A DNA stretch of 64,000 nucleotides from Wenzhouxiangella sediminis (lineage in GTDB: Bacteria > Pseudomonadota > Gammaproteobacteria > Xanthomonadales > Wenzhouxiangellaceae). Of the stretch, positions 1-64,000 are shown one piece after another (the stretch's first letter is position 1; each line of letters opens with the position of its first letter). Made by a program: the position numbers and the translations under genes. The notes below the pieces were generated by a model. It saw only the letters and a program-made list of their open reading frames with translations. It did not search any database and was not told the origin of the DNA. Location: NCBI RefSeq assembly GCF_003410055.1, contig NZ_QUZK01000016.1, forward strand, positions 1 through 64,000, in the 5' to 3' direction.

Positions 1-39
1 GAACCCCGAACCCCGAACCCCGAACCCGGAACCCCTTAG
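1..39. repeat. GAACCCC heptamer tandem repeat, first block
   Basis: Three perfect GAACCCC heptamers at 1-21 are followed by the degenerate units GAACCC and GGAACCCC. The segment 15-39 recurs at 91-115 with only two mismatches, so this is both a tandem and a direct repeat. It lies downstream of the last phn gene and may continue beyond the left edge of the window. Its function is unknown; it could be a dispersed intergenic repeat of this genome. Confidence 0.8.
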
Positions 40-90
40 CCTTTCCTGAAACCTCTTCCCCCAAAACCCAAACACCCCACCAGATCCCCG

Positions 91-115
91 GAACCCCGAA
101 CCCGGAATCCCTTGG
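91..115. repeat. Second copy of the GAACCCC-type repeat
   Basis: This 25-base copy matches 15-39 at 23 positions, starting with GAACCCCGAACCCGGAA. It ends five bases before the stop codon of the downstream PhnE-like permease. It may belong to an untranslated 3' region or to a multi-copy intergenic element. Confidence 0.75.
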
Positions 116-119
116 TCCA

Positions 120-905
120 TCAACCCCGGATGATCCGCCGCCGGATCTCGCCGGAGACCATGTCGATGGCCAGCACGATCAGGATGGTGAGCACCAGCAC
201 CGCCGCGGCCTTGTCGAAGTGGCGGTAGCGCAGGGTATTGAGCAGCACGCCGCCGACCCCGCCGGCGCCGACCACGCCGAGGATGGCCGAGGCGCGGATG
301 TTGAGTTCGAAGCGGAACAGCCAGTGGGCAATGATCTCCGGCAGCACTTGCGGCAGTACCGCATAGCGCAGCGCCAGCAGCCGCGAGCCGCCGGCAGCTT
401 CGACGGCCTCGACAGGACCGAAATCGATCGCGTCGACCACTTCCGAGCCGAGCTTGGTCAGCATGCCGATCGACGAGATCCCGATGGCCAGCGCACCCGC
501 GAAGGCACCCAGGCCGACGATCGGGACGAAGTAGATCGCCAGCAGGATCTCGGGGAAAGCGCGCGTGGTCGCCGAGATGAGCTTGACCACCCGGGCGAAC
601 TTCGGAAACAGGGTGCGTGCGCCGAGCAGGGCCAGCGGCAGGGAGAAGATCGCCCCGACGATGGTGCCGATCCAGGCGATCTGGATCGACTCGGCGATCG
701 CCGGCAGCACCTTCTCCCAGCCGTAGGCCATGTCGGCCGGCCAGAAGAAGCTCAGGACCTCCGCCATCTGCGCCGGCAGCTTGCCCAGCCGGTCGGGCGA
801 GAAGCCGATAGCCCACATCGACCAGAGGAAGAGCGCGCCGATGATGAAGGTCGCCCAGGTGGCGCCGCCGATCCGTTTGTACCCCTTGAGCGCCGGATCT
901 TTCAT
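120..905 (-). CDS. phnE: Phosphonate-type ABC transporter permease, second PhnE
   Basis: A 261-residue inner-membrane permease with about six hydrophobic segments. It carries the BPD transport EAA-loop region typical of PhnE near the C-terminus (FELNIRASAILGVVGAGGVG), the contact site for the PhnC ATPase. The start ATG at 905 overlaps the stop of the upstream permease (ATGA), which indicates translational coupling; the frame stays open further upstream, but that part is the shadow of the neighbour. It is the last gene of a phnD-phnC-phnE-phnE operon and is clearly a paralogue, not a copy, of the preceding permease. The two probably form a heterodimeric channel. Substrate could be phosphonate, phosphite or phosphate; the sequence alone does not decide. 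Confidence 0.92.
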   Translation of the reverse strand: MKDPALKGYKRIGGATWATFIIGALFLWSMWAIGFSPDRLGKLPAQMAEVLSFFWPADMAYGWEKVLPAIAESIQIAWIGTIVGAIFSLPLALLGARTLFPKFARVVKLISATTRAFPEILLAIYFVPIVGLGAFAGALAIGISSIGMLTKLGSEVVDAIDFGPVEAVEAAGGSRLLALRYAVLPQVLPEIIAHWLFRFELNIRASAILGVVGAGGVGGVLLNTLRYRHFDKAAAVLVLTILIVLAIDMVSGEIRRRIIRG

Positions 906-1690
906 GCCAGGCGCCTCCGGATGGCTTCGGAGATTTCTTCGATGATCAGCACCGCAACCAGCACGACCAGCACGATCAGGGCCACGCGCTCGTATTCGAA
1001 GTTGGCGCGCTGGGTCTCGAGAATCATGCCGATACCGCCGGCGCCGACCAGGCCCAGAACCATCGAGGCGCGCACGTTGAGCTCGAAGGCGTAGAGCGCA
1101 TAGGAAACGTAAGTTTGCATGGCCTGCGGAATGGCGCCGAACTTGAGCATCTGCAGCCAGGTACCGCCGACGGCGCGCACCGCCTCGGGCAGGCCCATGT
1201 CGATCGACTCCAGCGACTCCGACCAGAGCTTGGAAATCACCGCGATCGTGAACACCGACAAGGCCAGGGCGCCGGCCACCGGCCCGAAACCCACCGCCGT
1301 GGCGAAGAGCATGGCCCAGAACAGGTCCGGCAGGGTGCGCAGGATGTTCATGAAATTGCGGTCGCCGAACCAGATCACCCGGCCCAGGGTGAGGTTGCGC
1401 GCGGCCAGCACCGACACCGGCACCGACAGGACGCCGCCCACCACGGTGCCGATGATGGCGATGTTGAGCGTCTCGAGAAACGGCTCGGCCAGGCGCGGCA
1501 GGTAGCTGAAATCCGGCGGCCAGGACTCGGCCAGCAAGCGCCCGCCGCCGGTGATGTTGCACATCAACTCGATGAGCGAAAACCCGATCCCCTCAGCCGA
1601 CCACCAGGTCATGGCCAGGAGGAAGGCCGTCACGCCGCCGATCAGCCACCAGTTCTTCGGCGGTTTCGTGGGCAGCGCGCCGCGGGCCAT
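902..1690 (-). CDS. phnE: Phosphonate-type ABC transporter permease, first PhnE
   Basis: A 262-residue integral membrane permease of the PhnE family. A hydrophobic N-terminal helix follows a short basic cytoplasmic start, then comes a periplasmic stretch and five or so further helices. The EAA-type motif FELNVRASMVLGLVGAGGIG lies near residue 220. Its ATG shares one base with the stop of phnC, and its stop overlaps the next permease, so the three genes are tightly coupled. It pairs with the second PhnE as the membrane channel of the importer. Confidence 0.92.
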   Translation of the reverse strand: MARGALPTKPPKNWWLIGGVTAFLLAMTWWSAEGIGFSLIELMCNITGGGRLLAESWPPDFSYLPRLAEPFLETLNIAIIGTVVGGVLSVPVSVLAARNLTLGRVIWFGDRNFMNILRTLPDLFWAMLFATAVGFGPVAGALALSVFTIAVISKLWSESLESIDMGLPEAVRAVGGTWLQMLKFGAIPQAMQTYVSYALYAFELNVRASMVLGLVGAGGIGMILETQRANFEYERVALIVLVVLVAVLIIEEISEAIRRRLA

Positions 1691-2481
1691 CAGATGGCGT
1701 CCTCGTTGAGCACGTCGTCCTCGGTAAAGTCCCGCCCGTAGATGTCGCGGAAATCCTCGTCAGTCACCTTCTTGGCCGAGCCGTCGTAGACCAGCTCGCC
1801 GTGGCGAAGGCCGATGATGCGCTCGCCGTACTCGCGGGCCAGGTCCAGGAAATGCAGGTTGACCAGGGTGGTGATGCCCAGTTCGCGGTTGATGCGCACC
1901 AGGTCGCGCATGATCTGGTGGGTGGTCACCGGATCGAGCGAGGCCACCGGCTCGTCGGCCAGGATGATGGCCGGCTGCTGGGCCAGGGCGCGGGCGATGC
2001 CCACGCGCTGCTGCTGCCCACCCGACAGGGAGCTGGCGCGGGTCCAGGCCTTCTCGGGAATGCCGACGCGCTGGAGGGCGTCGAGCGCGATGTCGCGATC
2101 GGCCTGCGGCCAGAAATTGAACATGGACCGCCAGGCGGGCACGTGCGCCAGGCGGCCGATGAGCACGTTGGAGAGCACGTTGAGGCGCTTGACCAGGCGA
2201 AAGTCCTGGAAAATCATGCCGATGCCCTTGCGCAGCTCCCTCAGCTCTCGGCCCTCCCGCTGCGGCACCGCCCGGCCATCGATCTCGACCGAGCCGGCGG
2301 TCAGACGGTTGAGACCGTTGACCGCCCGCAGCAGGGTCGACTTGCCTGCCCCGGAGGAGCCCACGATGACGACGAATTCGCCCGGCTCGATTGCCAGGTC
2401 GAGATTCTTCATCCCGACCGTGCCGTTGGGATAGGTCACGCCGGCGCCGGAAAAGCGGATGCGGCCGCGCTGTTCAGTCAT
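1690..2481 (-). CDS. phnC: Phosphonate-type ABC transporter ATP-binding protein PhnC
   Basis: A 263-residue ABC ATPase that powers the importer from the cytoplasmic face. Visible motifs are Walker A GSSGAGKS (about residues 41-48), a Q-loop region around FQDFRLV, the signature LSGGQQQRV, Walker B IILADEP followed by the D-loop ASLDP, and the switch histidine in VNLHFLD. Length and motif order match PhnC. It is preceded by phnD with a 27-base gap and followed by the two permeases with overlaps, so the operon order is phnD-C-E-E. No C-P lyase gene is adjacent in this window. Confidence 0.95.
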   Translation of the reverse strand: MTEQRGRIRFSGAGVTYPNGTVGMKNLDLAIEPGEFVVIVGSSGAGKSTLLRAVNGLNRLTAGSVEIDGRAVPQREGRELRELRKGIGMIFQDFRLVKRLNVLSNVLIGRLAHVPAWRSMFNFWPQADRDIALDALQRVGIPEKAWTRASSLSGGQQQRVGIARALAQQPAIILADEPVASLDPVTTHQIMRDLVRINRELGITTLVNLHFLDLAREYGERIIGLRHGELVYDGSAKKVTDEDFRDIYGRDFTEDDVLNEDAI

Positions 2482-2508
2482 GTCTTCTCCCCATCTCGCT
2501 TGTTCTCG

Positions 2509-3426
2509 TCATTCGCGCAGCAGTTCGTAGGCATCGCGCACGGGGTCGTAGAGCCCCTCGGTGGCCGGCACGAAGCCGTCGATTTCGTAGAGCACCCACA
2601 GCACCTTCTCCTCGCGCGGCAGGTCGGCCTGTTCTTCGGTGAGCTTGACGAAGGCGTCCTTGATGGCCTGCTGCAGGTCGTCGGGCAGGCCCGGGCGAAC
2701 CTGCACACCGTCGTTGGGAATCATCTCGGTGTGCGCGAAGGTGATCACCTCCTCGCCGATGTCGGGATACTGCGGCTCGACGAACAGGCGAACGTCGTCG
2801 TAGGCCACGGCGAAGCGCACGTCGCCGGAGTAGACCGCAAGCGCCGCCGAATCGTGACCGCCCACGAACAGGCCGTCGACGTCCTTCTGCGGATCGATGC
2901 CGTGCTGCATCAGGTGCACGGAGGGAAACAGGAAGCCCGAGGTGCTGTTCGGATCGGTAAAGGCCACGGTCTCCCCGGCCAGCACGCGGACATCGCCCTC
3001 GCAGGTCTTGTAGCCGCGCTCGTTCCGGACCACCGGCGTGTTGCACACCGAAGGATCGTTGGTCATGAACTGCGAGCGGTAGCCGGTCTCGCCGTTGCGC
3101 ACCGAAATCAGGATGGTCTCGATGTCGTAGCGACGCTGGCCGAGCATGGCGGCAAACGGCGGCAGCATGCCGATGTCGGCCCGCCCGGTGCCCAGGGCCT
3201 CGACCAGGCCGGTGTAGTCCTGCGGCACGAAGCTGGTGACCGGCATGCCGAGCTCCTCGCTGAGGAAGTCGGCGAGCGGTCCGAGATTGTCGACCATGGC
3301 CTCGGCTTCCAGAGACGGCACGAGGCCCAGCACCAGCTCCTTCGGCCAGCCGCGCTCGTCGACCTGGTCGCCCGGGCAGCACGCCGCCAGGGATACCGCC
3401 AGCAGTGTCAGGAATGCAGCTCGCAA
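2509..3426 (-). CDS. phnD: Phosphonate/phosphate-type substrate-binding lipoprotein PhnD
   Basis: A 305-residue periplasmic binding protein of the PhnD/PtxB family that delivers the ligand to the permeases. The N-terminus has a lipoprotein signal: a hydrophobic stretch ends in the lipobox LAAC with Cys16, followed by a second Cys. So it is probably membrane-anchored rather than freely soluble. The family hallmark DPNSTSGFLFP near residue 158 belongs to the anion-binding cleft; Ser and Thr there contact the phosphonate oxygens in known members. It heads the operon, 84 bases downstream of the TPR gene. The ligand (phosphonate, phosphite or phosphate) cannot be told from sequence. Confidence 0.92.
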   Translation of the reverse strand: MRAAFLTLLAVSLAACCPGDQVDERGWPKELVLGLVPSLEAEAMVDNLGPLADFLSEELGMPVTSFVPQDYTGLVEALGTGRADIGMLPPFAAMLGQRRYDIETILISVRNGETGYRSQFMTNDPSVCNTPVVRNERGYKTCEGDVRVLAGETVAFTDPNSTSGFLFPSVHLMQHGIDPQKDVDGLFVGGHDSAALAVYSGDVRFAVAYDDVRLFVEPQYPDIGEEVITFAHTEMIPNDGVQVRPGLPDDLQQAIKDAFVKLTEEQADLPREEKVLWVLYEIDGFVPATEGLYDPVRDAYELLRE

Positions 3427-3509
3427 CGGGTCCGCCCTTGTGAAACTGGCGCCATGTTATCGGATTTGTCGCGACCGAACATGACGCTCCCGTGACGCCC
3501 CCTGCGGCC

Positions 3510-5474
3510 TCAGTCGGCCGAAGGATCCGCGAACAGATCGCCGTAGTGTCGCCAGTGTCCGGTCGGCTTCAGGGCCGTCAGCCGGCGACCGATGGACTCG
3601 GCCAGGGCAGCGCGGTCTTCCAGATCCAGCAGGCGGGCCAGCTCGGCGGCCACTTCGCCGGTATCGCGCTCGAGATCGCTGCGCGAGAACACCAGGAACT
3701 CCAGCGGCAGGCGCTCGAGCAGCGTTTCGAGCACGTCCTGTTCGCGCTGCCAAAGGGCGCGCAAGTCCTCGATGCCGCGATAGCCCGAAAGGCGCCAGTC
3801 CAGCTCCAGATCGCGCAGGTCGGCGTCGGCCAGCACCACGGCACTGCCGGGAAAATAGCGGGCGAGGGCCGGAAGTGCGGCCATCGGCAGCCACATCGGC
3901 TCGAGCACGCGCTCGGCCTTGCGGTCGGCCTGGCGCAGGTAGCGCTTGCGCGCCAGCCGCACCTGGCCCTCGTCGGCCGAGGAGAGATCCTCCGGCCAGG
4001 CCGGCAGGCCCAGCGCTTCGCGCCGCTGCCGCGCATCCTCGCGACCGAGAACGCTCGTGCCTTCGTGCTCTGCCAGCGCGGCCAGCAGCTGGTCGCGTCC
4101 ACTGCCCGGCCAGCCGAGGATGAACACCGGCTGAGCTCGCTCGTCGGCCGGCGGTTGCGACGGCCAGTCAGCGCCGTCGAAAGCGGAAAGCGCTTCGTAG
4201 AGATCTTCCGGCAATTCCTCTTCGGCAGCCTGCAGCAGGGCCGGCGAACGCCAACCGGTGCGGCGCAGGTGTTCGGCGGCCTCGGCATGCTGATCCGCCT
4301 GATCGAGCGCACGCGCCAGCATCCAGCGCATGTAAGGATCGTCGTCGCCCTCGGCCGCCAGCGGGCGAAGCGCGTCGATGCAGGCTTCCGGCCGGTCGTC
4401 GGCCAGGGCCAGTCTCGCGCTCAGCAGCCGGGACTGGCGCTTGAGACGGGGGCTGGCATCGTTGTGGAGACCGGCGGCCAGTTCGGCCGCTCGGGCACGA
4501 TCGCCCTCCAGTTCGGCCAGCTGCGCGCGAATCAGCTGCGCGGCCGCCGGCCAGTCGGCTTCGATCTGTTCGAGCAGTTCCCGGGCACCGGCGGCTTCGC
4601 CGTCGGCCAGGCGAAGCTCGGCCAGCATCAGCAGGCTGGCGGCGTCCAGCAGCTGCTGGCGCGACAGCGCCTCGAGCCGGCGACGCGCCTCGGGCAGGTA
4701 GCCGAGCTGGCGCAGGGCGTGAATCTCCAGCAGCGCCAGGCGATGGTCGGTGGCGCCGCAGCGACGCGCCTCGGCGGCCGCGGCCAGGGCCTCGTCGGGT
4801 CGTCCGCGCTCGAGCAGCAGCTGGCCCATGGCGCGATGGATTTCGCCGTTGTTCGGGGCCGCGGCCAGGGCGTTGTTGAGACAGCGCTCGGCGAAATCCG
4901 GGTGACCGCTGCGCTTGAACACGCGCGCGGCGGCCAGCTGCGCTTCGATGCTGTTGGGCCGCATCTGGACGGCCCGGGTCGACAGCTCATAGGCCTGGTC
5001 GACCTGGCCGGCCTCGAGCAGCCGCTCCGACAGGCCCACCAGCGCGGGTACGCAGTCCGGGTGCGCGCGCAGAGCCGTCCGGTAGTGGCTCTCGGCCCGC
5101 TCGCCGTCGCCGGCGGCCAGGGCCTGGTGGCCCAGCTCGACGCGCGCCAGGGCGTGGTTGGGGTCGAGCAGGATGGCCTTGTCCAGCGCCTCGGTCGCGC
5201 CCTTCTCGTCGCCGGCCTGGCGTCGGGCCCGGCCGAGCTGGAACCAGGACTCCGCGCGCGAATCGTCCGAGGCCACGGCCTGCTGCAGCGTCTCGAGGGC
5301 GTCATCATCGCGGCCCTGCGCTTGCTGGCAGGCGCCGATGATCAGGGTCGCGTCGATGCGCTTGTCCTCGGGCAGTTGCCCGACCAGGTCGCGATAGGCC
5401 TGTTCGGCGCCCGCGAAATCGCCGCTCTCGAACAGGCGGCGCGCCTGCCGGATCAGTTCTCCGTCAGTCTGCAT
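3510..5474 (-). CDS. TPR protein with C-terminal sulfotransferase-like domain
   Basis: A 654-residue cytoplasmic protein. Residues about 1-400 are tandem tetratricopeptide repeats, with many A/G-x-x-Y and P-x-N units. The C-terminal third contains FILGWPGSGRDQLLAAL, which resembles the PAPS 5'-phosphosulfate-binding loop of TPR-linked sulfotransferases (usual form PRSGTT). A downstream SRSDLE segment could be the 3'-phosphate-binding part. The loop has Gly-Arg-Asp where Gly-Thr-Thr is usual, so catalysis is uncertain. The start ATG at 5474 overlaps the end of the YheT-like gene by 22 bases, placing it last in the DUF2007-plsC-yheT operon. The acceptor substrate is unknown. Confidence 0.8.
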   Translation of the reverse strand: MQTDGELIRQARRLFESGDFAGAEQAYRDLVGQLPEDKRIDATLIIGACQQAQGRDDDALETLQQAVASDDSRAESWFQLGRARRQAGDEKGATEALDKAILLDPNHALARVELGHQALAAGDGERAESHYRTALRAHPDCVPALVGLSERLLEAGQVDQAYELSTRAVQMRPNSIEAQLAAARVFKRSGHPDFAERCLNNALAAAPNNGEIHRAMGQLLLERGRPDEALAAAAEARRCGATDHRLALLEIHALRQLGYLPEARRRLEALSRQQLLDAASLLMLAELRLADGEAAGARELLEQIEADWPAAAQLIRAQLAELEGDRARAAELAAGLHNDASPRLKRQSRLLSARLALADDRPEACIDALRPLAAEGDDDPYMRWMLARALDQADQHAEAAEHLRRTGWRSPALLQAAEEELPEDLYEALSAFDGADWPSQPPADERAQPVFILGWPGSGRDQLLAALAEHEGTSVLGREDARQRREALGLPAWPEDLSSADEGQVRLARKRYLRQADRKAERVLEPMWLPMAALPALARYFPGSAVVLADADLRDLELDWRLSGYRGIEDLRALWQREQDVLETLLERLPLEFLVFSRSDLERDTGEVAAELARLLDLEDRAALAESIGRRLTALKPTGHWRHYGDLFADPSAD

Positions 5475-6448
5475 AATTCACTCTTCACTCTCTGTTCTAT
5501 CCAGCTCTCCAGCCGCCAGTTGGCCAGGAAGCCGCAGTGGCCGCCGTGCTCGTGCACTTCGATATCCAGGGCCGCCGGTCTCGGCAGCGCCCGGATATCC
5601 TCGATCGGAATGATCGGGTCGTCCGCGGCGGTAATGATCAGGGTCGACGTTTCCAGGCCGGCCAGGTAGTCGCCGGCCACCGAATACCCTTCCAGGTAGG
5701 CGTCGATGTTCTCGAACTCGGTGAGGCGCTCGACCAGCCACTCGGTCTGGGCCCTCACCCGTCCCAGGCGAAACCAGGGGTGCAGATTGTACCGCTCGGG
5801 GAAGAGTGATTGCTTGTGCTTGAGCGACTTGCGCCACTTGTGCACGAAGTAGCGCTCGTAGATGGGCAGACCGCCCTCCATGGCGTCGAGCACGTTGTGC
5901 GGACGGATCACGGGGCTGACCGCGATCGCCCGACGGATGTCGAGCCCCCGCTCCGGCGCGTGGCGCGCGATCCTGAGCGTGAAGTTGCCGCCCAGCGAGA
6001 ACCCGGCCAGGAACACCGGACCGTCGTACTCGCCGGCCACGGTTGCCACGGCGTCGAGCACTTCCTCGAGCAGGCAGGAATGGAACAGCCCCTCGTTGAG
6101 GTGGTGCGAGCCGCCGTGGTCGCGAAAGTTCAGCCGGAACGTGTCGAAACCCGCCTCGTCGAGGGTGACCGCCGTCGACAGCAGGTAGTTGGAATCGACA
6201 CTGCCTTCCCAGCCGTGAAGCATGATCACGAGCGCGTCACGTCGGCCCTTCTCGGCGCGATTGGAAAAACCCAGCAGCCGCGTGCCGTCGCGCGCGGTGA
6301 CGATTCGCTCGGTCCGTCGGGCCAGGTACTCGCCCGCGCGTTTTTGCACCTTGCGCCGGCGCAGCGGTCCGGAGGTGAGAATCGACTGGACGTGCGGACT
6401 GGCCAGCAGGCCGCGCGGGGCGAATTCGGGCAGCGACGATTCAGGCAT
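5453..6448 (-). CDS. yheT: YheT-family alpha/beta hydrolase
   Basis: A 331-residue alpha/beta hydrolase of the YheT/ABHD1-3 family, putative esterases or lipases. The family N-terminus (GLLASPHVQSIL) is present. Catalytic candidates are the nucleophile elbow GFSLGGN (Ser about residue 148), the acid in TAADDPIIP and the histidine in HEHGGHCGF. The oxyanion region is HGWEGS. It overlaps plsC upstream by eight bases and the TPR gene downstream, so all are co-transcribed. The pairing with an acyltransferase fits a role in lipid turnover, but no substrate is visible. Confidence 0.9.
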   Translation of the reverse strand: MPESSLPEFAPRGLLASPHVQSILTSGPLRRRKVQKRAGEYLARRTERIVTARDGTRLLGFSNRAEKGRRDALVIMLHGWEGSVDSNYLLSTAVTLDEAGFDTFRLNFRDHGGSHHLNEGLFHSCLLEEVLDAVATVAGEYDGPVFLAGFSLGGNFTLRIARHAPERGLDIRRAIAVSPVIRPHNVLDAMEGGLPIYERYFVHKWRKSLKHKQSLFPERYNLHPWFRLGRVRAQTEWLVERLTEFENIDAYLEGYSVAGDYLAGLETSTLIITAADDPIIPIEDIRALPRPAALDIEVHEHGGHCGFLANWRLESWIEQRVKSELCRLTEN

Positions 6449-7226
6449 TGTCGTAGAAATCCTTGACCACGGCGCCGGCCTTCTCGGCCAGGCGGCGCCG
6501 GCCGTTATCGTAATCCAGGATGGGCTCGCCGATCATGATGCGCCCGGTCAGCGGAGGCTCGGCCATCAGGCGAAAGAAGTTGCGGAGGAAACTCTCGTTG
6601 GGACCGAACACGAACTCCTCGTGCAGGTCGTCCTCGCGCTCGTAACGGATGGCGACCGGCACCACCGGCAATCGCGTGCGAATCGCCGGTGCGAACAGCG
6701 GCGCGTGAAAGCGATTGACCCCGCGGTCGGGGCGAATACCGCCCTCGGGAAAGATACCGACCCGGTCGCCGCGCCGAAGCAGCGCGGCCATGCGGCGCCC
6801 GATCTTCTGCCGCGACTCGAGCTTGCCGCGCACGATGAAAAGCGTACCGCCGACGTGCGCAAGCCAGCCGATCAGGGGCCAGGCGCGGATCTCGGCCTTG
6901 GCGACCAGCCACATCGGCCACAGCGCCTGCAACAGGACGATGTCGAGCCAGCTGATGTGGTTGGCCACGACCAGGCAACCGCCCTCGGGCAAGCGCCCGG
7001 AGACATCCAGGCGCACGCCGAACAGGCGCAGGGTGATGCGTTGCCAGGTGCGGTGCGCACGCTTACGCAGCGGCATGCCGGCCACCGGAATCCGATTGAT
7101 GCCGGGCAGGAAGCACAACAGGGTCAGCGGCAGGCCGACGAAGGCGTGCAGCAGGAACAGGGGCACGCGCCAGGCCAGTCGCCAGGGCGTGCGAAACGGG
7201 GGGCGCTGCCGGACCGGATCGATCAT
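6441..7226 (-). CDS. PlsC-family 1-acylglycerol-3-phosphate acyltransferase
   Basis: A 261-residue membrane-associated acyltransferase of the PlsC superfamily. Motif I is NHISWLD (the catalytic H-x4-D), motif III is FPEGGIRP, and a hydrophobic N-terminal segment lies around residues 15-45. Such enzymes acylate lysophosphatidic acid to phosphatidic acid; some members act on other lyso-lipids such as ornithine lipids. It is translationally coupled: its ATG overlaps the stop of the DUF2007 gene (ATGA) and its end overlaps the YheT gene. Whether it is the essential PlsC or an accessory paralogue cannot be said. Confidence 0.88.
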   Translation of the reverse strand: MIDPVRQRPPFRTPWRLAWRVPLFLLHAFVGLPLTLLCFLPGINRIPVAGMPLRKRAHRTWQRITLRLFGVRLDVSGRLPEGGCLVVANHISWLDIVLLQALWPMWLVAKAEIRAWPLIGWLAHVGGTLFIVRGKLESRQKIGRRMAALLRRGDRVGIFPEGGIRPDRGVNRFHAPLFAPAIRTRLPVVPVAIRYEREDDLHEEFVFGPNESFLRNFFRLMAEPPLTGRIMIGEPILDYDNGRRRLAEKAGAVVKDFYDNA

Positions 7227-7546
7227 CCTCGCGTCCCGCGGGTGTGACCGCAGCGCCAGCAGGTGGTGAACTGGCCCTCGAGGCGCTCGTCGCAGTCCGG
7301 GCAGGTCCAGGGCTCGCCGTCGCCGGCCTCCTCGCGCCGCGCGAGAATTCCCTTCGCCCGCTCGAGATCGCGCTCATGCACCCAGATCGACGGCCGAGCG
7401 CCCTCGGAATAGTAGATTTCCACCGCCGCCGTCCACAGCTCCATGCTGCGCACCTGGACCTCGAGCCCGGCCGACTCCAGCAGGCCCCGCAGGAAGCCCG
7501 CCTCGATCGGATCGTCGGCCGTAATCAGTTGGGTCCAGTCGCTCAC
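7223..7546 (-). CDS. DUF2007 protein with C-terminal zinc ribbon
   Basis: A 107-residue protein. Residues 1-70 match the DUF2007 signal-transducing-like fold (ADDPIEAGFLRGLLESAGL, then WVHERDLERAKGIL). Residues 78-104 carry two CxxC pairs (CPDC and CWRC) typical of a zinc ribbon. It is the first gene of the four-gene operon running down to 3510. The function of DUF2007 is unknown; it is often found in gammaproteobacterial genomes as a small cytoplasmic protein. The start is supported by the length of the conserved domain. Confidence 0.85.
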   Translation of the reverse strand: MSDWTQLITADDPIEAGFLRGLLESAGLEVQVRSMELWTAAVEIYYSEGARPSIWVHERDLERAKGILARREEAGDGEPWTCPDCDERLEGQFTTCWRCGHTRGTRG

Positions 7547-7665
7547 GTGGGTCGAGCCCTCATCGGGCGGGTTCGGTGGGCGCGCAGGTTAGCACAGGGT
7601 CGTGCCGCCCACTCACCCGCAATCTGGCATCATGTAGCACTTGCTGTAAACCAGTCGCATTTTCG

Positions 7666-8703
7666 GTGTCCACCTCCCACAACGCCCAGATTCGAATCGC
7701 CTCCACCGGCCGCGAGTTCAGCGCACGCGAAGACGAGACCATCCTGACCGCGGCCCTGCGCCAGGGCATCGTGCTGCCCTACTCCTGCCGCAACGGCACC
7801 TGCGCCAGCTGCAAGTGCCGCCTGGTCGAAGGCGAAATCCGCTATCCCTACAATCCGCCCGCCGCGCTCGAGCAAACCGAGCTGCACGACGGCCAGATGC
7901 TCAGCTGCCAGGCCGTGGCCGCCGGCGACGTCGTCATCGAGGCGCGCGAGATCGAACAGGTCGAAGATATTCCCGTGCGCCTGCTGCCGGCGCGCGTGGA
8001 AACCATGGACCGTTTCACGGACGACACCATGCGCCTGCGCCTGAAGCTGCCAGCCGCCGCCCGGCTGCAGTTCCTGGCCGGCCAGTACATCGACATCCTG
8101 CTGCCCGACGGCAAGCGCCGCGCCTTTTCGCTGGCCTCGCCCCCGTCGGAAAAGGAGTTCATCGAGCTCCACGTCAAGCACGTCGACGGCGGCGGCTTCA
8201 CCGGCCATGTCTTCGGCGACATGAAGCTCAAGGAGATCCTGCGCTTCGAAGGTCCGCTGGGTACCTTCTTCTTCCGCCGCAGCTCCGACCGCCCGGCCGT
8301 CCTGGTCGGCGGCGGCACCGGCTTCGCGCCGCTCAAGGCCATGGTCGAGGAACTGATGCACGCCCGCGACGAGCGGCCGCTGGAGTTGTTCTGGGGCACC
8401 CGCAGCGAGGCCGATCTGTATGCCGCCGAGCTGATCCGGAGCTGGCAGGCCGAACACCCCGCCCTGAACTTCGTGCCGGTGGTGAGCGAACCGGGCGAAG
8501 ACTGGACCGGCGAGACCGGCTTCGTCCACGAGGCTGTCCTGCGCCATCACCCCGACCTGTCCGGCTGGGACGTCTACATGTCCGGCCCCCCGGCCATGAT
8601 CCACGCCGCCCGCCCGGCTTTCATCACCGCCGGCGTGCCCGAAGACCGCCTGTTCTACGATTCCTTCGACTTCGCCCCGGACGTGCCGCCGGCCTCGGGG
8701 TGA
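7666..8703 (+). CDS. 2Fe-2S ferredoxin/flavin reductase (CDP-6-deoxyglucoseen reductase-like)
   Basis: A 345-residue cytoplasmic electron-transfer protein. The N-terminal 2Fe-2S ferredoxin domain has the ligand set CRNGTCASC plus a later LSC. A ferredoxin-NADP reductase module follows, with the FAD-binding RAFSLAS and the NAD(P)H-binding GGGTGFAPLKAM and a C-terminal aromatic ending. This order is that of the family annotated as CDP-6-deoxy-delta-3,4-glucoseen reductase and of related oxygenase reductases. I chose the GTG at 7666 because it gives the usual family length; a GTG at 7576 would add 30 residues of unlikely composition. No partner oxygenase or dehydratase is adjacent, so the true role may be general electron transfer. 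Confidence 0.85.
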   Translation: MSTSHNAQIRIASTGREFSAREDETILTAALRQGIVLPYSCRNGTCASCKCRLVEGEIRYPYNPPAALEQTELHDGQMLSCQAVAAGDVVIEAREIEQVEDIPVRLLPARVETMDRFTDDTMRLRLKLPAAARLQFLAGQYIDILLPDGKRRAFSLASPPSEKEFIELHVKHVDGGGFTGHVFGDMKLKEILRFEGPLGTFFFRRSSDRPAVLVGGGTGFAPLKAMVEELMHARDERPLELFWGTRSEADLYAAELIRSWQAEHPALNFVPVVSEPGEDWTGETGFVHEAVLRHHPDLSGWDVYMSGPPAMIHAARPAFITAGVPEDRLFYDSFDFAPDVPPASG

Positions 8704-8740
8704 GCCCACCTTGCCCGAAACGACGCTTCACCCCTTGAAT

Positions 8741-8762
8741 CGACCCCGATAAGCGGTCGTTT
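8741..8762. terminator. Weak terminator-like hairpin
   Basis: A five-base stem, CGACC paired with GGTCG, around a nine-base loop and followed by TTT on the plus strand. It lies between the convergent ends of the reductase gene and the PAS-GGDEF-EAL gene. The stem is short, so it is only a candidate. Confidence 0.3.
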
Positions 8763-8770
8763 GCGCTGAC

Positions 8771-11700
8771 TCATCGGAGCGATCTTTCGGGGAACTCGTC
8801 GAAATCGGCAGCGGGCAAGGGCCTGGCGAACAGGTAGCCCTGGGCAAGGTCGCAACCATGTTCGCGCAGGAGAGCGAGCTGGGCTTCGGTTTCGACCCCC
8901 TCGGCGAGCACCTTGAGCTTGAGACTGCGGGCCAGCGACAGCGAAGCGATGACCAGTTCGGCATCCTTGGGATCTTCGGTGATGTCGCCGACGAAGCTGC
9001 GATCGATCTTGAGCGTGTCGAAGGGGAAGTGCCGCAGGTAGCTGAGCGATGCGTAGCCGGTGCCGAAGTCGTCCATGGCGACGTCGATGCCGCGCGCCTT
9101 GAACTCGGCCAGCGTCGAGGCGGCCTGGCCGCGCTCGTCGAGCAGCACGCTCTCGGTGACTTCCACCTGCAGCGCCTGGCCCGGCAAGTCCCGGCTCGAG
9201 AGCGCCCGGTCGACGATGCCGACGAGGCCGGGATCGCGAAACTGCTGGGGCGAGACATTCACCGAAACCCAGAATTCCGGATCCCGGTCGATGCGCCAGC
9301 GGGCGGCCTGCTCGAGCGCCCGTTCGAGTACGTACTGCCCCATGGCGTCGATCAGCCCGGTCTGCTCGGCGATGGGAATGAACTCGTCGGGCGTGACCGG
9401 GCCGAGCGTCGGGTTGTGCCAGCGCAGCAGGGCCTCGGCGCCGACCACGCGGGCGTTGCGCAGGTCCACGATGGGCTGGAAGACCAGCGACAACTCGTCG
9501 CGCGACAGGGCACCGCGCAGCTGCTCTTCCACGCTCTGGCGCCGTTCCACGTCCCGGTTCATCGCCTGCGTGAAGTAGTGAAAGGTATTGCGCCCCTCGC
9601 CCTTGGACTGGTACATCGCGATGTCGGCGTTGCGCAGCAGGTCCTGCGAAGTGGTGCCGTCGTCGGGCGCTATGGCGATCCCCAGGCTGGCGGTGAGCAC
9701 GAACTCGCGGCCCTGGATGTGAAACGAATCCCGAAAGCTCTTCAACAGCTTTTCGGCCACCGGCTGGGCCGCGGTGGGACGGTCCAGTCCGCCGGCCATG
9801 ATCAGGAACTCGTCGCCGCCGAAGCGGGCGACCGTATCCTGCTCGCGCACGTCGGCGAGGAGGCGCTGGGCGGCTTCCTTCAGCAACTGGTCGCCGGCCC
9901 CGTGCCCCAGGGTGTCATTGGCCTTCTTGAAGTGGTCCAGATCCAGGAACAGCACGGCCACGTACTCGCCCTTGCGATCGGCGGCCTTGAGCAACTGGTC
10001 CAGGCGATCGAGCGCGAGGATGCGGTTGGGCAATCCGGTGACCGGGTCGTAGTGCGCGAGCTGGCGCATCTTCTGCTCGGCCTCCCGCTGCTGGGTAATG
10101 TCGCGCAGCGTGCCGGCACATCCGACAATGCGGCCGTCTGCGTCGCTGGTGGCGCGAACGTTGACTTCGAACCAGCGGAAGTCGCCCCGTTGCGTCAGGT
10201 AGCGCACTTCCGAGCGCGCCGCCGACTGGCGGCCCGCCATCAGTTCGCGAAATTCACGTTCGCTGCCCTTGCGGTCCCTGGGGTGGACGAACTCGATATA
10301 GCGCTGGGCCATGCTCTCGGCCACGGGATATCCGGTGATCTCCTCCCAGGCGGGATTCAGGAAAGTCCAGCGGCCCTCGGCGTCGGCCTGGAAGACGACC
10401 TCGCGGATATTGTCGACGACCGAGCGATATTGCGCTTCGCTTTCGGCAATGGCCGCCTCGATGCGCTTGCGCTCGGTGATGTCCTGGATGAAACCGACCA
10501 TGCGGCGGGCGTTCTCAGGCGTACCCTCGATCTCTGCATGCACCTTGATCCAGCGCACCCGACCGTCGTCGGGCCGAATGATCCGGTGCTCTAGATCGTA
10601 CGGCACGCCCGTGTCCCGGGTCAGTCGTACCTGTCGCCGGATGTCTTCGATCTCTTCCGGATGGGCCAGCGCCAGGGCTTCCTCCAGGCTGATCCGCTCG
10701 GCGCGCAAACCGGTGACGCGACGCCACTCCTCGGACGGCAGGAAAGCATCTTGCTCGAAATCCCACTCCCAGCTGCCCAGGTGCCCCAGGCGCTCGGCGT
10801 GCGTGCGAAGCGTTTCGCTGTCGCGCAGGGCCCGGGCGGTGCGCTCGCGCTGGATCACCGCCCCGAAAAGGTCGGCCAGCACCTCGAGCAGGCGAATCTC
10901 TTCCTCGCCCCAGGAACGCTCCCGCCGCACCGAATCGAAGCCCACGAAACCGTGCAGCTCGCCGCTGACGACGATGGGCACGACGACAAGCGACTGAATG
11001 TCCTCTTCCTCGAACACGACCCGATCGCTGTCCCATTCCGGCGGCAGGTCGGCGACGCGCGGCACGTGCATGACCTCGCGACGCTCCATCATCTCCACGA
11101 CCCGGGGAACGGCCTCGCGCGGCAGGCCCTGAAGATTCTCGATCTCGGGTTTGATGCCGGGGGCGCACCATTCGTGCGTGTTGTCCATCAAGGACCGACC
11201 CTGCCGGAAACAGAACAGGTAGCTGCGATCGACGCTGCAGTACGACCCGACGCGACCGAGGACTTCGGTGATGACGTCGTCGAGGTCCGCCGCGTCCAGG
11301 GCGATGAAGCGCTTGGAGGCATCCACCAGCGTGCGCTGCAGCCCCGACAGGTAATCCAGGGCCGCTTCGGTGCGATAGACATCGGTCATGTCGATGCCCA
11401 GGCCGGTCAGGAACTCCTCGCCGCCCAGGGTGATGCGACGGCCCTGGAAGTGATAGTCGCGGGTGGTGCCGTCCTTGAGCAGCAAAGGCGCCTTGAGCAA
11501 GGCCTTGCCGTCCTCGAACACCGCGCGCATGGCCTCATCGGCCTTCGGATGCTCAGCAGGCTCGAAGAAGTCCCAAACCGTCATGGCATCGAGCTCTTCG
11601 GCTGAGTACCCGGTCAGCGACTCGAGGTTGGCGTTCCACTGGCGCATGCGGCCGGTCTTGTCCACCAGGTAGAAGATGCCCGGCAGGCTGTTGACGATAC

Positions 11701-12184
11701 CGCGGGAAAAATCCGCCTGCCAGCGCTGTTCGGCGGCGATGCGGCGCCGCTCGGTCACGTCTCGAACCGATGCCACGGCCAGCATGCCCTGATCCGACGC
11801 AACCGGGCTGAGGCTGATTTCCACGGGGAACTCCGTGCCATCGCGACGACGGGCGAGCAAATCCAGCGGCTCGCCCATCGGCCGCACCGCCGGCTGATCG
11901 AAGTAGCTGCGTCGGTGCGCCGAGTGACCGCCGGCCAGCTTCTCGGGCACCAGCACCTCCACCGGCCGACCGGTCAGTTCCTTGCGCTCGTAGGCGAAGA
12001 GCTGCTCGGCCTGCCGGTTGGCCAGCCGGATGCGCCCGTCCCGATCCACCACGATCATGGCGTCCGGCACGGCGTCGAGAAGCTCCTGCAGGTCGTGGTC
12101 GGCCAGGCTGTCTATGCTGCCGATGGCACCGACGGCTTTGGAGCCGTTCGCGAAACCCTTCTCGGAATGAGACGTCAACGGCAC
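8771..12184 (-). CDS. Multi-PAS/GAF GGDEF-EAL cyclic-di-GMP enzyme
   Basis: A 1137-residue soluble signalling protein without membrane helices. Approximate order: PAS at 30-150, PAS at 155-280, GAF at 290-455, PAS/PAC at 465-575, PAS/PAC at 580-700, GGDEF at 705-870 and EAL at 880-1130. The GGDEF active site reads RFGGDEF, so diguanylate cyclase activity is possible. The EAL domain keeps EALLRW, the glutamate in EVTES, DDFGTG, KIDRSF and AEGVET, so phosphodiesterase activity is also possible. Both halves look intact, so the net direction would be set by the sensory domains. It is monocistronic, convergent with the reductase gene. Confidence 0.95.
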
Positions 12185-12328
12185 CCCCCGCCGGCGCTTT
12201 GCGGTAAATCATCGGAATGTATCACGATCCGCATTCAATGGCCGCTGCCGGGCTCACGGCAACCCCGGCACGCGCTTGCCGAATGCCGTCGCGGCCCTGA
12301 GCCGTTGGGCGGCGCTTCCCCCGTACCA

Positions 12329-13654
12329 TCAGACGCGTGATTCGCCCTCCCGGACCTGGTCGGGTTGCTCCGGAGCATCGTCGAACTCGGCCGCTTCTGC
12401 GGCCTCGGCAAAGCTGTACGGCTCACCCTCCTCGTTCTGCAGCTGGTAGTCGTAGGCCGCCTGCAGCCCGGTATCCTCCTCGGCCTCCTCCTCGGCCTCG
12501 TGCTCGATGTTGCGGGGGTACAGGGGCGACAGAATGGCTACGAGAATGCCGGTTGCCGCGAACATGGCGAAAGCGTCGGCATAGCCGAAATCGTCGACCA
12601 GGCGCCCCACAACCGGAGAACCCGCTGCCTGGCCGAGTGCACAGGCCATGAACGGCAGCACCGGCCCCATCGACATCCGCCCGGGCAGGAGACGAATCCC
12701 TGTCATCAGGTACAGGCCGGTCAGGCTCATGTAGGCCAGGCCGAATACCAGCGCCGAAAAACTCGCGAGCACGATCTGGGCGGGGCTGGCGGCAAGCAAC
12801 GCCAGGCTGGCCGCGAGCATCATCAGCATCAGCGCGTGCGTGATCGGCGGATTGTTGCGATCGGCCAGGTCGGCCACCAGGGCGCCGCCCAGGCCGGCGA
12901 TGCCGACCGCCAGCCACAGCCAGCCGGTGGCGCCGGGCGGCAATCCGCCCAGACTGACCACCAGGTCCGGCGCGAAGATCCAGTAAGCCGAAGAGACGAA
13001 ACCCATCACGAAGGCAAACAGTGAAAGCTGGAACAACCGCGACCACTGCAGCTTGCTGATGGGCGGCGGCGGCGCCGCATTCGCCGGCATGACCCGCGAC
13101 ACCGACGGAATCAGGAACCAGGCGCCCACCACCCCGACACCCGCGAGGACCGCAAAAGACGCGTAGGCGAAACGCCAGGCGCCGGCCATGAACAGGACAG
13201 CCGGCACAGCCACCGCCACGCCGATGCTGGTGCCCGCATTCATCACCGAGCTGACGCGCCCGTGCAGCGTGCGCTTGACCAGCGCCTGCATGGCCGCCGT
13301 CAGCGCCGGCATCATCAGACCCGTGCAGATACCGCAGGCGAACACGCCCGCTCCCAGAGACATGGGTCCGCTCGCCAGGCTGATCAGCAGCAGGCCCGCT
13401 GTACCAAAAACACCGGACAAAACCGCGGTGTAGCGCGCGCCCAGACGGTCGGCTGCCAGCGGCGCCACCAGTGTCGCCAGCAAGAAGCTGATCAGCGGCA
13501 GGGCGCCGATCATACCGATGACATATGGCGTGAGCCCCAGTTCGGCGCGGATGGGCGGGACGAACAGGCCGAAAGCGAATCGCGCCAGACCGTAGCTGAT
13601 GGCCACCAGGGCGGCCCCGAACAGAGCGAATCGCGTGCTCGAAAGCGACTTCAT
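12329..13654 (-). CDS. MFS transporter with acidic cytoplasmic tail
   Basis: A 441-residue major facilitator superfamily protein with about twelve transmembrane helices, resembling CynX/YbfB-like permeases. The N-terminus ISYGLARFAFGLFVPPIR and the helix 2-3 loop LAADRLGAR fit the family. After the last helix a tail of about 55 residues follows, very rich in Glu, Asp, Ala and Gln (for example EAEEEAEED), which is not part of the MFS core. It ends eight bases from the start side of nothing obvious; the SDR gene lies directly upstream with a seven-base gap, so the two are probably one transcript. Substrate unknown. Confidence 0.88.
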   Translation of the reverse strand: MKSLSSTRFALFGAALVAISYGLARFAFGLFVPPIRAELGLTPYVIGMIGALPLISFLLATLVAPLAADRLGARYTAVLSGVFGTAGLLLISLASGPMSLGAGVFACGICTGLMMPALTAAMQALVKRTLHGRVSSVMNAGTSIGVAVAVPAVLFMAGAWRFAYASFAVLAGVGVVGAWFLIPSVSRVMPANAAPPPPISKLQWSRLFQLSLFAFVMGFVSSAYWIFAPDLVVSLGGLPPGATGWLWLAVGIAGLGGALVADLADRNNPPITHALMLMMLAASLALLAASPAQIVLASFSALVFGLAYMSLTGLYLMTGIRLLPGRMSMGPVLPFMACALGQAAGSPVVGRLVDDFGYADAFAMFAATGILVAILSPLYPRNIEHEAEEEAEEDTGLQAAYDYQLQNEEGEPYSFAEAAEAAEFDDAPEQPDQVREGESRV

Positions 13655-13661
13655 GCCGGCA

Positions 13662-14492
13662 CTACGACCCGGACGCCAGGTCGCCCCACCAGTAGGCCGC
13701 GGTAACCCCGCCGTCAGCCAGGAAATCGCTGCCCGAGATGAACTGCGCCTCCGGCCCCATCAGGAAGGCCCCCAGCGAACCGATTTCGTCCGGCGTGCCG
13801 GCGCGGCCGGCGGCACAGGCATCGATCATGCGCTGGTATTGGTGGCTGTGCGGGCCGCTCAATTCACGTCGGGAAAGCGGCGTGACCACGATGCCCGGAC
13901 TGACCGCATTGACGCGCGCGCCCCGGCGCGCCCAGCGAACCGATTCGGCCTGGACACGAAGCGAACTCCCCCGCTTGGCAATCTGGTAGGCGAGCAGCGA
14001 GTCGGTCACGCGCTCGGACTGCAGCACGGGCAGGTCGAGCAGCTCGTCGGCGGGCGTCGTGGCCAGCGCTTCGGTCTCTTCAGGCGCCAGGGGCGCGAGG
14101 CGATGCCCCGCCTGTGAAGACACAACCAAACCCGAGCCGCCGTCGGCGATCACGGTGCCAAAGACATCGAGCACAACCGCCGTACCGTAGAGATCCACCT
14201 TGAAGATGATCTCCGGGGGAGCGTTCGACGGCGACACTCCGGCGGAGTGAATCACGCCGGTCACCTCGCCGAGACCCGTTGCCTGTTGCGCCAGGGATTC
14301 GACCGAGGACCGAGAACTCACATCCACCGTGGTGGGCTCCACCTCGAAACCGGCATCGCCCAGTACCGTTGCGACGGCCTCGGCGTTGTCCTGCTGCAGG
14401 TCGGCCAGCAGGATCCTTTTGCCGGCGCTCACGCGGCGGGCGATGGCCTGGCCTATCGATCCCGATCCGATGACGACGATGACTTCCGGCAT
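13662..14492 (-). CDS. Short-chain dehydrogenase/reductase
   Basis: A 276-residue NAD(P)-dependent oxidoreductase of the SDR superfamily. The N-terminal dinucleotide motif is GSGSIGQA rather than the common TGxxxGIG. The catalytic pair YQIAK (Tyr-x3-Lys) is present, as is a preceding serine in VVSSQAG and the C-terminal FISGSDFLADGG typical of SDRs. The start ATG at 14492 is set by a GAGGGAG ribosome site just upstream; the frame extends 21 codons further without support. It is followed by the MFS gene seven bases later. The substrate is unknown. Confidence 0.88.
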   Translation of the reverse strand: MPEVIVVIGSGSIGQAIARRVSAGKRILLADLQQDNAEAVATVLGDAGFEVEPTTVDVSSRSSVESLAQQATGLGEVTGVIHSAGVSPSNAPPEIIFKVDLYGTAVVLDVFGTVIADGGSGLVVSSQAGHRLAPLAPEETEALATTPADELLDLPVLQSERVTDSLLAYQIAKRGSSLRVQAESVRWARRGARVNAVSPGIVVTPLSRRELSGPHSHQYQRMIDACAAGRAGTPDEIGSLGAFLMGPEAQFISGSDFLADGGVTAAYWWGDLASGS

Positions 14493-14626
14493 GATCACTC
14501 CCTCGCTGACGGGCGGGCACGAAACCAATCTAACAGGTTGTGGGTGGTCGGCCAAAGGCCCGCTGCAGGACTTGCCGCGGCATCGCGGCCGGTTTAGATT
14601 GGTTTTGCCGACAAGGGGTTACGACG

Positions 14627-16066
14627 ATGGGGCATCGAACCATGCCGCCGACGAGAATCCTGATCGCCGCGCTGGGCTTGATCGGCCCGCAGGTACACGC
14701 CGCCGACTACCCGGTCGGCCCCGGGCAGGCCTACACCTCGATTTCCGACGTGCCCTGGGAAAGCCTGGGCGCCGGTGATCGCGTGCTGATCCACCACCGC
14801 CCGGCACCCTACGCGGAAAAAATCCTCATCGGCGTCAGCGGCAGCCCGGCCGACCCGATCATCGTGCGCGGCCTGCCGGGCCCGAACGGCGAACGGCCGG
14901 TGATCGACGGTCGCAATGCCACCACGCGCCAGGCGCTCGACTACTGGGGCGAAGAGCGCGGCGTGATCAAGGTGGGCGGCTCCAGCGTGCCGCCGGACAA
15001 CACGCCGAGCCATATCGTGATCGAGGGCCTGGAGATCCGCTCCGCCCATCCCGACCACTCCTTCACCGACGATTCGGGCCAGCCGGGCACCTACACGGAC
15101 AACGCCGCTTCCATTTACGTGGAGAAGGCCAACGACCTGACCATCCGCGACTGCGTCATCCACGACTCCGGCAACGGCATCTTCGTCGGCGCCTTCAACG
15201 GCGAGACCCGAAACATCCTGATCGCCGGCAATCACATTCACGACAACGGCATCGAGGGCAGCATCTTCGAGCACAACACCTATACCGAGGCCATCGACAT
15301 CACCTACGAATTCAACCGGTTCGGTCCCTTACGAGCGGGCGCCGGCGGCAATAACCTGAAGGACCGCTCGGCGGGCCTGGTCGTGCGCTACAACTGGATC
15401 GACAGCGGCAACCGGCAACTCGACCTGGTCGACGGCGGCAACGCGGTCGCCGGCGATCCCGGCTACGACCGCACGTTCGTCTACGGCAACTTGCTGATCG
15501 AACGCGACGGTGAAGGCAACAGCCAGGTGCTCCACTACGGCGGCGACAGCGGCAACACGGCGAACTACCGGAAAGGACGATTGCACTTCTTCCACAACAC
15601 CGTCGTCTCCGCGCGTACGGGCAACACCACCCTGATGCGGCTTTCGACCAACGACGAGAGCGCCGAGCTGCGCAACAACGCCGTGTTCGTCACGGTCGCC
15701 GGCTCCCACCTGGCGCTGCTCGACGACACTGGCGCGGCCGACCTGTCGGGCAACTGGCTCAAGCAGGGATGGCAGGACTCGCACGGCGCCCTTTCGGGCA
15801 GCGTCAGCCTCGGCGCCGGCAACATCGACGGCACGGATCCCGGCTTCGTCGATTTCAACGCCGAGGACTACCAGCCGGCAAACGGATCACCGCTGCTGGA
15901 CGGCGCCGTGGGCCTGCACGCCGAAGCCGGCGGCCATCCGGTCGACCGCCAGTACCGACGGCACCTGCAGTCCATCCCCCGCGACACCAGCGCCCCGATG
16001 GACATCGGCGCGCTGACGCCGGCTCTCGAGCCGGTCTTCCGGGATCGATTCGAAGTGCTGCCCTGA
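14627..16066 (+). CDS. Secreted right-handed beta-helix protein with F-x-D-x-F-E tail
   Basis: A 479-residue secreted protein. A signal peptide (LIAALGLIGPQVHA, cleavage before ADY) is followed by an N-terminal strand region and a parallel beta-helix with repeating short units such as NDLTIRDCVIHDSGNGIFVG and NILIAGNHIHDN. It resembles polysaccharide lyase or DUF1565-type beta-helix proteins, but no catalytic residues can be assigned. The ATG at 14627 is preceded by AAGGGG at good spacing. The last residues, VFRDRFEVLP, carry a short motif shared with other secreted proteins in this window. Likely periplasmic or cell-surface, perhaps polysaccharide-binding or degrading. Confidence 0.85.
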   Translation: MGHRTMPPTRILIAALGLIGPQVHAADYPVGPGQAYTSISDVPWESLGAGDRVLIHHRPAPYAEKILIGVSGSPADPIIVRGLPGPNGERPVIDGRNATTRQALDYWGEERGVIKVGGSSVPPDNTPSHIVIEGLEIRSAHPDHSFTDDSGQPGTYTDNAASIYVEKANDLTIRDCVIHDSGNGIFVGAFNGETRNILIAGNHIHDNGIEGSIFEHNTYTEAIDITYEFNRFGPLRAGAGGNNLKDRSAGLVVRYNWIDSGNRQLDLVDGGNAVAGDPGYDRTFVYGNLLIERDGEGNSQVLHYGGDSGNTANYRKGRLHFFHNTVVSARTGNTTLMRLSTNDESAELRNNAVFVTVAGSHLALLDDTGAADLSGNWLKQGWQDSHGALSGSVSLGAGNIDGTDPGFVDFNAEDYQPANGSPLLDGAVGLHAEAGGHPVDRQYRRHLQSIPRDTSAPMDIGALTPALEPVFRDRFEVLP

Positions 16067-16076
16067 CCCCCCAAAC

Positions 16077-16418
16077 TCAACCGGCGCCGAGCGACCAGAC
16101 CACCAGCGCCGCCGTCGCGGCCAGGATGGCGGTCAGCAGGAACCAGGCCGAGGGCCGCGCGAAGTTGAGCGTGAAGCCGACGCCGAATCTTTTTTCCACC
16201 CACATGGCGGGATCGGCGGGGTTGAAGTAAATCAGCCCGAGCTTCCAGGCCGAGTCGGGTGAGCGGTCGCCCTGGGCCGGCTCGCCGGGCCGGGCGAAGC
16301 GGCCGGTTGCCAGCATCCACACGGGCAACAGCAGCACGGCAACGAGGCTGCCGATGTTGACGGCCAGGCCGACCGGGCCCGTAATCCAGCGATATGGCGA
16401 TGGCGAAGAGGACATCAA
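16077..16418 (-). CDS. DUF5808 membrane protein
   Basis: A 113-residue protein with two hydrophobic helices (about residues 15-38 and 88-110) around a conserved central segment, NPADPAMWVEKRFGVGFTLN, that is the DUF5808 signature. It lies six bases downstream of a GntR-family repressor gene in the same direction, an arrangement common for YtrA-type regulators and the membrane proteins they control. Function unknown. Its end is convergent with the beta-helix gene, with about ten bases between the stops. Confidence 0.82.
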   Translation of the reverse strand: MMSSSPSPYRWITGPVGLAVNIGSLVAVLLLPVWMLATGRFARPGEPAQGDRSPDSAWKLGLIYFNPADPAMWVEKRFGVGFTLNFARPSAWFLLTAILAATAALVVWSLGAG

Positions 16419-16424
16419 AAGGGG

Positions 16425-16841
16425 TCATGAAGAATTCCTCCGGTCGTCGATCATTGCCTCGATGGATGCATCCAGCGCGCGACGTTCCACGCCCAGTGCC
16501 TCGTAGCGGGCCCGCAGATTACGCAGTTCCTCGGTGAATTGCCGCGCCAGCGCCTCTGCGTGGCGGGCGTCCAGCTCCGGTGTCGACCGTTCCAGTACCA
16601 CGGTTCCGGCACGCCGCTTCAGCGCCAGCCAGCCCTCGGCCTCGAGCGTGCGATACGCCTGGGCGACGGTGTTGAAGTGCACGCCGAGATCCCTCGCCAG
16701 CGCCCTCGAAGACGGAAGGGCGTTTCCCGGCGACAACTCGCCGCTGACCAGCAGCCGGCGCAGGCCGTTGACGATCTGCTGGACGATGGGCACGTCGGAA
16801 TCGACGTCGACGGCCAGTGCAGGCGCTTGTACATTAACCAT
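16425..16841 (-). CDS. GntR-family transcriptional regulator, YtrA type
   Basis: A 138-residue repressor. Residues about 15-80 form the GntR winged helix (PIVQQIVNGLRRLLVSGEL, PSSRALARDLGVHFNTVAQA, LEAEGW). The remaining C-terminal part is short and helical, as in the YtrA subgroup, with no aminotransferase or FadR domain. I chose the ATG at 16841 because it begins just before the domain; the longer frame to 17102 is not supported and would cover the operator and the neighbouring promoter region. Its start codon lies inside a perfect palindrome, so it very probably represses itself and the DUF5808 gene. Confidence 0.9.
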   Translation of the reverse strand: MVNVQAPALAVDVDSDVPIVQQIVNGLRRLLVSGELSPGNALPSSRALARDLGVHFNTVAQAYRTLEAEGWLALKRRAGTVVLERSTPELDARHAEALARQFTEELRNLRARYEALGVERRALDASIEAMIDDRRNSS

Positions 16842-16847
16842 GTACAA
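16827..16847. promoter_or_regulatory. Palindromic operator over the GntR start codon
   Basis: A perfect inverted repeat, TTGTACAT-TAACC-ATGTACAA (8-base arms, 5-base spacer). The start codon of the GntR gene (16839-16841) lies within it. Such symmetric GTAC-centred sites are typical operators of YtrA-type GntR repressors. A site at the start codon would block both promoter clearance and expression. Confidence 0.8.
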
Positions 16848-16981
16848 ATTATGGCGCCGAACACCCGGCCCCGTCAATGTATAGCCAAACCATACAAACA
16901 AACCCCGATCTTTTTGCGCACAATCCGAACAATCGCCCGGGCCGTTCCAACCTTTTGGAGCGCGGGCGCATCCTTTCCCAC

Positions 16982-17521
16982 ATGCAGACCGCAGCCATGG
17001 CCATCGACAGCGAAGCCGACGACGACGCGCCCCTGGTGGATGCCGCGCAGTCCGGCGATACGGAAGCGTTCGCCGCGCTCTATCGCCGTCACGCCGGCGC
17101 ACTGATGCCGATGCTCTGGCGCCTGTCGGGCGGCGACCGGCCGCTGGCCGAGGACTGGCTCCAGGACGCCTTCGTGCAAGCCTGGCGCCGCTTGGACCAG
17201 CTGCGCGACCGGAAGGCCTTCGCCGGCTGGCTGAGGCGGCTGGCCGCCAACGTGGCCCTGGCCGACCGCCGGCGCGGTCGCCTGGCCACGGTCGACGCCG
17301 AGGTCGATCCCGGCGCGCCGGAACCGCCCTGGCCGGCGGCCGACCTGGACCTGGAACGCGCCATCGCCGCCCTGCCCGACCGGGCTCGCCAGGTGCTGGT
17401 GCTGTTTCACCTCTCCGACCTCGGCCATGCCGAGATCGCCGAGCTGCTGGGCGTGGACATCGGCACCTCGAAGGCGCAACTCCACCGCGCCCGAAAGCTC
17501 ATCAAGGAGGCACTGCAATGA
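16982..17521 (+). CDS. ECF-type RNA polymerase sigma factor
   Basis: A 179-residue sigma-70 family protein of the extracytoplasmic function type. Region 2 is AAQSGDTEAFAALYRRH through WLQDAFVQAWRRL; region 4 is ALPDRARQVLVLFHLSDLGHAEIAELLGVDIGTSKAQLHRARKL in part, with the helix-turn-helix. The ATG at 16982 is preferred; an upstream in-frame ATG at 16877 would add an atypical 35-residue leader. It is the first gene of an operon with an anti-sigma-like protein (4-base overlap) and a DUF4097 protein, so it probably responds to an envelope signal. Confidence 0.92.
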   Translation: MQTAAMAIDSEADDDAPLVDAAQSGDTEAFAALYRRHAGALMPMLWRLSGGDRPLAEDWLQDAFVQAWRRLDQLRDRKAFAGWLRRLAANVALADRRRGRLATVDAEVDPGAPEPPWPAADLDLERAIAALPDRARQVLVLFHLSDLGHAEIAELLGVDIGTSKAQLHRARKLIKEALQ

Positions 17522-17973
17522 CCATCGACGACCGCGAACTGGATCGCCGCCTCGAGGCGCTCACGCGCGAGGTCGACGCGGACGAGGCCCTGTGGCCGGG
17601 TATCGAGCGGCGCCTGCGGCCGACCCGCCGCTGGCCGGCGATCTCGGCCGCCGTGGCCGCGGTTGTCTTCGGGGTGATGCTCGCCTCGCTTGCACTGTTC
17701 GACCGCGAAACGTCCGACGGCCCGCGATTCGTCCAGGACGACACCGAAGCCATGCGCAGCGCGGCGGCGCAGAGCTTCGCGGTTTCGCGGGCAGAGGCCG
17801 CTGCACCGCTCGAGCGGGCCTGGCAGGACAACCAGGCCGCCATCGAACAGCTCGAGCAAGCGCTCCAGAGCGACCCCGACAACACGCTGCTGCTCGAATT
17901 TCTCAGCGAGGCGCGCCTCAGGCAGGCGCGCCTGATTCAACGAGGGCTATTCCCACCGGAAAGGAGCATATGA
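17518..17973 (+). CDS. Predicted anti-sigma factor, single-pass membrane protein
   Basis: A 151-residue protein with an acidic/basic cytoplasmic N-terminus (about 40 residues), one transmembrane helix (about residues 41-60) and an extracytoplasmic part rich in Gln, Glu and Ala that is likely helical. It has no zinc-binding HxxxCxxC motif. The ATG overlaps the sigma factor stop by four bases, which is the usual arrangement for a cognate anti-sigma factor; the assignment rests on this context and topology rather than on sequence similarity. Confidence 0.75.
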   Translation: MTIDDRELDRRLEALTREVDADEALWPGIERRLRPTRRWPAISAAVAAVVFGVMLASLALFDRETSDGPRFVQDDTEAMRSAAAQSFAVSRAEAAAPLERAWQDNQAAIEQLEQALQSDPDNTLLLEFLSEARLRQARLIQRGLFPPERSI

Positions 17974-17975
17974 CC

Positions 17976-18875
17976 ATGAAAACCATCGCAACCACATTTC
18001 TTGCCGCCGGCTTGCTGGCGGCCGCCGGCCCGACATGGGCCGAGGACGTCCGGGAAGTCCGCGACGCCGCACCCGATGCGCGCATCGAGTTCTCGGCCGT
18101 GACCGGCGACTTCACCGTCATCGGCCACGAAGCCGCAGAATTCGTCCTCGAGGGCCGACTCGGCGACGATGTCGAAGAGCTGGTGATCGAGGGCGACTCG
18201 GATAACTGGCGCATCGAACTCGAACCGGTCGAAGGCAATTTCGAATGGGGATCGAACCATCGCTCCTCGGAATTGACCCTGTATGTGCCGCGCGGCAGCG
18301 ACCTCGAACTCCAGACCGTCAGCGGTGACATGACCGTCCGCGACCTGTCCGGTCCCGCGCTCGAGGTGGAATCGGTCAGCGGCGACCTCGAACTGAGCGC
18401 GATCGACTCGGCTGAAATCGACATCCAGACCGTCAGCGGCGACGTCACGACCGAGGCGGTCACCGGCGAGGAAAGTGACTACGAGTCGGTCAGCGGCGAC
18501 CTCAGCATCCGGGGGGCGCGCGGCCGCATCGATGTCGAGGCCGTCAGCGGCCACGTCGATCTCGAGGCCACCGAGGTCAGCGACTTCGAGAGCGAAACGG
18601 TCTCAGGCGACCTGAAGGCCCGCCTGTCGCCGAGGCCGGGGGCGACGCTGAGCCTGTCGAGCCACAGCGGCTCGCTCGAGCTGCTCCTGGCCGTGAGCGA
18701 CACGCCCCGCATCCGCGCCGAAACCTACTCTGGCCGGATCGAAAGCGATTTCGGCGAAGTCGAGGACGCCGGTTTCGGCCCGGGCGCCTCGCTTCGGGTC
18801 GACGGCGGATCGGGCGCGGTGGAGGTCGAAGCCCAGACCTTCAGCGGCAGCCTCACCATCCGGCGCGCCGACTGA
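17976..18875 (+). CDS. Secreted DUF4097-family beta-repeat protein
   Basis: A 299-residue exported protein. A signal peptide (FLAAGLLAAAGPTWA) precedes a region of about ten short repeats with a V-S-G-D core (TVSGDMTV, SVSGDLEL, TVSGDVTT, SVSGDLSI, TVSGDLKA, TFSGSLTI and others) spaced 19-23 residues apart. This is the DUF4097 pattern, predicted to form a beta-solenoid. The ribosome site AAGGAG at 17961 favours the ATG at 17976; an ATG at 17970 overlaps the anti-sigma stop. It is third in the sigma/anti-sigma operon and may be the sensed or controlled envelope component. Confidence 0.88.
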   Translation: MKTIATTFLAAGLLAAAGPTWAEDVREVRDAAPDARIEFSAVTGDFTVIGHEAAEFVLEGRLGDDVEELVIEGDSDNWRIELEPVEGNFEWGSNHRSSELTLYVPRGSDLELQTVSGDMTVRDLSGPALEVESVSGDLELSAIDSAEIDIQTVSGDVTTEAVTGEESDYESVSGDLSIRGARGRIDVEAVSGHVDLEATEVSDFESETVSGDLKARLSPRPGATLSLSSHSGSLELLLAVSDTPRIRAETYSGRIESDFGEVEDAGFGPGASLRVDGGSGAVEVEAQTFSGSLTIRRAD

Positions 18876-18916
18876 CCGAGACACCGGCGGACAAGCCGTC
18901 CGCGAAATTGCTTGAC

Positions 18917-18942
18917 GGCCGGCCCCGGCAGCGGGGCCGGCC
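18917..18942. terminator. Strong bidirectional hairpin between convergent genes
   Basis: A perfect 11-base stem, GGCCGGCCCCG paired with CGGGGCCGGCC, around the loop GCAG. It lies between the convergent ends of the DUF4097 gene and the GGDEF gene. No long T run follows on either strand, so it may stop transcription weakly or stabilise both 3' ends. Confidence 0.6.
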
Positions 18943-18946
18943 CTAT

Positions 18947-19969
18947 TCAATCCGAAACGATCCGGTCGCGACCTTCCGCCTTGGCCCGGTAGAGCCGCTG
19001 GTCGGCCGATCGAAGCAAGGTGTCGAGATCGGCACCGTCGCCGCCCACGGTGGCGATGCCCACGCTCACCGTATGCGGGCTGTCTGCCGCCTCCTCGCAC
19101 CACCGCGCGGGCTGCTCGCGCCAGGCCAGGCGGAGCCGTTCGGCCACCTGCCTGGCCACCTCCTTGGTGGTCCCCGGCAGCAAGGCAAGAAACTCCTCGC
19201 CGCCGAATCGGCACAGGAAATCCTCGTCGCGAAGTTCCGAGCGGAGTCGGTGCGCGAATGCCACCAGCGCCCGGTCGCCCGCCGCGTGCCCATGAGCGTC
19301 GTTGATGTCCTTGAAGTGGTCAAGATCCATCAACAGGATCGACAGCGCCCGGCCGTCGTGACTGGCCGCGGCCCGCAAGCGTTCGAAGGTCTCTTCGAGG
19401 AGATTGCGGTTGGGCAACCCCGTCAGCGTGTCCGTGGCGGCCATCTCGCGCAGGCGACGCTCGCTGCGCTCACGGCCGCGTTCATAGACGTGCGCCAGGG
19501 CCAATCCGAGCATCCCCGCCAGCGAGAAGTTGGCCGCCCCCGTGAATGACGAGCTTTCGGCCGGCATGCCGAAGCGATACCAGGCCAGCAAGGCCGCGCC
19601 CGCGAAGCTTGCCAGGGAGACGGCCAGTCCCAGCCGGCTTCCGAGAAGAAAATGCAGGACCAGCGGGAGCAGAATCGGCCAGACGAAGACCGAGGGCGAG
19701 GCCCCCGGCATGGCGAGGATCGACAGCATGGCCCCGGTCCAGGGAATCACGTAGGCCACGGCCCAGGCCCGGAACCGCGGGGTGCGACCGATGATGGGCA
19801 ACAGGATCAGCGAGTAGGCGACGAACGCGAACTCGACCACCGCCGCCGGCCAGAGACCGCGATAGAGGTTGAGAACCGCGAAGAGCAATCCGCCCAGGGC
19901 GGTGACGACCATCATCGCCCGCAGTACGGTGCGACGTTGGCGGTCACCCCCTGACGTCGTGATGGTCAT
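18947..19969 (-). CDS. Membrane-anchored diguanylate cyclase (GGDEF)
   Basis: A 340-residue protein. Residues about 10-165 hold five or six transmembrane helices of a sensor-type membrane domain; residues about 185-338 form a GGDEF domain with TLTGLPNR, DLDHFKDIND and the active site RFGGEEF. It should make cyclic di-GMP at the inner membrane. No RxxD inhibitory site was seen before the active site. The start at 19969 has AAGGAAG upstream; a 14-codon longer start at 20011 is possible. Monocistronic, convergent with the DUF4097 operon. Confidence 0.9.
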   Translation of the reverse strand: MTITTSGGDRQRRTVLRAMMVVTALGGLLFAVLNLYRGLWPAAVVEFAFVAYSLILLPIIGRTPRFRAWAVAYVIPWTGAMLSILAMPGASPSVFVWPILLPLVLHFLLGSRLGLAVSLASFAGAALLAWYRFGMPAESSSFTGAANFSLAGMLGLALAHVYERGRERSERRLREMAATDTLTGLPNRNLLEETFERLRAAASHDGRALSILLMDLDHFKDINDAHGHAAGDRALVAFAHRLRSELRDEDFLCRFGGEEFLALLPGTTKEVARQVAERLRLAWREQPARWCEEAADSPHTVSVGIATVGGDGADLDTLLRSADQRLYRAKAEGRDRIVSD

Positions 19970-20055
19970 TGCCTGGATTTCTTCCTTGGCATGGCGAGCG
20001 TTTGCAAGCATGGGTCGAAGCCTATCAGCCCGCCCGAAAGCGCCGGGATATCCGC

Positions 20056-20529
20056 TTAAGCCGGCCAGCTGGCGTAAGGATATCGGCTCAGGCAGGCATT
20101 GTAGTAGCGATGGTCGCCGCTGACTTCTTCACCTGCCCAGCTCGGCCGCTCGAGGGCTTCGTCGGCGCGGTCGAGTTCGACTTCCGCGAGCACCAGTCCG
20201 GCATTGGCGCCTTCGAAGACATCCACCTCCCAGACGTGACCGGCATGGGGAACACGGTAACGCCGCTTGACGATCGGCGTGCCCTCGCACAGTTCCCCGA
20301 GCATTGTGCGCGCATCGACTTCCGGAATGTCGTATTCGTACTCACTGCGCGAGATCCCAGCGCTCGCACCCTTGATCGTCAGCTTTGCTCCACTTCCGGC
20401 CAGGCGCACCCGAACCGTGCAGTGCTCTTGCGCTGCAAGATAACCCTGAACCATCTCCGTGCCGGCGTCGGCCTGCTCTCGCCAGGCATCGTCGACAACC
20501 AGGAACTTGCGTTCGATTTCCGTAGCCAT
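20056..20529 (-). CDS. CYTH-domain protein
   Basis: A 157-residue protein of the CYTH (triphosphate tunnel metalloenzyme) family. The N-terminal metal/phosphate motif is EIERKF, and the alternating charged strands VRVRLAG, LTIKGA, YEYDIP, KRRYRV, WEVDVF and LAEVELD line the tunnel. Members of this size hydrolyse inorganic triphosphate or are of unknown role. The ATG at 20529 has GAGAGGAA upstream. It is divergent from the lipoprotein gene at 20659. Confidence 0.88.
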   Translation of the reverse strand: MATEIERKFLVVDDAWREQADAGTEMVQGYLAAQEHCTVRVRLAGSGAKLTIKGASAGISRSEYEYDIPEVDARTMLGELCEGTPIVKRRYRVPHAGHVWEVDVFEGANAGLVLAEVELDRADEALERPSWAGEEVSGDHRYYNACLSRYPYASWPA

Positions 20530-20658
20530 GATTCCTCTCCCGACAGACGCCCGAGCCATTCGAAACTACCATCTCGTGCAAGCCGTCACCAGGCGGCGCC
20601 TTGCTCCCGCCTTGACGGTGCAAGGCTAGACTTCGGTTCGGTAAACCGGAGCAAGCCA

Positions 20659-21546
20659 ATGCACTCTTCTCGCGAGTTGATCATCGCCGTGCTGCTGACC
20701 AGCTGCCTGCTCACGGTCGGTTGCGCCGGCTTTCCCGAACCGCGAGAAGGTCTGTCGTTCGAGGACGGCCTCAGTGCCGAGCAGTGGTTCGAGCGAATGC
20801 TGCAGGCCCATGGCGGTGACATCTCGAGCGACCCCAGGGACTTCAACCTGGCCATGACCGGTGAATGGTCGGGGCTGATCCAGCGAATCCAGCCGCTGGT
20901 CACCGACAGCGGCTACCGGATATCGGCCGAGGAACGATATCGACCTTCCGACAACCTGTACGTGACCCGTCACCGCGGACCCCAGGGCATCAAGACGGTG
21001 TGGCGTCGCGGACAGGAAATCCGGGTCTGGTACGACGGCGAACCGGAAACCGACGCGCGAGTGCTGGCGGCCACCGCCATGACCACCGACGCCTTCGAAC
21101 TGTTCCACTTCGGACCGTCCTTCCTGGCACGTCGCGCTGTCGACATGACCCGGCTGGCCGAAGGCCGGGAAGACGGGCGGAGCTATCCGCGAATCCTGGT
21201 CGAGATTCGACCGGGCTTCGGCGAAGCCGAGTCGGACCGCGTCGTCGCCTGGATCGATCCGGGAACTCACCGACTCTTCCGAGTGCACATCACGCTCAAC
21301 GGCTTCCGGACGACGCAGGGCGCCCACGTCGACACCACCTTTTCGGACTACGTCCAGATGGGCGGATACTGGTTCCCGAGCCGGTTCGAGGAGCGCGTGC
21401 GCGGCCCGATCCGCATCCACGCCCATGATTGGCAGATCACGGGGAGAGACACCGACCGGAACTGGCGAGTCGAGGATGTGGCCGGCCCCGAGTTTACGGG
21501 CCCTGCCGCGCCGACCGCTTCGTCAACGGCAGACACGGACAACTGA
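20659..21546 (+). CDS. Putative outer-membrane lipoprotein with LolA-like beta fold
   Basis: A 295-residue protein. A lipoprotein signal peptide ends at the lipobox VGC (about residue 22), followed by AGFPEP. The mature part is rich in alternating beta strands and Arg/Trp, as in the LolA/LppX-like fold (for example IKTVWRRGQEIRVWYDG and DYVQMGGYWFP). I do not recognise the exact family. The last 15 residues are low-complexity Ala/Ser/Thr. It is divergent from the CYTH gene and convergent with the carboxypeptidase gene. Role unknown; lipid binding in the envelope is a guess from the fold. Confidence 0.65.
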   Translation: MHSSRELIIAVLLTSCLLTVGCAGFPEPREGLSFEDGLSAEQWFERMLQAHGGDISSDPRDFNLAMTGEWSGLIQRIQPLVTDSGYRISAEERYRPSDNLYVTRHRGPQGIKTVWRRGQEIRVWYDGEPETDARVLAATAMTTDAFELFHFGPSFLARRAVDMTRLAEGREDGRSYPRILVEIRPGFGEAESDRVVAWIDPGTHRLFRVHITLNGFRTTQGAHVDTTFSDYVQMGGYWFPSRFEERVRGPIRIHAHDWQITGRDTDRNWRVEDVAGPEFTGPAAPTASSTADTDN

Positions 21547-21587
21547 CCGGGGCAAGACCGCTTCATTGCCAGACAGAGTAACCCGGC

Positions 21588-22865
21588 TCATTCCGGCCCA
21601 GCCGGCTGCAGGCTTTGGGGGATCAGGCAGGGCAAACAGGCGGAATCGCAGGGACCACGCGCCTGGCGCTGCACCGACAGCAGCGTTGCCATCAGTTCGC
21701 GAGCGGCCGTCCGGGCCACTCGTTCGACCACCGCACGGTCAGTCGCATCACCAACCTCATAGGTGATTGCCGGCGCGCCGAGAACCCGGGTTGCCCACGC
21801 CTTGGCGGTTGTCCCTTCCGCGAGGTGTCGGGGCGCCCGGGCAACATCATATTCGGGCAGCGCTTCATCGACGCCGTCCAGCCAGCAACTCGTGAACGAC
21901 GGCAAGGAGAGTTTCGGAGGCTCGAGCTGGGTATAGAACACGTCGCGATGGGTCGAATGGAAATCGAGCAGAAGCCAAACGCCCCCTCCAGGATGCGGCG
22001 ACCCCAGTTTCTCGAGGGTTGAACCAACGGTCCGGGTTGCCGGTTGGGAGAATGGCCCCCAATCGCGATTCAGGTCCACATGATTGGCGTTCAGGCGCCA
22101 GTGGCCGCGCGCGACACCGTCCGGATTGAGATTGGGAATGGCCAGCACCCGAAACGCCGATCGGAAACGCCTTGCCAGTTCGGTGTCTTCGAGCAGCTGG
22201 CGCATGAACGTCTGCAGCGCCAGGGCGCCCGGCACCTCTGGCGGATGCTGCCGCCCCAGCAACACGATCCAGGGCCCGCTTTCGGCGGCCTCGCCGATCC
22301 TGACTCCTTCAATGGGGCGGCCTTCGGCGCTTCGCCCCAGGATTTCGGAGGAAGCGTCTTCATGCCGCGCAAGCGAGCGCACGAAGCCGCGATGGTCGGC
22401 GTTGGTCAGCAGCGGCTGGGCGGAGACCATGAACGATCGCGAAGAAGGCGTCACCTCGAAAACCGAAGTCCTTCCAGCCTCACCCGTTTCCAGTCGACCC
22501 GGAGCCACGCCCTGCCATTGCGCCTCTTCGCTCTCGCCTTCTAGCAGAACTTTCGGACGGTAACGATGCGTACCATCGCCGTATCGCAGGTGCAATTCGA
22601 GCGGCCGAAGCGGCGCTCCTTCGCCGAACTCGAGACGAAACGCGTACCAGGGGCTGTCGTTGATCGGAACCGATTCCGGCTCGATCAGAAGTTCAAAGGC
22701 CGAATCGCCCAGGCGCCGGCATTCGCTCAAGCGCGCCCCCTCGAATTCGGAACTGAACGTCACCTCGTCGAACCGGCACGAATCTTCCACCGCTCCCAAC
22801 GCGAGCGGCAAGGAAAGAAACATCAACGTCGCCAGGACTCTCGACATCTCCCGCCTATGGACCAT
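21588..22865 (-). CDS. Secreted M14-family zinc carboxypeptidase
   Basis: A 425-residue exported metallopeptidase. A signal peptide (VLATLMFLSLPLALG) precedes an N-terminal beta domain of about 150 residues like that of M14 cytosolic-type (Nna1-like) carboxypeptidases. Zinc ligands are HPPE (His and Glu) and DFHSTH; the substrate arginine/asparagine site is NLNPDGVARGH and NRDWG; the catalytic Glu lies in ITYEVGD. Start at 22865, with an alternative ATG at 22847 that also leaves a full signal peptide. It may trim peptides or peptidoglycan in the periplasm; the substrate is not known. The C-terminus has several Cys (CDSACLPCL). Confidence 0.85.
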   Translation of the reverse strand: MVHRREMSRVLATLMFLSLPLALGAVEDSCRFDEVTFSSEFEGARLSECRRLGDSAFELLIEPESVPINDSPWYAFRLEFGEGAPLRPLELHLRYGDGTHRYRPKVLLEGESEEAQWQGVAPGRLETGEAGRTSVFEVTPSSRSFMVSAQPLLTNADHRGFVRSLARHEDASSEILGRSAEGRPIEGVRIGEAAESGPWIVLLGRQHPPEVPGALALQTFMRQLLEDTELARRFRSAFRVLAIPNLNPDGVARGHWRLNANHVDLNRDWGPFSQPATRTVGSTLEKLGSPHPGGGVWLLLDFHSTHRDVFYTQLEPPKLSLPSFTSCWLDGVDEALPEYDVARAPRHLAEGTTAKAWATRVLGAPAITYEVGDATDRAVVERVARTAARELMATLLSVQRQARGPCDSACLPCLIPQSLQPAGPE

Positions 22866-23008
22866 GCCGGACGATTGCCTGTTCCGGGATTCTACGCTCC
22901 GGCGAAGAAACGGTCAGTAAGGCGACCCGGCGGGCACGACGCCTCAACCATTGACCGGACCGACCTGCGAGGCGATGATCTTGCGCATTCGAACGCGGAA
23001 AACCCGCC

Positions 23009-23932
23009 ATGTACAGCCCGCGCCACCTGTTTCGCGTCGCGCGTCGCGGCCTGACCGACATGCTGCCGGCGCTCCAGCAGGCATTCAACGACAGCCGCGA
23101 GGACGATCGCCTCGATCGCGTATTCGGCCCGTGGCCGCGCCTGACCGTACTCATCGTCACCGTCGTCGGCCTGCTGCTTGGGTATGCCATCCAGGGCGCG
23201 CTGGCCGATTTCACCGTCTTCGAGTACATCAACGTCGCCGCGGTGTTGTTCGGCGCCGGCTACGCGCTGGTTTATCGACATTACCTGTTCCACGATCCGG
23301 CGGCCGGCGAAGACGATTTTCCCTGGCTGGCCGCCGCACTGATCCCGCCGGCGGCCGCTTTGGTCCTGGTGACTTTCGCGGGTCGATGGATGGACGGCCT
23401 CGAAACACTGCCCGGAGCGCCGGGGTGGACGGCGATCGGCGGATTTCTTGATGCGCTCGCCGACTCCCTCGCCGTAGCGGCCGGACTGACCATTGCCGTC
23501 GCCGCCCTGTGCTACAGCAAAGCCTGGCGCGAAGCCTTCAAGGCGCTCGTGCGGCGATTGATCGCTTTCAAGATCATGGTCTGGCTGATGGTGCTGTTCT
23601 TCGTCGAAATCGGCATCGTCGGCCCGATCCTCGGCGCACTGGTCGAGGGCCTGCTGGGCATCGAGCTCCCCGACTGGCTGGGCGACTTCGCCGACCAGCT
23701 GACCTATGCCTTACTGATGACGACAATCTACCTGGCCATCATCGGCGGCACCTGGACGGCCTGCCGGAGGAGCTTCGCCAGGCTGCTGCGCGAGGGTGAA
23801 GTCGATGTTCTCGAAACCCTGCGCACGATGGCCGAATCGCCCGAGAAGCGGCGCCGCGCCGCAAGGAAAGCCCGTAAGCAGGCAGCAAAAGAGATGCCGG
23901 ACAGGCCCGGCGACGGGCCTCCTGCACCCTGA
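23009..23932 (+). CDS. Integral membrane protein of unknown function
   Basis: A 307-residue protein that I do not recognise. It has a basic/amphipathic N-terminus of about 45 residues, then about six hydrophobic helices, and a very basic C-terminus (EKRRRAARKARKQAAKE) probably in the cytoplasm. The helices contain few charged residues, so a channel or transporter assignment would be a guess. It precedes the DUF1415 gene by 66 bases. High local GC and codon use look native. Confidence 0.75.
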   Translation: MYSPRHLFRVARRGLTDMLPALQQAFNDSREDDRLDRVFGPWPRLTVLIVTVVGLLLGYAIQGALADFTVFEYINVAAVLFGAGYALVYRHYLFHDPAAGEDDFPWLAAALIPPAAALVLVTFAGRWMDGLETLPGAPGWTAIGGFLDALADSLAVAAGLTIAVAALCYSKAWREAFKALVRRLIAFKIMVWLMVLFFVEIGIVGPILGALVEGLLGIELPDWLGDFADQLTYALLMTTIYLAIIGGTWTACRRSFARLLREGEVDVLETLRTMAESPEKRRRAARKARKQAAKEMPDRPGDGPPAP

Positions 23933-23998
23933 CCAGCGAAGACCCGTTCCCACAAACGGGAGGCTTCGGGAGCAACGGATTCCGGCTAGAATGCCGGC

Positions 23999-24550
23999 AT
24001 GCATCAGCCCGCCGACAAGCAATCGGTCATCCAGGCCACGACGAGGTGGATCGAGAATGTCGTGATCGGGCTGAACCTGTGTCCGTTCGCTGCACGACCC
24101 TGGCGCCAGGGCCGGGTACATTTCCGTGTCAGTGAAGCGAGCACTCAGCAGCAACTAGCAGAAGATCTGGCCGAGGAACTGCTGGCGCTAAAGGCCTTGG
24201 ATCCGGCCGAGCGTGAAACCACGCTGCTGATTCATCCGCACCTGCTCGGCGACTTCCTCGACTACAACGACTTTCTCGAAATCGCCGACCGGCTTGTCGA
24301 AAGCCTGCAACTGGACGGCGTCTTGCAGGTCGCCAGCTTTCACCCGGATTACCGGTTCGCCGACAGCCAGGCGGACGACCCGGCCAATGCAACCAACCGA
24401 TCCCCTTACCCCATGCTCCACCTGCTGCGGGAAGCCAGCATCGAAGCAGCCACGGCCAGCATGGCCGATCCGGACGCAATCTACGAGCGCAACATCAGGA
24501 CCATGCGCGAGCTCGGCTGGAATGCCTGGAAAGCGCTGATGGCCCCTTGA
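23999..24550 (+). CDS. DUF1415 family protein
   Basis: A 183-residue cytoplasmic protein matching DUF1415, widespread in gammaproteobacteria. Conserved parts visible are WIENVVIGLNLCPFA, LIHPHLLGDFLDYNDFL, LQVASFHPDYRFAD and NRSPYPMLHLLREAS. The cysteine in LCPF and the HPxY motif are hallmarks. The biochemical role is not established. A TAGAAT hexamer ends seven bases before the ATG, so the transcript could be leaderless. It converges with the DEAD-box helicase gene. Confidence 0.9.
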   Translation: MHQPADKQSVIQATTRWIENVVIGLNLCPFAARPWRQGRVHFRVSEASTQQQLAEDLAEELLALKALDPAERETTLLIHPHLLGDFLDYNDFLEIADRLVESLQLDGVLQVASFHPDYRFADSQADDPANATNRSPYPMLHLLREASIEAATASMADPDAIYERNIRTMRELGWNAWKALMAP

Positions 24551-24566
24551 TGGGGCATGCGGTCAA

Positions 24567-26435
24567 TCAGGTCTTCTTGCGCGACTTGAAGCTGGCCTTG
24601 CGCTCGGCCCGCGTTCGGGGCGGTCGCTTCGACCCCGGCCGGGTAGGACGGCCCTTGCTCTTGCCCGCGCCCTTGCCGGTTTCACGGCGCGGCGGCTTCT
24701 CTCCAGCAGGCCTGCCCTGCGCCTTTCGCCGCGGGCTTGAATCGCCCTGATCGGGGGCGCCGCTGTCGAGCCTGAGCAGCAAGGGCTGGCCGGCCACGCG
24801 CACCCCACGAAGGTGTTCGATGGTCTCGGCGGCCAGGTTCGCGGGAAGGCCGACGATGCTGAAGTCCTGGCGGATATTGATGCGACCGATCTGGCCGGCG
24901 TCCAGGTCCGCCTCGTTGGCAATGGCGCCGACGATGTTGCCGGGCTTGACGCCGTGCCGGGCACCCACCTCGATGCGATAGCTCACCAGGTTCTGATCAC
25001 GCTCGGAAACCGCCCCCGCACCGCGCTTGTCCGACGAGGGCCGCCGCCGGTCACCGCGGCTGTCGGCTCGTCCCTCGAACCCGGGCTCGGCAGACTCTGC
25101 TGGCGCGCGCTCCTCGCTCAGTTTCGGGGCGCTGCCGCGCGCCATCAGCGCCAGCGCCGCGGCAAGATCGTCCATGGACACGTCCAGGGTTTCCATGGAC
25201 TGCTGAACGGTCTGTCGCCCCGAATCCAGGTCATCGCTTTCGAGTGCGGCCTTGATCCTCGCCTGAAAGCGAACCAGGCGCTGGGCGTTGACATCACCGA
25301 TCGTCGGCAGGCTCATGGCTTCGATCGGCTGGCGCGTTGCGCGCTCGATGGCACGCAGCATCCCGCGCTCGCGTGGGGCGACGAACAGGATCGCTTCGCC
25401 CGAACGACCGGCGCGGCCCGTTCGACCGATCCGGTGAACGTAGGCTTCCGTATCGTAGGGAATGTCGTAGTTGACGACGTGGCTGATGCGCTCGACATCC
25501 AGGCCGCGAGCCGCGACATCGGTGGCTGTCAGGATGTCGATCTCGCCCCGCTTCAGGCGCTCGACGATCTGCTCGCGCTGCTTCTGCGGCACGTCGCCGT
25601 TGAGCGCGGCAGCGGAAAATCCGCGTGCTTCGAGGCGCTGGGCCAGCTGTTCGGTCGCAACTCGCGTGCGGGCAAACACGATCATCGCGTCGAATTCCTC
25701 GACTTCCAGGATGCGCGTCAAGGCATCGAGCTTGTGCAGGCCGCTGACCACCCAGTAGCGCTGCCGGATGTTGGCCGCCGTGGTGGTCCTGGAACGGATC
25801 GTGATGTGCTCGGCACCGGTCATGTGGCGCTCGGCAATGCGCCGGATGGCATCCGGCATGGTCGCGGAGAATAGCGCCTTCTGGCATGTCGCCGGAATGC
25901 GCTCCATGACATCGCGCACATCGTCGATAAAGCCCATGCGCAGCATCTCATCGGCCTCGTCGAGCACCAGGGTCTGGAGCTGATCGATCCTGAGCGTGCC
26001 CTTGCCGAGGTGATCGATGATCCGCCCCGGCGTGCCCACGACGACATCCGGGCCCCGCTTGAGCCCGTTCAGCTGCGGCGCATAAGCCTGACCGCCGTAG
26101 ATCGGCAGCACGTGAAATCCGTGCATGCCGCGGGCATAACGATGAAAGGCTTCCGCGACCTGGATCGCAAGCTCGCGGGTGGGAGCCAAAACGAGGGCCG
26201 CCGGGCGCGCCTGTCCCGGTTCGAGCCGGGCCAGGACAGGCAAGGCGAACGCTGCCGTCTTGCCCGTGCCCGTCTGGGCCTGCCCGAGCACGTCGCGCCC
26301 GGCCAGCAAGGCCGGAATCGTCGCGGCCTGGATCGGCGAGGGGGCCTCGTAGCCGAGCTCTTCCAGCGTGGCGAGCAATTCCGGAGGCAGCCCGAGGGCG
26401 TCGAAACCCGGCTCGGAGCCAGTGGTATCAGGCAT
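24567..26435 (-). CDS. deaD: DEAD-box ATP-dependent RNA helicase (DeaD/CsdA type)
   Basis: A 622-residue RNA helicase. Motifs in order: Q motif (FDALGLPPELLATLEELGYEAPSPIQ in part), I AQTGTGKT, Ia PTRELAIQ, II DEAD in LVLDEADEML, III SAT, IV region IVFARTR, V ATDVAARGLD and VI HRIGRTGRAG. A DbpA/CsdA-type RNA-binding domain follows (about residues 475-555, with GARHGVKPGNIVGAIANE), then a Lys/Arg/Pro-rich tail. It remodels RNA in ribosome assembly and mRNA decay and is often cold-induced. The ATG at 26435 gives the family length. About 225 bases separate it from the next gene upstream, enough for a long leader. Confidence 0.94.
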   Translation of the reverse strand: MPDTTGSEPGFDALGLPPELLATLEELGYEAPSPIQAATIPALLAGRDVLGQAQTGTGKTAAFALPVLARLEPGQARPAALVLAPTRELAIQVAEAFHRYARGMHGFHVLPIYGGQAYAPQLNGLKRGPDVVVGTPGRIIDHLGKGTLRIDQLQTLVLDEADEMLRMGFIDDVRDVMERIPATCQKALFSATMPDAIRRIAERHMTGAEHITIRSRTTTAANIRQRYWVVSGLHKLDALTRILEVEEFDAMIVFARTRVATEQLAQRLEARGFSAAALNGDVPQKQREQIVERLKRGEIDILTATDVAARGLDVERISHVVNYDIPYDTEAYVHRIGRTGRAGRSGEAILFVAPRERGMLRAIERATRQPIEAMSLPTIGDVNAQRLVRFQARIKAALESDDLDSGRQTVQQSMETLDVSMDDLAAALALMARGSAPKLSEERAPAESAEPGFEGRADSRGDRRRPSSDKRGAGAVSERDQNLVSYRIEVGARHGVKPGNIVGAIANEADLDAGQIGRINIRQDFSIVGLPANLAAETIEHLRGVRVAGQPLLLRLDSGAPDQGDSSPRRKAQGRPAGEKPPRRETGKGAGKSKGRPTRPGSKRPPRTRAERKASFKSRKKT

Positions 26436-26660
26436 GACTAACTCAACTCTCGAAGCAAATGAAAAACAAGTGGAACTGCTGTTCCATGGGTGTGGGAGGA
26501 GTCCCGGTGACCACCGGATCATGGCCCGCGGGGAGCTCGGCCCGAACCGCTGTGGTGAAGTCTAAGCCAGATGGACGTGATCAGCGAATAATTCTTTGTG
26601 CCGACCGGGGCCATCCAGAGTGGCGGCCGCAGTGAGCCGGTAAGCCTGCAGACCGACCAG

Positions 26661-27989
26661 TCACCTGCCTGCCGAAGGTTGCATCCACCATGCTGCTACG
26701 CCGGTCAGGAAGATCGCGACCCCCACGAGTCCGATGGCCACCGCCGGGTTTCCAAGGCTTTCAGGCGCGATCACAAGCATCGCGCCCAGGCCCAGCATCA
26801 TCAGGCCCGACAACAGCTTGAGGAGCCTCCCCTGGCGCTCCCCGAGCTTTCGTCCACCCATGCTGCGCACGAAGACCAGCACGATCACCGCCATGGGCAG
26901 AACGTAGATCAGGTTATACAAGGCCAGCCAGGCATAGTGCTGTGTGGCACTTTCGACTCTAAGCGTCAGAACCCGCGTATAGACCATAGGGAATCCCGCA
27001 GTGCAGAGCAGCTCGTAGAGATTGGCGGCAATGGCCATGACGATTGCGGCACCGACCATGATCGGCAAGCTGCCGGCCGCGAGCAAGCGGCGCCCGCGGC
27101 GGAATATGTCGGCCCGCCGTGATTCCGTCATGGACAGGGACACGCCACGCCCGAAGGCGACGAAATCCTTGACGTTGATCGCTCCGAGCACCAGTGCCAC
27201 TGCACCGGCAGCCACGGTCACCCAGGGCAGACTGCCGAGCATGCGGAAGAGGTTGAGCCAGGCCGCCATGAAGGCGAAATACATGGCTCCCGAAATGAAG
27301 ACGTAGACACCGCCGATCAACAACATGCGGCCCCGGCTCTGGAGATGCACCAGCAGCGAAAGCAGGAACAGCAACACGAAGAATGCGCAAGGGTTGAAGG
27401 CATCGACCGCGGCGAGCGTCACCGTCAGGACCGGAAGGGAAAGCGACTCCGTGTCCATTTCGCCCACGAACGGCAGGGACAGGCTTTCTTCTTTCGCGGC
27501 GCCCGTCGACAGTTGACCGTCGACCATGGCCTGCTGCCGGCAGGCCTGCAGGCGCTCGAGCAGCCGCGTACCGGTCGTGTGCGCCGAGTGCCAGCCCACC
27601 TCCATCTGCCCGCAGAAAAGCAGCGCAGGCACCGATTGCGCCTCCCGGCCCAGTCCTGCGGCCATCTCCTGGTAGAGCCGGATGTTGTCGGGATGACCAG
27701 TGAGCTCGAGGTCATGGAACTGCAGCCAGTGAATGTCCGGAGCCCGATCGAGCAGGTAGCGCCGCGCTTCCAGGCAGTGGGGGCATTGCCGAGACCAGAA
27801 GAACCAAAGCTGCACCTGAACCTGCCCCTCGGAATCCTTCGTCACCCAGGCATCGGGCACATCGGCCGACACGGGTTGCCAGCCGAGCGCCAACGAGACC
27901 AGCAGCGCCAAGGCCAGCACCGGAGCAATCCGGAAGGAGCGCCTGCCCTGCCCGACTCGGAGTAGGTTCGTCACGACGGTCTCTTGCAC
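26661..27989 (-). CDS. Thioredoxin-like domain fused to a CcdA/DsbD-type membrane domain
   Basis: A 442-residue envelope redox protein. After a signal/anchor helix (about residues 20-40), residues 45-160 form a thioredoxin-like domain with the active site C69-PH-C72 in WFFWSRQCPHC. The rest has eight or so helices like the CcdA/DsbD electron-conducting core, with the motif DAFNPCAFFVLL and a second cysteine in ELLCTAGFP. Electrons could pass from cytoplasmic thioredoxin across the membrane to the periplasmic domain, or the reverse. The annotated start at 27989 is a GTG close behind AAGGAA; a slightly later start is possible. It is convergent with nothing and divergent from the DUF2062 gene. 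Confidence 0.85.
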   Translation of the reverse strand: MQETVVTNLLRVGQGRRSFRIAPVLALALLVSLALGWQPVSADVPDAWVTKDSEGQVQVQLWFFWSRQCPHCLEARRYLLDRAPDIHWLQFHDLELTGHPDNIRLYQEMAAGLGREAQSVPALLFCGQMEVGWHSAHTTGTRLLERLQACRQQAMVDGQLSTGAAKEESLSLPFVGEMDTESLSLPVLTVTLAAVDAFNPCAFFVLLFLLSLLVHLQSRGRMLLIGGVYVFISGAMYFAFMAAWLNLFRMLGSLPWVTVAAGAVALVLGAINVKDFVAFGRGVSLSMTESRRADIFRRGRRLLAAGSLPIMVGAAIVMAIAANLYELLCTAGFPMVYTRVLTLRVESATQHYAWLALYNLIYVLPMAVIVLVFVRSMGGRKLGERQGRLLKLLSGLMMLGLGAMLVIAPESLGNPAVAIGLVGVAIFLTGVAAWWMQPSAGR

Positions 27990-28210
27990 TTCCTTGCGTC
28001 AACCGGCAAGCATTCGATTCAGGTATCGGGAATGTTTACCGACATCCCATGCGTAGCGCAAGCACTGCAGGATCCGGCCCGCGAGAGTCCGGGCCGACTC
28101 ACCGCGATCTTCGCCGGAACGCCTGACTGGACAGCAAGACCGGGGACGGCGGCGGGGGATTGGTTACACTACGCCCCTCGCTGAATCCAGGGCCATGCAC
28201 CCGACAGGCC

Positions 28211-28747
28211 GTGTTCAAGAAATTCGTCCTCAATCACCGCCGCCGGATGGCCGCCGGCGAAGGCCCCGGCGGCACCAGCCAGCGCGTGCGCGCCTGGCTG
28301 CAGCGCTCCGGCTGCCTGACTTTCAGGCGCGAGCCCATCGCGCGCGGCATCGGAATCGGCCTCCTTGTCGGCCTGACGCCGACGGTGGGGCTGCAGACCG
28401 TCATGATGCTGGCGGGCTGCCTGCTGGTGCGCGGCAATTTCCCGGCCGCCTTCGCCATCTCCTGGGTCAGCAACCCGTTCACCCTGCCGCCGATGGTCTA
28501 CGCCTACCACCAGCTCGGGAAATGGCTGTTCGGCTCCTGGGCGCAGACCCTGTTCGAAGGATCGGACGCCGTCGACGATGCGCTGATTGCCCTGCTGAGC
28601 ACAGCGCTGGGCACGGCCCTGATCGCCATTCCCATCGCGCTGATCGGCTACTTCGCTTCCCTGGGCATATCGGAAGTCTGGCACCGCCGCCGCCACAAGG
28701 CCCGCGAGGAACGCCGTCAGGCCGCGCGGCGCGAACGCCGGCCCTGA
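28211..28747 (+). CDS. DUF2062 membrane protein
   Basis: A 178-residue protein of the DUF2062 family. A basic N-terminus is followed by the conserved segment PIARGIGIGLLVGLTPTVGLQTVMML, a small-residue helix, and SNPFTLPPMVYAYHQLG, then a third helix and a strongly basic C-terminus (RRRHKAREERRQAARRERR). I chose the GTG at 28211, which gives the usual family start; the frame is open for 17 codons upstream. Function unknown; it is often found near glycosyltransferase or competence genes but not here. Confidence 0.85.
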   Translation: MFKKFVLNHRRRMAAGEGPGGTSQRVRAWLQRSGCLTFRREPIARGIGIGLLVGLTPTVGLQTVMMLAGCLLVRGNFPAAFAISWVSNPFTLPPMVYAYHQLGKWLFGSWAQTLFEGSDAVDDALIALLSTALGTALIAIPIALIGYFASLGISEVWHRRRHKAREERRQAARRERRP

Positions 28748-28846
28748 GCCTGCACTCCTGCCTTGCCGCACGATTGCGCGGTCGCGAAAACACGAGCCGA
28801 ATGACCGGGAACGGGACAGTCGATAGGTTGTTGGGTCGGCCGGGCT

Positions 28847-29311
28847 TCAGGGTGCTTCGCCGGCTTCCTCGACAATGATTGCCTCGTAGGTTTTCCGGTC
28901 CCAGTCCTGGGGATCCGGTTCCGGAACGCGCTGCAGCCGCACCTGGATGCGCGTCTCGTCGGGAAACCGGATGACGACCGCCCCGTCGCGGTCCTTGGGG
29001 CCGGTCCCCAGAAAACTGCGGATCTCCCGAACCCGCGAGTCGTTGAGATCCGCAGGCGAACAGTGCTCGAGACCGTCGATCCAGCACTGCAGGCGATGGA
29101 TCAGCTCAGCTCGGTACTGATTGCCCGACTCTTCGCCGGAACCGACCAGCTGCGTGGCCGACCTTACCCGGTGCTCCAGCCCCAGATCGTCGATCCCGAT
29201 CGACTCGTCGGGAACGCGAAACGTCCGCTGATCGCTCCCCTGCACTGCGGCCACAAGGGAAAAAGACGAAAGGATGGCGACTATGAAAAGCGGCTTGAGC
29301 GATCGAGCCAT
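28847..29311 (-). CDS. Hypothetical secreted protein
   Basis: A 154-residue protein with a signal peptide (LFIVAILSSFSLVAAVQG). The mature part has two cysteines (LQCWIDGLEHC) that could form a disulfide and a C-terminal beta-rich section with RIQVRLQRVPEPDPQDWD. No family is recognised. GGGGAG at good spacing supports the ATG at 29311. It converges with the DUF2062 gene. Codon use looks like its neighbours. Confidence 0.65.
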   Translation of the reverse strand: MARSLKPLFIVAILSSFSLVAAVQGSDQRTFRVPDESIGIDDLGLEHRVRSATQLVGSGEESGNQYRAELIHRLQCWIDGLEHCSPADLNDSRVREIRSFLGTGPKDRDGAVVIRFPDETRIQVRLQRVPEPDPQDWDRKTYEAIIVEEAGEAP

Positions 29312-29568
29312 CTCGGAACTCCCCTGGGCATGGATTTCCGATTAACGCTATCCGCGCAATTTAGAGCGCTCACCCTAGACCCTTGCGGCAGGTGGCTCCA
29401 CGGATCGAACGTCGGCGAGCTCGCCGAGGTCGCCGGGCTTCGATCGGAGTTGGCTACCCGGCTGAATTCAGCTGCCTGGCGCCGCTATCCCTCGGGCATC
29501 CGGGAATGGCGACGCCAGGCTGCGTGTGGCATGGACGACCCTGACGGCTCAGCCCATCGAGGTCCAAA

Positions 29569-31653
29569 TCAGGCGCGACGGGCGTGCAGGCCGGTCATCC
29601 CGAGACCGAGCATCAGCAGCACCAACACAAGCCAGCCCAGCGGACCGCCCACGGGAACGGCCAGCGCTGACACCAGACCGAGCTGGAAGGTCACCACCAC
29701 GTCGTCGGCCGGAAGCGTCGTCCCGTCTCCGGGCTGACTGGCACGAAGTACGCAGGTGCCGCTTTGCAGGAAAGTCACGGTGAAGGGACCCGTGCCCGTC
29801 ACCCGGCAGACGGCCGGCGACTCGGAAGTGAGTTGGACGGGCAGGCCGCTGCTGGCAGTCGGATCGAGCTCGATGCTCTCACCGATGTAGCCCTGGAAAT
29901 CCCCTGGACTCGGGAAGTCGATTGTCTGTTCGGCGGGAGCGACCGAGATCGACGCCGTTGCGCTGTCGCACACGGCATCGTCGGGCGAAGCCAGGCAGAC
30001 CGTGTAGGTGAATGCGTCGGTTCCCGCAAAACCGACAGCCGGCGTATAGCTGAAGCTGCCGTCCGGCGATACGGAAGCGTTGCCGTTGGCGGCGGCTCCC
30101 GCGGAAACCGTGGCGCCGGTTGGCGCGGTATCGTTATCCAGCAGGTTTCCGGAGACCGGCGTGTCGAACTGCGTCGCATAAGCGTCATCGACGGCCGACG
30201 GCGCAACGGCAATGCGAACCTCGGCCTCGTCGCAAACCTGGGGCGTTCCCGCGTCACAGACCGTGTAGCGGAAACTGTCCACTCCGGAGAAACCGGCGTC
30301 CGGAGAGTAGCTGCAGGATCCGGCAGCGCAGGAAGCTGTCCCGTTGGAAGCCTGGGTGCTCACGCCGAGCGTATCAGCGTCGATTCCCGGACCGCCGGGC
30401 GAATCGGCGTCGTTCGCCAGAACGTCGACGGCAACGGCCACGCCCGGATTCGTCACCGCCGCATCGTCGACGAGCACCAACGCATTGCCGACCTGAACGG
30501 ATGTGGTGGCCTCGTCGTTACCGGAATCAGAGTCACTATTGGGCTGAACAATGCGCCAATCGGTTTGCAGAATCGAGTTGGGCGCAACGCCGGCATCCAC
30601 GTCCGTCGTCACGCTGAACTGATGGGAGTCGGGACCGGTCAATGCGGCGGCCTGGCAGCTAACCGTGCCGGCACTGCCGACAGGCGGCGTGGCGCAGTTG
30701 AACGAAGGATCCTGCGACAGCGAGACGAACCGGGTCCCCGCCGGAAGCGGCAACTCGATCTCCGCGGTCGGCACGTCAAAGGTCGGCAACTGAGAGGAGC
30801 TGGTCAGCGTCGCCGACCAGGTGACCTGCCCACCCGGCGCCACCGGATCCGGCGCCGCGGAAGCGGTCACACCAAGGTCGAATGAAACACACGCGTCACG
30901 AGCTGCCGAAACCCAGTTCGAGGTGGGACCCATGAGACTGAAGCCCCACAGCGTGCCGGGATTCGCACCCGCCAAGTCCGGCAAGGTTGTCAAGCCCGTG
31001 TTGTCGGCACCCGGCGTTCCCACTTCGAACTGGTAGTCGTGCACCAATTGTGCATCCAGAACGCAAAGGTTCTCGCTGATGCTGGAAATTGACGCGGCAT
31101 CCAGGGGCTCACCCCAGATACGGAATTCGTCGAGAGTTCCGGTCAGCCGTTGCGCCCCATCCGTACGGGCTCCCAAAGTGAACCTCCCGTCGGTGCCCAC
31201 CGAGCTGCTGCCCGCACCACCAAACGATTCATCCTGGCCGTCAATCCAAATCGACGTTCCGTCACCGCCCGGCTGCCATCGCACGGACACGTCCGTCCAG
31301 GTGCCGACCGGCAGAGCGCCCGTGGTCTGCGCAGAGGCCGCAACACTTCCGTTGGTGACATAGAAATAGACCTCGCCGCTCTGGCTCAACAGCACAGACG
31401 CAAAGTTGTCAGCATCCTGCTGGATGAAGAAAACTCGCTGTGCACTACTCACTGCACCCAGGCGAATGCGAAAGCTCACGGTGAATCCGTTATCCAGCAT
31501 CCCGGCCCAGTCATTGGGGAGGCTCGCCGCAGCCACCTCATCATCAAAGCCGTCGAAATCCAGGGCGATACCCTGGGCACGAGTCGATTCAGCAGCAAGC
31601 AGGAAACACCAGGCGACGATTGCCAGGGCGATGCGTAGCGGGAGGATTCTCAT
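29569..31653 (-). CDS. Secreted LamG/Ig-like repeat protein with C-terminal sorting helix
   Basis: A 694-residue surface protein. A signal peptide (ALAIVAWCFLLAAESTRA) precedes a LamG/concanavalin-like domain (about residues 28-205, with FTLGARTDGAQRLTGTLDEFRIW). A beta region follows, then at least two Ig-like Big_9/cadherin-type repeats marked by VDVLANDAD, GVDSFRYTVCD, NLLDNDTA and GTDAFTYTVC. It ends in AVPVGGPLGWL plus one transmembrane helix and HARRA, an IPTL/PEP-CTERM-like sorting signal. The ATG at 31653 follows AGG at about ten bases. It is the first of three large secreted proteins in this island and is divergent from the second. Likely an adhesin or matrix protein. Confidence 0.85.
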   Translation of the reverse strand: MRILPLRIALAIVAWCFLLAAESTRAQGIALDFDGFDDEVAAASLPNDWAGMLDNGFTVSFRIRLGAVSSAQRVFFIQQDADNFASVLLSQSGEVYFYVTNGSVAASAQTTGALPVGTWTDVSVRWQPGGDGTSIWIDGQDESFGGAGSSSVGTDGRFTLGARTDGAQRLTGTLDEFRIWGEPLDAASISSISENLCVLDAQLVHDYQFEVGTPGADNTGLTTLPDLAGANPGTLWGFSLMGPTSNWVSAARDACVSFDLGVTASAAPDPVAPGGQVTWSATLTSSSQLPTFDVPTAEIELPLPAGTRFVSLSQDPSFNCATPPVGSAGTVSCQAAALTGPDSHQFSVTTDVDAGVAPNSILQTDWRIVQPNSDSDSGNDEATTSVQVGNALVLVDDAAVTNPGVAVAVDVLANDADSPGGPGIDADTLGVSTQASNGTASCAAGSCSYSPDAGFSGVDSFRYTVCDAGTPQVCDEAEVRIAVAPSAVDDAYATQFDTPVSGNLLDNDTAPTGATVSAGAAANGNASVSPDGSFSYTPAVGFAGTDAFTYTVCLASPDDAVCDSATASISVAPAEQTIDFPSPGDFQGYIGESIELDPTASSGLPVQLTSESPAVCRVTGTGPFTVTFLQSGTCVLRASQPGDGTTLPADDVVVTFQLGLVSALAVPVGGPLGWLVLVLLMLGLGMTGLHARRA

Positions 31654-31685
31654 GAGCAGCAACCTGTCCGGATATCAAATTGGCA

Positions 31686-31694
31686 GAAAGTATA
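31686..31694 (-). promoter_or_regulatory. TATACTTTC -10 element upstream of the LamG gene
   Basis: On the minus strand TATACT, followed by TTC, lies about 35 bases before the ATG at 31653. The same nine-base TATACTTTC occurs about 30 bases before the beta-helix gene at 37253. No good -35 hexamer is seen, and the region upstream is G-rich in both cases. Confidence 0.5.
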
Positions 31695-32053
31695 CACGCG
31701 CATTTCCCGCCCCCTCGTCCGCGCAGAAGACTACCGGGGGATCAGTGTGCTGAATACACCAAGGCGCCTGTTTGCAGTTTGTCTCAACGTGTTGACAAAA
31801 CGTTGCAACATGGCTTCGCAGGCCCTATTCACATGGCCCTGCTTCGGGGAAACGGGTAGTCTTTTGGCAAGGGTTACGGGAACAACAAATGCATGGCGCT
31901 AAAGCCCCATCGAGAGAACCTGGGTGGACGAGTGACGACCGGTGAAAACACTCTCTCACGGAACACCTGGCCAGAACGTCGAGCGTTGGGGCCCAGCAAT
32001 CTTGTCGATCTGAACGATCTGACTCGGGACTACTGAAAAATCACGTCCCCGGA

Positions 32054-32076
32054 GCTCGCTCGACGCTCGAGCGAGC
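32054..32076 (+). repeat. Perfect inverted repeat in the leader of the beta-helix/DUF11 gene
   Basis: Ten-base arms, GCTCGCTCGA and TCGAGCGAGC, are separated by CGC. It lies about 155 bases before the start codon and has no T run, so it looks like an RNA leader structure or protein-binding site rather than a terminator. Confidence 0.7.
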
Positions 32077-32229
32077 AGCAGGGCTGCCTAGCGTCACGTC
32101 ACCATTCGCCAGCCCATAGCCGGCCCGGAGATCGATTCATCGATCCTGGCGGCAGGGGCGAGTTTTGCCCGGAAACCCCGTAGCCACGCCAGTTCAATCT
32201 GGTCGCACCTGACCACGCGGAGGAAATCT

Positions 32230-35200
32230 GTGTCCAATACCAGTCAAGACTTGTCAAATCGCGATTCGATCCGGATACCACGAGCTCTCGCCTGGATCGG
32301 CAGCGCCCTTATTCTCGCTCTGTCCGCTGGCCCGCTCGAAGCTGCCACTTTCAACGTGCCCGACGGGGACCTGGCCGCATTGCAGCTTGCAATCCTGGAT
32401 GCAAACAGCAACGGCGAGAGCGATACGATCAACCTGGCCTCGAACGGCGTGTATCAGTTCACGCAAGTGACGCCCAACCCCCTGCCCATCGGCCAGACGA
32501 CGGCGCTGCCGGCCATCACGACCGGTATCGTGATCAATGGCAACAACGCCACATTCATCCGACCGGAGGGGTTTCCGGACAACTTCCGATTCCTCTTCAA
32601 GTCCGGACCCGACCCGCTCGAAGTCAATGACCTGACGTTCGCGAACGGCCGGGAAGTCTCCGGCTCCGATACCTTCAGTGGCGGCGGCGCGGTCTATCTC
32701 GGAGGGACGGCGATCTTTCGAAATTGCACGTTCATCAACAACAGCTCGTCGACGAATGGTGGCGCGATTCTCGTCAGAACCGGGACGATCACTCTGGAGA
32801 ATTCGACCTTTCTCAACAATTCCACCACTTTGCGGGGCGGCGCGGTGCAGCTGGACACCTCCGCCGTCACCGCAACCATCCGGGATTCGTCTTTCGTCAG
32901 CAATTCAGCGGGCGATCGAGCTGGCGCGCTGATTTCCCGCGGCGAGACCTTGATCGAAAACACTGAGTTCTCCGGAAACTCGGCAACCGATGCCGGGGCG
33001 CTCTCCGCCATTGGCGATCTGACCGTTCGAGGGAGCGAGTTCCGCGACAACAGCGTCACGAGACATGCAGGGGCCGCGGTACTCTTCTCGGGATCGATCG
33101 AGAACAGCCTGTTCGAAGGCAACCAGGCCAGGGAAGGTGCCGGCGCCTTGTGGATTCAGGGCGACGTTTCCCTGCTTCAATCGACTTTCTCCGGAAATAC
33201 CTCAGTGAGGTTCGGGGCGGCCATTGACCTGATCAGCGGATCAACGATCCTGGATCAGTCCACGGTCACGAACAACACGGGCATCATTGGCACAACCGCG
33301 GGCGTTCAGGTGGGTGACAACGCCGCCTTGACGCTGCGCAATTCCATCGTTGCGGGCAACGATGTGACCAATCAGATTCAGGGTTCCATCGACGTCGACC
33401 TGAACAATATCCTTTCCGGCGATCCCCGGTTGGGGCCGCTTGCGGGCAATGGGGGGGCACTTGCAACCCATGCGCTACTCCCCAGCAGCCCGGCGATCGA
33501 CGCAGGTGACGATGCGTTTGCGCCCGCCGCCCAGGATATGCGCGGGGAGGCCCGCATTTCAGGATCCTCGGTTGATGTGGGCGCAGTCGAGTTCCAGCAG
33601 CCTCTGCAAGTCACCACCTCGGGCTCGGGGCAATCGACAACGCTGGAGACAGAATTCTCCGATCCGCTACAGATCACCCTGCTTGACGGCATTTCCGAAC
33701 CCGTGGTCGGAGCGACGATCGTATTCGACTATCCATCGAGCGGCCCGACCGCCCTGCCGCAAGGGCCGGTTTCTCTGACTACCGACGCAAGCGGCCAGGT
33801 CAGCACGCTGGTGTCTGCCAACAATCGTCCGGGCAGCTATCAGGTCGGCAGCGATTTGACAGGCGGCCCGCTCGATCTGAGCGCGACATTCGACCTGGAA
33901 AATATCGGATCGGACTTGTCGGGCGACTTGACCAGTGCTGCCGTGCCTGCGGTACCCGGCGCGCCCCTCGACTACACGCTGAACGTGACCAATCCGGGCC
34001 CGGCCGACCTCAGCGAGGCCCTCGTCACCAATGGTTTTCCGTCGGAGTGCGACAACGTCACATGGACCTGCGCTGCCACCGGATCGGCCAGCTGCGCGGC
34101 CAGTGGCAGCGGCAATATCGTGGACTCCGTCGTCCTGCCCGCGGGATCCGAAGTGAGCTACGCCATCACCTGCTTGATCAATCCGGGTGCAACCGGCACT
34201 CTCGTGAGCCGGGGTGCAGTGAGTTCACCGGGCGACACCAATGACGGCAACAACTCCTACATCGAGGGACGCAGCCTGTTGCCCAGCGCCGACCTCGGCA
34301 TCCTCAAGAGCGGACCTGCTACTGCCGTGCCCGGGGACTCCGTCACATATACCCTGGACGTCTCCAACGCCGGCCCTTCGGATGCACAGAACGTATCGGT
34401 CGACGACCCCACCCCCGCGGGGCTGGTCTTCGACTCGGCCAGCGCACCCTGTTCCGGAGGCTTTCCATGCAGTCTGGGCAATCTCGCCAGCGGTGCATCG
34501 ACCTCGATCGATGTCACTTTCCTGATCCCATCGGACGCCAGCGGCTCGGTGTCCAACACGGCATCGATCACCAGCGACACCGCCGACCCGAACGCCGCCA
34601 ACAACAGCGCCACCACGGAAACAACGCTGGAAGCGCAGGCTGACCTCGTGCTCGACATGACCGGTCCAGCGACCGCAACGGCCGGCGACAACGCAACCTA
34701 CACGTTGACCGTCTCCAACAATGGTCCCTCGCTGGCGGAAAATGTCGTGCTCGAGGAGAATTTCCCTACCGGCCTGTCGCTGGACACTGCAACCAGCCCC
34801 TGCGCAGGCGGCTTTCCCTGCAACCTCGGCAGTCTCGATGTCGGAGACAGCGTCTCCATCGACGTGACTTTCGATATCGGATCACAGCTGCAGGGCGTCA
34901 TCCAGAACGCCGCGAGCGTCAGCAGTGACACCATTGACCCCGCGAACGGAAATGACTCCGACAGCGTATCCACAGCCGTCGAGAGTGTCGCAAACCTGTC
35001 GCTCGAGAAAACCGCTGAGACCGAAATCGCCACGGCGGGACAGCTGCTGACCTACACCATCCTGGTGCACAACGACGGCCCTTCGCAAGCTGCCAACGTG
35101 ATCGTCACCGACAACCTGCCAGGTGGACAATCTCTGGTTGCCACCAATGGATGTGCCGAAGATCCCGCCGGCGCCCCGACGTGCACGATCAGTTCGCTTG

Positions 35201-35448
35201 CCAGCGGCGAAAGCGCATCCGTGAGCATCCAGGTCCGGGTCGGCGAAGTTGCGGAAAACACCACCAGCACCAATACCGCAACGGTTACTTCGGACGCCTC
35301 CGACCCGGTATCCGCCGACAACAACAGTGCGGCGGGAGTGCAGCTGATCAGAACCTTGCCGGTTCCCGCACTCAACTGGATGACCCTGCTGCTGCTGATC
35401 ACGGCGACCCTGATTGCCGGCCTGGCTGCCAGCCGAATCAAGTCCTAA
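32230..35448 (+). CDS. Large secreted beta-helix/DUF11 protein with C-terminal sorting helix
   Basis: A 1072-residue surface protein. A signal peptide (ALILALSAGPLEA) is followed by a right-handed beta-helix (about residues 45-430) with repeats such as FRNCTFINNSSSTNGGA and IENTEFSGNSATDAGAL, of the polymorphic outer-membrane or choice-of-anchor Q type. A Big_1-like domain follows, then four DUF11 repeats, each with a core like VTYTLDVSNAGPSDAQNV. It ends in PVPALNWMTLLLLITATLIA and ASRIKS, an IPTL/PEP-CTERM-like signal. The GTG at 32230 has the strong ribosome site GGAGGAAA. Likely a long surface fibre or adhesin. It converges with another beta-helix gene. Confidence 0.88.
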   Translation: MSNTSQDLSNRDSIRIPRALAWIGSALILALSAGPLEAATFNVPDGDLAALQLAILDANSNGESDTINLASNGVYQFTQVTPNPLPIGQTTALPAITTGIVINGNNATFIRPEGFPDNFRFLFKSGPDPLEVNDLTFANGREVSGSDTFSGGGAVYLGGTAIFRNCTFINNSSSTNGGAILVRTGTITLENSTFLNNSTTLRGGAVQLDTSAVTATIRDSSFVSNSAGDRAGALISRGETLIENTEFSGNSATDAGALSAIGDLTVRGSEFRDNSVTRHAGAAVLFSGSIENSLFEGNQAREGAGALWIQGDVSLLQSTFSGNTSVRFGAAIDLISGSTILDQSTVTNNTGIIGTTAGVQVGDNAALTLRNSIVAGNDVTNQIQGSIDVDLNNILSGDPRLGPLAGNGGALATHALLPSSPAIDAGDDAFAPAAQDMRGEARISGSSVDVGAVEFQQPLQVTTSGSGQSTTLETEFSDPLQITLLDGISEPVVGATIVFDYPSSGPTALPQGPVSLTTDASGQVSTLVSANNRPGSYQVGSDLTGGPLDLSATFDLENIGSDLSGDLTSAAVPAVPGAPLDYTLNVTNPGPADLSEALVTNGFPSECDNVTWTCAATGSASCAASGSGNIVDSVVLPAGSEVSYAITCLINPGATGTLVSRGAVSSPGDTNDGNNSYIEGRSLLPSADLGILKSGPATAVPGDSVTYTLDVSNAGPSDAQNVSVDDPTPAGLVFDSASAPCSGGFPCSLGNLASGASTSIDVTFLIPSDASGSVSNTASITSDTADPNAANNSATTETTLEAQADLVLDMTGPATATAGDNATYTLTVSNNGPSLAENVVLEENFPTGLSLDTATSPCAGGFPCNLGSLDVGDSVSIDVTFDIGSQLQGVIQNAASVSSDTIDPANGNDSDSVSTAVESVANLSLEKTAETEIATAGQLLTYTILVHNDGPSQAANVIVTDNLPGGQSLVATNGCAEDPAGAPTCTISSLASGESASVSIQVRVGEVAENTTSTNTATVTSDASDPVSADNNSAAGVQLIRTLPVPALNWMTLLLLITATLIAGLAASRIKS

Positions 35449-35537
35449 GGAAATCGAGACGAGCAGTATGGAACAAGCGGGCGTCGCGGCGCCCGCCATA
35501 CCTGAATACCGATGAGATCGGGCCGGAAGAGCGTGAC

Positions 35538-37253
35538 CTAATGCGCGTCGAATGCGTCCCTGAACAAGCGATCATTACCCTCGAAGGCACCCGGATCGAA
35601 CGGGCCCGCCACGTCCGGAAGCGGCGTATCGTAGGGGCGCTCCTCGCCAAGGAGGTCGAGGGGCGCATAGATCGGGTTGGCGGGGCAGCGATCCACCGCG
35701 CCGGCCAGATCCGCGATATCAAGACGATAGTCCCCCGCCCCCGGATCGATGAAGCCCGGCGTCGTGGAAACGGCCGTCGCGACGTCTTCATTCACGCTCG
35801 CCGCTTCGTGTATAAAGCCGCACTCCACAGTGGGTTCGTTCGAGGCATCGAAATCGGCAACAGGGACTCCACCCGGCGCCTGGACGATGCTGCGACCGAT
35901 GAACGCCTCGCCGAGCGAGTTCAGCTCGAAAACGCGCGTGGCATTGGGGTTGTCGACAATCGTGCTGGCCAGCACTTCCAGCGAGGTGTCGAGTGGCGGA
36001 CTGGAGGAAGGATCGGACTGGTAGAACACGCTCGCGCCGTCGTTGCCGACGACCAGGGCGTTCTCGAAGCGCGCCGTGGCATCCTGGCTTTGCAGGAACA
36101 ACACACTGCCCTGACTCGTCGCAATATTGTCCAGAACGCGCGTGCGTTCGACCGAGAGTGTCGCCGTGCCCACCGAAAACGCACCGCCGAGCGGCGCCTC
36201 GTTCGCCTCGATGGCCGAGCAGGCCTGCGCGCCGGCACAGCGCGGCCGTGTGCCTTCCACGATGACCTCGGCCCCGTTGCGGACCTGGATACCGCCACCC
36301 AGAGAGCCCGACACATTGAATCCCACCAACGCGTTGCGCACGGTCAAGCGGGTATCCGCGCCCACGGCCATGATGCCGCCACCCTGGACAGACGCCTCGT
36401 TCTCGATGATCAGCGGGCGAGGATCCAGACCGGTCAGGCCTTCACCGATGACGATGTCGGTCGGCCCCTGGGTCGAGTCGAGATAGATGCCACCGCCGCC
36501 GAAGGTCGCAGTGTTGTAGCCGACGTTGTAGAAAAGCCCGGCCAGTCCGGTAGCGCCCGAATTGATGAAGCCGCTACAACCGTTGGCGTAGATGCCGCCG
36601 CCTTGCGACGCCGTGTTGTTGGAAATGCCCGTGGCCGAGTAGATCTCCAGCCGCGCCCCGTCTCCGCAATAGATTCCACCGCCTTCCTGCGACACGGCAT
36701 TGTCGATGACGGCAACGTTCTCGCCGAGAATCAGGGTCGCGCCCAGGCTGTCGCCTTCCACCCGAACTCCCGCGCCCCGGATGGCGCCGGTTACGTTCTG
36801 GATGGTTACGTTTCGCAGGTTGACGTCCGTGCCGGACACATAGAGCCCGGAAGCCGTCAGTCCGGATGCATTCTGGATCGTGAGATTCGCCAGGGTGACG
36901 CGCTTGCGTTCGATGGTGTTGCGAACATCGATAACCTGGGTGTTCGCCCCGCCGCCGTCGATCACGGTGTTGTTGTTGGTGTCCGGAAGCGCCGAACTGC
37001 ATTCGGCGTATCCACCCTCCATCAGGAACGCCTTCTCGAAGGCTTCGACCGAAACGCCGTTGTAGGTCCCCGAACGGGCGACCCGGATCACGTAGAGATC
37101 ACCTTCGGGAACGTTCAGGGGCACGGCGTCGACCGCATCCTGAATCGAACTGAAGTCGCAATCGCCGGTTCCGCCCACGGTGATCAAGGCAACCGCAGCG
37201 CTGAGCGGCTGGGTCAGTGCGATGCAAAGAAGGAAAAACGCATATCGAATCAT
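35538..37253 (-). CDS. Secreted beta-helix protein with F-x-D-x-F-D tail
   Basis: A 571-residue exported protein. A signal peptide (FFLLCIALTQPLSAAVA) precedes a parallel beta-helix with units such as RVTLANLTIQNASGLTASG and RLEIYSATGISNNTASQGGG, similar to polymorphic outer-membrane repeats. Several cysteines (CDFSSIQDAV, AECSSALP, CAGAQACSA) may form disulfides. There is no C-terminal helix; instead the protein ends LFRDAFDAH, the short tail shared with other secreted proteins here. The ATG at 37253 lies about 30 bases after a TATACTTTC element. Likely surface-exposed or released; substrate unknown. Confidence 0.85.
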   Translation of the reverse strand: MIRYAFFLLCIALTQPLSAAVALITVGGTGDCDFSSIQDAVDAVPLNVPEGDLYVIRVARSGTYNGVSVEAFEKAFLMEGGYAECSSALPDTNNNTVIDGGGANTQVIDVRNTIERKRVTLANLTIQNASGLTASGLYVSGTDVNLRNVTIQNVTGAIRGAGVRVEGDSLGATLILGENVAVIDNAVSQEGGGIYCGDGARLEIYSATGISNNTASQGGGIYANGCSGFINSGATGLAGLFYNVGYNTATFGGGGIYLDSTQGPTDIVIGEGLTGLDPRPLIIENEASVQGGGIMAVGADTRLTVRNALVGFNVSGSLGGGIQVRNGAEVIVEGTRPRCAGAQACSAIEANEAPLGGAFSVGTATLSVERTRVLDNIATSQGSVLFLQSQDATARFENALVVGNDGASVFYQSDPSSSPPLDTSLEVLASTIVDNPNATRVFELNSLGEAFIGRSIVQAPGGVPVADFDASNEPTVECGFIHEAASVNEDVATAVSTTPGFIDPGAGDYRLDIADLAGAVDRCPANPIYAPLDLLGEERPYDTPLPDVAGPFDPGAFEGNDRLFRDAFDAH

Positions 37254-37281
37254 GGGGTTGCCTTTCTCGGATCCACCTCGG

Positions 37282-37290
37282 GAAAGTATA
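37282..37290 (-). promoter_or_regulatory. TATACTTTC -10 element upstream of the beta-helix gene
   Basis: TATACTTTC on the minus strand, about 30 bases before the ATG at 37253, is identical to the element before the LamG gene at 31653. The preceding 15 bases are G-rich in both. This may be a shared promoter of the surface-protein island. Confidence 0.5.
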
Positions 37291-37360
37291 GACCTCGCCT
37301 CCCCCGATTACCAGAAACGCCGGTAGGGGTGCGGCACCCGACTTTCGGAGTCCAGTTGGG

Positions 37361-37696
37361 TCACCCCGCCTGATTCAACGCGAAACTGAGCAGCCAGCGA
37401 TTCCCGCGTTCGATCCGCGAGACCTCATGCTCGTACAAATCCGGCCGAAACAGGATGAATCGACCGAACAGGTTGAAAATGCTCTTGTCGCAGATGAACC
37501 GACCCCCGGCCTTCGGTTTGACGAGCACCCAGTTGAACTTGTAGAGCTTGCCTTCGGCCACCATGTCGACATGCCGCACGATGCGGTGACCCGCAGAATA
37601 GCGAACCAGGTAGATGTTGAGGCGTTTGGACCGGAAGAGAATTCGGGTCTTGACCAGGTCTTGCATGGCAGGGGCGATCACTGTTGAGGCTCTCAT
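37361..37696 (-). CDS. Very small 2OG-Fe(II) oxygenase-like protein
   Basis: A 111-residue protein that looks like a minimal 2-oxoglutarate/Fe(II) dioxygenase core. The candidate iron ligands are H42 and D44 in RHVDMV and H90 in YEHEV; R100 in GNRWLLSFAL fits the 2-oxoglutarate-binding arginine. Between them runs KFNWVLVKPKAGGRF, which resembles the double-stranded beta-helix. The usual domain is larger, so the N-terminus may be missing or the start mis-set; the frame is open upstream to 37924 but that part looks non-coding. It is divergent from an LpxL-like gene. Substrate unknown. Confidence 0.6.
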   Translation of the reverse strand: MRASTVIAPAMQDLVKTRILFRSKRLNIYLVRYSAGHRIVRHVDMVAEGKLYKFNWVLVKPKAGGRFICDKSIFNLFGRFILFRPDLYEHEVSRIERGNRWLLSFALNQAG

Positions 37697-37834
37697 CCTC
37701 GCACGCCGGCATAGATCATGTCGACGGACAATCGCCGGGTCGGGCACTGGAAGTCGAGCCGAGCCCGGCGTCCATGGCCGACGCCCCCATGATAAGTTGC
37801 GACCCAGCTGCCCAACTCTGGAGCACCGCCGAAT

Positions 37835-38740
37835 ATGACCAGCGGACCGAAGCGCTCGATTCTCGTCCGAGCCCGCCACGCCGTCGAGCTGGCCGCGCTG
37901 CGCGCAGTCTCGGTCGTGCTTCATGCAGCCCCGCGGTCGGCTGCCCTCGCGCTTGGCAGGTGGATCGGCCGGACCGCCTGGCTGCTTGGGGTGCGCCGCC
38001 GGCGTGTTCTGGAGAACCTGGCGATTGCCTTTCCAGAGCTCGACGACAACGAAAGGAAGCGGATAGGCCGGGCATCGGCAGAGAACTTCGGTCGGACCGT
38101 CGCGGAGTTCCTCCGCTTTCCCGGCGGAGACCGGGCCGCGGTAGGCGAACTCGTGGAATTCCGTGGCCTCGAGCCGCTACTTCGACTCAGGGACGAGGGC
38201 AAGAGCGCCGCCCTCGTGACCGGCCACCTCGGCGCATGGGCGCTCTATGTAGCCGCCCTCGCCGCCAGCGGCGTGCGGCCCGCCCTGCTCGTCGGCAAGC
38301 AGACCAACCCCGGCGTCGACCGGCTCATCCTGGAGCTGCCGGGCACCGCGGTGACCTTCATTTCCAAGGGGCGTTCGGCGCCGCGCCACATGCTCGAGGC
38401 GATCCGATCGGGACGGTTGATGATCATGGTCGCCGACCACTATTCCTCCGACCAGAAAGTGCGTGTCGATTTCATGGGCAAGCCCGCCTACACGCTGCCC
38501 CTGCCCGGCGCCCTGGTCGAAAAGCACGGTCTGGCGCTGTTCCGGATGACGGGCCGGCGCATCGACGGCGGCCGGCATGTTGTCGACATCACGCCGATCC
38601 CTCTCGAGGAACTCGACGATCGGGACGAAATGCGCCTGCATGTGGCCCAGCGCATGAACCAGGCGCTGGGCGAGGCGATCCGGGACTGTCCCGAACAGTA
38701 CTTCTGGTACCACAACCGCTGGAAGCACCGCGACCGCTGA
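37835..38740 (+). CDS. LpxL/HtrB-family lysophospholipid acyltransferase homologue lacking the catalytic acid
   Basis: A 301-residue inner-membrane protein of the lipid A late acyltransferase family. The family shape is present: an amphipathic N-terminus, VRRRRVLENLAIAFP, the H-motif, ADHYSSDQKVRVDFMGKPA and the C-terminal EQYFWYHNRWKHR. The active-site motif should be H-x4-E, as in GHFGNWE; here it is GHLGAWA, with Ala136 (codon GCG at 38240-38242) in place of Glu. A one-base change from GAG would explain it. So the protein may be inactive, have shifted its chemistry or act as a partner. The ATG at 37835 is supported by the conserved start. It may be followed by the Sm-like protein gene. Confidence 0.85.
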   Translation: MTSGPKRSILVRARHAVELAALRAVSVVLHAAPRSAALALGRWIGRTAWLLGVRRRRVLENLAIAFPELDDNERKRIGRASAENFGRTVAEFLRFPGGDRAAVGELVEFRGLEPLLRLRDEGKSAALVTGHLGAWALYVAALAASGVRPALLVGKQTNPGVDRLILELPGTAVTFISKGRSAPRHMLEAIRSGRLMIMVADHYSSDQKVRVDFMGKPAYTLPLPGALVEKHGLALFRMTGRRIDGGRHVVDITPIPLEELDDRDEMRLHVAQRMNQALGEAIRDCPEQYFWYHNRWKHRDR

Positions 38741-38835
38741 ATCGTGTCACCCACACGTGCCGGTTTCTTTCCGGGCCCGATCTCCGCTATCCTCGGTAAG
38801 ACCATCCGTAAAAAAAGCATGCCCCGGGGAGATAC

Positions 38836-40242
38836 ATGAAAAGGTTGCTGCTGCTCGTCGTGATCGGCTTGATCCTGCTGGCCGTCGGCGTCAACTGGTA
38901 CTACACCCGCCAGGTTCGGGACCAGCTCGATCAAATGGCCAACGCGGTCAGCATGTTCGGCACATTGTCATACGACAGCGTCCGCCTGTCGCCGGGCGGC
39001 GCGGTCAACATCAACGACCTTTCGTTTCAATTGCACCAGGGCCGGGGCGGCGTTGACGTGGGCCGAATCTCGCTGCAGACCGCCAACCTGCTGGCCCTGT
39101 TCACCCTCGAGGGCAAGCTCGAAAGCGGCCGACTCCCCGAATCGCTGGGCGTGAGCGTCAAGGATGTCCGGTTTCCGCTCGACGGCGCGCTCGCGAGCAT
39201 GTCGCGCCAGATGCCGGGCGGCACATCGCCGACATTCGCCTCGGGCGTGCCGTTCGACGCCGCGGGCTGCGACGGGCGCACGCAGTTCAGCGCAAACGAC
39301 CTGATGCACATGGACTATTTCGACATCCGCGCCGACGTCGAGGTCCACTACCAGCTGATCGACGACGGCAATCGCCTGCGCTTCTATGCCAGCGCGCGCA
39401 CTTACGACGCCAGCGCAATCCACCTGGACGCCACGATCGACCTGGCGGCGGGCTCGCTGTCGACCCTCGACCTGGCGCGTTCGATGGAAAACGCACGACT
39501 GAGTTCGTTTTCGCTGGAATACGAGGACCTCGGCTACTACGAACGCATGCTGGCCTTCTGCGCCGAAGAAATGGACATGAGCCGATCGGAGTACCTTGCC
39601 CATCACCTCGAGGCCTGGAAGCAAGCGTGGGCGCGCTTCAATGCAGAAGCCGGCCCGGACCTGGTCGCCGCCTACGAATCCTTCCTGAACGACCCGAAAC
39701 AGATCAGCGTGAGAAGCGACGCCGAAACCAGCGTGTCCTTCGACGGCATCGAAAACTACACCATGTCCGGCCTGCTCGAGCGCATGAACGTACGGCTTGT
39801 GGTTAACTACGGCGACCCGCAGCCGCTGGACATCAAGGCGCCGGAGTCTCCACGCCAACGCATCGCCTCCGCTCCAACACCGGCCTCGGATCCGATACCG
39901 GCCTCCGCTGAAGCGCCGACCGATACGCAAGACACGGCCGCGGCGTCCAAACCGGACGACGCAACGACGCCTGCCCGGGCCGAAAGTGCCGACACCGGAA
40001 CAACGGAAGAAGCGACGGCCGAACCGGCTTCGCGGTGGGTCAGGGTCGAGCCTGCGGAACTCGACGCCTACCGCAATGACCGCGTGCGTATCCGGATGCG
40101 CTCCGGCGACAGCTACGCCGGCCGGCTGGAAAGAGTCGATGCCGACAACGTCCATATCCGCGTCGAAGGCGTCGGCGGCTTCTACATCCGCCCGCTCGCA
40201 CTCGAGGAAATCCGGGAAGTGGAAGTGTACGGGGGCTTCTGA
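38836..40242 (+). CDS. Membrane-anchored protein with C-terminal Sm-like domain
   Basis: A 468-residue protein that I do not recognise as a whole. Residues 4-23 form a transmembrane or signal-anchor helix, placing the rest in the periplasm. Residues about 25-330 hold a large alpha/beta region with two cysteines. A Pro/Ala/Thr-rich linker (about 335-400) leads to a C-terminal domain (about 402-466) with RIRMRSGDSYAGRLERVDADNVHIRV, which has the look of an Sm/SH3-type small beta barrel. GGGGAGA supports the ATG. It follows the LpxL-like gene by 95 bases. Its function cannot be stated. Confidence 0.7.
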   Translation: MKRLLLLVVIGLILLAVGVNWYYTRQVRDQLDQMANAVSMFGTLSYDSVRLSPGGAVNINDLSFQLHQGRGGVDVGRISLQTANLLALFTLEGKLESGRLPESLGVSVKDVRFPLDGALASMSRQMPGGTSPTFASGVPFDAAGCDGRTQFSANDLMHMDYFDIRADVEVHYQLIDDGNRLRFYASARTYDASAIHLDATIDLAAGSLSTLDLARSMENARLSSFSLEYEDLGYYERMLAFCAEEMDMSRSEYLAHHLEAWKQAWARFNAEAGPDLVAAYESFLNDPKQISVRSDAETSVSFDGIENYTMSGLLERMNVRLVVNYGDPQPLDIKAPESPRQRIASAPTPASDPIPASAEAPTDTQDTAAASKPDDATTPARAESADTGTTEEATAEPASRWVRVEPAELDAYRNDRVRIRMRSGDSYAGRLERVDADNVHIRVEGVGGFYIRPLALEEIREVEVYGGF

Positions 40243-40253
40243 GGCCGAGGACC

Positions 40254-41408
40254 TCAGTCCCACCAGAGCCCCAGGGCACGATGGGTCCGGAGCCAGCGGC
40301 CGAGCACCTTCAGCCCGAAGTCCTCGTCGTCCGGATCGAGTCCGTCGAGCAACTGTTTCATGTCGTCCGGCAGGCCGCGACCGGTCTCTTCGAACTGTTC
40401 GGCCGCTTCGGTCATCTCCCCGAAGCCCTGGTCGACGATGTCGGGGCAGAACGCGTAGACCTCGCGCGCGAAGGCATCGAGATCCTCGTCCAGGCGGTCG
40501 AACTGGACAGTGAAACTCCCATCCGTGCGGACATCCACCAGGTGAATGCCGAATCGATCGTCCCATTGCATCAATCGATCGACGATGGCATCGGTATCGA
40601 GATCGTAATTGGCGGCATCGACGCCGCTCTGGTAGAGGGACAGGTACTTGGCCTTCGGCCCGCCTTCGCGCGCTTCAGGCGGAATGCCGCCCTTGACTGC
40701 TCCGGCGCCCTGTTCGACCAGCCAGTCGGCAATCTCGTCGTGACCGGCATCGCGAGCGATGCGAGCGGCCGTCCAGTCGGGATCCGGCGGTTGCGTGCGG
40801 TCGAGATCGGCTCCGTGACGCACCAGCAGTTGCACCAGGTCGAATCGGCCCTTGTCGGCGGCAGACATGAGGCAGCCCGTGCCGTGGTCCTCCACAGCCG
40901 CGCCGTCGGGCGGCGCGCCGTGTTCTAGAAGCAGCGCAGCGACCTCGGCATGCCCCATTCCCACGGCCGCTCCCAGCGGACAGAGCTCACGGGAGACGGG
41001 ACTCTGGCCGGCATCCAGCATGGCTCGAACACCATCGACATCGCCCCGCCTTGCCCGGTCCCAGAGGTCGAACACGCCCTGTTGAGCCTTCGACGCTCCG
41101 GCCTGCTCCAGGATCTCCCGAATCTCGGCCATCTCCTCGGCCACGACGCGATCATCGGCCCGCGAAATGCACGCCAGCCATGGCGTACAGCCCCGATCAT
41201 CCGGCCGGCTGGGATCGGCGCCCAGCTCGATCAGGGCACGAACGGCTTCCGGCTCGCCCATCCCTCCGAGTATCGCTTCGGTCATCGGCGTGCGGCCCTC
41301 GGAATTCGTTAGCACGGCATCCAGGTCCAGCCCTTCCTCGTGCGCTTCCCGAAGCAATTCCACCTGGCCGAAAGCCACGCCCTGAATCACCTTGATCTCG
41401 GAATCCAT
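40254..41408 (-). CDS. Ankyrin-repeat protein with C-terminal DUF4253 domain
   Basis: A 384-residue cytoplasmic protein. Residues about 1-225 contain five or six ankyrin repeats (for example GRTPMTEAILGGMGEPEA, LGAAVGMGHAEVAALLLEHG and DKGRFDLVQLLVRHGADLD). The C-terminal part (about 280-384) ends in ALGLWWD and contains WDDRFGIHLVDVRTDG and VYAFCPDIVDQG, which fits DUF4253. The ATG at 41408 has AGGAGAA upstream. Bacterial DUF4253 proteins are linked to immunity or stress loci, but no partner toxin is seen here. It is convergent with the Sm-like gene. Confidence 0.82.
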   Translation of the reverse strand: MDSEIKVIQGVAFGQVELLREAHEEGLDLDAVLTNSEGRTPMTEAILGGMGEPEAVRALIELGADPSRPDDRGCTPWLACISRADDRVVAEEMAEIREILEQAGASKAQQGVFDLWDRARRGDVDGVRAMLDAGQSPVSRELCPLGAAVGMGHAEVAALLLEHGAPPDGAAVEDHGTGCLMSAADKGRFDLVQLLVRHGADLDRTQPPDPDWTAARIARDAGHDEIADWLVEQGAGAVKGGIPPEAREGGPKAKYLSLYQSGVDAANYDLDTDAIVDRLMQWDDRFGIHLVDVRTDGSFTVQFDRLDEDLDAFAREVYAFCPDIVDQGFGEMTEAAEQFEETGRGLPDDMKQLLDGLDPDDEDFGLKVLGRWLRTHRALGLWWD

Positions 41409-41556
41409 CGACTCGATTCTCCTGCGGCTTGTGTTCAAGTAAGCACACATTGCCACCGATGACCAATCGATTCAGCCCCGGGATAGCCGGCGACCCGGCT
41501 CGCGAGCAACAGGCACGTTCGGTTGTCTTCCTGATGGATCGATGTCGGCACCCTCA

Positions 41557-41584
41557 CCCCCCCGGTTCGCGACAACCAGGGGGG
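41557..41584. terminator. G/C-rich hairpin downstream of putP
   Basis: A run of seven C and GGTT pairs with AACC and, after one A, six G around the loop CGCGAC. It lies 13 bases past the stop of the proline symporter, on the minus strand. There is no T run on the downstream side, so it may be a 3'-end stabiliser rather than a classical terminator. Confidence 0.5.
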
Positions 41585-41596
41585 CAGCGACACGTC

Positions 41597-43087
41597 TCAG
41601 CGTTCGATGTGCTGATACTCTCCGGCATCTCTGGTGGCCAGGCTGACCACCATGATGGCAACCCAGGAAAGAATGAAGCCCGGGATGATCTCGTAGACGC
41701 CGGGGCCACCCAGGAACGAGCTGTTCCAGCCCATGGCAATCCAGATCATGACGGTCAGCGCACCCACCGCCATGCCGGCAATGGCACCGGCGCCGTTTGT
41801 GCGCGGCCACATCAGCGACAGGATGATCAGTGGCCCGAAGGCGGCGCCGAAGCCTGCCCAGGCGTTGCTGACCAGGGCCAGAACCTGCGAATCCGGATCG
41901 GAGGCGATCGCCAGCGCAACCAGGCCGACAAGCGCGACGCAGATACGGCCCACGAGAACGCATTCGGCCTCCGACGCCTCCCTGCGGAGGAACAGACGAT
42001 AGAAGTCTTCCGTGAGCGACGAAGAAGAAACCAGCAGTTGACTGGAAATCGTGCTCATGACGGCCGCAAGCAGCGCCGCGTAGAGGAAACCGGTCACCAA
42101 CGGGTGGAACAGCAGGTCGGAAAGGATAATGAAGATGGTCTCCGGATCTTCCAGTGTCATGCCGTTACGAACAACGTAGGCATGGCCGAAGATCCCCAGG
42201 GAGATCGCACCGATCAGCGCGATCGTCATCCATCCCATCCCGATGTTCCGTGCGGTCGGAACATCCTCCACAGTACGAATCGCCATGAAGCGGACGATGA
42301 TATGCGGTTGGCCGAAATAGCCAAGGCCCCAGGTCACGGCAGACAGCCAGCCGATGAAAGTCAGCCCCTGGGTCCACGACAACAAGGAGGCATCGACTTC
42401 GTTGAGCGTTTGAGAAGCCTGCTGGTAGCCCCCGCCACCTTCGCCCCATAGAACAACGGCCGGCATGATCACCAGCGCCAGCATCATGATGCAGCCCTGA
42501 ACGAAGTCCGTCATGCTGACAGCCAGGAAGCCGCCGACAACCGTATAGATCAGGACGACACCCAGTGTAATGATGATCCCCGTGGAGTAATCACTCAGCC
42601 CGCCGAAGTTGAAGATCCCGGCAAACGCGCTTTCGAAAAGCTTGCCGCCGGCAACCAGGCCGGAAGCGGTGTAAACCGCGAAGAAGACCACGATCACCAC
42701 CGCAGACACGGTGCGCAGGGAAAGCGCCCTTGTCGGGAACCGATTGGCAAGGAAAGCGGGGATGGTGATGGCATTGCCGTAGTGAACCGTCTGTTCGCGA
42801 AGGCGGGGCGCAACCAGAATCCAGTTGAACAACGCGCCGACCAAGAGCCCGATCCCGATCCAGGCAGCCCCCAGACCGGATGCATAAACGGCCCCGGGCA
42901 GGCCAAGGAGCAGCCATCCACTCATGTCGGAGGCACCGGCAGACAGTGCGGCCACCTTCGGGCTGAGCGATCGGCCACCCAGCATGTAGTCCTCGGACGA
43001 AGACGTGGATGTGCGCATCGCGTAAATGCCGATGGCGATCATCAGGACAAAGTACCCAATGAGACTGATCCAGACACCGATATCCAT
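41597..43087 (-). CDS. putP: Sodium/proline symporter PutP
   Basis: A 496-residue sodium:solute symporter (SSF family) with about thirteen transmembrane helices. Typical PutP parts include SSEDYMLGGRSLSP, SAGASDMSGWLLLGLPG, GNAITIPAFLANRFP and GWLSAVTWGLGYFGQPHI. The serine-rich segment SSQLLVSSSSLTEDFYRLF is the sodium and substrate region of helix 8. The ATG at 43087 has GAGGG six bases upstream. Proline is taken up for osmoprotection or as carbon and nitrogen source; a putA gene is not in the window. It is divergent from the MASE1-GGDEF gene. Confidence 0.94.
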   Translation of the reverse strand: MDIGVWISLIGYFVLMIAIGIYAMRTSTSSSEDYMLGGRSLSPKVAALSAGASDMSGWLLLGLPGAVYASGLGAAWIGIGLLVGALFNWILVAPRLREQTVHYGNAITIPAFLANRFPTRALSLRTVSAVVIVVFFAVYTASGLVAGGKLFESAFAGIFNFGGLSDYSTGIIITLGVVLIYTVVGGFLAVSMTDFVQGCIMMLALVIMPAVVLWGEGGGGYQQASQTLNEVDASLLSWTQGLTFIGWLSAVTWGLGYFGQPHIIVRFMAIRTVEDVPTARNIGMGWMTIALIGAISLGIFGHAYVVRNGMTLEDPETIFIILSDLLFHPLVTGFLYAALLAAVMSTISSQLLVSSSSLTEDFYRLFLRREASEAECVLVGRICVALVGLVALAIASDPDSQVLALVSNAWAGFGAAFGPLIILSLMWPRTNGAGAIAGMAVGALTVMIWIAMGWNSSFLGGPGVYEIIPGFILSWVAIMVVSLATRDAGEYQHIER

Positions 43088-43448
43088 AGAATCCCTCGCT
43101 TGCTGGGAGCCGGATGATGCTCCGGCCCGTGAAGTGCGCTTGGAAAAGCCCGGCCTCCCAGCCGCGCATTCCCTTTTCCCTTCGTCGCTATCCAGCATAC
43201 CTGCCTTGCCAGGCCATTGAAAGCCAGATCAGAATGGCCACCCGGATGCATCCCGTTGAGCCTGGAACACCGCCGGCCTCGAAGCCCGACCCCGGGCTGA
43301 CAGCAAGGTGATAATCTAGAATGAGCGAGTCTGCCTAGCCGGAACAGCCATGACCTCGAAGGCCTCCCCCCGGACGGAGCCAGCCGGCATCCGGGCCGGC
43401 GTTAGCGCGGTGGACTGATCCCAGGGAACCAAGGGGGCCAAGAGAGCC
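43088..43448. other. Divergent control region of putP and the MASE1-GGDEF gene
   Basis: A 361-base non-coding stretch. Near putP lies an inverted repeat GCCGGA-TGATGC-TCCGGC, and nearer to the GGDEF gene GCCGGC-ATCCGG-GCCGGC. A GATAATCT sequence around 43309-43316 could be part of a -10 element. No gene was recognised in it. Confidence 0.5.
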
Positions 43449-44870
43449 GTGAACCATCTTACCCAGACACAGCGCCTTCTCAGCGGCACCGGGCTTGCCG
43501 TTGCGTGGCTGGCGGTTTGGGGGCTCGGGCACCTGGCCGAATTCACGGCCCACGCCAGCGTCTGGTATCCGCCGTCCGCGCTGACCTTTGCCGCCCTGCT
43601 GGTCATCGGTTTCCGTTCCGTACCGTACCTGTTCGTCGCCAATTTCATCGCGACCCTCTGGTCGGTCTGGATCTATGACATCAGCGCGAGCGGGCCGGAA
43701 ATTGTCGCCGGCGGCATAGCCAACGCCATCGCCCACATCGGCTGCTACGGCATCGGAGCAGCATTGCTGCAGCGCATCGCAGATCGACAGAAGCACAGTC
43801 TTCCGCGCATCGTCATCGCCTTTCTGGGCATCGCCACCGGCGCGTCCATGGCGGCGACAATCACGGTCATCTCGAGCCTGGTCATCTTCGGCCTGCTAGA
43901 GGCCCGGGCCGTCGCCGAGACCTGGCTTGCTTTCTGGATCGGGGACTTCGTCGCGCTGGTCGTGCTGGGGCCGCTTTGCGGGGCGCTTCTGCTCAAGCTG
44001 GAACGCTCGCCGGTGTTCTGGATCGAACCGCTGGACGTCGTGAGACAGGACAGCCTGACGGGCGCATTCGGGCTCAAGCTGCTGATCACCGCAGTCGTCG
44101 GAACCGCGGCGATGGTCGCGACCGCGTCCATCGGAACCGTCGAAAGCGCGTTCCTGATCTTCTTCCTGCTCATCCCCCAGATGTGGCTGACCCACTCGGA
44201 GTCGCCGCTGGGAACCGCCGTCAGCCTCGCTGCGATCAGTTTCCTGATCATCCTGTGGCTGGGCGTTCTGGACCTGGCGGAGTTCGTGTTCATCTACCAG
44301 TTCGCAATCGCGATCGTCGCGACGACGGCCTACTTCGGTATCGCCATTCCGCTGCTGGCCTCCGACAATGAGCAACTGCGCGAGCGGCTCATGTTCGATC
44401 GGCTCACCGGGGCAACGTCACGCGATCTCCTGTACTTCCAGGCCGGCCAGGAACTCGCCCGCGCCCGACGCGGCGCCACGAGCTGCCTGGCCGTCGTCGA
44501 CCTGGACCGATTCAAGGACATCAACGACCGCCACGGCCACACCCGCGGCGACCGCTCCCTGGTCGAACTGGCGACCATCATGCGCCGGGAAACCCGCAGC
44601 ACCGATGTCGTCGCGCGCTACGGCGGCGACGAGTTCGTGATCGTCTTTCCCGATACCACGGTCGATGATGCGCGCGAGCGACTCGAAGCGCTGCTCGACG
44701 AGGTCCGCTCCAGCACCGCCGTTCCCGGCGTGCACCTGACCGCCAGCGTCGGGCTGACCGAATCCGTCCCCGAAGACGATTTCGCCAGCTGGTTCGAACG
44801 CGCCGATGCCGCGCTGCTCCTGGCCAAGCGGCGCGGCCGGGATCGAGTCGAGGTGAACGCCGTGGGTTGA
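43449..44870 (+). CDS. MASE1-domain diguanylate cyclase
   Basis: A 473-residue integral membrane signalling enzyme. Residues about 5-300 form the MASE1 sensor domain with eight or so helices (for example SVWYPPSALTFAALLVIG and FWIGDFVALVVLGPL). Residues about 310-470 are a GGDEF domain with FDRLTGATSRD, DLDRFKDIND and the active site RYGGDEF. It should make cyclic di-GMP in response to an unknown ligand. The start is the GTG at 43449. It is convergent with the kelch gene. Confidence 0.93.
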   Translation: MNHLTQTQRLLSGTGLAVAWLAVWGLGHLAEFTAHASVWYPPSALTFAALLVIGFRSVPYLFVANFIATLWSVWIYDISASGPEIVAGGIANAIAHIGCYGIGAALLQRIADRQKHSLPRIVIAFLGIATGASMAATITVISSLVIFGLLEARAVAETWLAFWIGDFVALVVLGPLCGALLLKLERSPVFWIEPLDVVRQDSLTGAFGLKLLITAVVGTAAMVATASIGTVESAFLIFFLLIPQMWLTHSESPLGTAVSLAAISFLIILWLGVLDLAEFVFIYQFAIAIVATTAYFGIAIPLLASDNEQLRERLMFDRLTGATSRDLLYFQAGQELARARRGATSCLAVVDLDRFKDINDRHGHTRGDRSLVELATIMRRETRSTDVVARYGGDEFVIVFPDTTVDDARERLEALLDEVRSSTAVPGVHLTASVGLTESVPEDDFASWFERADAALLLAKRRGRDRVEVNAVG

Positions 44871-44941
44871 ACACAGCCGCTCCCGGCTATGGAAGCGGTC
44901 GAACCCGTGTCAACGGCCCATCTGGAGCTGCTTCGAACAAT

Positions 44942-44961
44942 CGGGGCCATCGGTGGCCCCG
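44942..44961. terminator. Hairpin between convergent genes
   Basis: A perfect seven-base stem, CGGGGCC with GGCCCCG, around ATCGGT. It lies between the ends of the MASE1-GGDEF gene and the kelch gene. No T run is seen on either side, so termination is likely but not certain. Confidence 0.5.
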
Positions 44962-44973
44962 GCTTCGGCGCCG

Positions 44974-46158
44974 CTACTGCTCGAAGCGATCGCTGAACAC
45001 ACTCTGCCCCAGGAGCGTCAGCCATTCATTGACGGCCAGGAAACTGGAGCCGTCATATCCCCCCGGTGCCACCATGTGCACCCTGCCGTCGGCAAGAATG
45101 GGTACCAAACTGCTGATATTGCTGGCCGCGGTGAGTTTTGCCGGAAGACTGTGCCAGGATTCGGTCGGCACCTCGAAAAGCCAGGTTTCGGTCCGTGACT
45201 CGGTGCCATCGCCAGTCGGATCACCGCCGGTAAAGACCACTACGCTGGGAGAAGAGTATTCGCCTCCGGGGCTGACCGTGGATGGCACTCCCGCGCCGTG
45301 TCGCCCGACAGGACCGGCAGGATAGTTCGGCCCCGCCGTCCAGGTGATACTGGTCGGATCGTTCGGGTCGATCGCGCCAATCCAGGTTTCGCTCATCTGG
45401 ATGCTGCCAGCCTGGTTGTATCCCCCAGTAACCACGATTCGCCCTTCGACGATCCCGCCACGGAGGCCCGCGACCAGCGTTCCCGGTTTGGGCGTTGCCT
45501 GCACCCAGGTATCGGTTTCCGTGTCGTAAACCTGGACAGCATCCGTATCCGCAGAGCCGGTATACCCGCCGATAACGTAGATGTAACGATCGTCATGAAC
45601 GCCAATGGCATAGTCGCCCACGGCCTGGGGAAGCGAGGCACCGGTCGTCCATGTATCCGCAACGATGTCGTAGATCTGAAGGAGCGCCGTAGGAAAGAAC
45701 GATGTGGTATACCCACCGGGCACGAAAATGCGCTGACCGATGCGGACCGCGGAAACTTGCTGCACAGCATTGGTCATGGGAGTCAAATCCGACCAGGTCG
45801 CGGCATCCACGTCGTACCGTGATACATTACTAACTGTGATTCCCGACGAGTTGTTGCCTCCGATCACGTAGACGAAGCCCGGGACACTCTCCGTACTGTA
45901 AGACACCACAGCGTGCCCCCAACGCGCGGAATCCATGACCGTGCGAGATTCCCACCCATTATTCGGCCACTCCTGGACCACACCTCGCAGTTGGCCCTCC
46001 GCCTGGACGACCGCAAGCGGCGATTGCAGAGCCGATCCCACGTGCGCCGAAGGTGTGGCCTTCACTCCGGCCTGGGCAACTGCATAACCCGACCATGCGG
46101 AAAGAAGAAAGACGAGCGAAATCACAGCCGTTTTGAACGGCTTCGTTGTCGATACCAT
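44974..46158 (-). CDS. Secreted kelch-repeat beta-propeller with F-x-D-x-F-E tail
   Basis: A 394-residue exported protein. A signal peptide (AVISLVFLLSAWSGYAVAQA) is followed by six kelch-like blades, each with a double-glycine strand (VYVIGGNN, IFVPGGYT, IYVIGGYT, IVVTGGYN, VVVFTGGD, HMVAPGGY) and a later Trp. It should form a six-bladed beta-propeller. There is no anchor helix; the protein ends QSVFSDRFEQ, the shared short tail. AAGGGAA at nine bases supports the ATG at 46158. Probably a surface or secreted binding protein; ligand unknown. Confidence 0.85.
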   Translation of the reverse strand: MVSTTKPFKTAVISLVFLLSAWSGYAVAQAGVKATPSAHVGSALQSPLAVVQAEGQLRGVVQEWPNNGWESRTVMDSARWGHAVVSYSTESVPGFVYVIGGNNSSGITVSNVSRYDVDAATWSDLTPMTNAVQQVSAVRIGQRIFVPGGYTTSFFPTALLQIYDIVADTWTTGASLPQAVGDYAIGVHDDRYIYVIGGYTGSADTDAVQVYDTETDTWVQATPKPGTLVAGLRGGIVEGRIVVTGGYNQAGSIQMSETWIGAIDPNDPTSITWTAGPNYPAGPVGRHGAGVPSTVSPGGEYSSPSVVVFTGGDPTGDGTESRTETWLFEVPTESWHSLPAKLTAASNISSLVPILADGRVHMVAPGGYDGSSFLAVNEWLTLLGQSVFSDRFEQ

Positions 46159-46347
46159 CCGATAAGTTCCCTTTTTGATGATCCGAGCGTCACAAGTTGA
46201 TGCACCGAGCGAGGTCGGATCACATGAGTGCCCGCGATCTTGCCCCGCTTTCTGAATTCTACCCGAAGGCGCGCCGCAAGAGCATTGCGCAAGCCGCGCT
46301 GAGCGCGCAAAGATCAGCAAGCGAGTGGATCAGTCTAACCGAATCGT

Positions 46348-47271
<924 letters not shown>

Positions 47272-47626
47272 TCGATGTCCCTTTCGGCGCCCAGGCTGGC
47301 AAACAGTCTGTCACAGTCGGGGCAGCCCGTGGCTCGTTTCTGCACGGCTCGTCCGCACCCAAGCCTCATTTTCTCCCAATTTTCTCGTCAGCACATCTCA
47401 GAGATTTGTAGCGGGCGATGGAGCGCTCGACACGGACACATGCGCAGGGATGTCTTGGCCTGATGGCCCTCGCTGCATTGAAAGCGCTAACCCTTGACGC
47501 CGCCGATCGGCGCCAGAGATCGATGACGGACGTCTTCGAAGATGTCGCGCTTCGGGCGCCTGCTTGATCACTCGAGAGGAATCTGCAGTGCTGGAACCCG
47601 CGCGTGTCTCGAACATCCCTCCGGCA
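47272..47626. other. Non-coding region upstream of the DUF808 gene
   Basis: A 355-base stretch between two minus-strand genes. It should hold the DUF808 promoter and the 3' end of the DUF11 transcript. I see GCCGATCGGC-type symmetry near 47500-47512 but no convincing terminator, RNA gene or small gene. Confidence 0.5.
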
Positions 47627-50600
47627 TCACCTCCACACCCACAATCTGTTGGCGCAACTCGCCACCATGAGCATCACAAGCGCCAGCAAAACCACCGCCC
47701 ACGGGCTCAGTGTGGGAACCGGCGCAGCGCCGCCGGGCGGCCCGATGGGCGGCTCGCCGGTGGTCCCGCTCTGGACCTGGACATTCTGCTGCGACTGGGC
47801 CGTACCGGCACCGAAACTCAATCCACCGGGGGACGGCGCCGTTACCGTCGCCTGATTGTCAACCGAAACCACGGACGCCGGCATGACGGCCTGGTAGGTG
47901 AACTCCAGCGCGGTGTTGGGTCCAAGGGTGGCTATCGTGGCCTGAAGCCCCGTCGGGTCACTGGTGATCGGCGGGCACACGGCCGTGCCCTGCGGATTGG
48001 GAATGAAGGCGGAAGCGCTGATGTCGGTGCAACTCACGTTGATGTAACCGCCGGGGTTGGCGGGCAGCAGCGCGGGCGGCAAGGGGTCGACCAGGACGGC
48101 GCCGTCGGCGGAAGCCGAACCGATATTGACCACGGTTACCGTGTAGGTCACGGTATCGCCCGGCTCGGCAATCTGGGGCGAGACGGTCTTCTGGATGCTC
48201 AACTCCGGCGCCGGCGGCGGACAGCTGGTGGCAGAATCTTCCGCCGGTATCCAACCGTTGGGGTCGTTCGGAGCATTGAACTTCGCCTGGTTGAAGACGC
48301 AACCGAACATGCTGGTCGGGTTGGCCAGTTGAGCGGTGATCACGAACTCGATGCTGCCCCCGGGCGGGAAGGTATCGTTACCCACCGCGCCCCACTCGTG
48401 GTCGATGTGCAGCGGATTGGAAAGCGGCGAAGTCGGCCCCGAAGCCGGCGTCTGCGTCCCCGGAATGACCGGCGTGGGCGGACACTGGGCGCCGCCGGAA
48501 AGGACCGTGCAATCGACGCTGGTGATCGAAGCATTCACTCCGAAGGCGAAGGTCTCATCGACGAAACGCGGGATATCCAGGGTTTCGGTAGTCGATGCGT
48601 TGGTCAGCGTGACGCTCCAGCTGATCTCGCCGCTGACTGGAATACTGGTGCCACTGGCCGGCGGCAGGATGGCTTTCTCGATTTCCAGGGCACCCGACGT
48701 GCACGGCGGCATGCCGATGTATTGATCGACGATGCTTTGCGGTGTCGAAACCAGGTTGCCGGCGGCGTTGACGTAGCTCGCCGTGACGTTGTTGCTGGTC
48801 AGTTCGGGGTCGTGGCAGCGGTCGAGGTGGACCGGCATGGTGAACGGCACGATGTAGGTCAGGCTGCCCTCCGGCGCCAGCGGCACCTCGCTGTCACCGC
48901 CGTGCAGGCCCGGATCGTAGCTGAGCGTGAACGAGTTCGTGTAGCCCGTCGTCGTGAAAGTGCTGGCCAGATCGTGGCAGTCCGCGCCGGCCGGAACGGG
49001 CGTACAGGTAATCCCCCAGTCCGACAGGTCGCTGCCGCTGTGGACGAACCCGCTCGGCGGCGAACCGGCCAGGCCGGGCAGATTGAAGTTGAAATCGTTG
49101 AGATCACCGAGTGGAACGGCATTGACCGTATTCGGATTGCTCACCACGATCTTGTAGAACACTTCGGTGCCGTCGCTGATGAAGTCGACCGGCGCCTGGC
49201 CGATCAACGGCGTGCCCGCCGCGGCGTCGGCAGCACTGGCAAACGGACCGGATTTCTCGACCTCGATGAACGACTGGGGTGAACCGCCCGGGCAAACGTC
49301 CAGCCCGGTGACCGGTGTCACGGTCTGCAGCCCGTTGTTGCCGAAAAAGGAGCTGGCGCCCGTTGCGAACGGTGGTGGCTCCGGTGGCGTGACCGCACTG
49401 TAGATCGGATCGTACACCGCCGGCGAGGGCGACGCCTGGCCGCGAAGATCGATCTCGGCGGTATTGCTGCCCCAGCAGGTCGTGCGCGAAATATCGACCG
49501 GCAGGGAAACGGTGACCGACGCGCCCGGTGGCAGTGAATCAATCAGCGATGCAAAACGAAAGTGGCTGTTGCTCGTCGATACGATACCGCTGTTGAGCGC
49601 CGCGGCCGAAGGACAAAGCCCGCTCGGCGAAGAACTGCAGCCAAGCGTTCCGAAGCTGTGGGCGAATGCCAGGCTGTGGTGCTCGAACTCGAAGGCCACG
49701 TCGGTGGCCGTCCCGGCCGAGGGCCCGGTGCTCTGATTGGTCACCGTGACCTCTTGCACCCAGCTGGCCTCGCCGTTACCGTCCAGCGCCAGGGTGGCCG
49801 GAACCGACTCGGTCGTGAATTCGATATCGGCCACTTCGCAAGTGCCGGGCACTTCGGTAGTCACCGTCGCCGTATTGTCGGCCGGGCCCGGCGGCACGAC
49901 ATCCGTACCCTGAAGACCCTGGACGCTGAACTCGAAGACCAGGTCGCGCACACCGGATTCCGGCGCATTGACGCAGACCGGATCGCCGACGAGCACCTCG
50001 GCCCGGAAACGCATTACGCCACCGCCGGGTGGGCCGTCGAGCGTGCCTGGCAGGTTGGCCAGAAAATCACCGGTGGGGAACCCTGAAACCGGCGAGCTGT
50101 TATCTGGACTCGTGGGCGTCGGCACCGGAATCAACCCGGTTGTCGGGCAGGTCTGCCAGGGCGCCGGCGAGGCCGGAAAAATCGAGGACAGCGGATAGCT
50201 GCCGAGCGAAGCGGATACACAGTCAATGCTCAACAGCTCCGTGTTGGGCAGCGTCGAACCATTGGCACCGAAGGGATGATTCGAAACGCTCAGCGGCGAC
50301 ATGGTACCGGCCTCGCCCCGGATCTCGACACCAAGATTCAATAGATCAGAAGGCTGCAGGCCGAAGCTGTAGAGCTCGAATTCGTATTCGACCATCGATC
50401 CGGGCGTTGCCGTAGTCGGCGCCTCGACGATATCGACGGCGAACTGTACATCCGGCGGAAAGAGGAAGACGTTGGTCGTGCTGGAGTTGGTCACGCCATT
50501 GCTTTCGGTTTCGGCCGACGTGACATCGGCGGAAACGAGGAAATTACCGGTCGGAACGCCGAAACAGGCGGGTTCACCGACATTCGGTGAAGGACAGTGC

Positions 50601-51025
50601 ACCTGCGTCTGAAAGTCGATCTGCGCCTGGCTGAGGGCGGGAATCGCGGGCAAGGTCACGCTGAAAGTCTGACCGCTGCGCACGAATGCCCCCGAAGGGG
50701 CAGTGCCCGAGCCCGGCGGACACACGGCCGGCCCGTTCGGGTTGGCACCGGGCACGGCCAGGCAGGTGGCGCTGTCTTCGAACGGCGCGTCGGCAATCGG
50801 ATGTTCGATAACCAATTCAACATTGGTCGCGGTATCCGGGCCGTTGTTGGAAACGGTCACCGTGAACGACTGCATGTCCTGGGACATGTAGGCGGGCTGG
50901 TCACCGGTGATGTTGACCACCAGATCGACGCCCTGGGCATGAACTTCACCGGCACTGAGACCACCAACTAGAAAGGCGATAGTAGGAATGACGGCCACTT
51001 TGGCCAAAAACGGTATTGTGCGCAC
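47627..51025 (-). CDS. Giant secreted DUF11-repeat protein with IPTL-CTERM-like end
   Basis: A 1132-residue surface protein. The signal peptide region is VAVIPTIAFLVGGLSAGEVHA. Multiple DUF11-type beta-sandwich repeats follow (FTVTVSNNGPDTATNVELVI near the start, VTYTVTVVNIGSASADGAVLVD near the end), separated by longer Cys-containing segments. It ends with PVPTLSPWAVVLLALVMLMVA and a short tail, the clearest IPTL-CTERM signal in the window. The start is a GTG at 51025 with GAGGGA upstream. Likely a stalk or matrix protein at the cell surface. Confidence 0.87.
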   Translation of the reverse strand: MRTIPFLAKVAVIPTIAFLVGGLSAGEVHAQGVDLVVNITGDQPAYMSQDMQSFTVTVSNNGPDTATNVELVIEHPIADAPFEDSATCLAVPGANPNGPAVCPPGSGTAPSGAFVRSGQTFSVTLPAIPALSQAQIDFQTQVHCPSPNVGEPACFGVPTGNFLVSADVTSAETESNGVTNSSTTNVFLFPPDVQFAVDIVEAPTTATPGSMVEYEFELYSFGLQPSDLLNLGVEIRGEAGTMSPLSVSNHPFGANGSTLPNTELLSIDCVSASLGSYPLSSIFPASPAPWQTCPTTGLIPVPTPTSPDNSSPVSGFPTGDFLANLPGTLDGPPGGGVMRFRAEVLVGDPVCVNAPESGVRDLVFEFSVQGLQGTDVVPPGPADNTATVTTEVPGTCEVADIEFTTESVPATLALDGNGEASWVQEVTVTNQSTGPSAGTATDVAFEFEHHSLAFAHSFGTLGCSSSPSGLCPSAAALNSGIVSTSNSHFRFASLIDSLPPGASVTVSLPVDISRTTCWGSNTAEIDLRGQASPSPAVYDPIYSAVTPPEPPPFATGASSFFGNNGLQTVTPVTGLDVCPGGSPQSFIEVEKSGPFASAADAAAGTPLIGQAPVDFISDGTEVFYKIVVSNPNTVNAVPLGDLNDFNFNLPGLAGSPPSGFVHSGSDLSDWGITCTPVPAGADCHDLASTFTTTGYTNSFTLSYDPGLHGGDSEVPLAPEGSLTYIVPFTMPVHLDRCHDPELTSNNVTASYVNAAGNLVSTPQSIVDQYIGMPPCTSGALEIEKAILPPASGTSIPVSGEISWSVTLTNASTTETLDIPRFVDETFAFGVNASITSVDCTVLSGGAQCPPTPVIPGTQTPASGPTSPLSNPLHIDHEWGAVGNDTFPPGGSIEFVITAQLANPTSMFGCVFNQAKFNAPNDPNGWIPAEDSATSCPPPAPELSIQKTVSPQIAEPGDTVTYTVTVVNIGSASADGAVLVDPLPPALLPANPGGYINVSCTDISASAFIPNPQGTAVCPPITSDPTGLQATIATLGPNTALEFTYQAVMPASVVSVDNQATVTAPSPGGLSFGAGTAQSQQNVQVQSGTTGEPPIGPPGGAAPVPTLSPWAVVLLALVMLMVASCANRLWVWR

Positions 51026-51361
51026 GGGAATCCCTCATGATGCAATGACGGCTGCAGCATGAAACTCCCGATGCCCCGCCTTGCCGGTTCGTGTTGTTGT
51101 TGGTAACGAGCCTAGCACCCCAAGTACCGGCACGCTATGCGGCGCTGGCCAAACCCGGCCAGACGGTACAGAACTCGCGACGTATGGCTCGCTATCGCCG
51201 GCGAGAGCGAACCTGGAGGAGGATCTCAGCGACAGATTCACGCACCCATGATTTGCAGGAAACAGGGCCCGGCGAACGAATCATTTCCCTTTCAAGCGGT
51301 CTAACAATTCAAGGTGCCATGGCCGCTCATCCCGGGGGGTCAGCACCTCGTGGAGACAACC
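51026..51361. other. Divergent control region
   Basis: A 336-base non-coding stretch between the giant DUF11 gene (minus) and a small basic protein gene (plus). Short symmetric parts are visible (GGCCAAACCCGGCC near 51145 and CGCCGGCG near 51196), but no known element is recognised. Confidence 0.45.
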
Positions 51362-51517
51362 ATGACCAAAGGCAGAGACACCCAGAACCGGGAAGGTAAG
51401 AAAAAGCCCATCAAGACGCTCAAGGAAAAGCGCGCCGACAAGGCAGCGAAGAGATCGGGCACGTACAAGGTCGAAAGCATCAACAACGTACTGGCAGGCA
51501 AGCCCTCATCCCGCTAG
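51362..51517 (+). CDS. Small lysine-rich protein
   Basis: A 51-residue, strongly basic protein, with MTKGRDTQNREGKKKP at the start and LKEKRADKAAKR in the middle. GGAGACAACC before the ATG serves as ribosome site. Similar short Lys-rich proteins with a PxKTLKEKRAxKxAK core occur in many proteobacteria without known function. Its charge suggests nucleic acid or ribosome binding, but that is an inference. It lies upstream of the RIO kinase gene with a 240-base gap. Confidence 0.65.
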   Translation: MTKGRDTQNREGKKKPIKTLKEKRADKAAKRSGTYKVESINNVLAGKPSSR

Positions 51518-51740
51518 GAAAGGCGTCGAACAACCTTGCCAGTAACTCACGGACGATAATCACGACGAAGGAGTCTGGCGGCATCCACCGAAAGGCTGCG
51601 CATGAGCCTTGGAAGCCATGGGAGCCGCCAGGTCCCTGGTAACACTCCCCTTAGCGGAGTTTCCGAGTGATCGGAACCGTCCGGGCACCAGCCCGTCGAC
51701 GGAGCACTGAACCGAGCCACCGGCGAAACCCCACGATGAG

Positions 51741-51749
51741 TGGCATAAT
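51741..51749 (+). promoter_or_regulatory. Extended -10 promoter just before the RIO kinase gene
   Basis: TGG followed by CATAAT (TGn plus -10 hexamer) ends eight bases before the ATG at 51758. A transcript from it would start at or next to the ATG, so the mRNA may be leaderless. No -35 match is seen, as usual for extended -10 promoters. Confidence 0.45.
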
Positions 51750-51757
51750 CGCCGCCC

Positions 51758-52642
51758 ATGAAGATACCCGCTCGCTTGATACCCCTGGCCGAAGACGGCC
51801 TGATCGACGAAGTCCTGCGCCCGCTCAAGAGCGGCAAGGAGGCAGATGTCTTTGTCGTGCGCTGCGGGAACGAGAAGCGCTGTGCCAAGGTCTTCAAGGA
51901 AGCGAACCTGCGCGGCTTCAAGCAGGCCGCCCAGTACCAGGAAGGCCGCAATGTCCGCAACAGCCGACGGGCGCGGGCGATGAGCAAGCGCACCCGGTAC
52001 GGCCAGAAAGAACAGGAAAAGGCCTGGCTCAGCGCCGAGGTCGACGCCCTCTATCACCTGTCGGCCGCCGGCGTACGCGTTCCCCGACCTTTCGGCTTCG
52101 TCGACGGCGTGCTGCTGATGGAGCTGATCGTCGATTCGCAAGGCGATGTCGCACCGAGGCTCGATGCACTGAGCTTCAGTGCCGAAGAAGCTCGCGAATA
52201 TCACGACCTGATCATCACCCAGATCGTCAGGATGCTCGCAGCGGGACTCATTCACGGTGACCTGTCGGAATTCAACGTGCTGCTTGACGCCGGCGGACCG
52301 GTGATCATCGACCTGCCCCAGGCGGTCAACGCCGCGGCCAACAACAGCGCGGCAATGATGCTCGTGCGCGACGTGGACCGAATGCGGCATTTCTTCGGAC
52401 GCTTCGAGCCGGAGCTGCTCGAATCCGAGTACGGCAAGGAAATGTGGTCACGCTATGCCGGCGGCGCCCTGGACGCCGACACATCGCTGACGGGCATCTA
52501 CCAGCCCTCCACGCAAGACGTGGACCTGGACGAGGTAATGGCCATCATCGATGCCGCCCGCGAAGAGGAGAAAGAGCGGCTGGCGAGATTGAACGACGCG
52601 CCCGAACCAGACGACCTGGGCGATTACCGGACGCGTGATTAA
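51758..52642 (+). CDS. RIO-family serine/threonine protein kinase
   Basis: A 294-residue atypical kinase of the RIO family, like the bacterial type seen in Pseudomonas (PA4780). The ATP-binding part is LKSGKEADVFVVRCG with the catalytic lysine in CAKVFKE. The catalytic loop is LIHGDLSEFNVLL and the metal-binding motif IIDLPQAV. RIO2-type motifs before it are NSRRARAMSKRTRYG. The C-terminus is acidic and Asp/Glu-rich. It may phosphorylate ribosomal or other proteins; the substrate in bacteria is not established. It converges with a secreted-protein gene. Confidence 0.92.
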   Translation: MKIPARLIPLAEDGLIDEVLRPLKSGKEADVFVVRCGNEKRCAKVFKEANLRGFKQAAQYQEGRNVRNSRRARAMSKRTRYGQKEQEKAWLSAEVDALYHLSAAGVRVPRPFGFVDGVLLMELIVDSQGDVAPRLDALSFSAEEAREYHDLIITQIVRMLAAGLIHGDLSEFNVLLDAGGPVIIDLPQAVNAAANNSAAMMLVRDVDRMRHFFGRFEPELLESEYGKEMWSRYAGGALDADTSLTGIYQPSTQDVDLDEVMAIIDAAREEEKERLARLNDAPEPDDLGDYRTRD

Positions 52643-52654
52643 GCGCACTACGAG

Positions 52655-53209
52655 TCAGGGTGTTTCAAACCGGTCGCCGAACACCTCATCAGTGGCTGGA
52701 CGAAACACGAAATTGTCGAGCACCAGCGCCGCGCTGCCGACCGATGCACCAACGATGCGAAGCTCGTCGATCGGCCCTCCGAAGCCGGGTTCCAGGGTCT
52801 GCCAGGTCAGATCGCTCCGGCTCAAGCCGGTGACCGAACCGACCTCGGCACCCCCGTTCAACCCGATCAGGTCGACGGCGTCACTTTCAGCACCCGAGGA
52901 ACGGTGGTCCACGCTGACGAAGAAGAACGGTTCCCCGTCGGCCCGGCGAATCGAGAACTCGTCACCAACCGCGATGGCGACCTGCCAGCCGACCCAAAGG
53001 GCCTGGTCGGGGTTGCCCTGCGCATCGATACCCCAGGCGCCACCACTGATATTCTCGAACTCGAAGCCGGCCTCGCTATTGACGACTCCCTCGGCGAGCT
53101 GGCCTGTGGACAGCGCATCGAAGGTCAGCGTCTGCGCAGCGGCATTCGCGGCCAGCAGACCCGTGAGCAGCATTGCCGGCAGCCCCTTCAGCATCCAGTT
53201 CCTGAACAT
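52655..53209 (-). CDS. Secreted protein with F-x-D-x-F-E tail
   Basis: A 184-residue exported protein. A signal peptide (LPAMLLTGLLAANAAAQ) precedes a beta-rich domain that resembles PEP-CTERM-type galactose-binding-like modules (LTFDALSTGQLAEGVV, FFFVSVDHRSSGAESDAVDLIGL in part and IDELRIVGASVGSAALVLDNFVF in part). There is no C-terminal helix; it ends EVFGDRFETP, the short tail shared with other secreted proteins here. Function unknown; surface or matrix carbohydrate binding is a guess. It lies between the RIO kinase and the metzincin genes. Confidence 0.75.
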   Translation of the reverse strand: MFRNWMLKGLPAMLLTGLLAANAAAQTLTFDALSTGQLAEGVVNSEAGFEFENISGGAWGIDAQGNPDQALWVGWQVAIAVGDEFSIRRADGEPFFFVSVDHRSSGAESDAVDLIGLNGGAEVGSVTGLSRSDLTWQTLEPGFGGPIDELRIVGASVGSAALVLDNFVFRPATDEVFGDRFETP

Positions 53210-53481
53210 TCCGTTGCTCCCTTTCTGGAAAGATTGAGGCGGCCGACGATACGATCATGAATGCTGGAGACTCAAGCGCGAGAGCGCTTTGAGGCGCGGA
53301 TTGCAACATCCGGTCATCACACTGACACAAAATGCCAAGGACTCGGCTTGCCCGCCTCGCGAGCGAGCTCCACAATGAGACGCTTGACATCCCGTTCGCC
53401 CGACCTTCGACACACTATCCGGCATTCGACTACCGTCCGCCTGCCTCTTTTGCTGTACCTCAATCACTTCTGGAACTGTTC

Positions 53482-54636
53482 ATGAATGCATCACACCGAT
53501 CTCTGGCATCCGGTCTCGCACTAGCCGCCTTTGTGCTTACCCCATGGCTCGCTTTCGCTGCCGGATCGACGGGAATCATCTACCAGGATGGATTCGACCC
53601 CTGCGAGGTGGGCCTCGATGTGGACAATGATCGCCTGGATGCCTGTCTGGAGCGGGCACTGGGCACCGATCCGTTTCTGGCCGACACCGACGGCGATTCC
53701 ATCAACGACGGCGATGAGGTGCTGGGTACGCTGGACGGACTGGACTTGCCCGCGCTGGGAGCCGATCCCCTGGTGAAGAACATCCTCCTCGAATACGACT
53801 GGTTTGAAGACGACCTGGACGTGCCTCTCCACGCGCACCGACCAACCCAGGCAATGATCGATCAGGTCGCGGCCGCATTTGCTGCAGCACCGGTCACCAA
53901 CCCTGACGGGTCAACGGGCATCGTGGTCATTCAGGATTTTGGCCAGGGCGGCGTCTTTACCGGAGGCAACCTCATCGACGACTCCGACGGGGTACTGGTC
54001 GGAGGCGTCCTTGATTCAGAGTTCCAGGACTACAAGTCCAATCACTTTGCCACCAACCGCCGGGGATATTTTCACTATGTTCTTCTACCGCACCGATACA
54101 ACACCGATAGCAACAGCTCAGGCCAGGCGGAACTGATCGGCGACGACATGATCGTTTCCCTGTACGAGTACTACGACAATGTGACGTATATCTCCAACAC
54201 CATCGTGCACGAGTTGGGCCACAACCTCGGCTTGCTCCACGGTGGCAATGTGAGCTGTAACTACAAACCCAACTACAACTCGGTCATGAACTACCGGTAT
54301 CAGTTCCCAGGCGTGGATGATAATTGCACCGTCGCCGGCGACGGCGTACTGGATTACTCCAGCGGCGCCTACATTACGCTGGACGAAAGCAATCTGGACG
54401 AAAATGCCGGTATCTGTGGCGATGTGCCCATCGACTGGAACGAAGACGGCCAGATCCAGACCGGCGTAACGGCCGATATCAATCCCAACGGCAATAACGC
54501 GTGTTTCTCGACGATCTCGAACCTGCACGATCATGACGACTGGGGCGCGATCGTCTTCTACGGCCTGTCCAGCGCCAACCGCCGAACTGCCGAGATCATC
54601 GATTGCCAGTCCTCGCCCATGGAAGCGCAGGACTAA
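53482..54636 (+). CDS. Secreted metzincin-like zinc metalloprotease with calcium-binding segment
   Basis: A 384-residue exported protease. A signal peptide (LALAAFVLTPWLAFA) is followed by GIIYQDGFD, the same motif that other secreted proteins here carry at the C-terminus. Next come Asp-rich TSP3-like calcium-binding loops (DVDNDRLDAC, DTDGDSINDGDE). The catalytic site is HELGHNLGLLH, with zinc ligands H243, H247 and H253 and general base E244. A Met-turn SVMNY follows 20 residues later. It is a metzincin. The ATG at 53482 is chosen because it begins a proper signal peptide. A strong hairpin follows the stop. Likely degrades extracellular protein. Confidence 0.87.
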   Translation: MNASHRSLASGLALAAFVLTPWLAFAAGSTGIIYQDGFDPCEVGLDVDNDRLDACLERALGTDPFLADTDGDSINDGDEVLGTLDGLDLPALGADPLVKNILLEYDWFEDDLDVPLHAHRPTQAMIDQVAAAFAAAPVTNPDGSTGIVVIQDFGQGGVFTGGNLIDDSDGVLVGGVLDSEFQDYKSNHFATNRRGYFHYVLLPHRYNTDSNSSGQAELIGDDMIVSLYEYYDNVTYISNTIVHELGHNLGLLHGGNVSCNYKPNYNSVMNYRYQFPGVDDNCTVAGDGVLDYSSGAYITLDESNLDENAGICGDVPIDWNEDGQIQTGVTADINPNGNNACFSTISNLHDHDDWGAIVFYGLSSANRRTAEIIDCQSSPMEAQD

Positions 54637-54657
54637 CACGGTTGCGACTGATGCTGC

Positions 54658-54677
54658 GCCCGCCCGCGTGGGCGGGC
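54658..54677. terminator. Perfect 8-base hairpin after the metzincin gene
   Basis: GCCCGCCC pairs with GGGCGGGC around GCGT, 22 bases after the stop at 54636. No T run follows. It is a probable 3'-end structure for the metzincin transcript. Confidence 0.55.
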
Positions 54678-54714
54678 CACACCATTCGCACATGGCATTC
54701 CGGTGCTGTTCCCA

Positions 54715-54747
54715 GGCGCCGGGGACCGAGCGACTCCTCCCGGCGCC
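54715..54747. terminator. Second hairpin in the convergent gap
   Basis: A perfect nine-base stem, GGCGCCGGG with CCCGGCGCC, around a 15-base loop. It lies between the metzincin gene and the end of the OleA-like gene. It could serve the minus-strand oleA transcript. Confidence 0.5.
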
Positions 54748-54814
54748 CAACGACACGGCCACCGGAATAATCAACCGGGAATCAAGCCTGCTTCTCTCTC
54801 CCGGCGATGGGCCG

Positions 54815-55831
54815 CTACCAGACCACCTCGGCCATCGAGCAGTTCAGCCCCGAACCGATACCCAGGAGGGCCACCCGATCGCCCTTGCCGAGCTTCCCTT
54901 CTTCTGCCGCCTTGGCCAGCGCAATAGGCGCCGAAGCCGGGCCGACATTCCCCATCTCCGGGTAGATCACATGGACTTTTTCGGGATCGAGCCCCAGCAC
55001 CTGGACCAGGGACTCGGTGTGCACCTTGCTGACCTGGTGAATGATGAACTGATCCAACTCGCTGGCATCCCAACCGAACGCGGAACGGGCCGCCTCGAAG
55101 GTCTTCGTCGCAAGCTCCAGGCCCGCGCTCATCAGGCTGCGCGTGTCCGTGAACATGCGGTCCATATCGCCCCGGCAGAGCTCATTGAACGCGGTCGCCG
55201 CGCGGGTCACGCTACCCCGATAACCGTGAGCCTGCGGTTCCAGGTCGGCGCGCGACATGACCATGGCAGCAGCGCCCGAACCGAGGGTCAGGGAAGCGAA
55301 CTCGGCGCGGAACTGCTGCTGATCCACAGAGGGACCCAGCAGTCGTTCGCAGGTCGCGTCGATGAGCTGCCTGCTGGATTCGCCATCGACGATGAGGGCG
55401 TAATCCAGCTCTTCGCGCTCGAGCATGCCCGCCGCGATGTCCATGGCATTGAGAAAGCCCAGGCAGGCGTTGGCCACGTCGTAGTTCAGGCAGTCGGACG
55501 CCAGGCCCAGGTTGGAGTGGACGACACAGGCCGTGGAAGGCTCGAGAAAATCGCGCGACACGGAGGTGCTGACGACCAGACCGATGCGCGATCGGTCGAC
55601 GCCGCTTTCCTCGATGGCCTTCTCCGCCGCCAGCGTGGCGGCATCGGACACCCGGGTGCCCTCTTTCCACAGCTTCCGGGACTTGATGCCCGAAATTTCC
55701 TCCAGCAGGTCTTCCCGAACGCCCAGGCGATCCATGGTGGGCTTGAGGCGCTGCGATATCTCCTTCGAACTCAGGCTGATCGGCGGATCCACGGCCGCCA
55801 CTGACTGGACGACGACGTTCTTGAAATGCAT
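54815..55831 (-). CDS. oleA: OleA-like thiolase (beta-ketoacyl synthase III family)
   Basis: A 338-residue condensing enzyme. The catalytic cysteine lies in NACLGF (C123), the histidine in IIHQVS (H265) and the asparagine in MGNVGPAS (N295). A glutamate in RDFLEPST (E97) corresponds to the Glu that reaches into the partner subunit in OleA, which distinguishes it from FabH. OleA joins two acyl-CoAs head to head to make a beta-ketoacid for long-chain olefins or ketones. No oleB, oleC or oleD gene is next to it. The ATG at 55831 matches the family start. Gene symbol is by similarity; another FabH-like role is possible. Confidence 0.78.
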   Translation of the reverse strand: MHFKNVVVQSVAAVDPPISLSSKEISQRLKPTMDRLGVREDLLEEISGIKSRKLWKEGTRVSDAATLAAEKAIEESGVDRSRIGLVVSTSVSRDFLEPSTACVVHSNLGLASDCLNYDVANACLGFLNAMDIAAGMLEREELDYALIVDGESSRQLIDATCERLLGPSVDQQQFRAEFASLTLGSGAAAMVMSRADLEPQAHGYRGSVTRAATAFNELCRGDMDRMFTDTRSLMSAGLELATKTFEAARSAFGWDASELDQFIIHQVSKVHTESLVQVLGLDPEKVHVIYPEMGNVGPASAPIALAKAAEEGKLGKGDRVALLGIGSGLNCSMAEVVW

Positions 55832-56116
55832 TGGCGAAACTCTCTGCTGCGCAGTCGGACCGACCGCGGTGGACTGATGTCATGGACGTGGAAACCGCCC
55901 CGCCGCTGCCGCAACGCCCCGGTCGCGAGGGTAAGTTACCGAAGGGACCTGAATCGGCCTGGCGCGTAGCGGAAGCGGATCCTTACCAGCCGTCGCGGCT
56001 TGGCTGGGTCCCGGCTGCGCGCTCCGGACGGCTGTCATGACGGGTTGTGAAGACGACTGTCTGCTCTACGAGCATGCTAACCGAAAACCAGGGGCTGCAG
56101 CCATCGCGTCGGTCCT

Positions 56117-56581
56117 TCAGTGGTCGTAGCTGATCACGCGAGTGATTTTCCATCCCTGGTCGTCCTGCCGCCAGATGTGGGTGAACTTGAACACCCCGCA
56201 GTCCTGCTCGCCGCCTTCCGTGTGACAGAACCGGTGTTCCCCGGTCTGTATCGCGCCGAATTCCGGAACGGGATACACCTCGGTCGAGAGCAACTCGCGG
56301 GTCAGGTCGCTGCCGGATTCCGCGAGCGAACGGAGAGAGTTGAGAGAGTACTCCCGGCCCGTCAATCCCGTCTTGTCGTGATAGAACTCCAGATCGGCAG
56401 AGAAGAACTCCCCCATGGCCGCCACATCCCGCTCATTGAAAGCGGTAAACATCTCCGAATCCCTGGCCAGGATCTCGTCACGAAGCGCGTCGTCCGAACC
56501 GGCCTGGGCGACGGCCCCGGTCAATCCGAATGCAAGCACTACGCCGAACGCGCAAAGTCTCTGCCTTTTCGTCACTTTCAT
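56117..56581 (-). CDS. Secreted NTF2-like (DUF4440) protein
   Basis: A 154-residue exported protein of the NTF2/SnoaL-like superfamily. A signal peptide (CAFGVVLAFGLTGAVAQA) precedes the core DALRDEILARDSEMFTAFNERD, FFSADLEFYHDKTGLTGRE and FKFTHIWRQDDQGWKITRVISYDH in part. A DUF4440 member of this length is usually a small binding or enzyme-like domain of unknown substrate. The ATG at 56581 starts the signal peptide. It is divergent from the PQQ-type dehydrogenase gene. Confidence 0.8.
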   Translation of the reverse strand: MKVTKRQRLCAFGVVLAFGLTGAVAQAGSDDALRDEILARDSEMFTAFNERDVAAMGEFFSADLEFYHDKTGLTGREYSLNSLRSLAESGSDLTRELLSTEVYPVPEFGAIQTGEHRFCHTEGGEQDCGVFKFTHIWRQDDQGWKITRVISYDH

Positions 56582-56782
56582 GGTTTTCTCACTACGATGA
56601 ACAGGGAGTCCGACAATAACGCCACGCCGCAGGCTCCGACAGTGCCATTGGTTGGGTCGACCCTCAGAACCAATACGGGCCTTGGAACTACGCGCAATCC
56701 GTGGATGAGGTTTTCCGCCTTTTTTCCATGTGCACACCGATCCGCTAGAGTGGGACATTCATCCACCAAGGACAGGCTCCCC

Positions 56783-57925
56783 ATGCACAAACGATCCGCA
56801 CTGCCCGCACTGTTCGCACTCCTGCTCGCCTTCACCGTCCAGGCCCAGGACGAGCGGCCGTTCTCGGTGGAGCCCGTCACCTCCTTCGACGAGCCCTGGA
56901 CGCTCACCTTCCTGCCGGACGGCCGGATGCTGGTCACCGAAAAGAAGGGCAATCTCCGGGTGGTCACCCAGGAAGGGACCCAGTCGGGTCCGATCGAAGG
57001 CCTGCCGGACGTCGACTACCGCGGCCAGGGCGGCCTGGGCGACGTGATCCTGCACCCGGACTATGCCGACAACGGCGTCATCTACCTGAGCTACGCCGAG
57101 AGCGGCGTCGGCGACACCCGGGGTGCGGCGGTCATGCGCGCCGTACTCGATCTCGGCGAGCGCGGCGGCCGGCTCTCCGACGCGCAAGTCATCTGGCGCC
57201 AGTACCCGAAGGTACTCGACGATGGCCACTACGGCCATCGCCTGGCCTTCGACGACGAAGGCTATCTGTGGATCTCGTCGGGCGACCGGCAGAAGTTCAC
57301 GCCGGCGCAGGACATGCAGAGCAACATGGGAAAAATCCTGCGCCTCAATGAAGACGGTTCGATTCCGGCAGACAATCCCTTCGTGAACTACATCGAAGAA
57401 GAACCCCTGGTCGACGGCGTCGGACCCTACGACGAGATCTGGACCCTGGGCCACCGCAATCCCCTCGGGATGGCCTTCGATGCCGACGGGCAGCTGTGGG
57501 TGATCGAAATGGGCCCGGCCGGCGGCGACGAGCTGAATCGGATATTGCGGGGCGAAAACTACGGCTACCCGGTGGTCTCCAACGGCGACCACTACGACGG
57601 GCGCGAGATGCCCGATCACGACACCCGTCCGGAGTTCACCGCGCCGGTGATCACCTGGACGCCGGTCATCTCTCCCGGCGACCTCATGATCTACGAAGGC
57701 GATCTCTTCGAGGACTGGCGCGGCGACGCCTTCGCGGCCGGACTGTCGTCGCAGGCGATCGTGCGCATCCGATTCGACGGCGAAAACGCCAGCGAGGTCG
57801 AACGGTACGACATGGGCGCACGGATCCGCAGCATCGCCGAAGCACCGGACGGCAGCATCTGGCTGCTCGAGGATGAGCGCGGTGAGAGCCGGGGGCGACT
57901 GCTGAAGCTCACACCCGGGTCTTGA
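56783..57925 (+). CDS. PQQ-dependent aldose sugar dehydrogenase-like protein
   Basis: A 380-residue periplasmic protein with a signal peptide (LFALLLAFTVQA). It is a soluble-type PQQ glucose/aldose dehydrogenase of the YliI group, a six-bladed beta-propeller. Typical sequences are PWTLTFLPDGRMLVTEKKGNL, GQGGLGDVILHPDY, YGHRLAFDDEGYLWISSGDR, LGHRNPLGMAFDADGQLWVIE and GDHYDGREMPDHDTRPEF in part. The catalytic base of the family is the histidine in the DDGHYGHRL region. No PQQ synthesis genes are nearby, so PQQ would come from elsewhere. The ATG at 56783 is preceded by AAGGA. Confidence 0.9.
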   Translation: MHKRSALPALFALLLAFTVQAQDERPFSVEPVTSFDEPWTLTFLPDGRMLVTEKKGNLRVVTQEGTQSGPIEGLPDVDYRGQGGLGDVILHPDYADNGVIYLSYAESGVGDTRGAAVMRAVLDLGERGGRLSDAQVIWRQYPKVLDDGHYGHRLAFDDEGYLWISSGDRQKFTPAQDMQSNMGKILRLNEDGSIPADNPFVNYIEEEPLVDGVGPYDEIWTLGHRNPLGMAFDADGQLWVIEMGPAGGDELNRILRGENYGYPVVSNGDHYDGREMPDHDTRPEFTAPVITWTPVISPGDLMIYEGDLFEDWRGDAFAAGLSSQAIVRIRFDGENASEVERYDMGARIRSIAEAPDGSIWLLEDERGESRGRLLKLTPGS

Positions 57926-58020
57926 GGCACGGCACGCCTGCAACCCGACGCCCACGACGACACCCACGACAAGGAGAAGCAGGCATAACCCGGACACCGA
58001 AACGCGCCGAGGGCCTTGGC

Positions 58021-58329
58021 TGCCTCGTGGTCGAATACATCGGCAACCATGCCCCCTGCCGGGAGGCCCCGGAGGGCGTTGAACACTGAAAAGACGCCCT
58101 GCCGGCCGGCGGCAACATGGACGGAATCGAACCCTGGCACAGCGGCCTGTTGATCGCTTCCCAGGAAGACCAGGCCATCTGGTTCGTTTGCGATGTTGAG
58201 GCAGAAATTCTCATCCGCACCCCCGGTCGCCCGGCGGACATCGGCCTGGACGAATCCGGGGGGCGGATCGCCGTGCCCTACATCGCACTCGATCGAGTCG
58301 ATATCTGGAACCTTCCCGACCAGCCCTGA
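58021..58329 (+). pseudogene. Remnant of a beta-propeller/SMP-30-like protein C-terminus
   Basis: An open segment from ATG 58117 to 58329 (70 codons) has the look of the end of an SMP-30/gluconolactonase-like propeller: LIASQEDQAIWFV, PGRPADIGLDESGGRI and AVPYIALDRVDIW. Reading the same frame upstream continues in protein-like fashion (ALPAGGN before the ATG), but there is an in-frame TGA at 58087-58089, and the rest of the propeller is missing. No ribosome site stands before 58117. It is probably the decayed 3' end of a lost gene; a short expressed protein is possible. Confidence 0.45.
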
Positions 58330-58489
58330 GAAGTTCCTGCATCTCCTCGCTTACCGCTGATTCTCTCGTGTCTACTCCAAGGCTCGAAAAAATCCCTGAG
58401 GCTGTAGTTTCCCGGAGTCGATCGACGAGATACACTAAGTCGCGCGGTCCGGACGGGCCCATTGCGAAACATTTCACAAGGGAGGGAAA

Positions 58490-59269
58490 ATGTCACGACT
58501 ATTCACGCTGCTTGCCGGGCCTATCCTGGCTTTTTCGAGCCTTTTCATGGCCAGCTCCACGCTGGCGCAGCCCTACACGATCACCCAGGACACCGCAGAT
58601 CTGACGCCGCTTACTGCGCCGACGGCGGTCTCATTGGCCGACGATCAGACAGCGGGCCCATTCAACATCGGCTTCGACTTCAACTTTTTCGGTACGACAT
58701 ACTCCGAATTCTGGATTTCCAGTAACGGTTTCATCGCCTTCGAAAACACCTCGAACGGCTGTTGTTCAGGTCAGCTCATTCCGAATTCAGGCCAACCGAA
58801 CAACATGATCGCTGCCTTCTATGAGGACTATGATCCACCGGAAGGCGGCACCGTCAGTTATTCGCTCGAAGGAAACATCGTTGGCGCTAGAAGTCTGATC
58901 ATCGAATTCGACCAGATCTACCCCTGGAACGGACCACCGAAGACACCCAGCACCTGGCAGATCAAGCTCCAGGAATGCACCAATATCATCGAGATTCACT
59001 GCGAATCCTGCGTCAGCGATGGCGGCAGCCACACTCAAGGCATCGAGAACGCAGCCGGGGACGATGCCTATTTCGTCGCCGGTCGCAATTCCACGGACTT
59101 CAGTCTGACCGACGATCAGGTCATCTTCGATCCTGACCTGGTGACCTGCCAGGCGGAAACGCCTGAACCTGCGCTCCCCGTTCCCACCCTGGGCACGCTC
59201 AGCGCCTTGCTCATGACCCTCGTCCTGTTGATCATCGGGACCATCGTGCTGCGGCGCTCTGCCGCCTGA
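58490..59269 (+). CDS. Secreted nidogen-like protein with C-terminal sorting helix
   Basis: A 259-residue exported protein. A signal peptide (LAFSSLFMASSTLAQ) is followed by a beta-rich region like nidogen-type or PEP-CTERM domains (GFDFNFFGTTYSEFWISSNG and AAFYEDYDPPEGG), with several cysteines. It ends PVPTLGTLSALLMTLVLLIIG and LRRSAA, an IPTL-CTERM-like signal. AAGGGAGGG before the ATG is a strong ribosome site. A hairpin follows the stop. Likely a cell-surface or matrix protein. Confidence 0.85.
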   Translation: MSRLFTLLAGPILAFSSLFMASSTLAQPYTITQDTADLTPLTAPTAVSLADDQTAGPFNIGFDFNFFGTTYSEFWISSNGFIAFENTSNGCCSGQLIPNSGQPNNMIAAFYEDYDPPEGGTVSYSLEGNIVGARSLIIEFDQIYPWNGPPKTPSTWQIKLQECTNIIEIHCESCVSDGGSHTQGIENAAGDDAYFVAGRNSTDFSLTDDQVIFDPDLVTCQAETPEPALPVPTLGTLSALLMTLVLLIIGTIVLRRSAA

Positions 59270-59318
59270 TTCAGCTTTCGGGTTCACGAGAAGCCACTGA
59301 TGGCGTAACACCAGACAC

Positions 59319-59343
59319 CCCGGGCCGTTGAATTCGGCCCGGG
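59319..59343 (+). terminator. Hairpin after the nidogen-like gene
   Basis: A perfect eight-base stem, CCCGGGCC with GGCCCGGG, around nine bases, followed by ATTTCCC. It lies 50 bases past the stop at 59269. Confidence 0.6.
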
Positions 59344-59537
59344 ATTTCCCGGCCGGGCCGGATTGCTCTGCCCCCGATCGGCCGCACGACAGTCCGCGAC
59401 TCCCGGGATGCGTGGGCTTTTTCAAAGCCCATCGCGCCGAATCTTTGCAAGCCCCTGGTTTTAATTGCCTTTTTCTTTTCTCTCCGATTCCTCGCCGCCA
59501 GCCGTCGGAAAAAAATCCGAGCGAGCGCGGAAAATAT

Positions 59538-59566
59538 TTGTCTTTTGGCTCAGTTTCGTGTATAAA
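59538..59566 (+). promoter_or_regulatory. Sigma-70 promoter of the elongation factor G gene
   Basis: TTGTCT (59538-59543) and TATAAA (59561-59566) are separated by exactly 17 bases. The surrounding 100 bases are unusually AT-rich for this genome. A transcript would begin near 59573 and have a leader of about 170 bases before fusA. The 473-base gap 59270-59742 contains this promoter, the hairpin at 59319 and the leader. Confidence 0.75.
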
Positions 59567-59591
59567 GCGCGTGCAAAATAGCTTCCCCCCC

Positions 59592-59620
59592 ACGGCGCCC
59601 CCAGCGGTGAGCGCCGTTTT
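59592..59620 (+). terminator. Attenuator-like hairpin in the fusA leader
   Basis: A seven-base stem, ACGGCGC with GCGCCGT, around a 12-base loop is followed directly by TTTT and GTG. It lies inside the predicted leader, between the promoter and the start codon. A second hairpin, CGCCTT-CGGC-AAGGCG, follows at about 59661-59676. This could be a conditional terminator. Confidence 0.5.
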
Positions 59621-59742
59621 GTGCGTATTCAGGTTTAAGCGGGGCGAATGTGCCCCCATATCGCCTTCGGCAAGGCGGTATCGGGCAGCTTTCCAGCGCA
59701 CGGCAGCTTTTCCACTAACCCACCACTGGCAAGTATTGAATC

Positions 59743-61836
<2,094 letters not shown>

Positions 61837-61862
61837 GCACCAGCCTCGAGGCTGAGAACCAG

Positions 61863-61899
61863 GGCCCCGGCGGTGGAAGCTGCCGGGGCCTTTACATTT
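61863..61899 (+). terminator. Rho-independent terminator of fusA
   Basis: A perfect nine-base stem, GGCCCCGGC with GCCGGGGCC, around ten bases, followed by TTTACATTT. It begins 26 bases after the fusA stop. Confidence 0.85.
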
Positions 61900-61926
61900 C
61901 GATGAACGAGATGTCGTCGCCGCGGA

Positions 61927-62381
61927 TCATCCAGCTCCTTCGCCGGACTCCGAAGGCATGACAACCATATTGAAGCGGTCGGAGCAGTTCGTCCTCCCCG
62001 CCCCAAGAGCGGCCATGCGCGCGTTGAGCATGGAGACTTCGCGATCCGTCAGCGATCGGTCGGCCTCGAGCGCCAGTTCAGCCGATCCGTCAGCCGAAAA
62101 GACCACATCGCCGGCCAGCGAAACCTGCTCCTCCGCACGCTCGTAGAACGATACGACGAACTCCGAACCCCGGTCATTTCCGACCCAGCCGACGAAATTC
62201 GGATACGCCCCTGCGCCTCGACCTGTCCGAGCTGTCTCGACTCCTCTTCCGTCAACGGCTCGTGCCACTGTATGCCAACTCGGCGACACGGGTTCAACGC
62301 ATCGGAGCACCGCGCCGAGCCATCCGCCCCCGGGGGTTCTGCGCAGTTGCCGCAGCCGCCGGTCATATGACGATATGGCAT
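61927..62381 (-). pseudogene. Frameshifted hypothetical gene
   Basis: Two minus-strand frames join into one plausible protein. The first, from an ATG near 62381, reads protein-like with ALNPCRRVGIQWHEPLTEEE and LGQVEAQG. The second continues with YPNFVGWVGNDRGSEFVVSF, FYERAEEQVSLAGDVVFSAD and LNARMAALGAG up to the stop at 61927. The join lies near 62203-62212, at a GGGGC run, and needs one added or two lost bases. I know no family for it. It may be a true frameshift, a programmed slip or a sequencing error. It is divergent from the beta-propeller gene. Confidence 0.4.
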
Positions 62382-62402
62382 GATGGGATCGGTGACGAAT
62401 GA

Positions 62403-63713
62403 ATGGATCACATGATGCTTGTATCAACGGCCCGGCCCGAAAATGCGCAAGGCCGGTCAGTTTTTTCCCGCCGTTCGATTATCACGCCGCTGCTGACGGC
62501 CCTGCTGGTCGCAGCGGGGGCTGCGCAGGCGCAGCAGTCGCTCGACTGGTCGCTGGAGCCGTTTGCCGGCAACGCCGTTCGCCTGTTCGGCGCGGACTCC
62601 GACTTCAACAATGGTGTCTGGGTAGCAGGCCACTCGTCGCTGGCGGAATCTCCGTACTCGTTCCGCAATTTCATCGCTCGCTGGGACGGCCTGGAGTGGG
62701 TCGTGACCCCGGTGCCCCAACCGGCCGAAGCCGTGGACGACAGGGACCACAGCCTGCGATCGATTGCCGCGCTCGGTCCCGATGACGCGATCGCCGTGGG
62801 GGCACACGACAAGCTCGACGCCAACGTGTCGGTCCCGCAATCCATGCGCTGGAACGGCACCGACTGGCAAGTTCTGGAAGTACCGGACGAAATCGCCGGC
62901 AGCGGCAACGGTAGCGGAGCGTTCGACGATGTTGCGCGCACCGGTGATACCGCCTGGGCGGTCGGCAGCTTTGTGGGCGCCGGCCCGAGCGGCCCCGACA
63001 TGCCCATCGCTCGATTTTTTGCGACCCGACTCGACGGCGATCAATGGCAGGCATTTGTTCCGCCACTGTACGACGGCATTCAGGATCAGGAGCTAGCCCG
63101 CTATTTCGCCAGGACGGTGGCCGGGGCCTCCGACGACGACGTCTGGATCGGCGGCCGCGTCGAGCAGACCGGCGAAGGCCCGGACGGTCCCTTGCTCGGA
63201 CACTGGAACGGCTCGCAGTGGCAGTGGTCCGATATCTGGCCGTTGTTCGACAGCGGGATAGCGGACATCTCGGACATTCTGGCGCTTGCCTCCGATAACG
63301 TCTGGGCGGTCGGGGTCGAAACCCTGGTCGAAGGAACGACGACCCGCGATGTTGCCGTCGTGCTCCACTGGGACGGTGCGCAGTGGTCGCGGGTCGCCGT
63401 CCCGGATGAGCCGGACCGCAACGTCATCCTGCACACCGTCACGGCGCGCTCGGCGTCGGAAATCTACGCCGCCGGGGCTGCCTTCCCTGACGATGGGCCG
63501 CTGGAGGCCTATCTGCTGCGTTACGACGGCGAAGACTGGGCCACCGTTCCCGACGTCGAGCTCGCCGACGGTTCGCAGTTCTTCGCTGCCGCAATCAGCC
63601 CGGTCGGCCAATTGTGGCTGACCGGGCGCGCCAACGAACTCTCGCTGCCCGGCCTGGCGCAGCGCGCCTGGCTCGAAGGCATCATCCTGTTCCGCGACAG
63701 CTTCGGGGATTGA
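62403..63713 (+). CDS. Secreted seven-bladed beta-propeller with F-x-D-x-F tail
   Basis: A 436-residue exported protein. After a signal peptide (PLLTALLVAAGAAQAQ) come about seven repeats, each with a strand like VWVAGHSS, AIAVGAHD, AWAVGSF, VWIGGRV, VWAVGVE or IYAAGAA and a following (R/H)WDGxxW unit such as FIARWDGLEW and VLHWDGAQW. These should be the blades of a propeller. No anchor helix is present; it ends IILFRDSFGD, a degenerate form of the shared tail. The start is 62403, with an alternative ATG at 62412. Ligand unknown. Confidence 0.8.
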   Translation: MDHMMLVSTARPENAQGRSVFSRRSIITPLLTALLVAAGAAQAQQSLDWSLEPFAGNAVRLFGADSDFNNGVWVAGHSSLAESPYSFRNFIARWDGLEWVVTPVPQPAEAVDDRDHSLRSIAALGPDDAIAVGAHDKLDANVSVPQSMRWNGTDWQVLEVPDEIAGSGNGSGAFDDVARTGDTAWAVGSFVGAGPSGPDMPIARFFATRLDGDQWQAFVPPLYDGIQDQELARYFARTVAGASDDDVWIGGRVEQTGEGPDGPLLGHWNGSQWQWSDIWPLFDSGIADISDILALASDNVWAVGVETLVEGTTTRDVAVVLHWDGAQWSRVAVPDEPDRNVILHTVTARSASEIYAAGAAFPDDGPLEAYLLRYDGEDWATVPDVELADGSQFFAAAISPVGQLWLTGRANELSLPGLAQRAWLEGIILFRDSFGD

Positions 63714-63736
63714 CACGAATTCGCCGTGTCCTGGTT
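63712..63736 (+). terminator. Terminator-like hairpin after the propeller gene
   Basis: GACACG pairs with CGTGTC around seven bases and is followed by CTGGTTTT. It overlaps the stop codon of the propeller gene at 63713 and lies before the convergent glycosyltransferase gene. Confidence 0.4.
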
Positions 63737-63766
63737 TTCCGTACCCAGTTCTTCCCGGCGCATTGC

Positions 63767-64000
63767 TCACACCGTCGATTGCAGTTGCCGCTGCAGCGCC
63801 CCGAATACACGTTCAGGCAGCAGTTGCTGCATGCATCGATTCACGGGACAGGACTTCTGATGGGCCGTACCGAAGCAAGGCTGGCACGACAGATCGGTGG
63901 CCAGCACGAGATGGTCTCTCCCGGCAGGCGGATAGGGCCCCATCACACGCGGCAGCGAGGGCCCGAACAGCGCAATCACCGGGCGGTTCAGCGCCGCAGC
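63767..64000 (-). CDS. Glycosyltransferase family 9 protein, 3' part only
   Basis: The C-terminal 77 residues of a heptosyltransferase-type (GT9) enzyme; the gene continues past the right edge of the window. The reading frame runs through to the end as ALNRPVIALFGPSLPRVMGP, which is the nucleotide-sugar site of this family. Then come LSCQPCFGTAHQKSC and NRCMQQLLPERVFGAL, the usual Cys-rich end. It probably adds a sugar to lipopolysaccharide core. The exact enzyme cannot be named from this part. Confidence 0.88.
   Translation of the reverse strand, partial: AAALNRPVIALFGPSLPRVMGPYPPAGRDHLVLATDLSCQPCFGTAHQKSCPVNRCMQQLLPERVFGALQRQLQSTV

Follow-up and report, generated by a model that had tools for sequence, protein, structure and literature searches.

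A short C-terminal tail on unrelated secreted proteins of Wenzhouxiangella sediminis and its statistical pairing with a second type II secretion system

Several described systems share features with the short protein tail reported here. C-terminal targeting of folded proteins is performed by the T9SS C-terminal domain, and MYXO-CTERM likewise stands at a 'choice-of-anchor' position at the C-terminus. The same position is taken by the PEP-CTERM/exosortase and LPXTG/sortase signals in the accessible part of their description (PMC3237569). GlyGly-CTERM/rhombosortase resembles our case in further respects: as far as the available portions of two sources go (PMC3237569, PMC13393428), this C-terminal sorting signal is also found on many unrelated secreted proteins, its many-to-one pairing also came from a phyletic profile, it is used by type II secretion system (T2SS) substrates, and some of the same protein families bear other tails elsewhere. 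How the T2SS itself chooses its cargo is described as an unsettled question, and a sequence signal shared by its substrates is not known (PMC10128026, PMC11981180, PMC7949064); one source states that they have no common sequence feature (PMC10128026). T2SS substrates such as Pel3 and VesB are, like the predicted cargo discussed below, folded proteins exported by Sec, and selection of some of them by the PDZ domain of GspC is possible, but the known signals are structural and composite, lying in flexible loops or in an Ig fold (PMC7949064, PMC12369372). For EpsC/OutC the PDZ domain is reported to be required by only part of the substrates (PMC12369372).

The tail was noticed in a 64,000-nucleotide stretch of W. 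sediminis DNA (the window), where a sequence-only reading had reported one motif at the ends of five secreted proteins. The proteins and their ends were exactly as reported and each translation has a signal-peptide-like start. Three of them carry the exact F-x-D-R-F-E: the beta-helix protein at 14627-16066 (VFRDRFEVLP, 16034-16063, plus strand, F.DRFE from 16037), the kelch protein at 44974-46158, recognized also by its Kelch matches (VFSDRFEQ, 44977-45000, minus strand), and a small secreted protein at 52655-53209 without family match in Pfam or NCBIfam (VFGDRFETP, 52658-52684, minus strand). Looser forms end the secreted protein at 35538-37253, which has a weak Chlam_PMP match below the Pfam cut-off (LFRDAFDAH, 35541-35567, minus strand, FRDAFD from 35564), and the secreted protein at 62403-63713 (ILFRDSFGD, 63684-63710, plus strand, FRDSFG from 63690); these two are left out of the strict counts. 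The translation also bore out the copy IIYQDGFD claimed for the metzincin at 53482-54636, immediately behind its signal peptide (53575-53598, plus strand); the Peptidase_M10/Reprolysin matches of this protein are weak and below cut-off. Copies near the mature N-terminus were seen at four other loci as well (L091, L093, L144, L182).

It was confirmed that the tail is real and reaches far beyond the window. In an 864-kb sample of the genome (the window and 40 stretches of 20 kb; 733 genes, called together with their signal peptides by home-made scripts) F.D.F[EDG] was found 23 times in the last 20 residues of proteins versus eight times in the remainder of 249,888 residues. By predicted class it stood on 17 of 218 secreted ends and on 6 of 333 'cytoplasmic' ones, but on none of the 182 membrane ends, while 2000 shuffles of the secreted ends gave 0.19 matches on average and three at most, so that the proposed enrichment over both shuffled ends and cytoplasmic proteins was observed. 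Wrongly called starts or the edge of a locus seem to account for four of the six 'cytoplasmic' matches: three have a signal-peptide-like start further upstream, and one lies in a reading frame reaching the locus edge, with orthologues that are longer and have a signal peptide. The remaining two, presumably an aspartokinase as judged from its sequence and the window protein at 7666-8703, look like chance. In an unbiased gapped-triple search of secreted C-termini F-x-D-x-F ranked first: it occurs in 20 of 202 ends and in 5 of 4133 windows from protein interiors.

In the DNA of the whole genome the pattern F.D[GR]F[ED] had 57 sites, versus three for the reversed-pattern control; at 41 of these sites a stop comes within 20 residues, and the other 16 are not C-terminal. 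The aspartokinase and two short frames were dropped, leaving 38 tails. The lenient signal-peptide score is reached by 36 of the 41 near-stop sites, a figure weighing little alone because 439 of 707 sample genes also pass it, and by 35 of the 38 tails; the stricter score is reached by 29 of the 38 (base rate 309 of 707), and most tailed proteins are thereby predicted to share the Sec/Tat signal peptide of T2SS substrates. Apart from the two apparently accidental cytoplasmic matches and the 16 sites away from C-termini, nothing speaks for an artefact of chance or composition, which is refuted by the reversed-pattern control, the shuffles and the recurrence of the tail in several families, and retains practically no probability.

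In the 38 proteins 1-9 residues separate [ILVM]-F-x-D-[RG]-F-[ED] from the stop; in other families of the order the form is F-x-D-G-F-E, and in the genomes read none or 1-12 residues follow the E of the motif. In contrast to GlyGly-CTERM, neither a transmembrane helix nor a basic cluster comes after the motif, and a secretion machine, not a rhomboid protease, is proposed as its partner. A helix with basic cluster of the GlyGly-CTERM, PEP-CTERM or LPXTG type was absent from all 38 tails, and the tripartite architecture of the PEP-CTERM/exosortase, LPXTG/sortase and MYXO-CTERM signals is lacking. The T9SS C-terminal domain (Por_Secre_tail, PF18962) differs by being a domain of 75 positions; it has no match in the genome, and the T9SS tail was rejected. 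No tail model was present among the matches listed for 76 tailed proteins (25 of 56 NCBIfam, 25 of 71 Pfam families), and literature searches by motif wording and by topic found no published name or description. The tailed proteins do include choice-of-anchor families, where other bacteria put C-terminal sorting signals.

The codons of the 38 tails vary freely (Asp is GAC in 20 and GAT in 18, four Arg codons are used, and 34 of the 38 18-mers are distinct), and the 60 bases on either side of them have a pairwise identity of only 34% upstream and 29% downstream; therefore selection acts on the tail alone, at the protein level. In one genome from each of three other families of the order a stop follows within 20 residues at 16 of 20, 18 of 22 and 21 of 25 sites, where all sites were read in the first two genomes and 25 of 35 in the third. 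A nuclease carries the tail in Wenzhouxiangella, Dokdonella and Aquimonas, whereas the same nuclease is without it in Xanthomonas, Lysobacter and Stenotrophomonas (11 of 80 loci with, 69 without); the tail is thus an add-on to proteins. The predicted fold of the tailed nuclease domain is poor (mean pLDDT 55.7, with residues 224-248, including the tail, below 50) and hence says nothing firm on the tail. Across 275 genomes of the class there are mostly 0-5 motif sites, with a maximum of 14 outside the order. In three of the genomes from outside with higher counts (G239, G054, G161) eight of the sites read (30 of 31) are followed by a stop within 16 residues; a signal peptide was called for the frames of only two of the eight, and no coherent tail set emerged.

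Phyletic profiling, which the sequence-only reading had suggested, covered one candidate machine and points through a tree, a survey and the nuclease loci to a second T2SS, here T2SS-A. This set consists of gspC-gspD-gspE, plus gspF in W. sediminis, where it lies outside the window (C38, about 183504-189172). Its GspC ends in a PDZ domain, matched at E <= 0.01 in 15 of 15 GspC-A examined, versus none of the 112 reading frames of at least 140 residues upstream of 24 gspD-B genes, although GspC-B may lie elsewhere. In the GspD tree the sequences split at 100/100 into two clades. Every one of the 13 tail-rich genomes placed is represented in clade A, along with two relatives poor in tails. The second GspD of genome G263, which we take to be Xcs, the second T2SS of Xanthomonas, also falls into clade A, on a long branch; clade B was present in 13 of 13 tail-rich and 11 of 11 tail-poor genomes placed, and the T2SS to which it belongs occurs with and without GspD-A. 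The Xcs-like protein, although nearest to clade A, is distinguished by weaker matches to the GspD-A profile, with E-values of 1e-127 to 1e-157 versus 1e-190 and better, and the median number of motif sites is 0.5 in the ten genomes with such an intermediate GspD. Of the 15 genomes behind this profile, 13 had been picked as tail-rich.

Among 200 genomes of the order, at least eight motif sites above control were found in 80 of 94 with GspD-A versus 7 of 106 without it (p = 2.8e-32). Five contig-end fragments (G390, G408, G443, G425, G439) were scored as GspD-A by eye; without them the counts are 77 of 89 versus 10 of 111. Within family f178 this number of sites was reached in four of five genomes with GspD-A and in one of 36 without, this sole exception (G458) having sites at chance level in the loci read; in family f2 the figures are one of one and 0 of 41, and family f174 had no association (one of five versus three of 25). 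Genome searches were made at 37 nuclease loci, comprising the 11 tailed (10 counted) and 26 of the 69 untailed: GspD-A was present in 9 of 10 genomes with tailed loci (E <= 1e-251) and in 0 of 26 with untailed ones (best 1.7e-178; p = 1.1e-7). Because the genomes are related, these p-values overstate the number of independent events.

Tail and T2SS-A do not occur strictly one-to-one; exceptions exist both ways, ten of them read in part. Real tails were found where GspD-A was not detected in G378 (5 of 6 loci read), G347 (3-4 of 6), G433 (3 of 6) and the 90% complete draft G333 (6 of 6), and GspD-A was likewise not detected in two tail-rich drafts outside the loci read (G399, G404). Conversely, in five genomes with GspD-A (G365, G348, G363, G407, G438) none of the 30 sites read, out of 69 of the wider pattern, ends a signal-peptide frame, while the GspC-A of the first two does have PDZ domains. 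A number of short frames in these five genomes do terminate close to it. Linkage of the T2SS-A genes with tailed genes was not seen: 40 secretin loci of 11-20 kb yielded one tailed gene among those called, with poor gene calls in some genomes.

Of the earlier interpretations, a predicted tag for sorting or recognition has good support from strict C-terminal placement, unrelated folds, protein-level conservation, presence and absence on orthologues, and the sorting-signal families; a module border fits few internal copies. As the best explanation we propose a short linear targeting signal for T2SS-A, a proposal which in our estimate is evenly balanced between right and wrong. The cargo would leave the cytoplasm by its predicted ordinary signal peptide and, once folded in the periplasm, expose [ILVM]-F-x-[DN]-[RG]-F-[ED] at its end; the dedicated T2SS-A would recognise this end, most likely via the GspC PDZ domain and the GspD N-domains, and pass the protein across the outer membrane, with the cell surface or the outside as the presumed destination. 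Somewhat short of even is the probability that the label is a six-residue linear, transplantable terminal T2SS address read by the duplicated GspC/GspD PDZ. The candidate partner does possess a PDZ domain in all 15 cases, but canonical PDZ ligands have a hydrophobic residue at the C-terminal end and the tails for the most part finish with E or with a short polar or Pro stretch. These ends, the non-strict pairing, the few near-N-terminal copies and the missing gene linkage speak against reading by T2SS-A.

The main rival to T2SS-A targeting is anchoring by a receptor: the tail would be a ligand holding secreted proteins to an outer-membrane or matrix receptor, as dockerins do, with export via either T2SS and T2SS-A as a mere companion of the same lifestyle. 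The near-N-terminal copies, including that of the window metzincin, suit binding better than a strictly C-terminal signal, and the tailed genomes without detected GspD-A and the choice-of-anchor families point the same way; nevertheless no candidate for this putative receptor emerged, and the T2SS-A association in f178, in f2 and among the nuclease orthologues would have to be a side effect, so we regard such retention as rather unlikely. Trimming or degradation of the tailed protein by a periplasmic or surface protease would agree with a short C-terminal mark common to unrelated folds, but 201 of the 218 secreted proteins in the sample lack it and a degradation tag kept on about 40 proteins across an order is hard to explain, which makes a processing or turnover signal improbable. 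Least credible of the three, and already disfavoured, is the module border, by which the motif would be an inherited remnant, namely the first strand of a beta-sandwich domain that has been lost. At three loci (L121, on W. sediminis C29, L172 and L191) the protein does continue for about 90-140 residues past the motif; against this, the 38 own tails stop 1-9 residues past the motif and the free synonymous codons indicate selection on the tail itself. LamG-like domains start with DGFESGD..W, and as a source of the tail such a start was rejected, since no frame with F.D.FE.G[DNST]..W was among the loci searched for it.

With a terminal motif whose abundance follows one of the two T2SS versions, and with orthologues that have or lack it as natural controls, cargo choice can be put to a direct test in environmental bacteria. 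If the address label is true, T2SS cargo could be listed from sequence alone, and it would be explained why these bacteria keep two secretins. Even with another receptor as reader, the tail would be a helix-less C-terminal sorting signal across several families of the order.

Translation of the window gave the ends of the five secreted proteins (14627-16066, 35538-37253, 44974-46158, 52655-53209 and 62403-63713, the second and the last with looser forms) exactly as the sequence-only reading had quoted them, and IIYQDGFD stands, as it had said, after the signal peptide of the metzincin (53482-54636). In a DNA pattern search of the whole genome of W. sediminis, F-x-D-[GR]-F-[ED] was found at 57 sites versus 3 for the reversed pattern; 41 of these have a stop no more than 20 residues away, and the remaining 16 are at internal or start-proximal positions, many in frames that appear antisense or chance. 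The tails retained (38, i.e. the 41 C-terminal sites minus three) have the consensus [ILVM]-F-x-D-[RG]-F-[ED] followed by 1-9 residues (1-3 in 30/38), with R in 37 tails, G in one, and D as last motif residue in one. A signal peptide was called in 29/38 tails versus 309/707 sample genes by the stricter home-made score, and in 35/38 versus 439/707 by the lenient one. Enrichment at secreted-protein ends, the check that the same reading had proposed, was detected in a 733-gene sample of this genome; the motif was absent from the membrane-protein ends of the sample, and F-x-D-x-F was the top triple in a search of its secreted ends made without a prior motif. A misplaced gene start or a locus edge seems to account for four of the six apparently cytoplasmic tailed cases, and chance for the other two. 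The signal is one at the protein level: codon choice inside the motif varies freely and the DNA on either side shows, on average, no relatedness, which excludes a repeated DNA element. Just beyond the window end there is a cluster of more tailed genes (G000:C8:67900-73500), one of them on a short frame in which no signal peptide was called.

Seventy-six tailed proteins were scanned for families (38 own, including the two looser window ones, and 38 from three relatives; short ones excluded). At E <= 0.001, with some matches below curated cut-offs, NCBIfam returned choice-of-anchor Q (8), O, B and D (one each), M36 peptidase models of rhombosortase-dependent (3), myxosortase-dependent (3) and T9SS-dependent (1) type, and two ExeM-type nucleases; Pfam matches were beta-helix, DUF11, kelch, subtilase, M14, M28 and others. 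The set includes families whose relatives elsewhere carry other C-terminal sorting signals. Additionally, the metzincin (53575-53598) and proteins at four further loci (L091, L093, L144, L182) carry the motif close to the mature N-terminus, where it follows the signal peptide directly or after a short distance, one of these proteins being, as we take it from its sequence, sulfatase-modifying-like. The clearest internal uses seen are L121 (own contig C29, site 3409), L172 (G296) and L191 (G291), where about 90-140 residues follow the motif to the protein end and the repeats ahead of it are presumably DUF11-like.

The nuclease at G000:C14 (L045) belongs to the Endonuclease_1 family (Pfam, matched on a Dokdonella relative). 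Among the best 80 of more named loci, the closest is 'Wenzhouxiangella sp. isolate KhS_metabat.34' (93%; NCBI taxonomy places Wenzhouxiangella in Chromatiales, the genome grouping used here being a separate one). Linker and tail are present on 11 of these 80 (Wenzhouxiangella, five Dokdonella, Aquimonas and four records labelled only Lysobacteraceae or Lysobacterales). The 69 without include Xanthomonas, Stenotrophomonas, Lysobacter and Luteimonas; the majority of the 69 end directly past the last shared stretch, and a few have other extensions. The closest named relative (L199, Wenzhouxiangella) ends in IFSDRLEAAP, with Leu for the second Phe, and Asp can be replaced by Asn (IFKNGFE, VFANGFE). 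The tail is an add-on, the tailed and untailed orthologues being natural controls.

Motif counts ranged from 0 to 84 across 200 genomes of the order, and most genomes of the class had 0-5 sites; those read in three higher outliers outside the order were not tails. In genomes of three other families 16/20, 18/22 and 21/25 sites lie within 20 residues of the stop, G replaces R in all kept tails, and 26 of these 52 end exactly at E. The observation is confirmed, and the signal extends over much of the order.

A second type II secretion system (T2SS-A) was considered as partner. A GspD-like secretin matched in 34/34 genomes tested; in a tree of 40 GspD, every genome placed, tail-rich (13) or tail-poor (11), had a clade B member, while clade A held one member per tail-rich genome (13/13), those of G365 and G348 and, on a long branch, the second GspD of G263. 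In clade A loci gspC adjoins gspD (15/15), with gspE in 14/15 and gspF in 7/15, the search being limited to these genes; the own T2SS-A (L309, 12105-17773) matches T2SSC + PDZ, secretin, GspE and GspF. The phyletic profiling that the sequence-only reading had suggested was run on this one candidate machine with a profile of the 15 GspD-A, whose scores over the 200 genomes of the motif survey were bimodal with a small intermediate group, and tails track GspD-A: tail-rich genomes (8 or more sites above control) made up 80/94 with versus 7/106 without it (p = 2.8e-32, which overstates independent events as the genomes are related by descent). At genus level 29 had both, 32 neither, six GspD-A only and two tails only. 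Inside family f178 4/5 versus 1/36 were tail-rich, inside f2 1/1 versus 0/41, and inside f174 only 1/5 versus 3/25. The sole GspD-A carrier of the 42 f2 genomes surveyed, G372 (genus g268), has 68 motif sites by count and is a natural comparison to its f2 relatives. Among genomes named by the nuclease loci (37 of the best 80, one tailed genome left out), GspD-A was present in 9/10 tailed versus 0/26 untailed.

T2SSC + PDZ matches were found in 15/15 GspC-A; 112 frames of at least 140 residues upstream of 24 gspD-B gave no PDZ match, 24 matching GspM type b and three, weakly, GspC. Since peptide ends are ligands of PDZ domains and the GspC PDZ reportedly matters for a substrate subset, GspC-A is the natural candidate reader, its PDZ putatively contacting the tail. 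For Vibrio and Dickeya, PMC12369372 reports the GspC PDZ as important for a subset of substrates only. The tail differs from the canonical PDZ end, and the N-terminal motif copies do not fit an end-binding mode.

Exceptions were read at six loci each in five genomes with many motif sites and no detected GspD-A (the fragmented drafts G399 and G404 left out): real tails were seen in G378 (5/6), G347 (3-4/6), G433 (3/6) and G333 (6/6). G458 was rejected as a true carrier, its sites (0/6 tails) being chance. In G365, G348, G363, G407 and G438, which have GspD-A, the reading covered 30 of 69 sites of a wider pattern, and no frame with a signal-peptide call ended in any of them. Exceptions both ways mean that T2SS-A and tails usually co-occur, yet either can exist alone. 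Surface anchoring by another receptor is the main rival, the real tails lacking a detected GspD-A speaking for it and the tracking of GspD-A against it. Targeting to T2SS-A is the best single explanation, with roughly an even chance of being right. The broader claim of the sequence-only reading, that the tail would serve these proteins as a sorting or recognition tag, is strongly supported by the sequence evidence.
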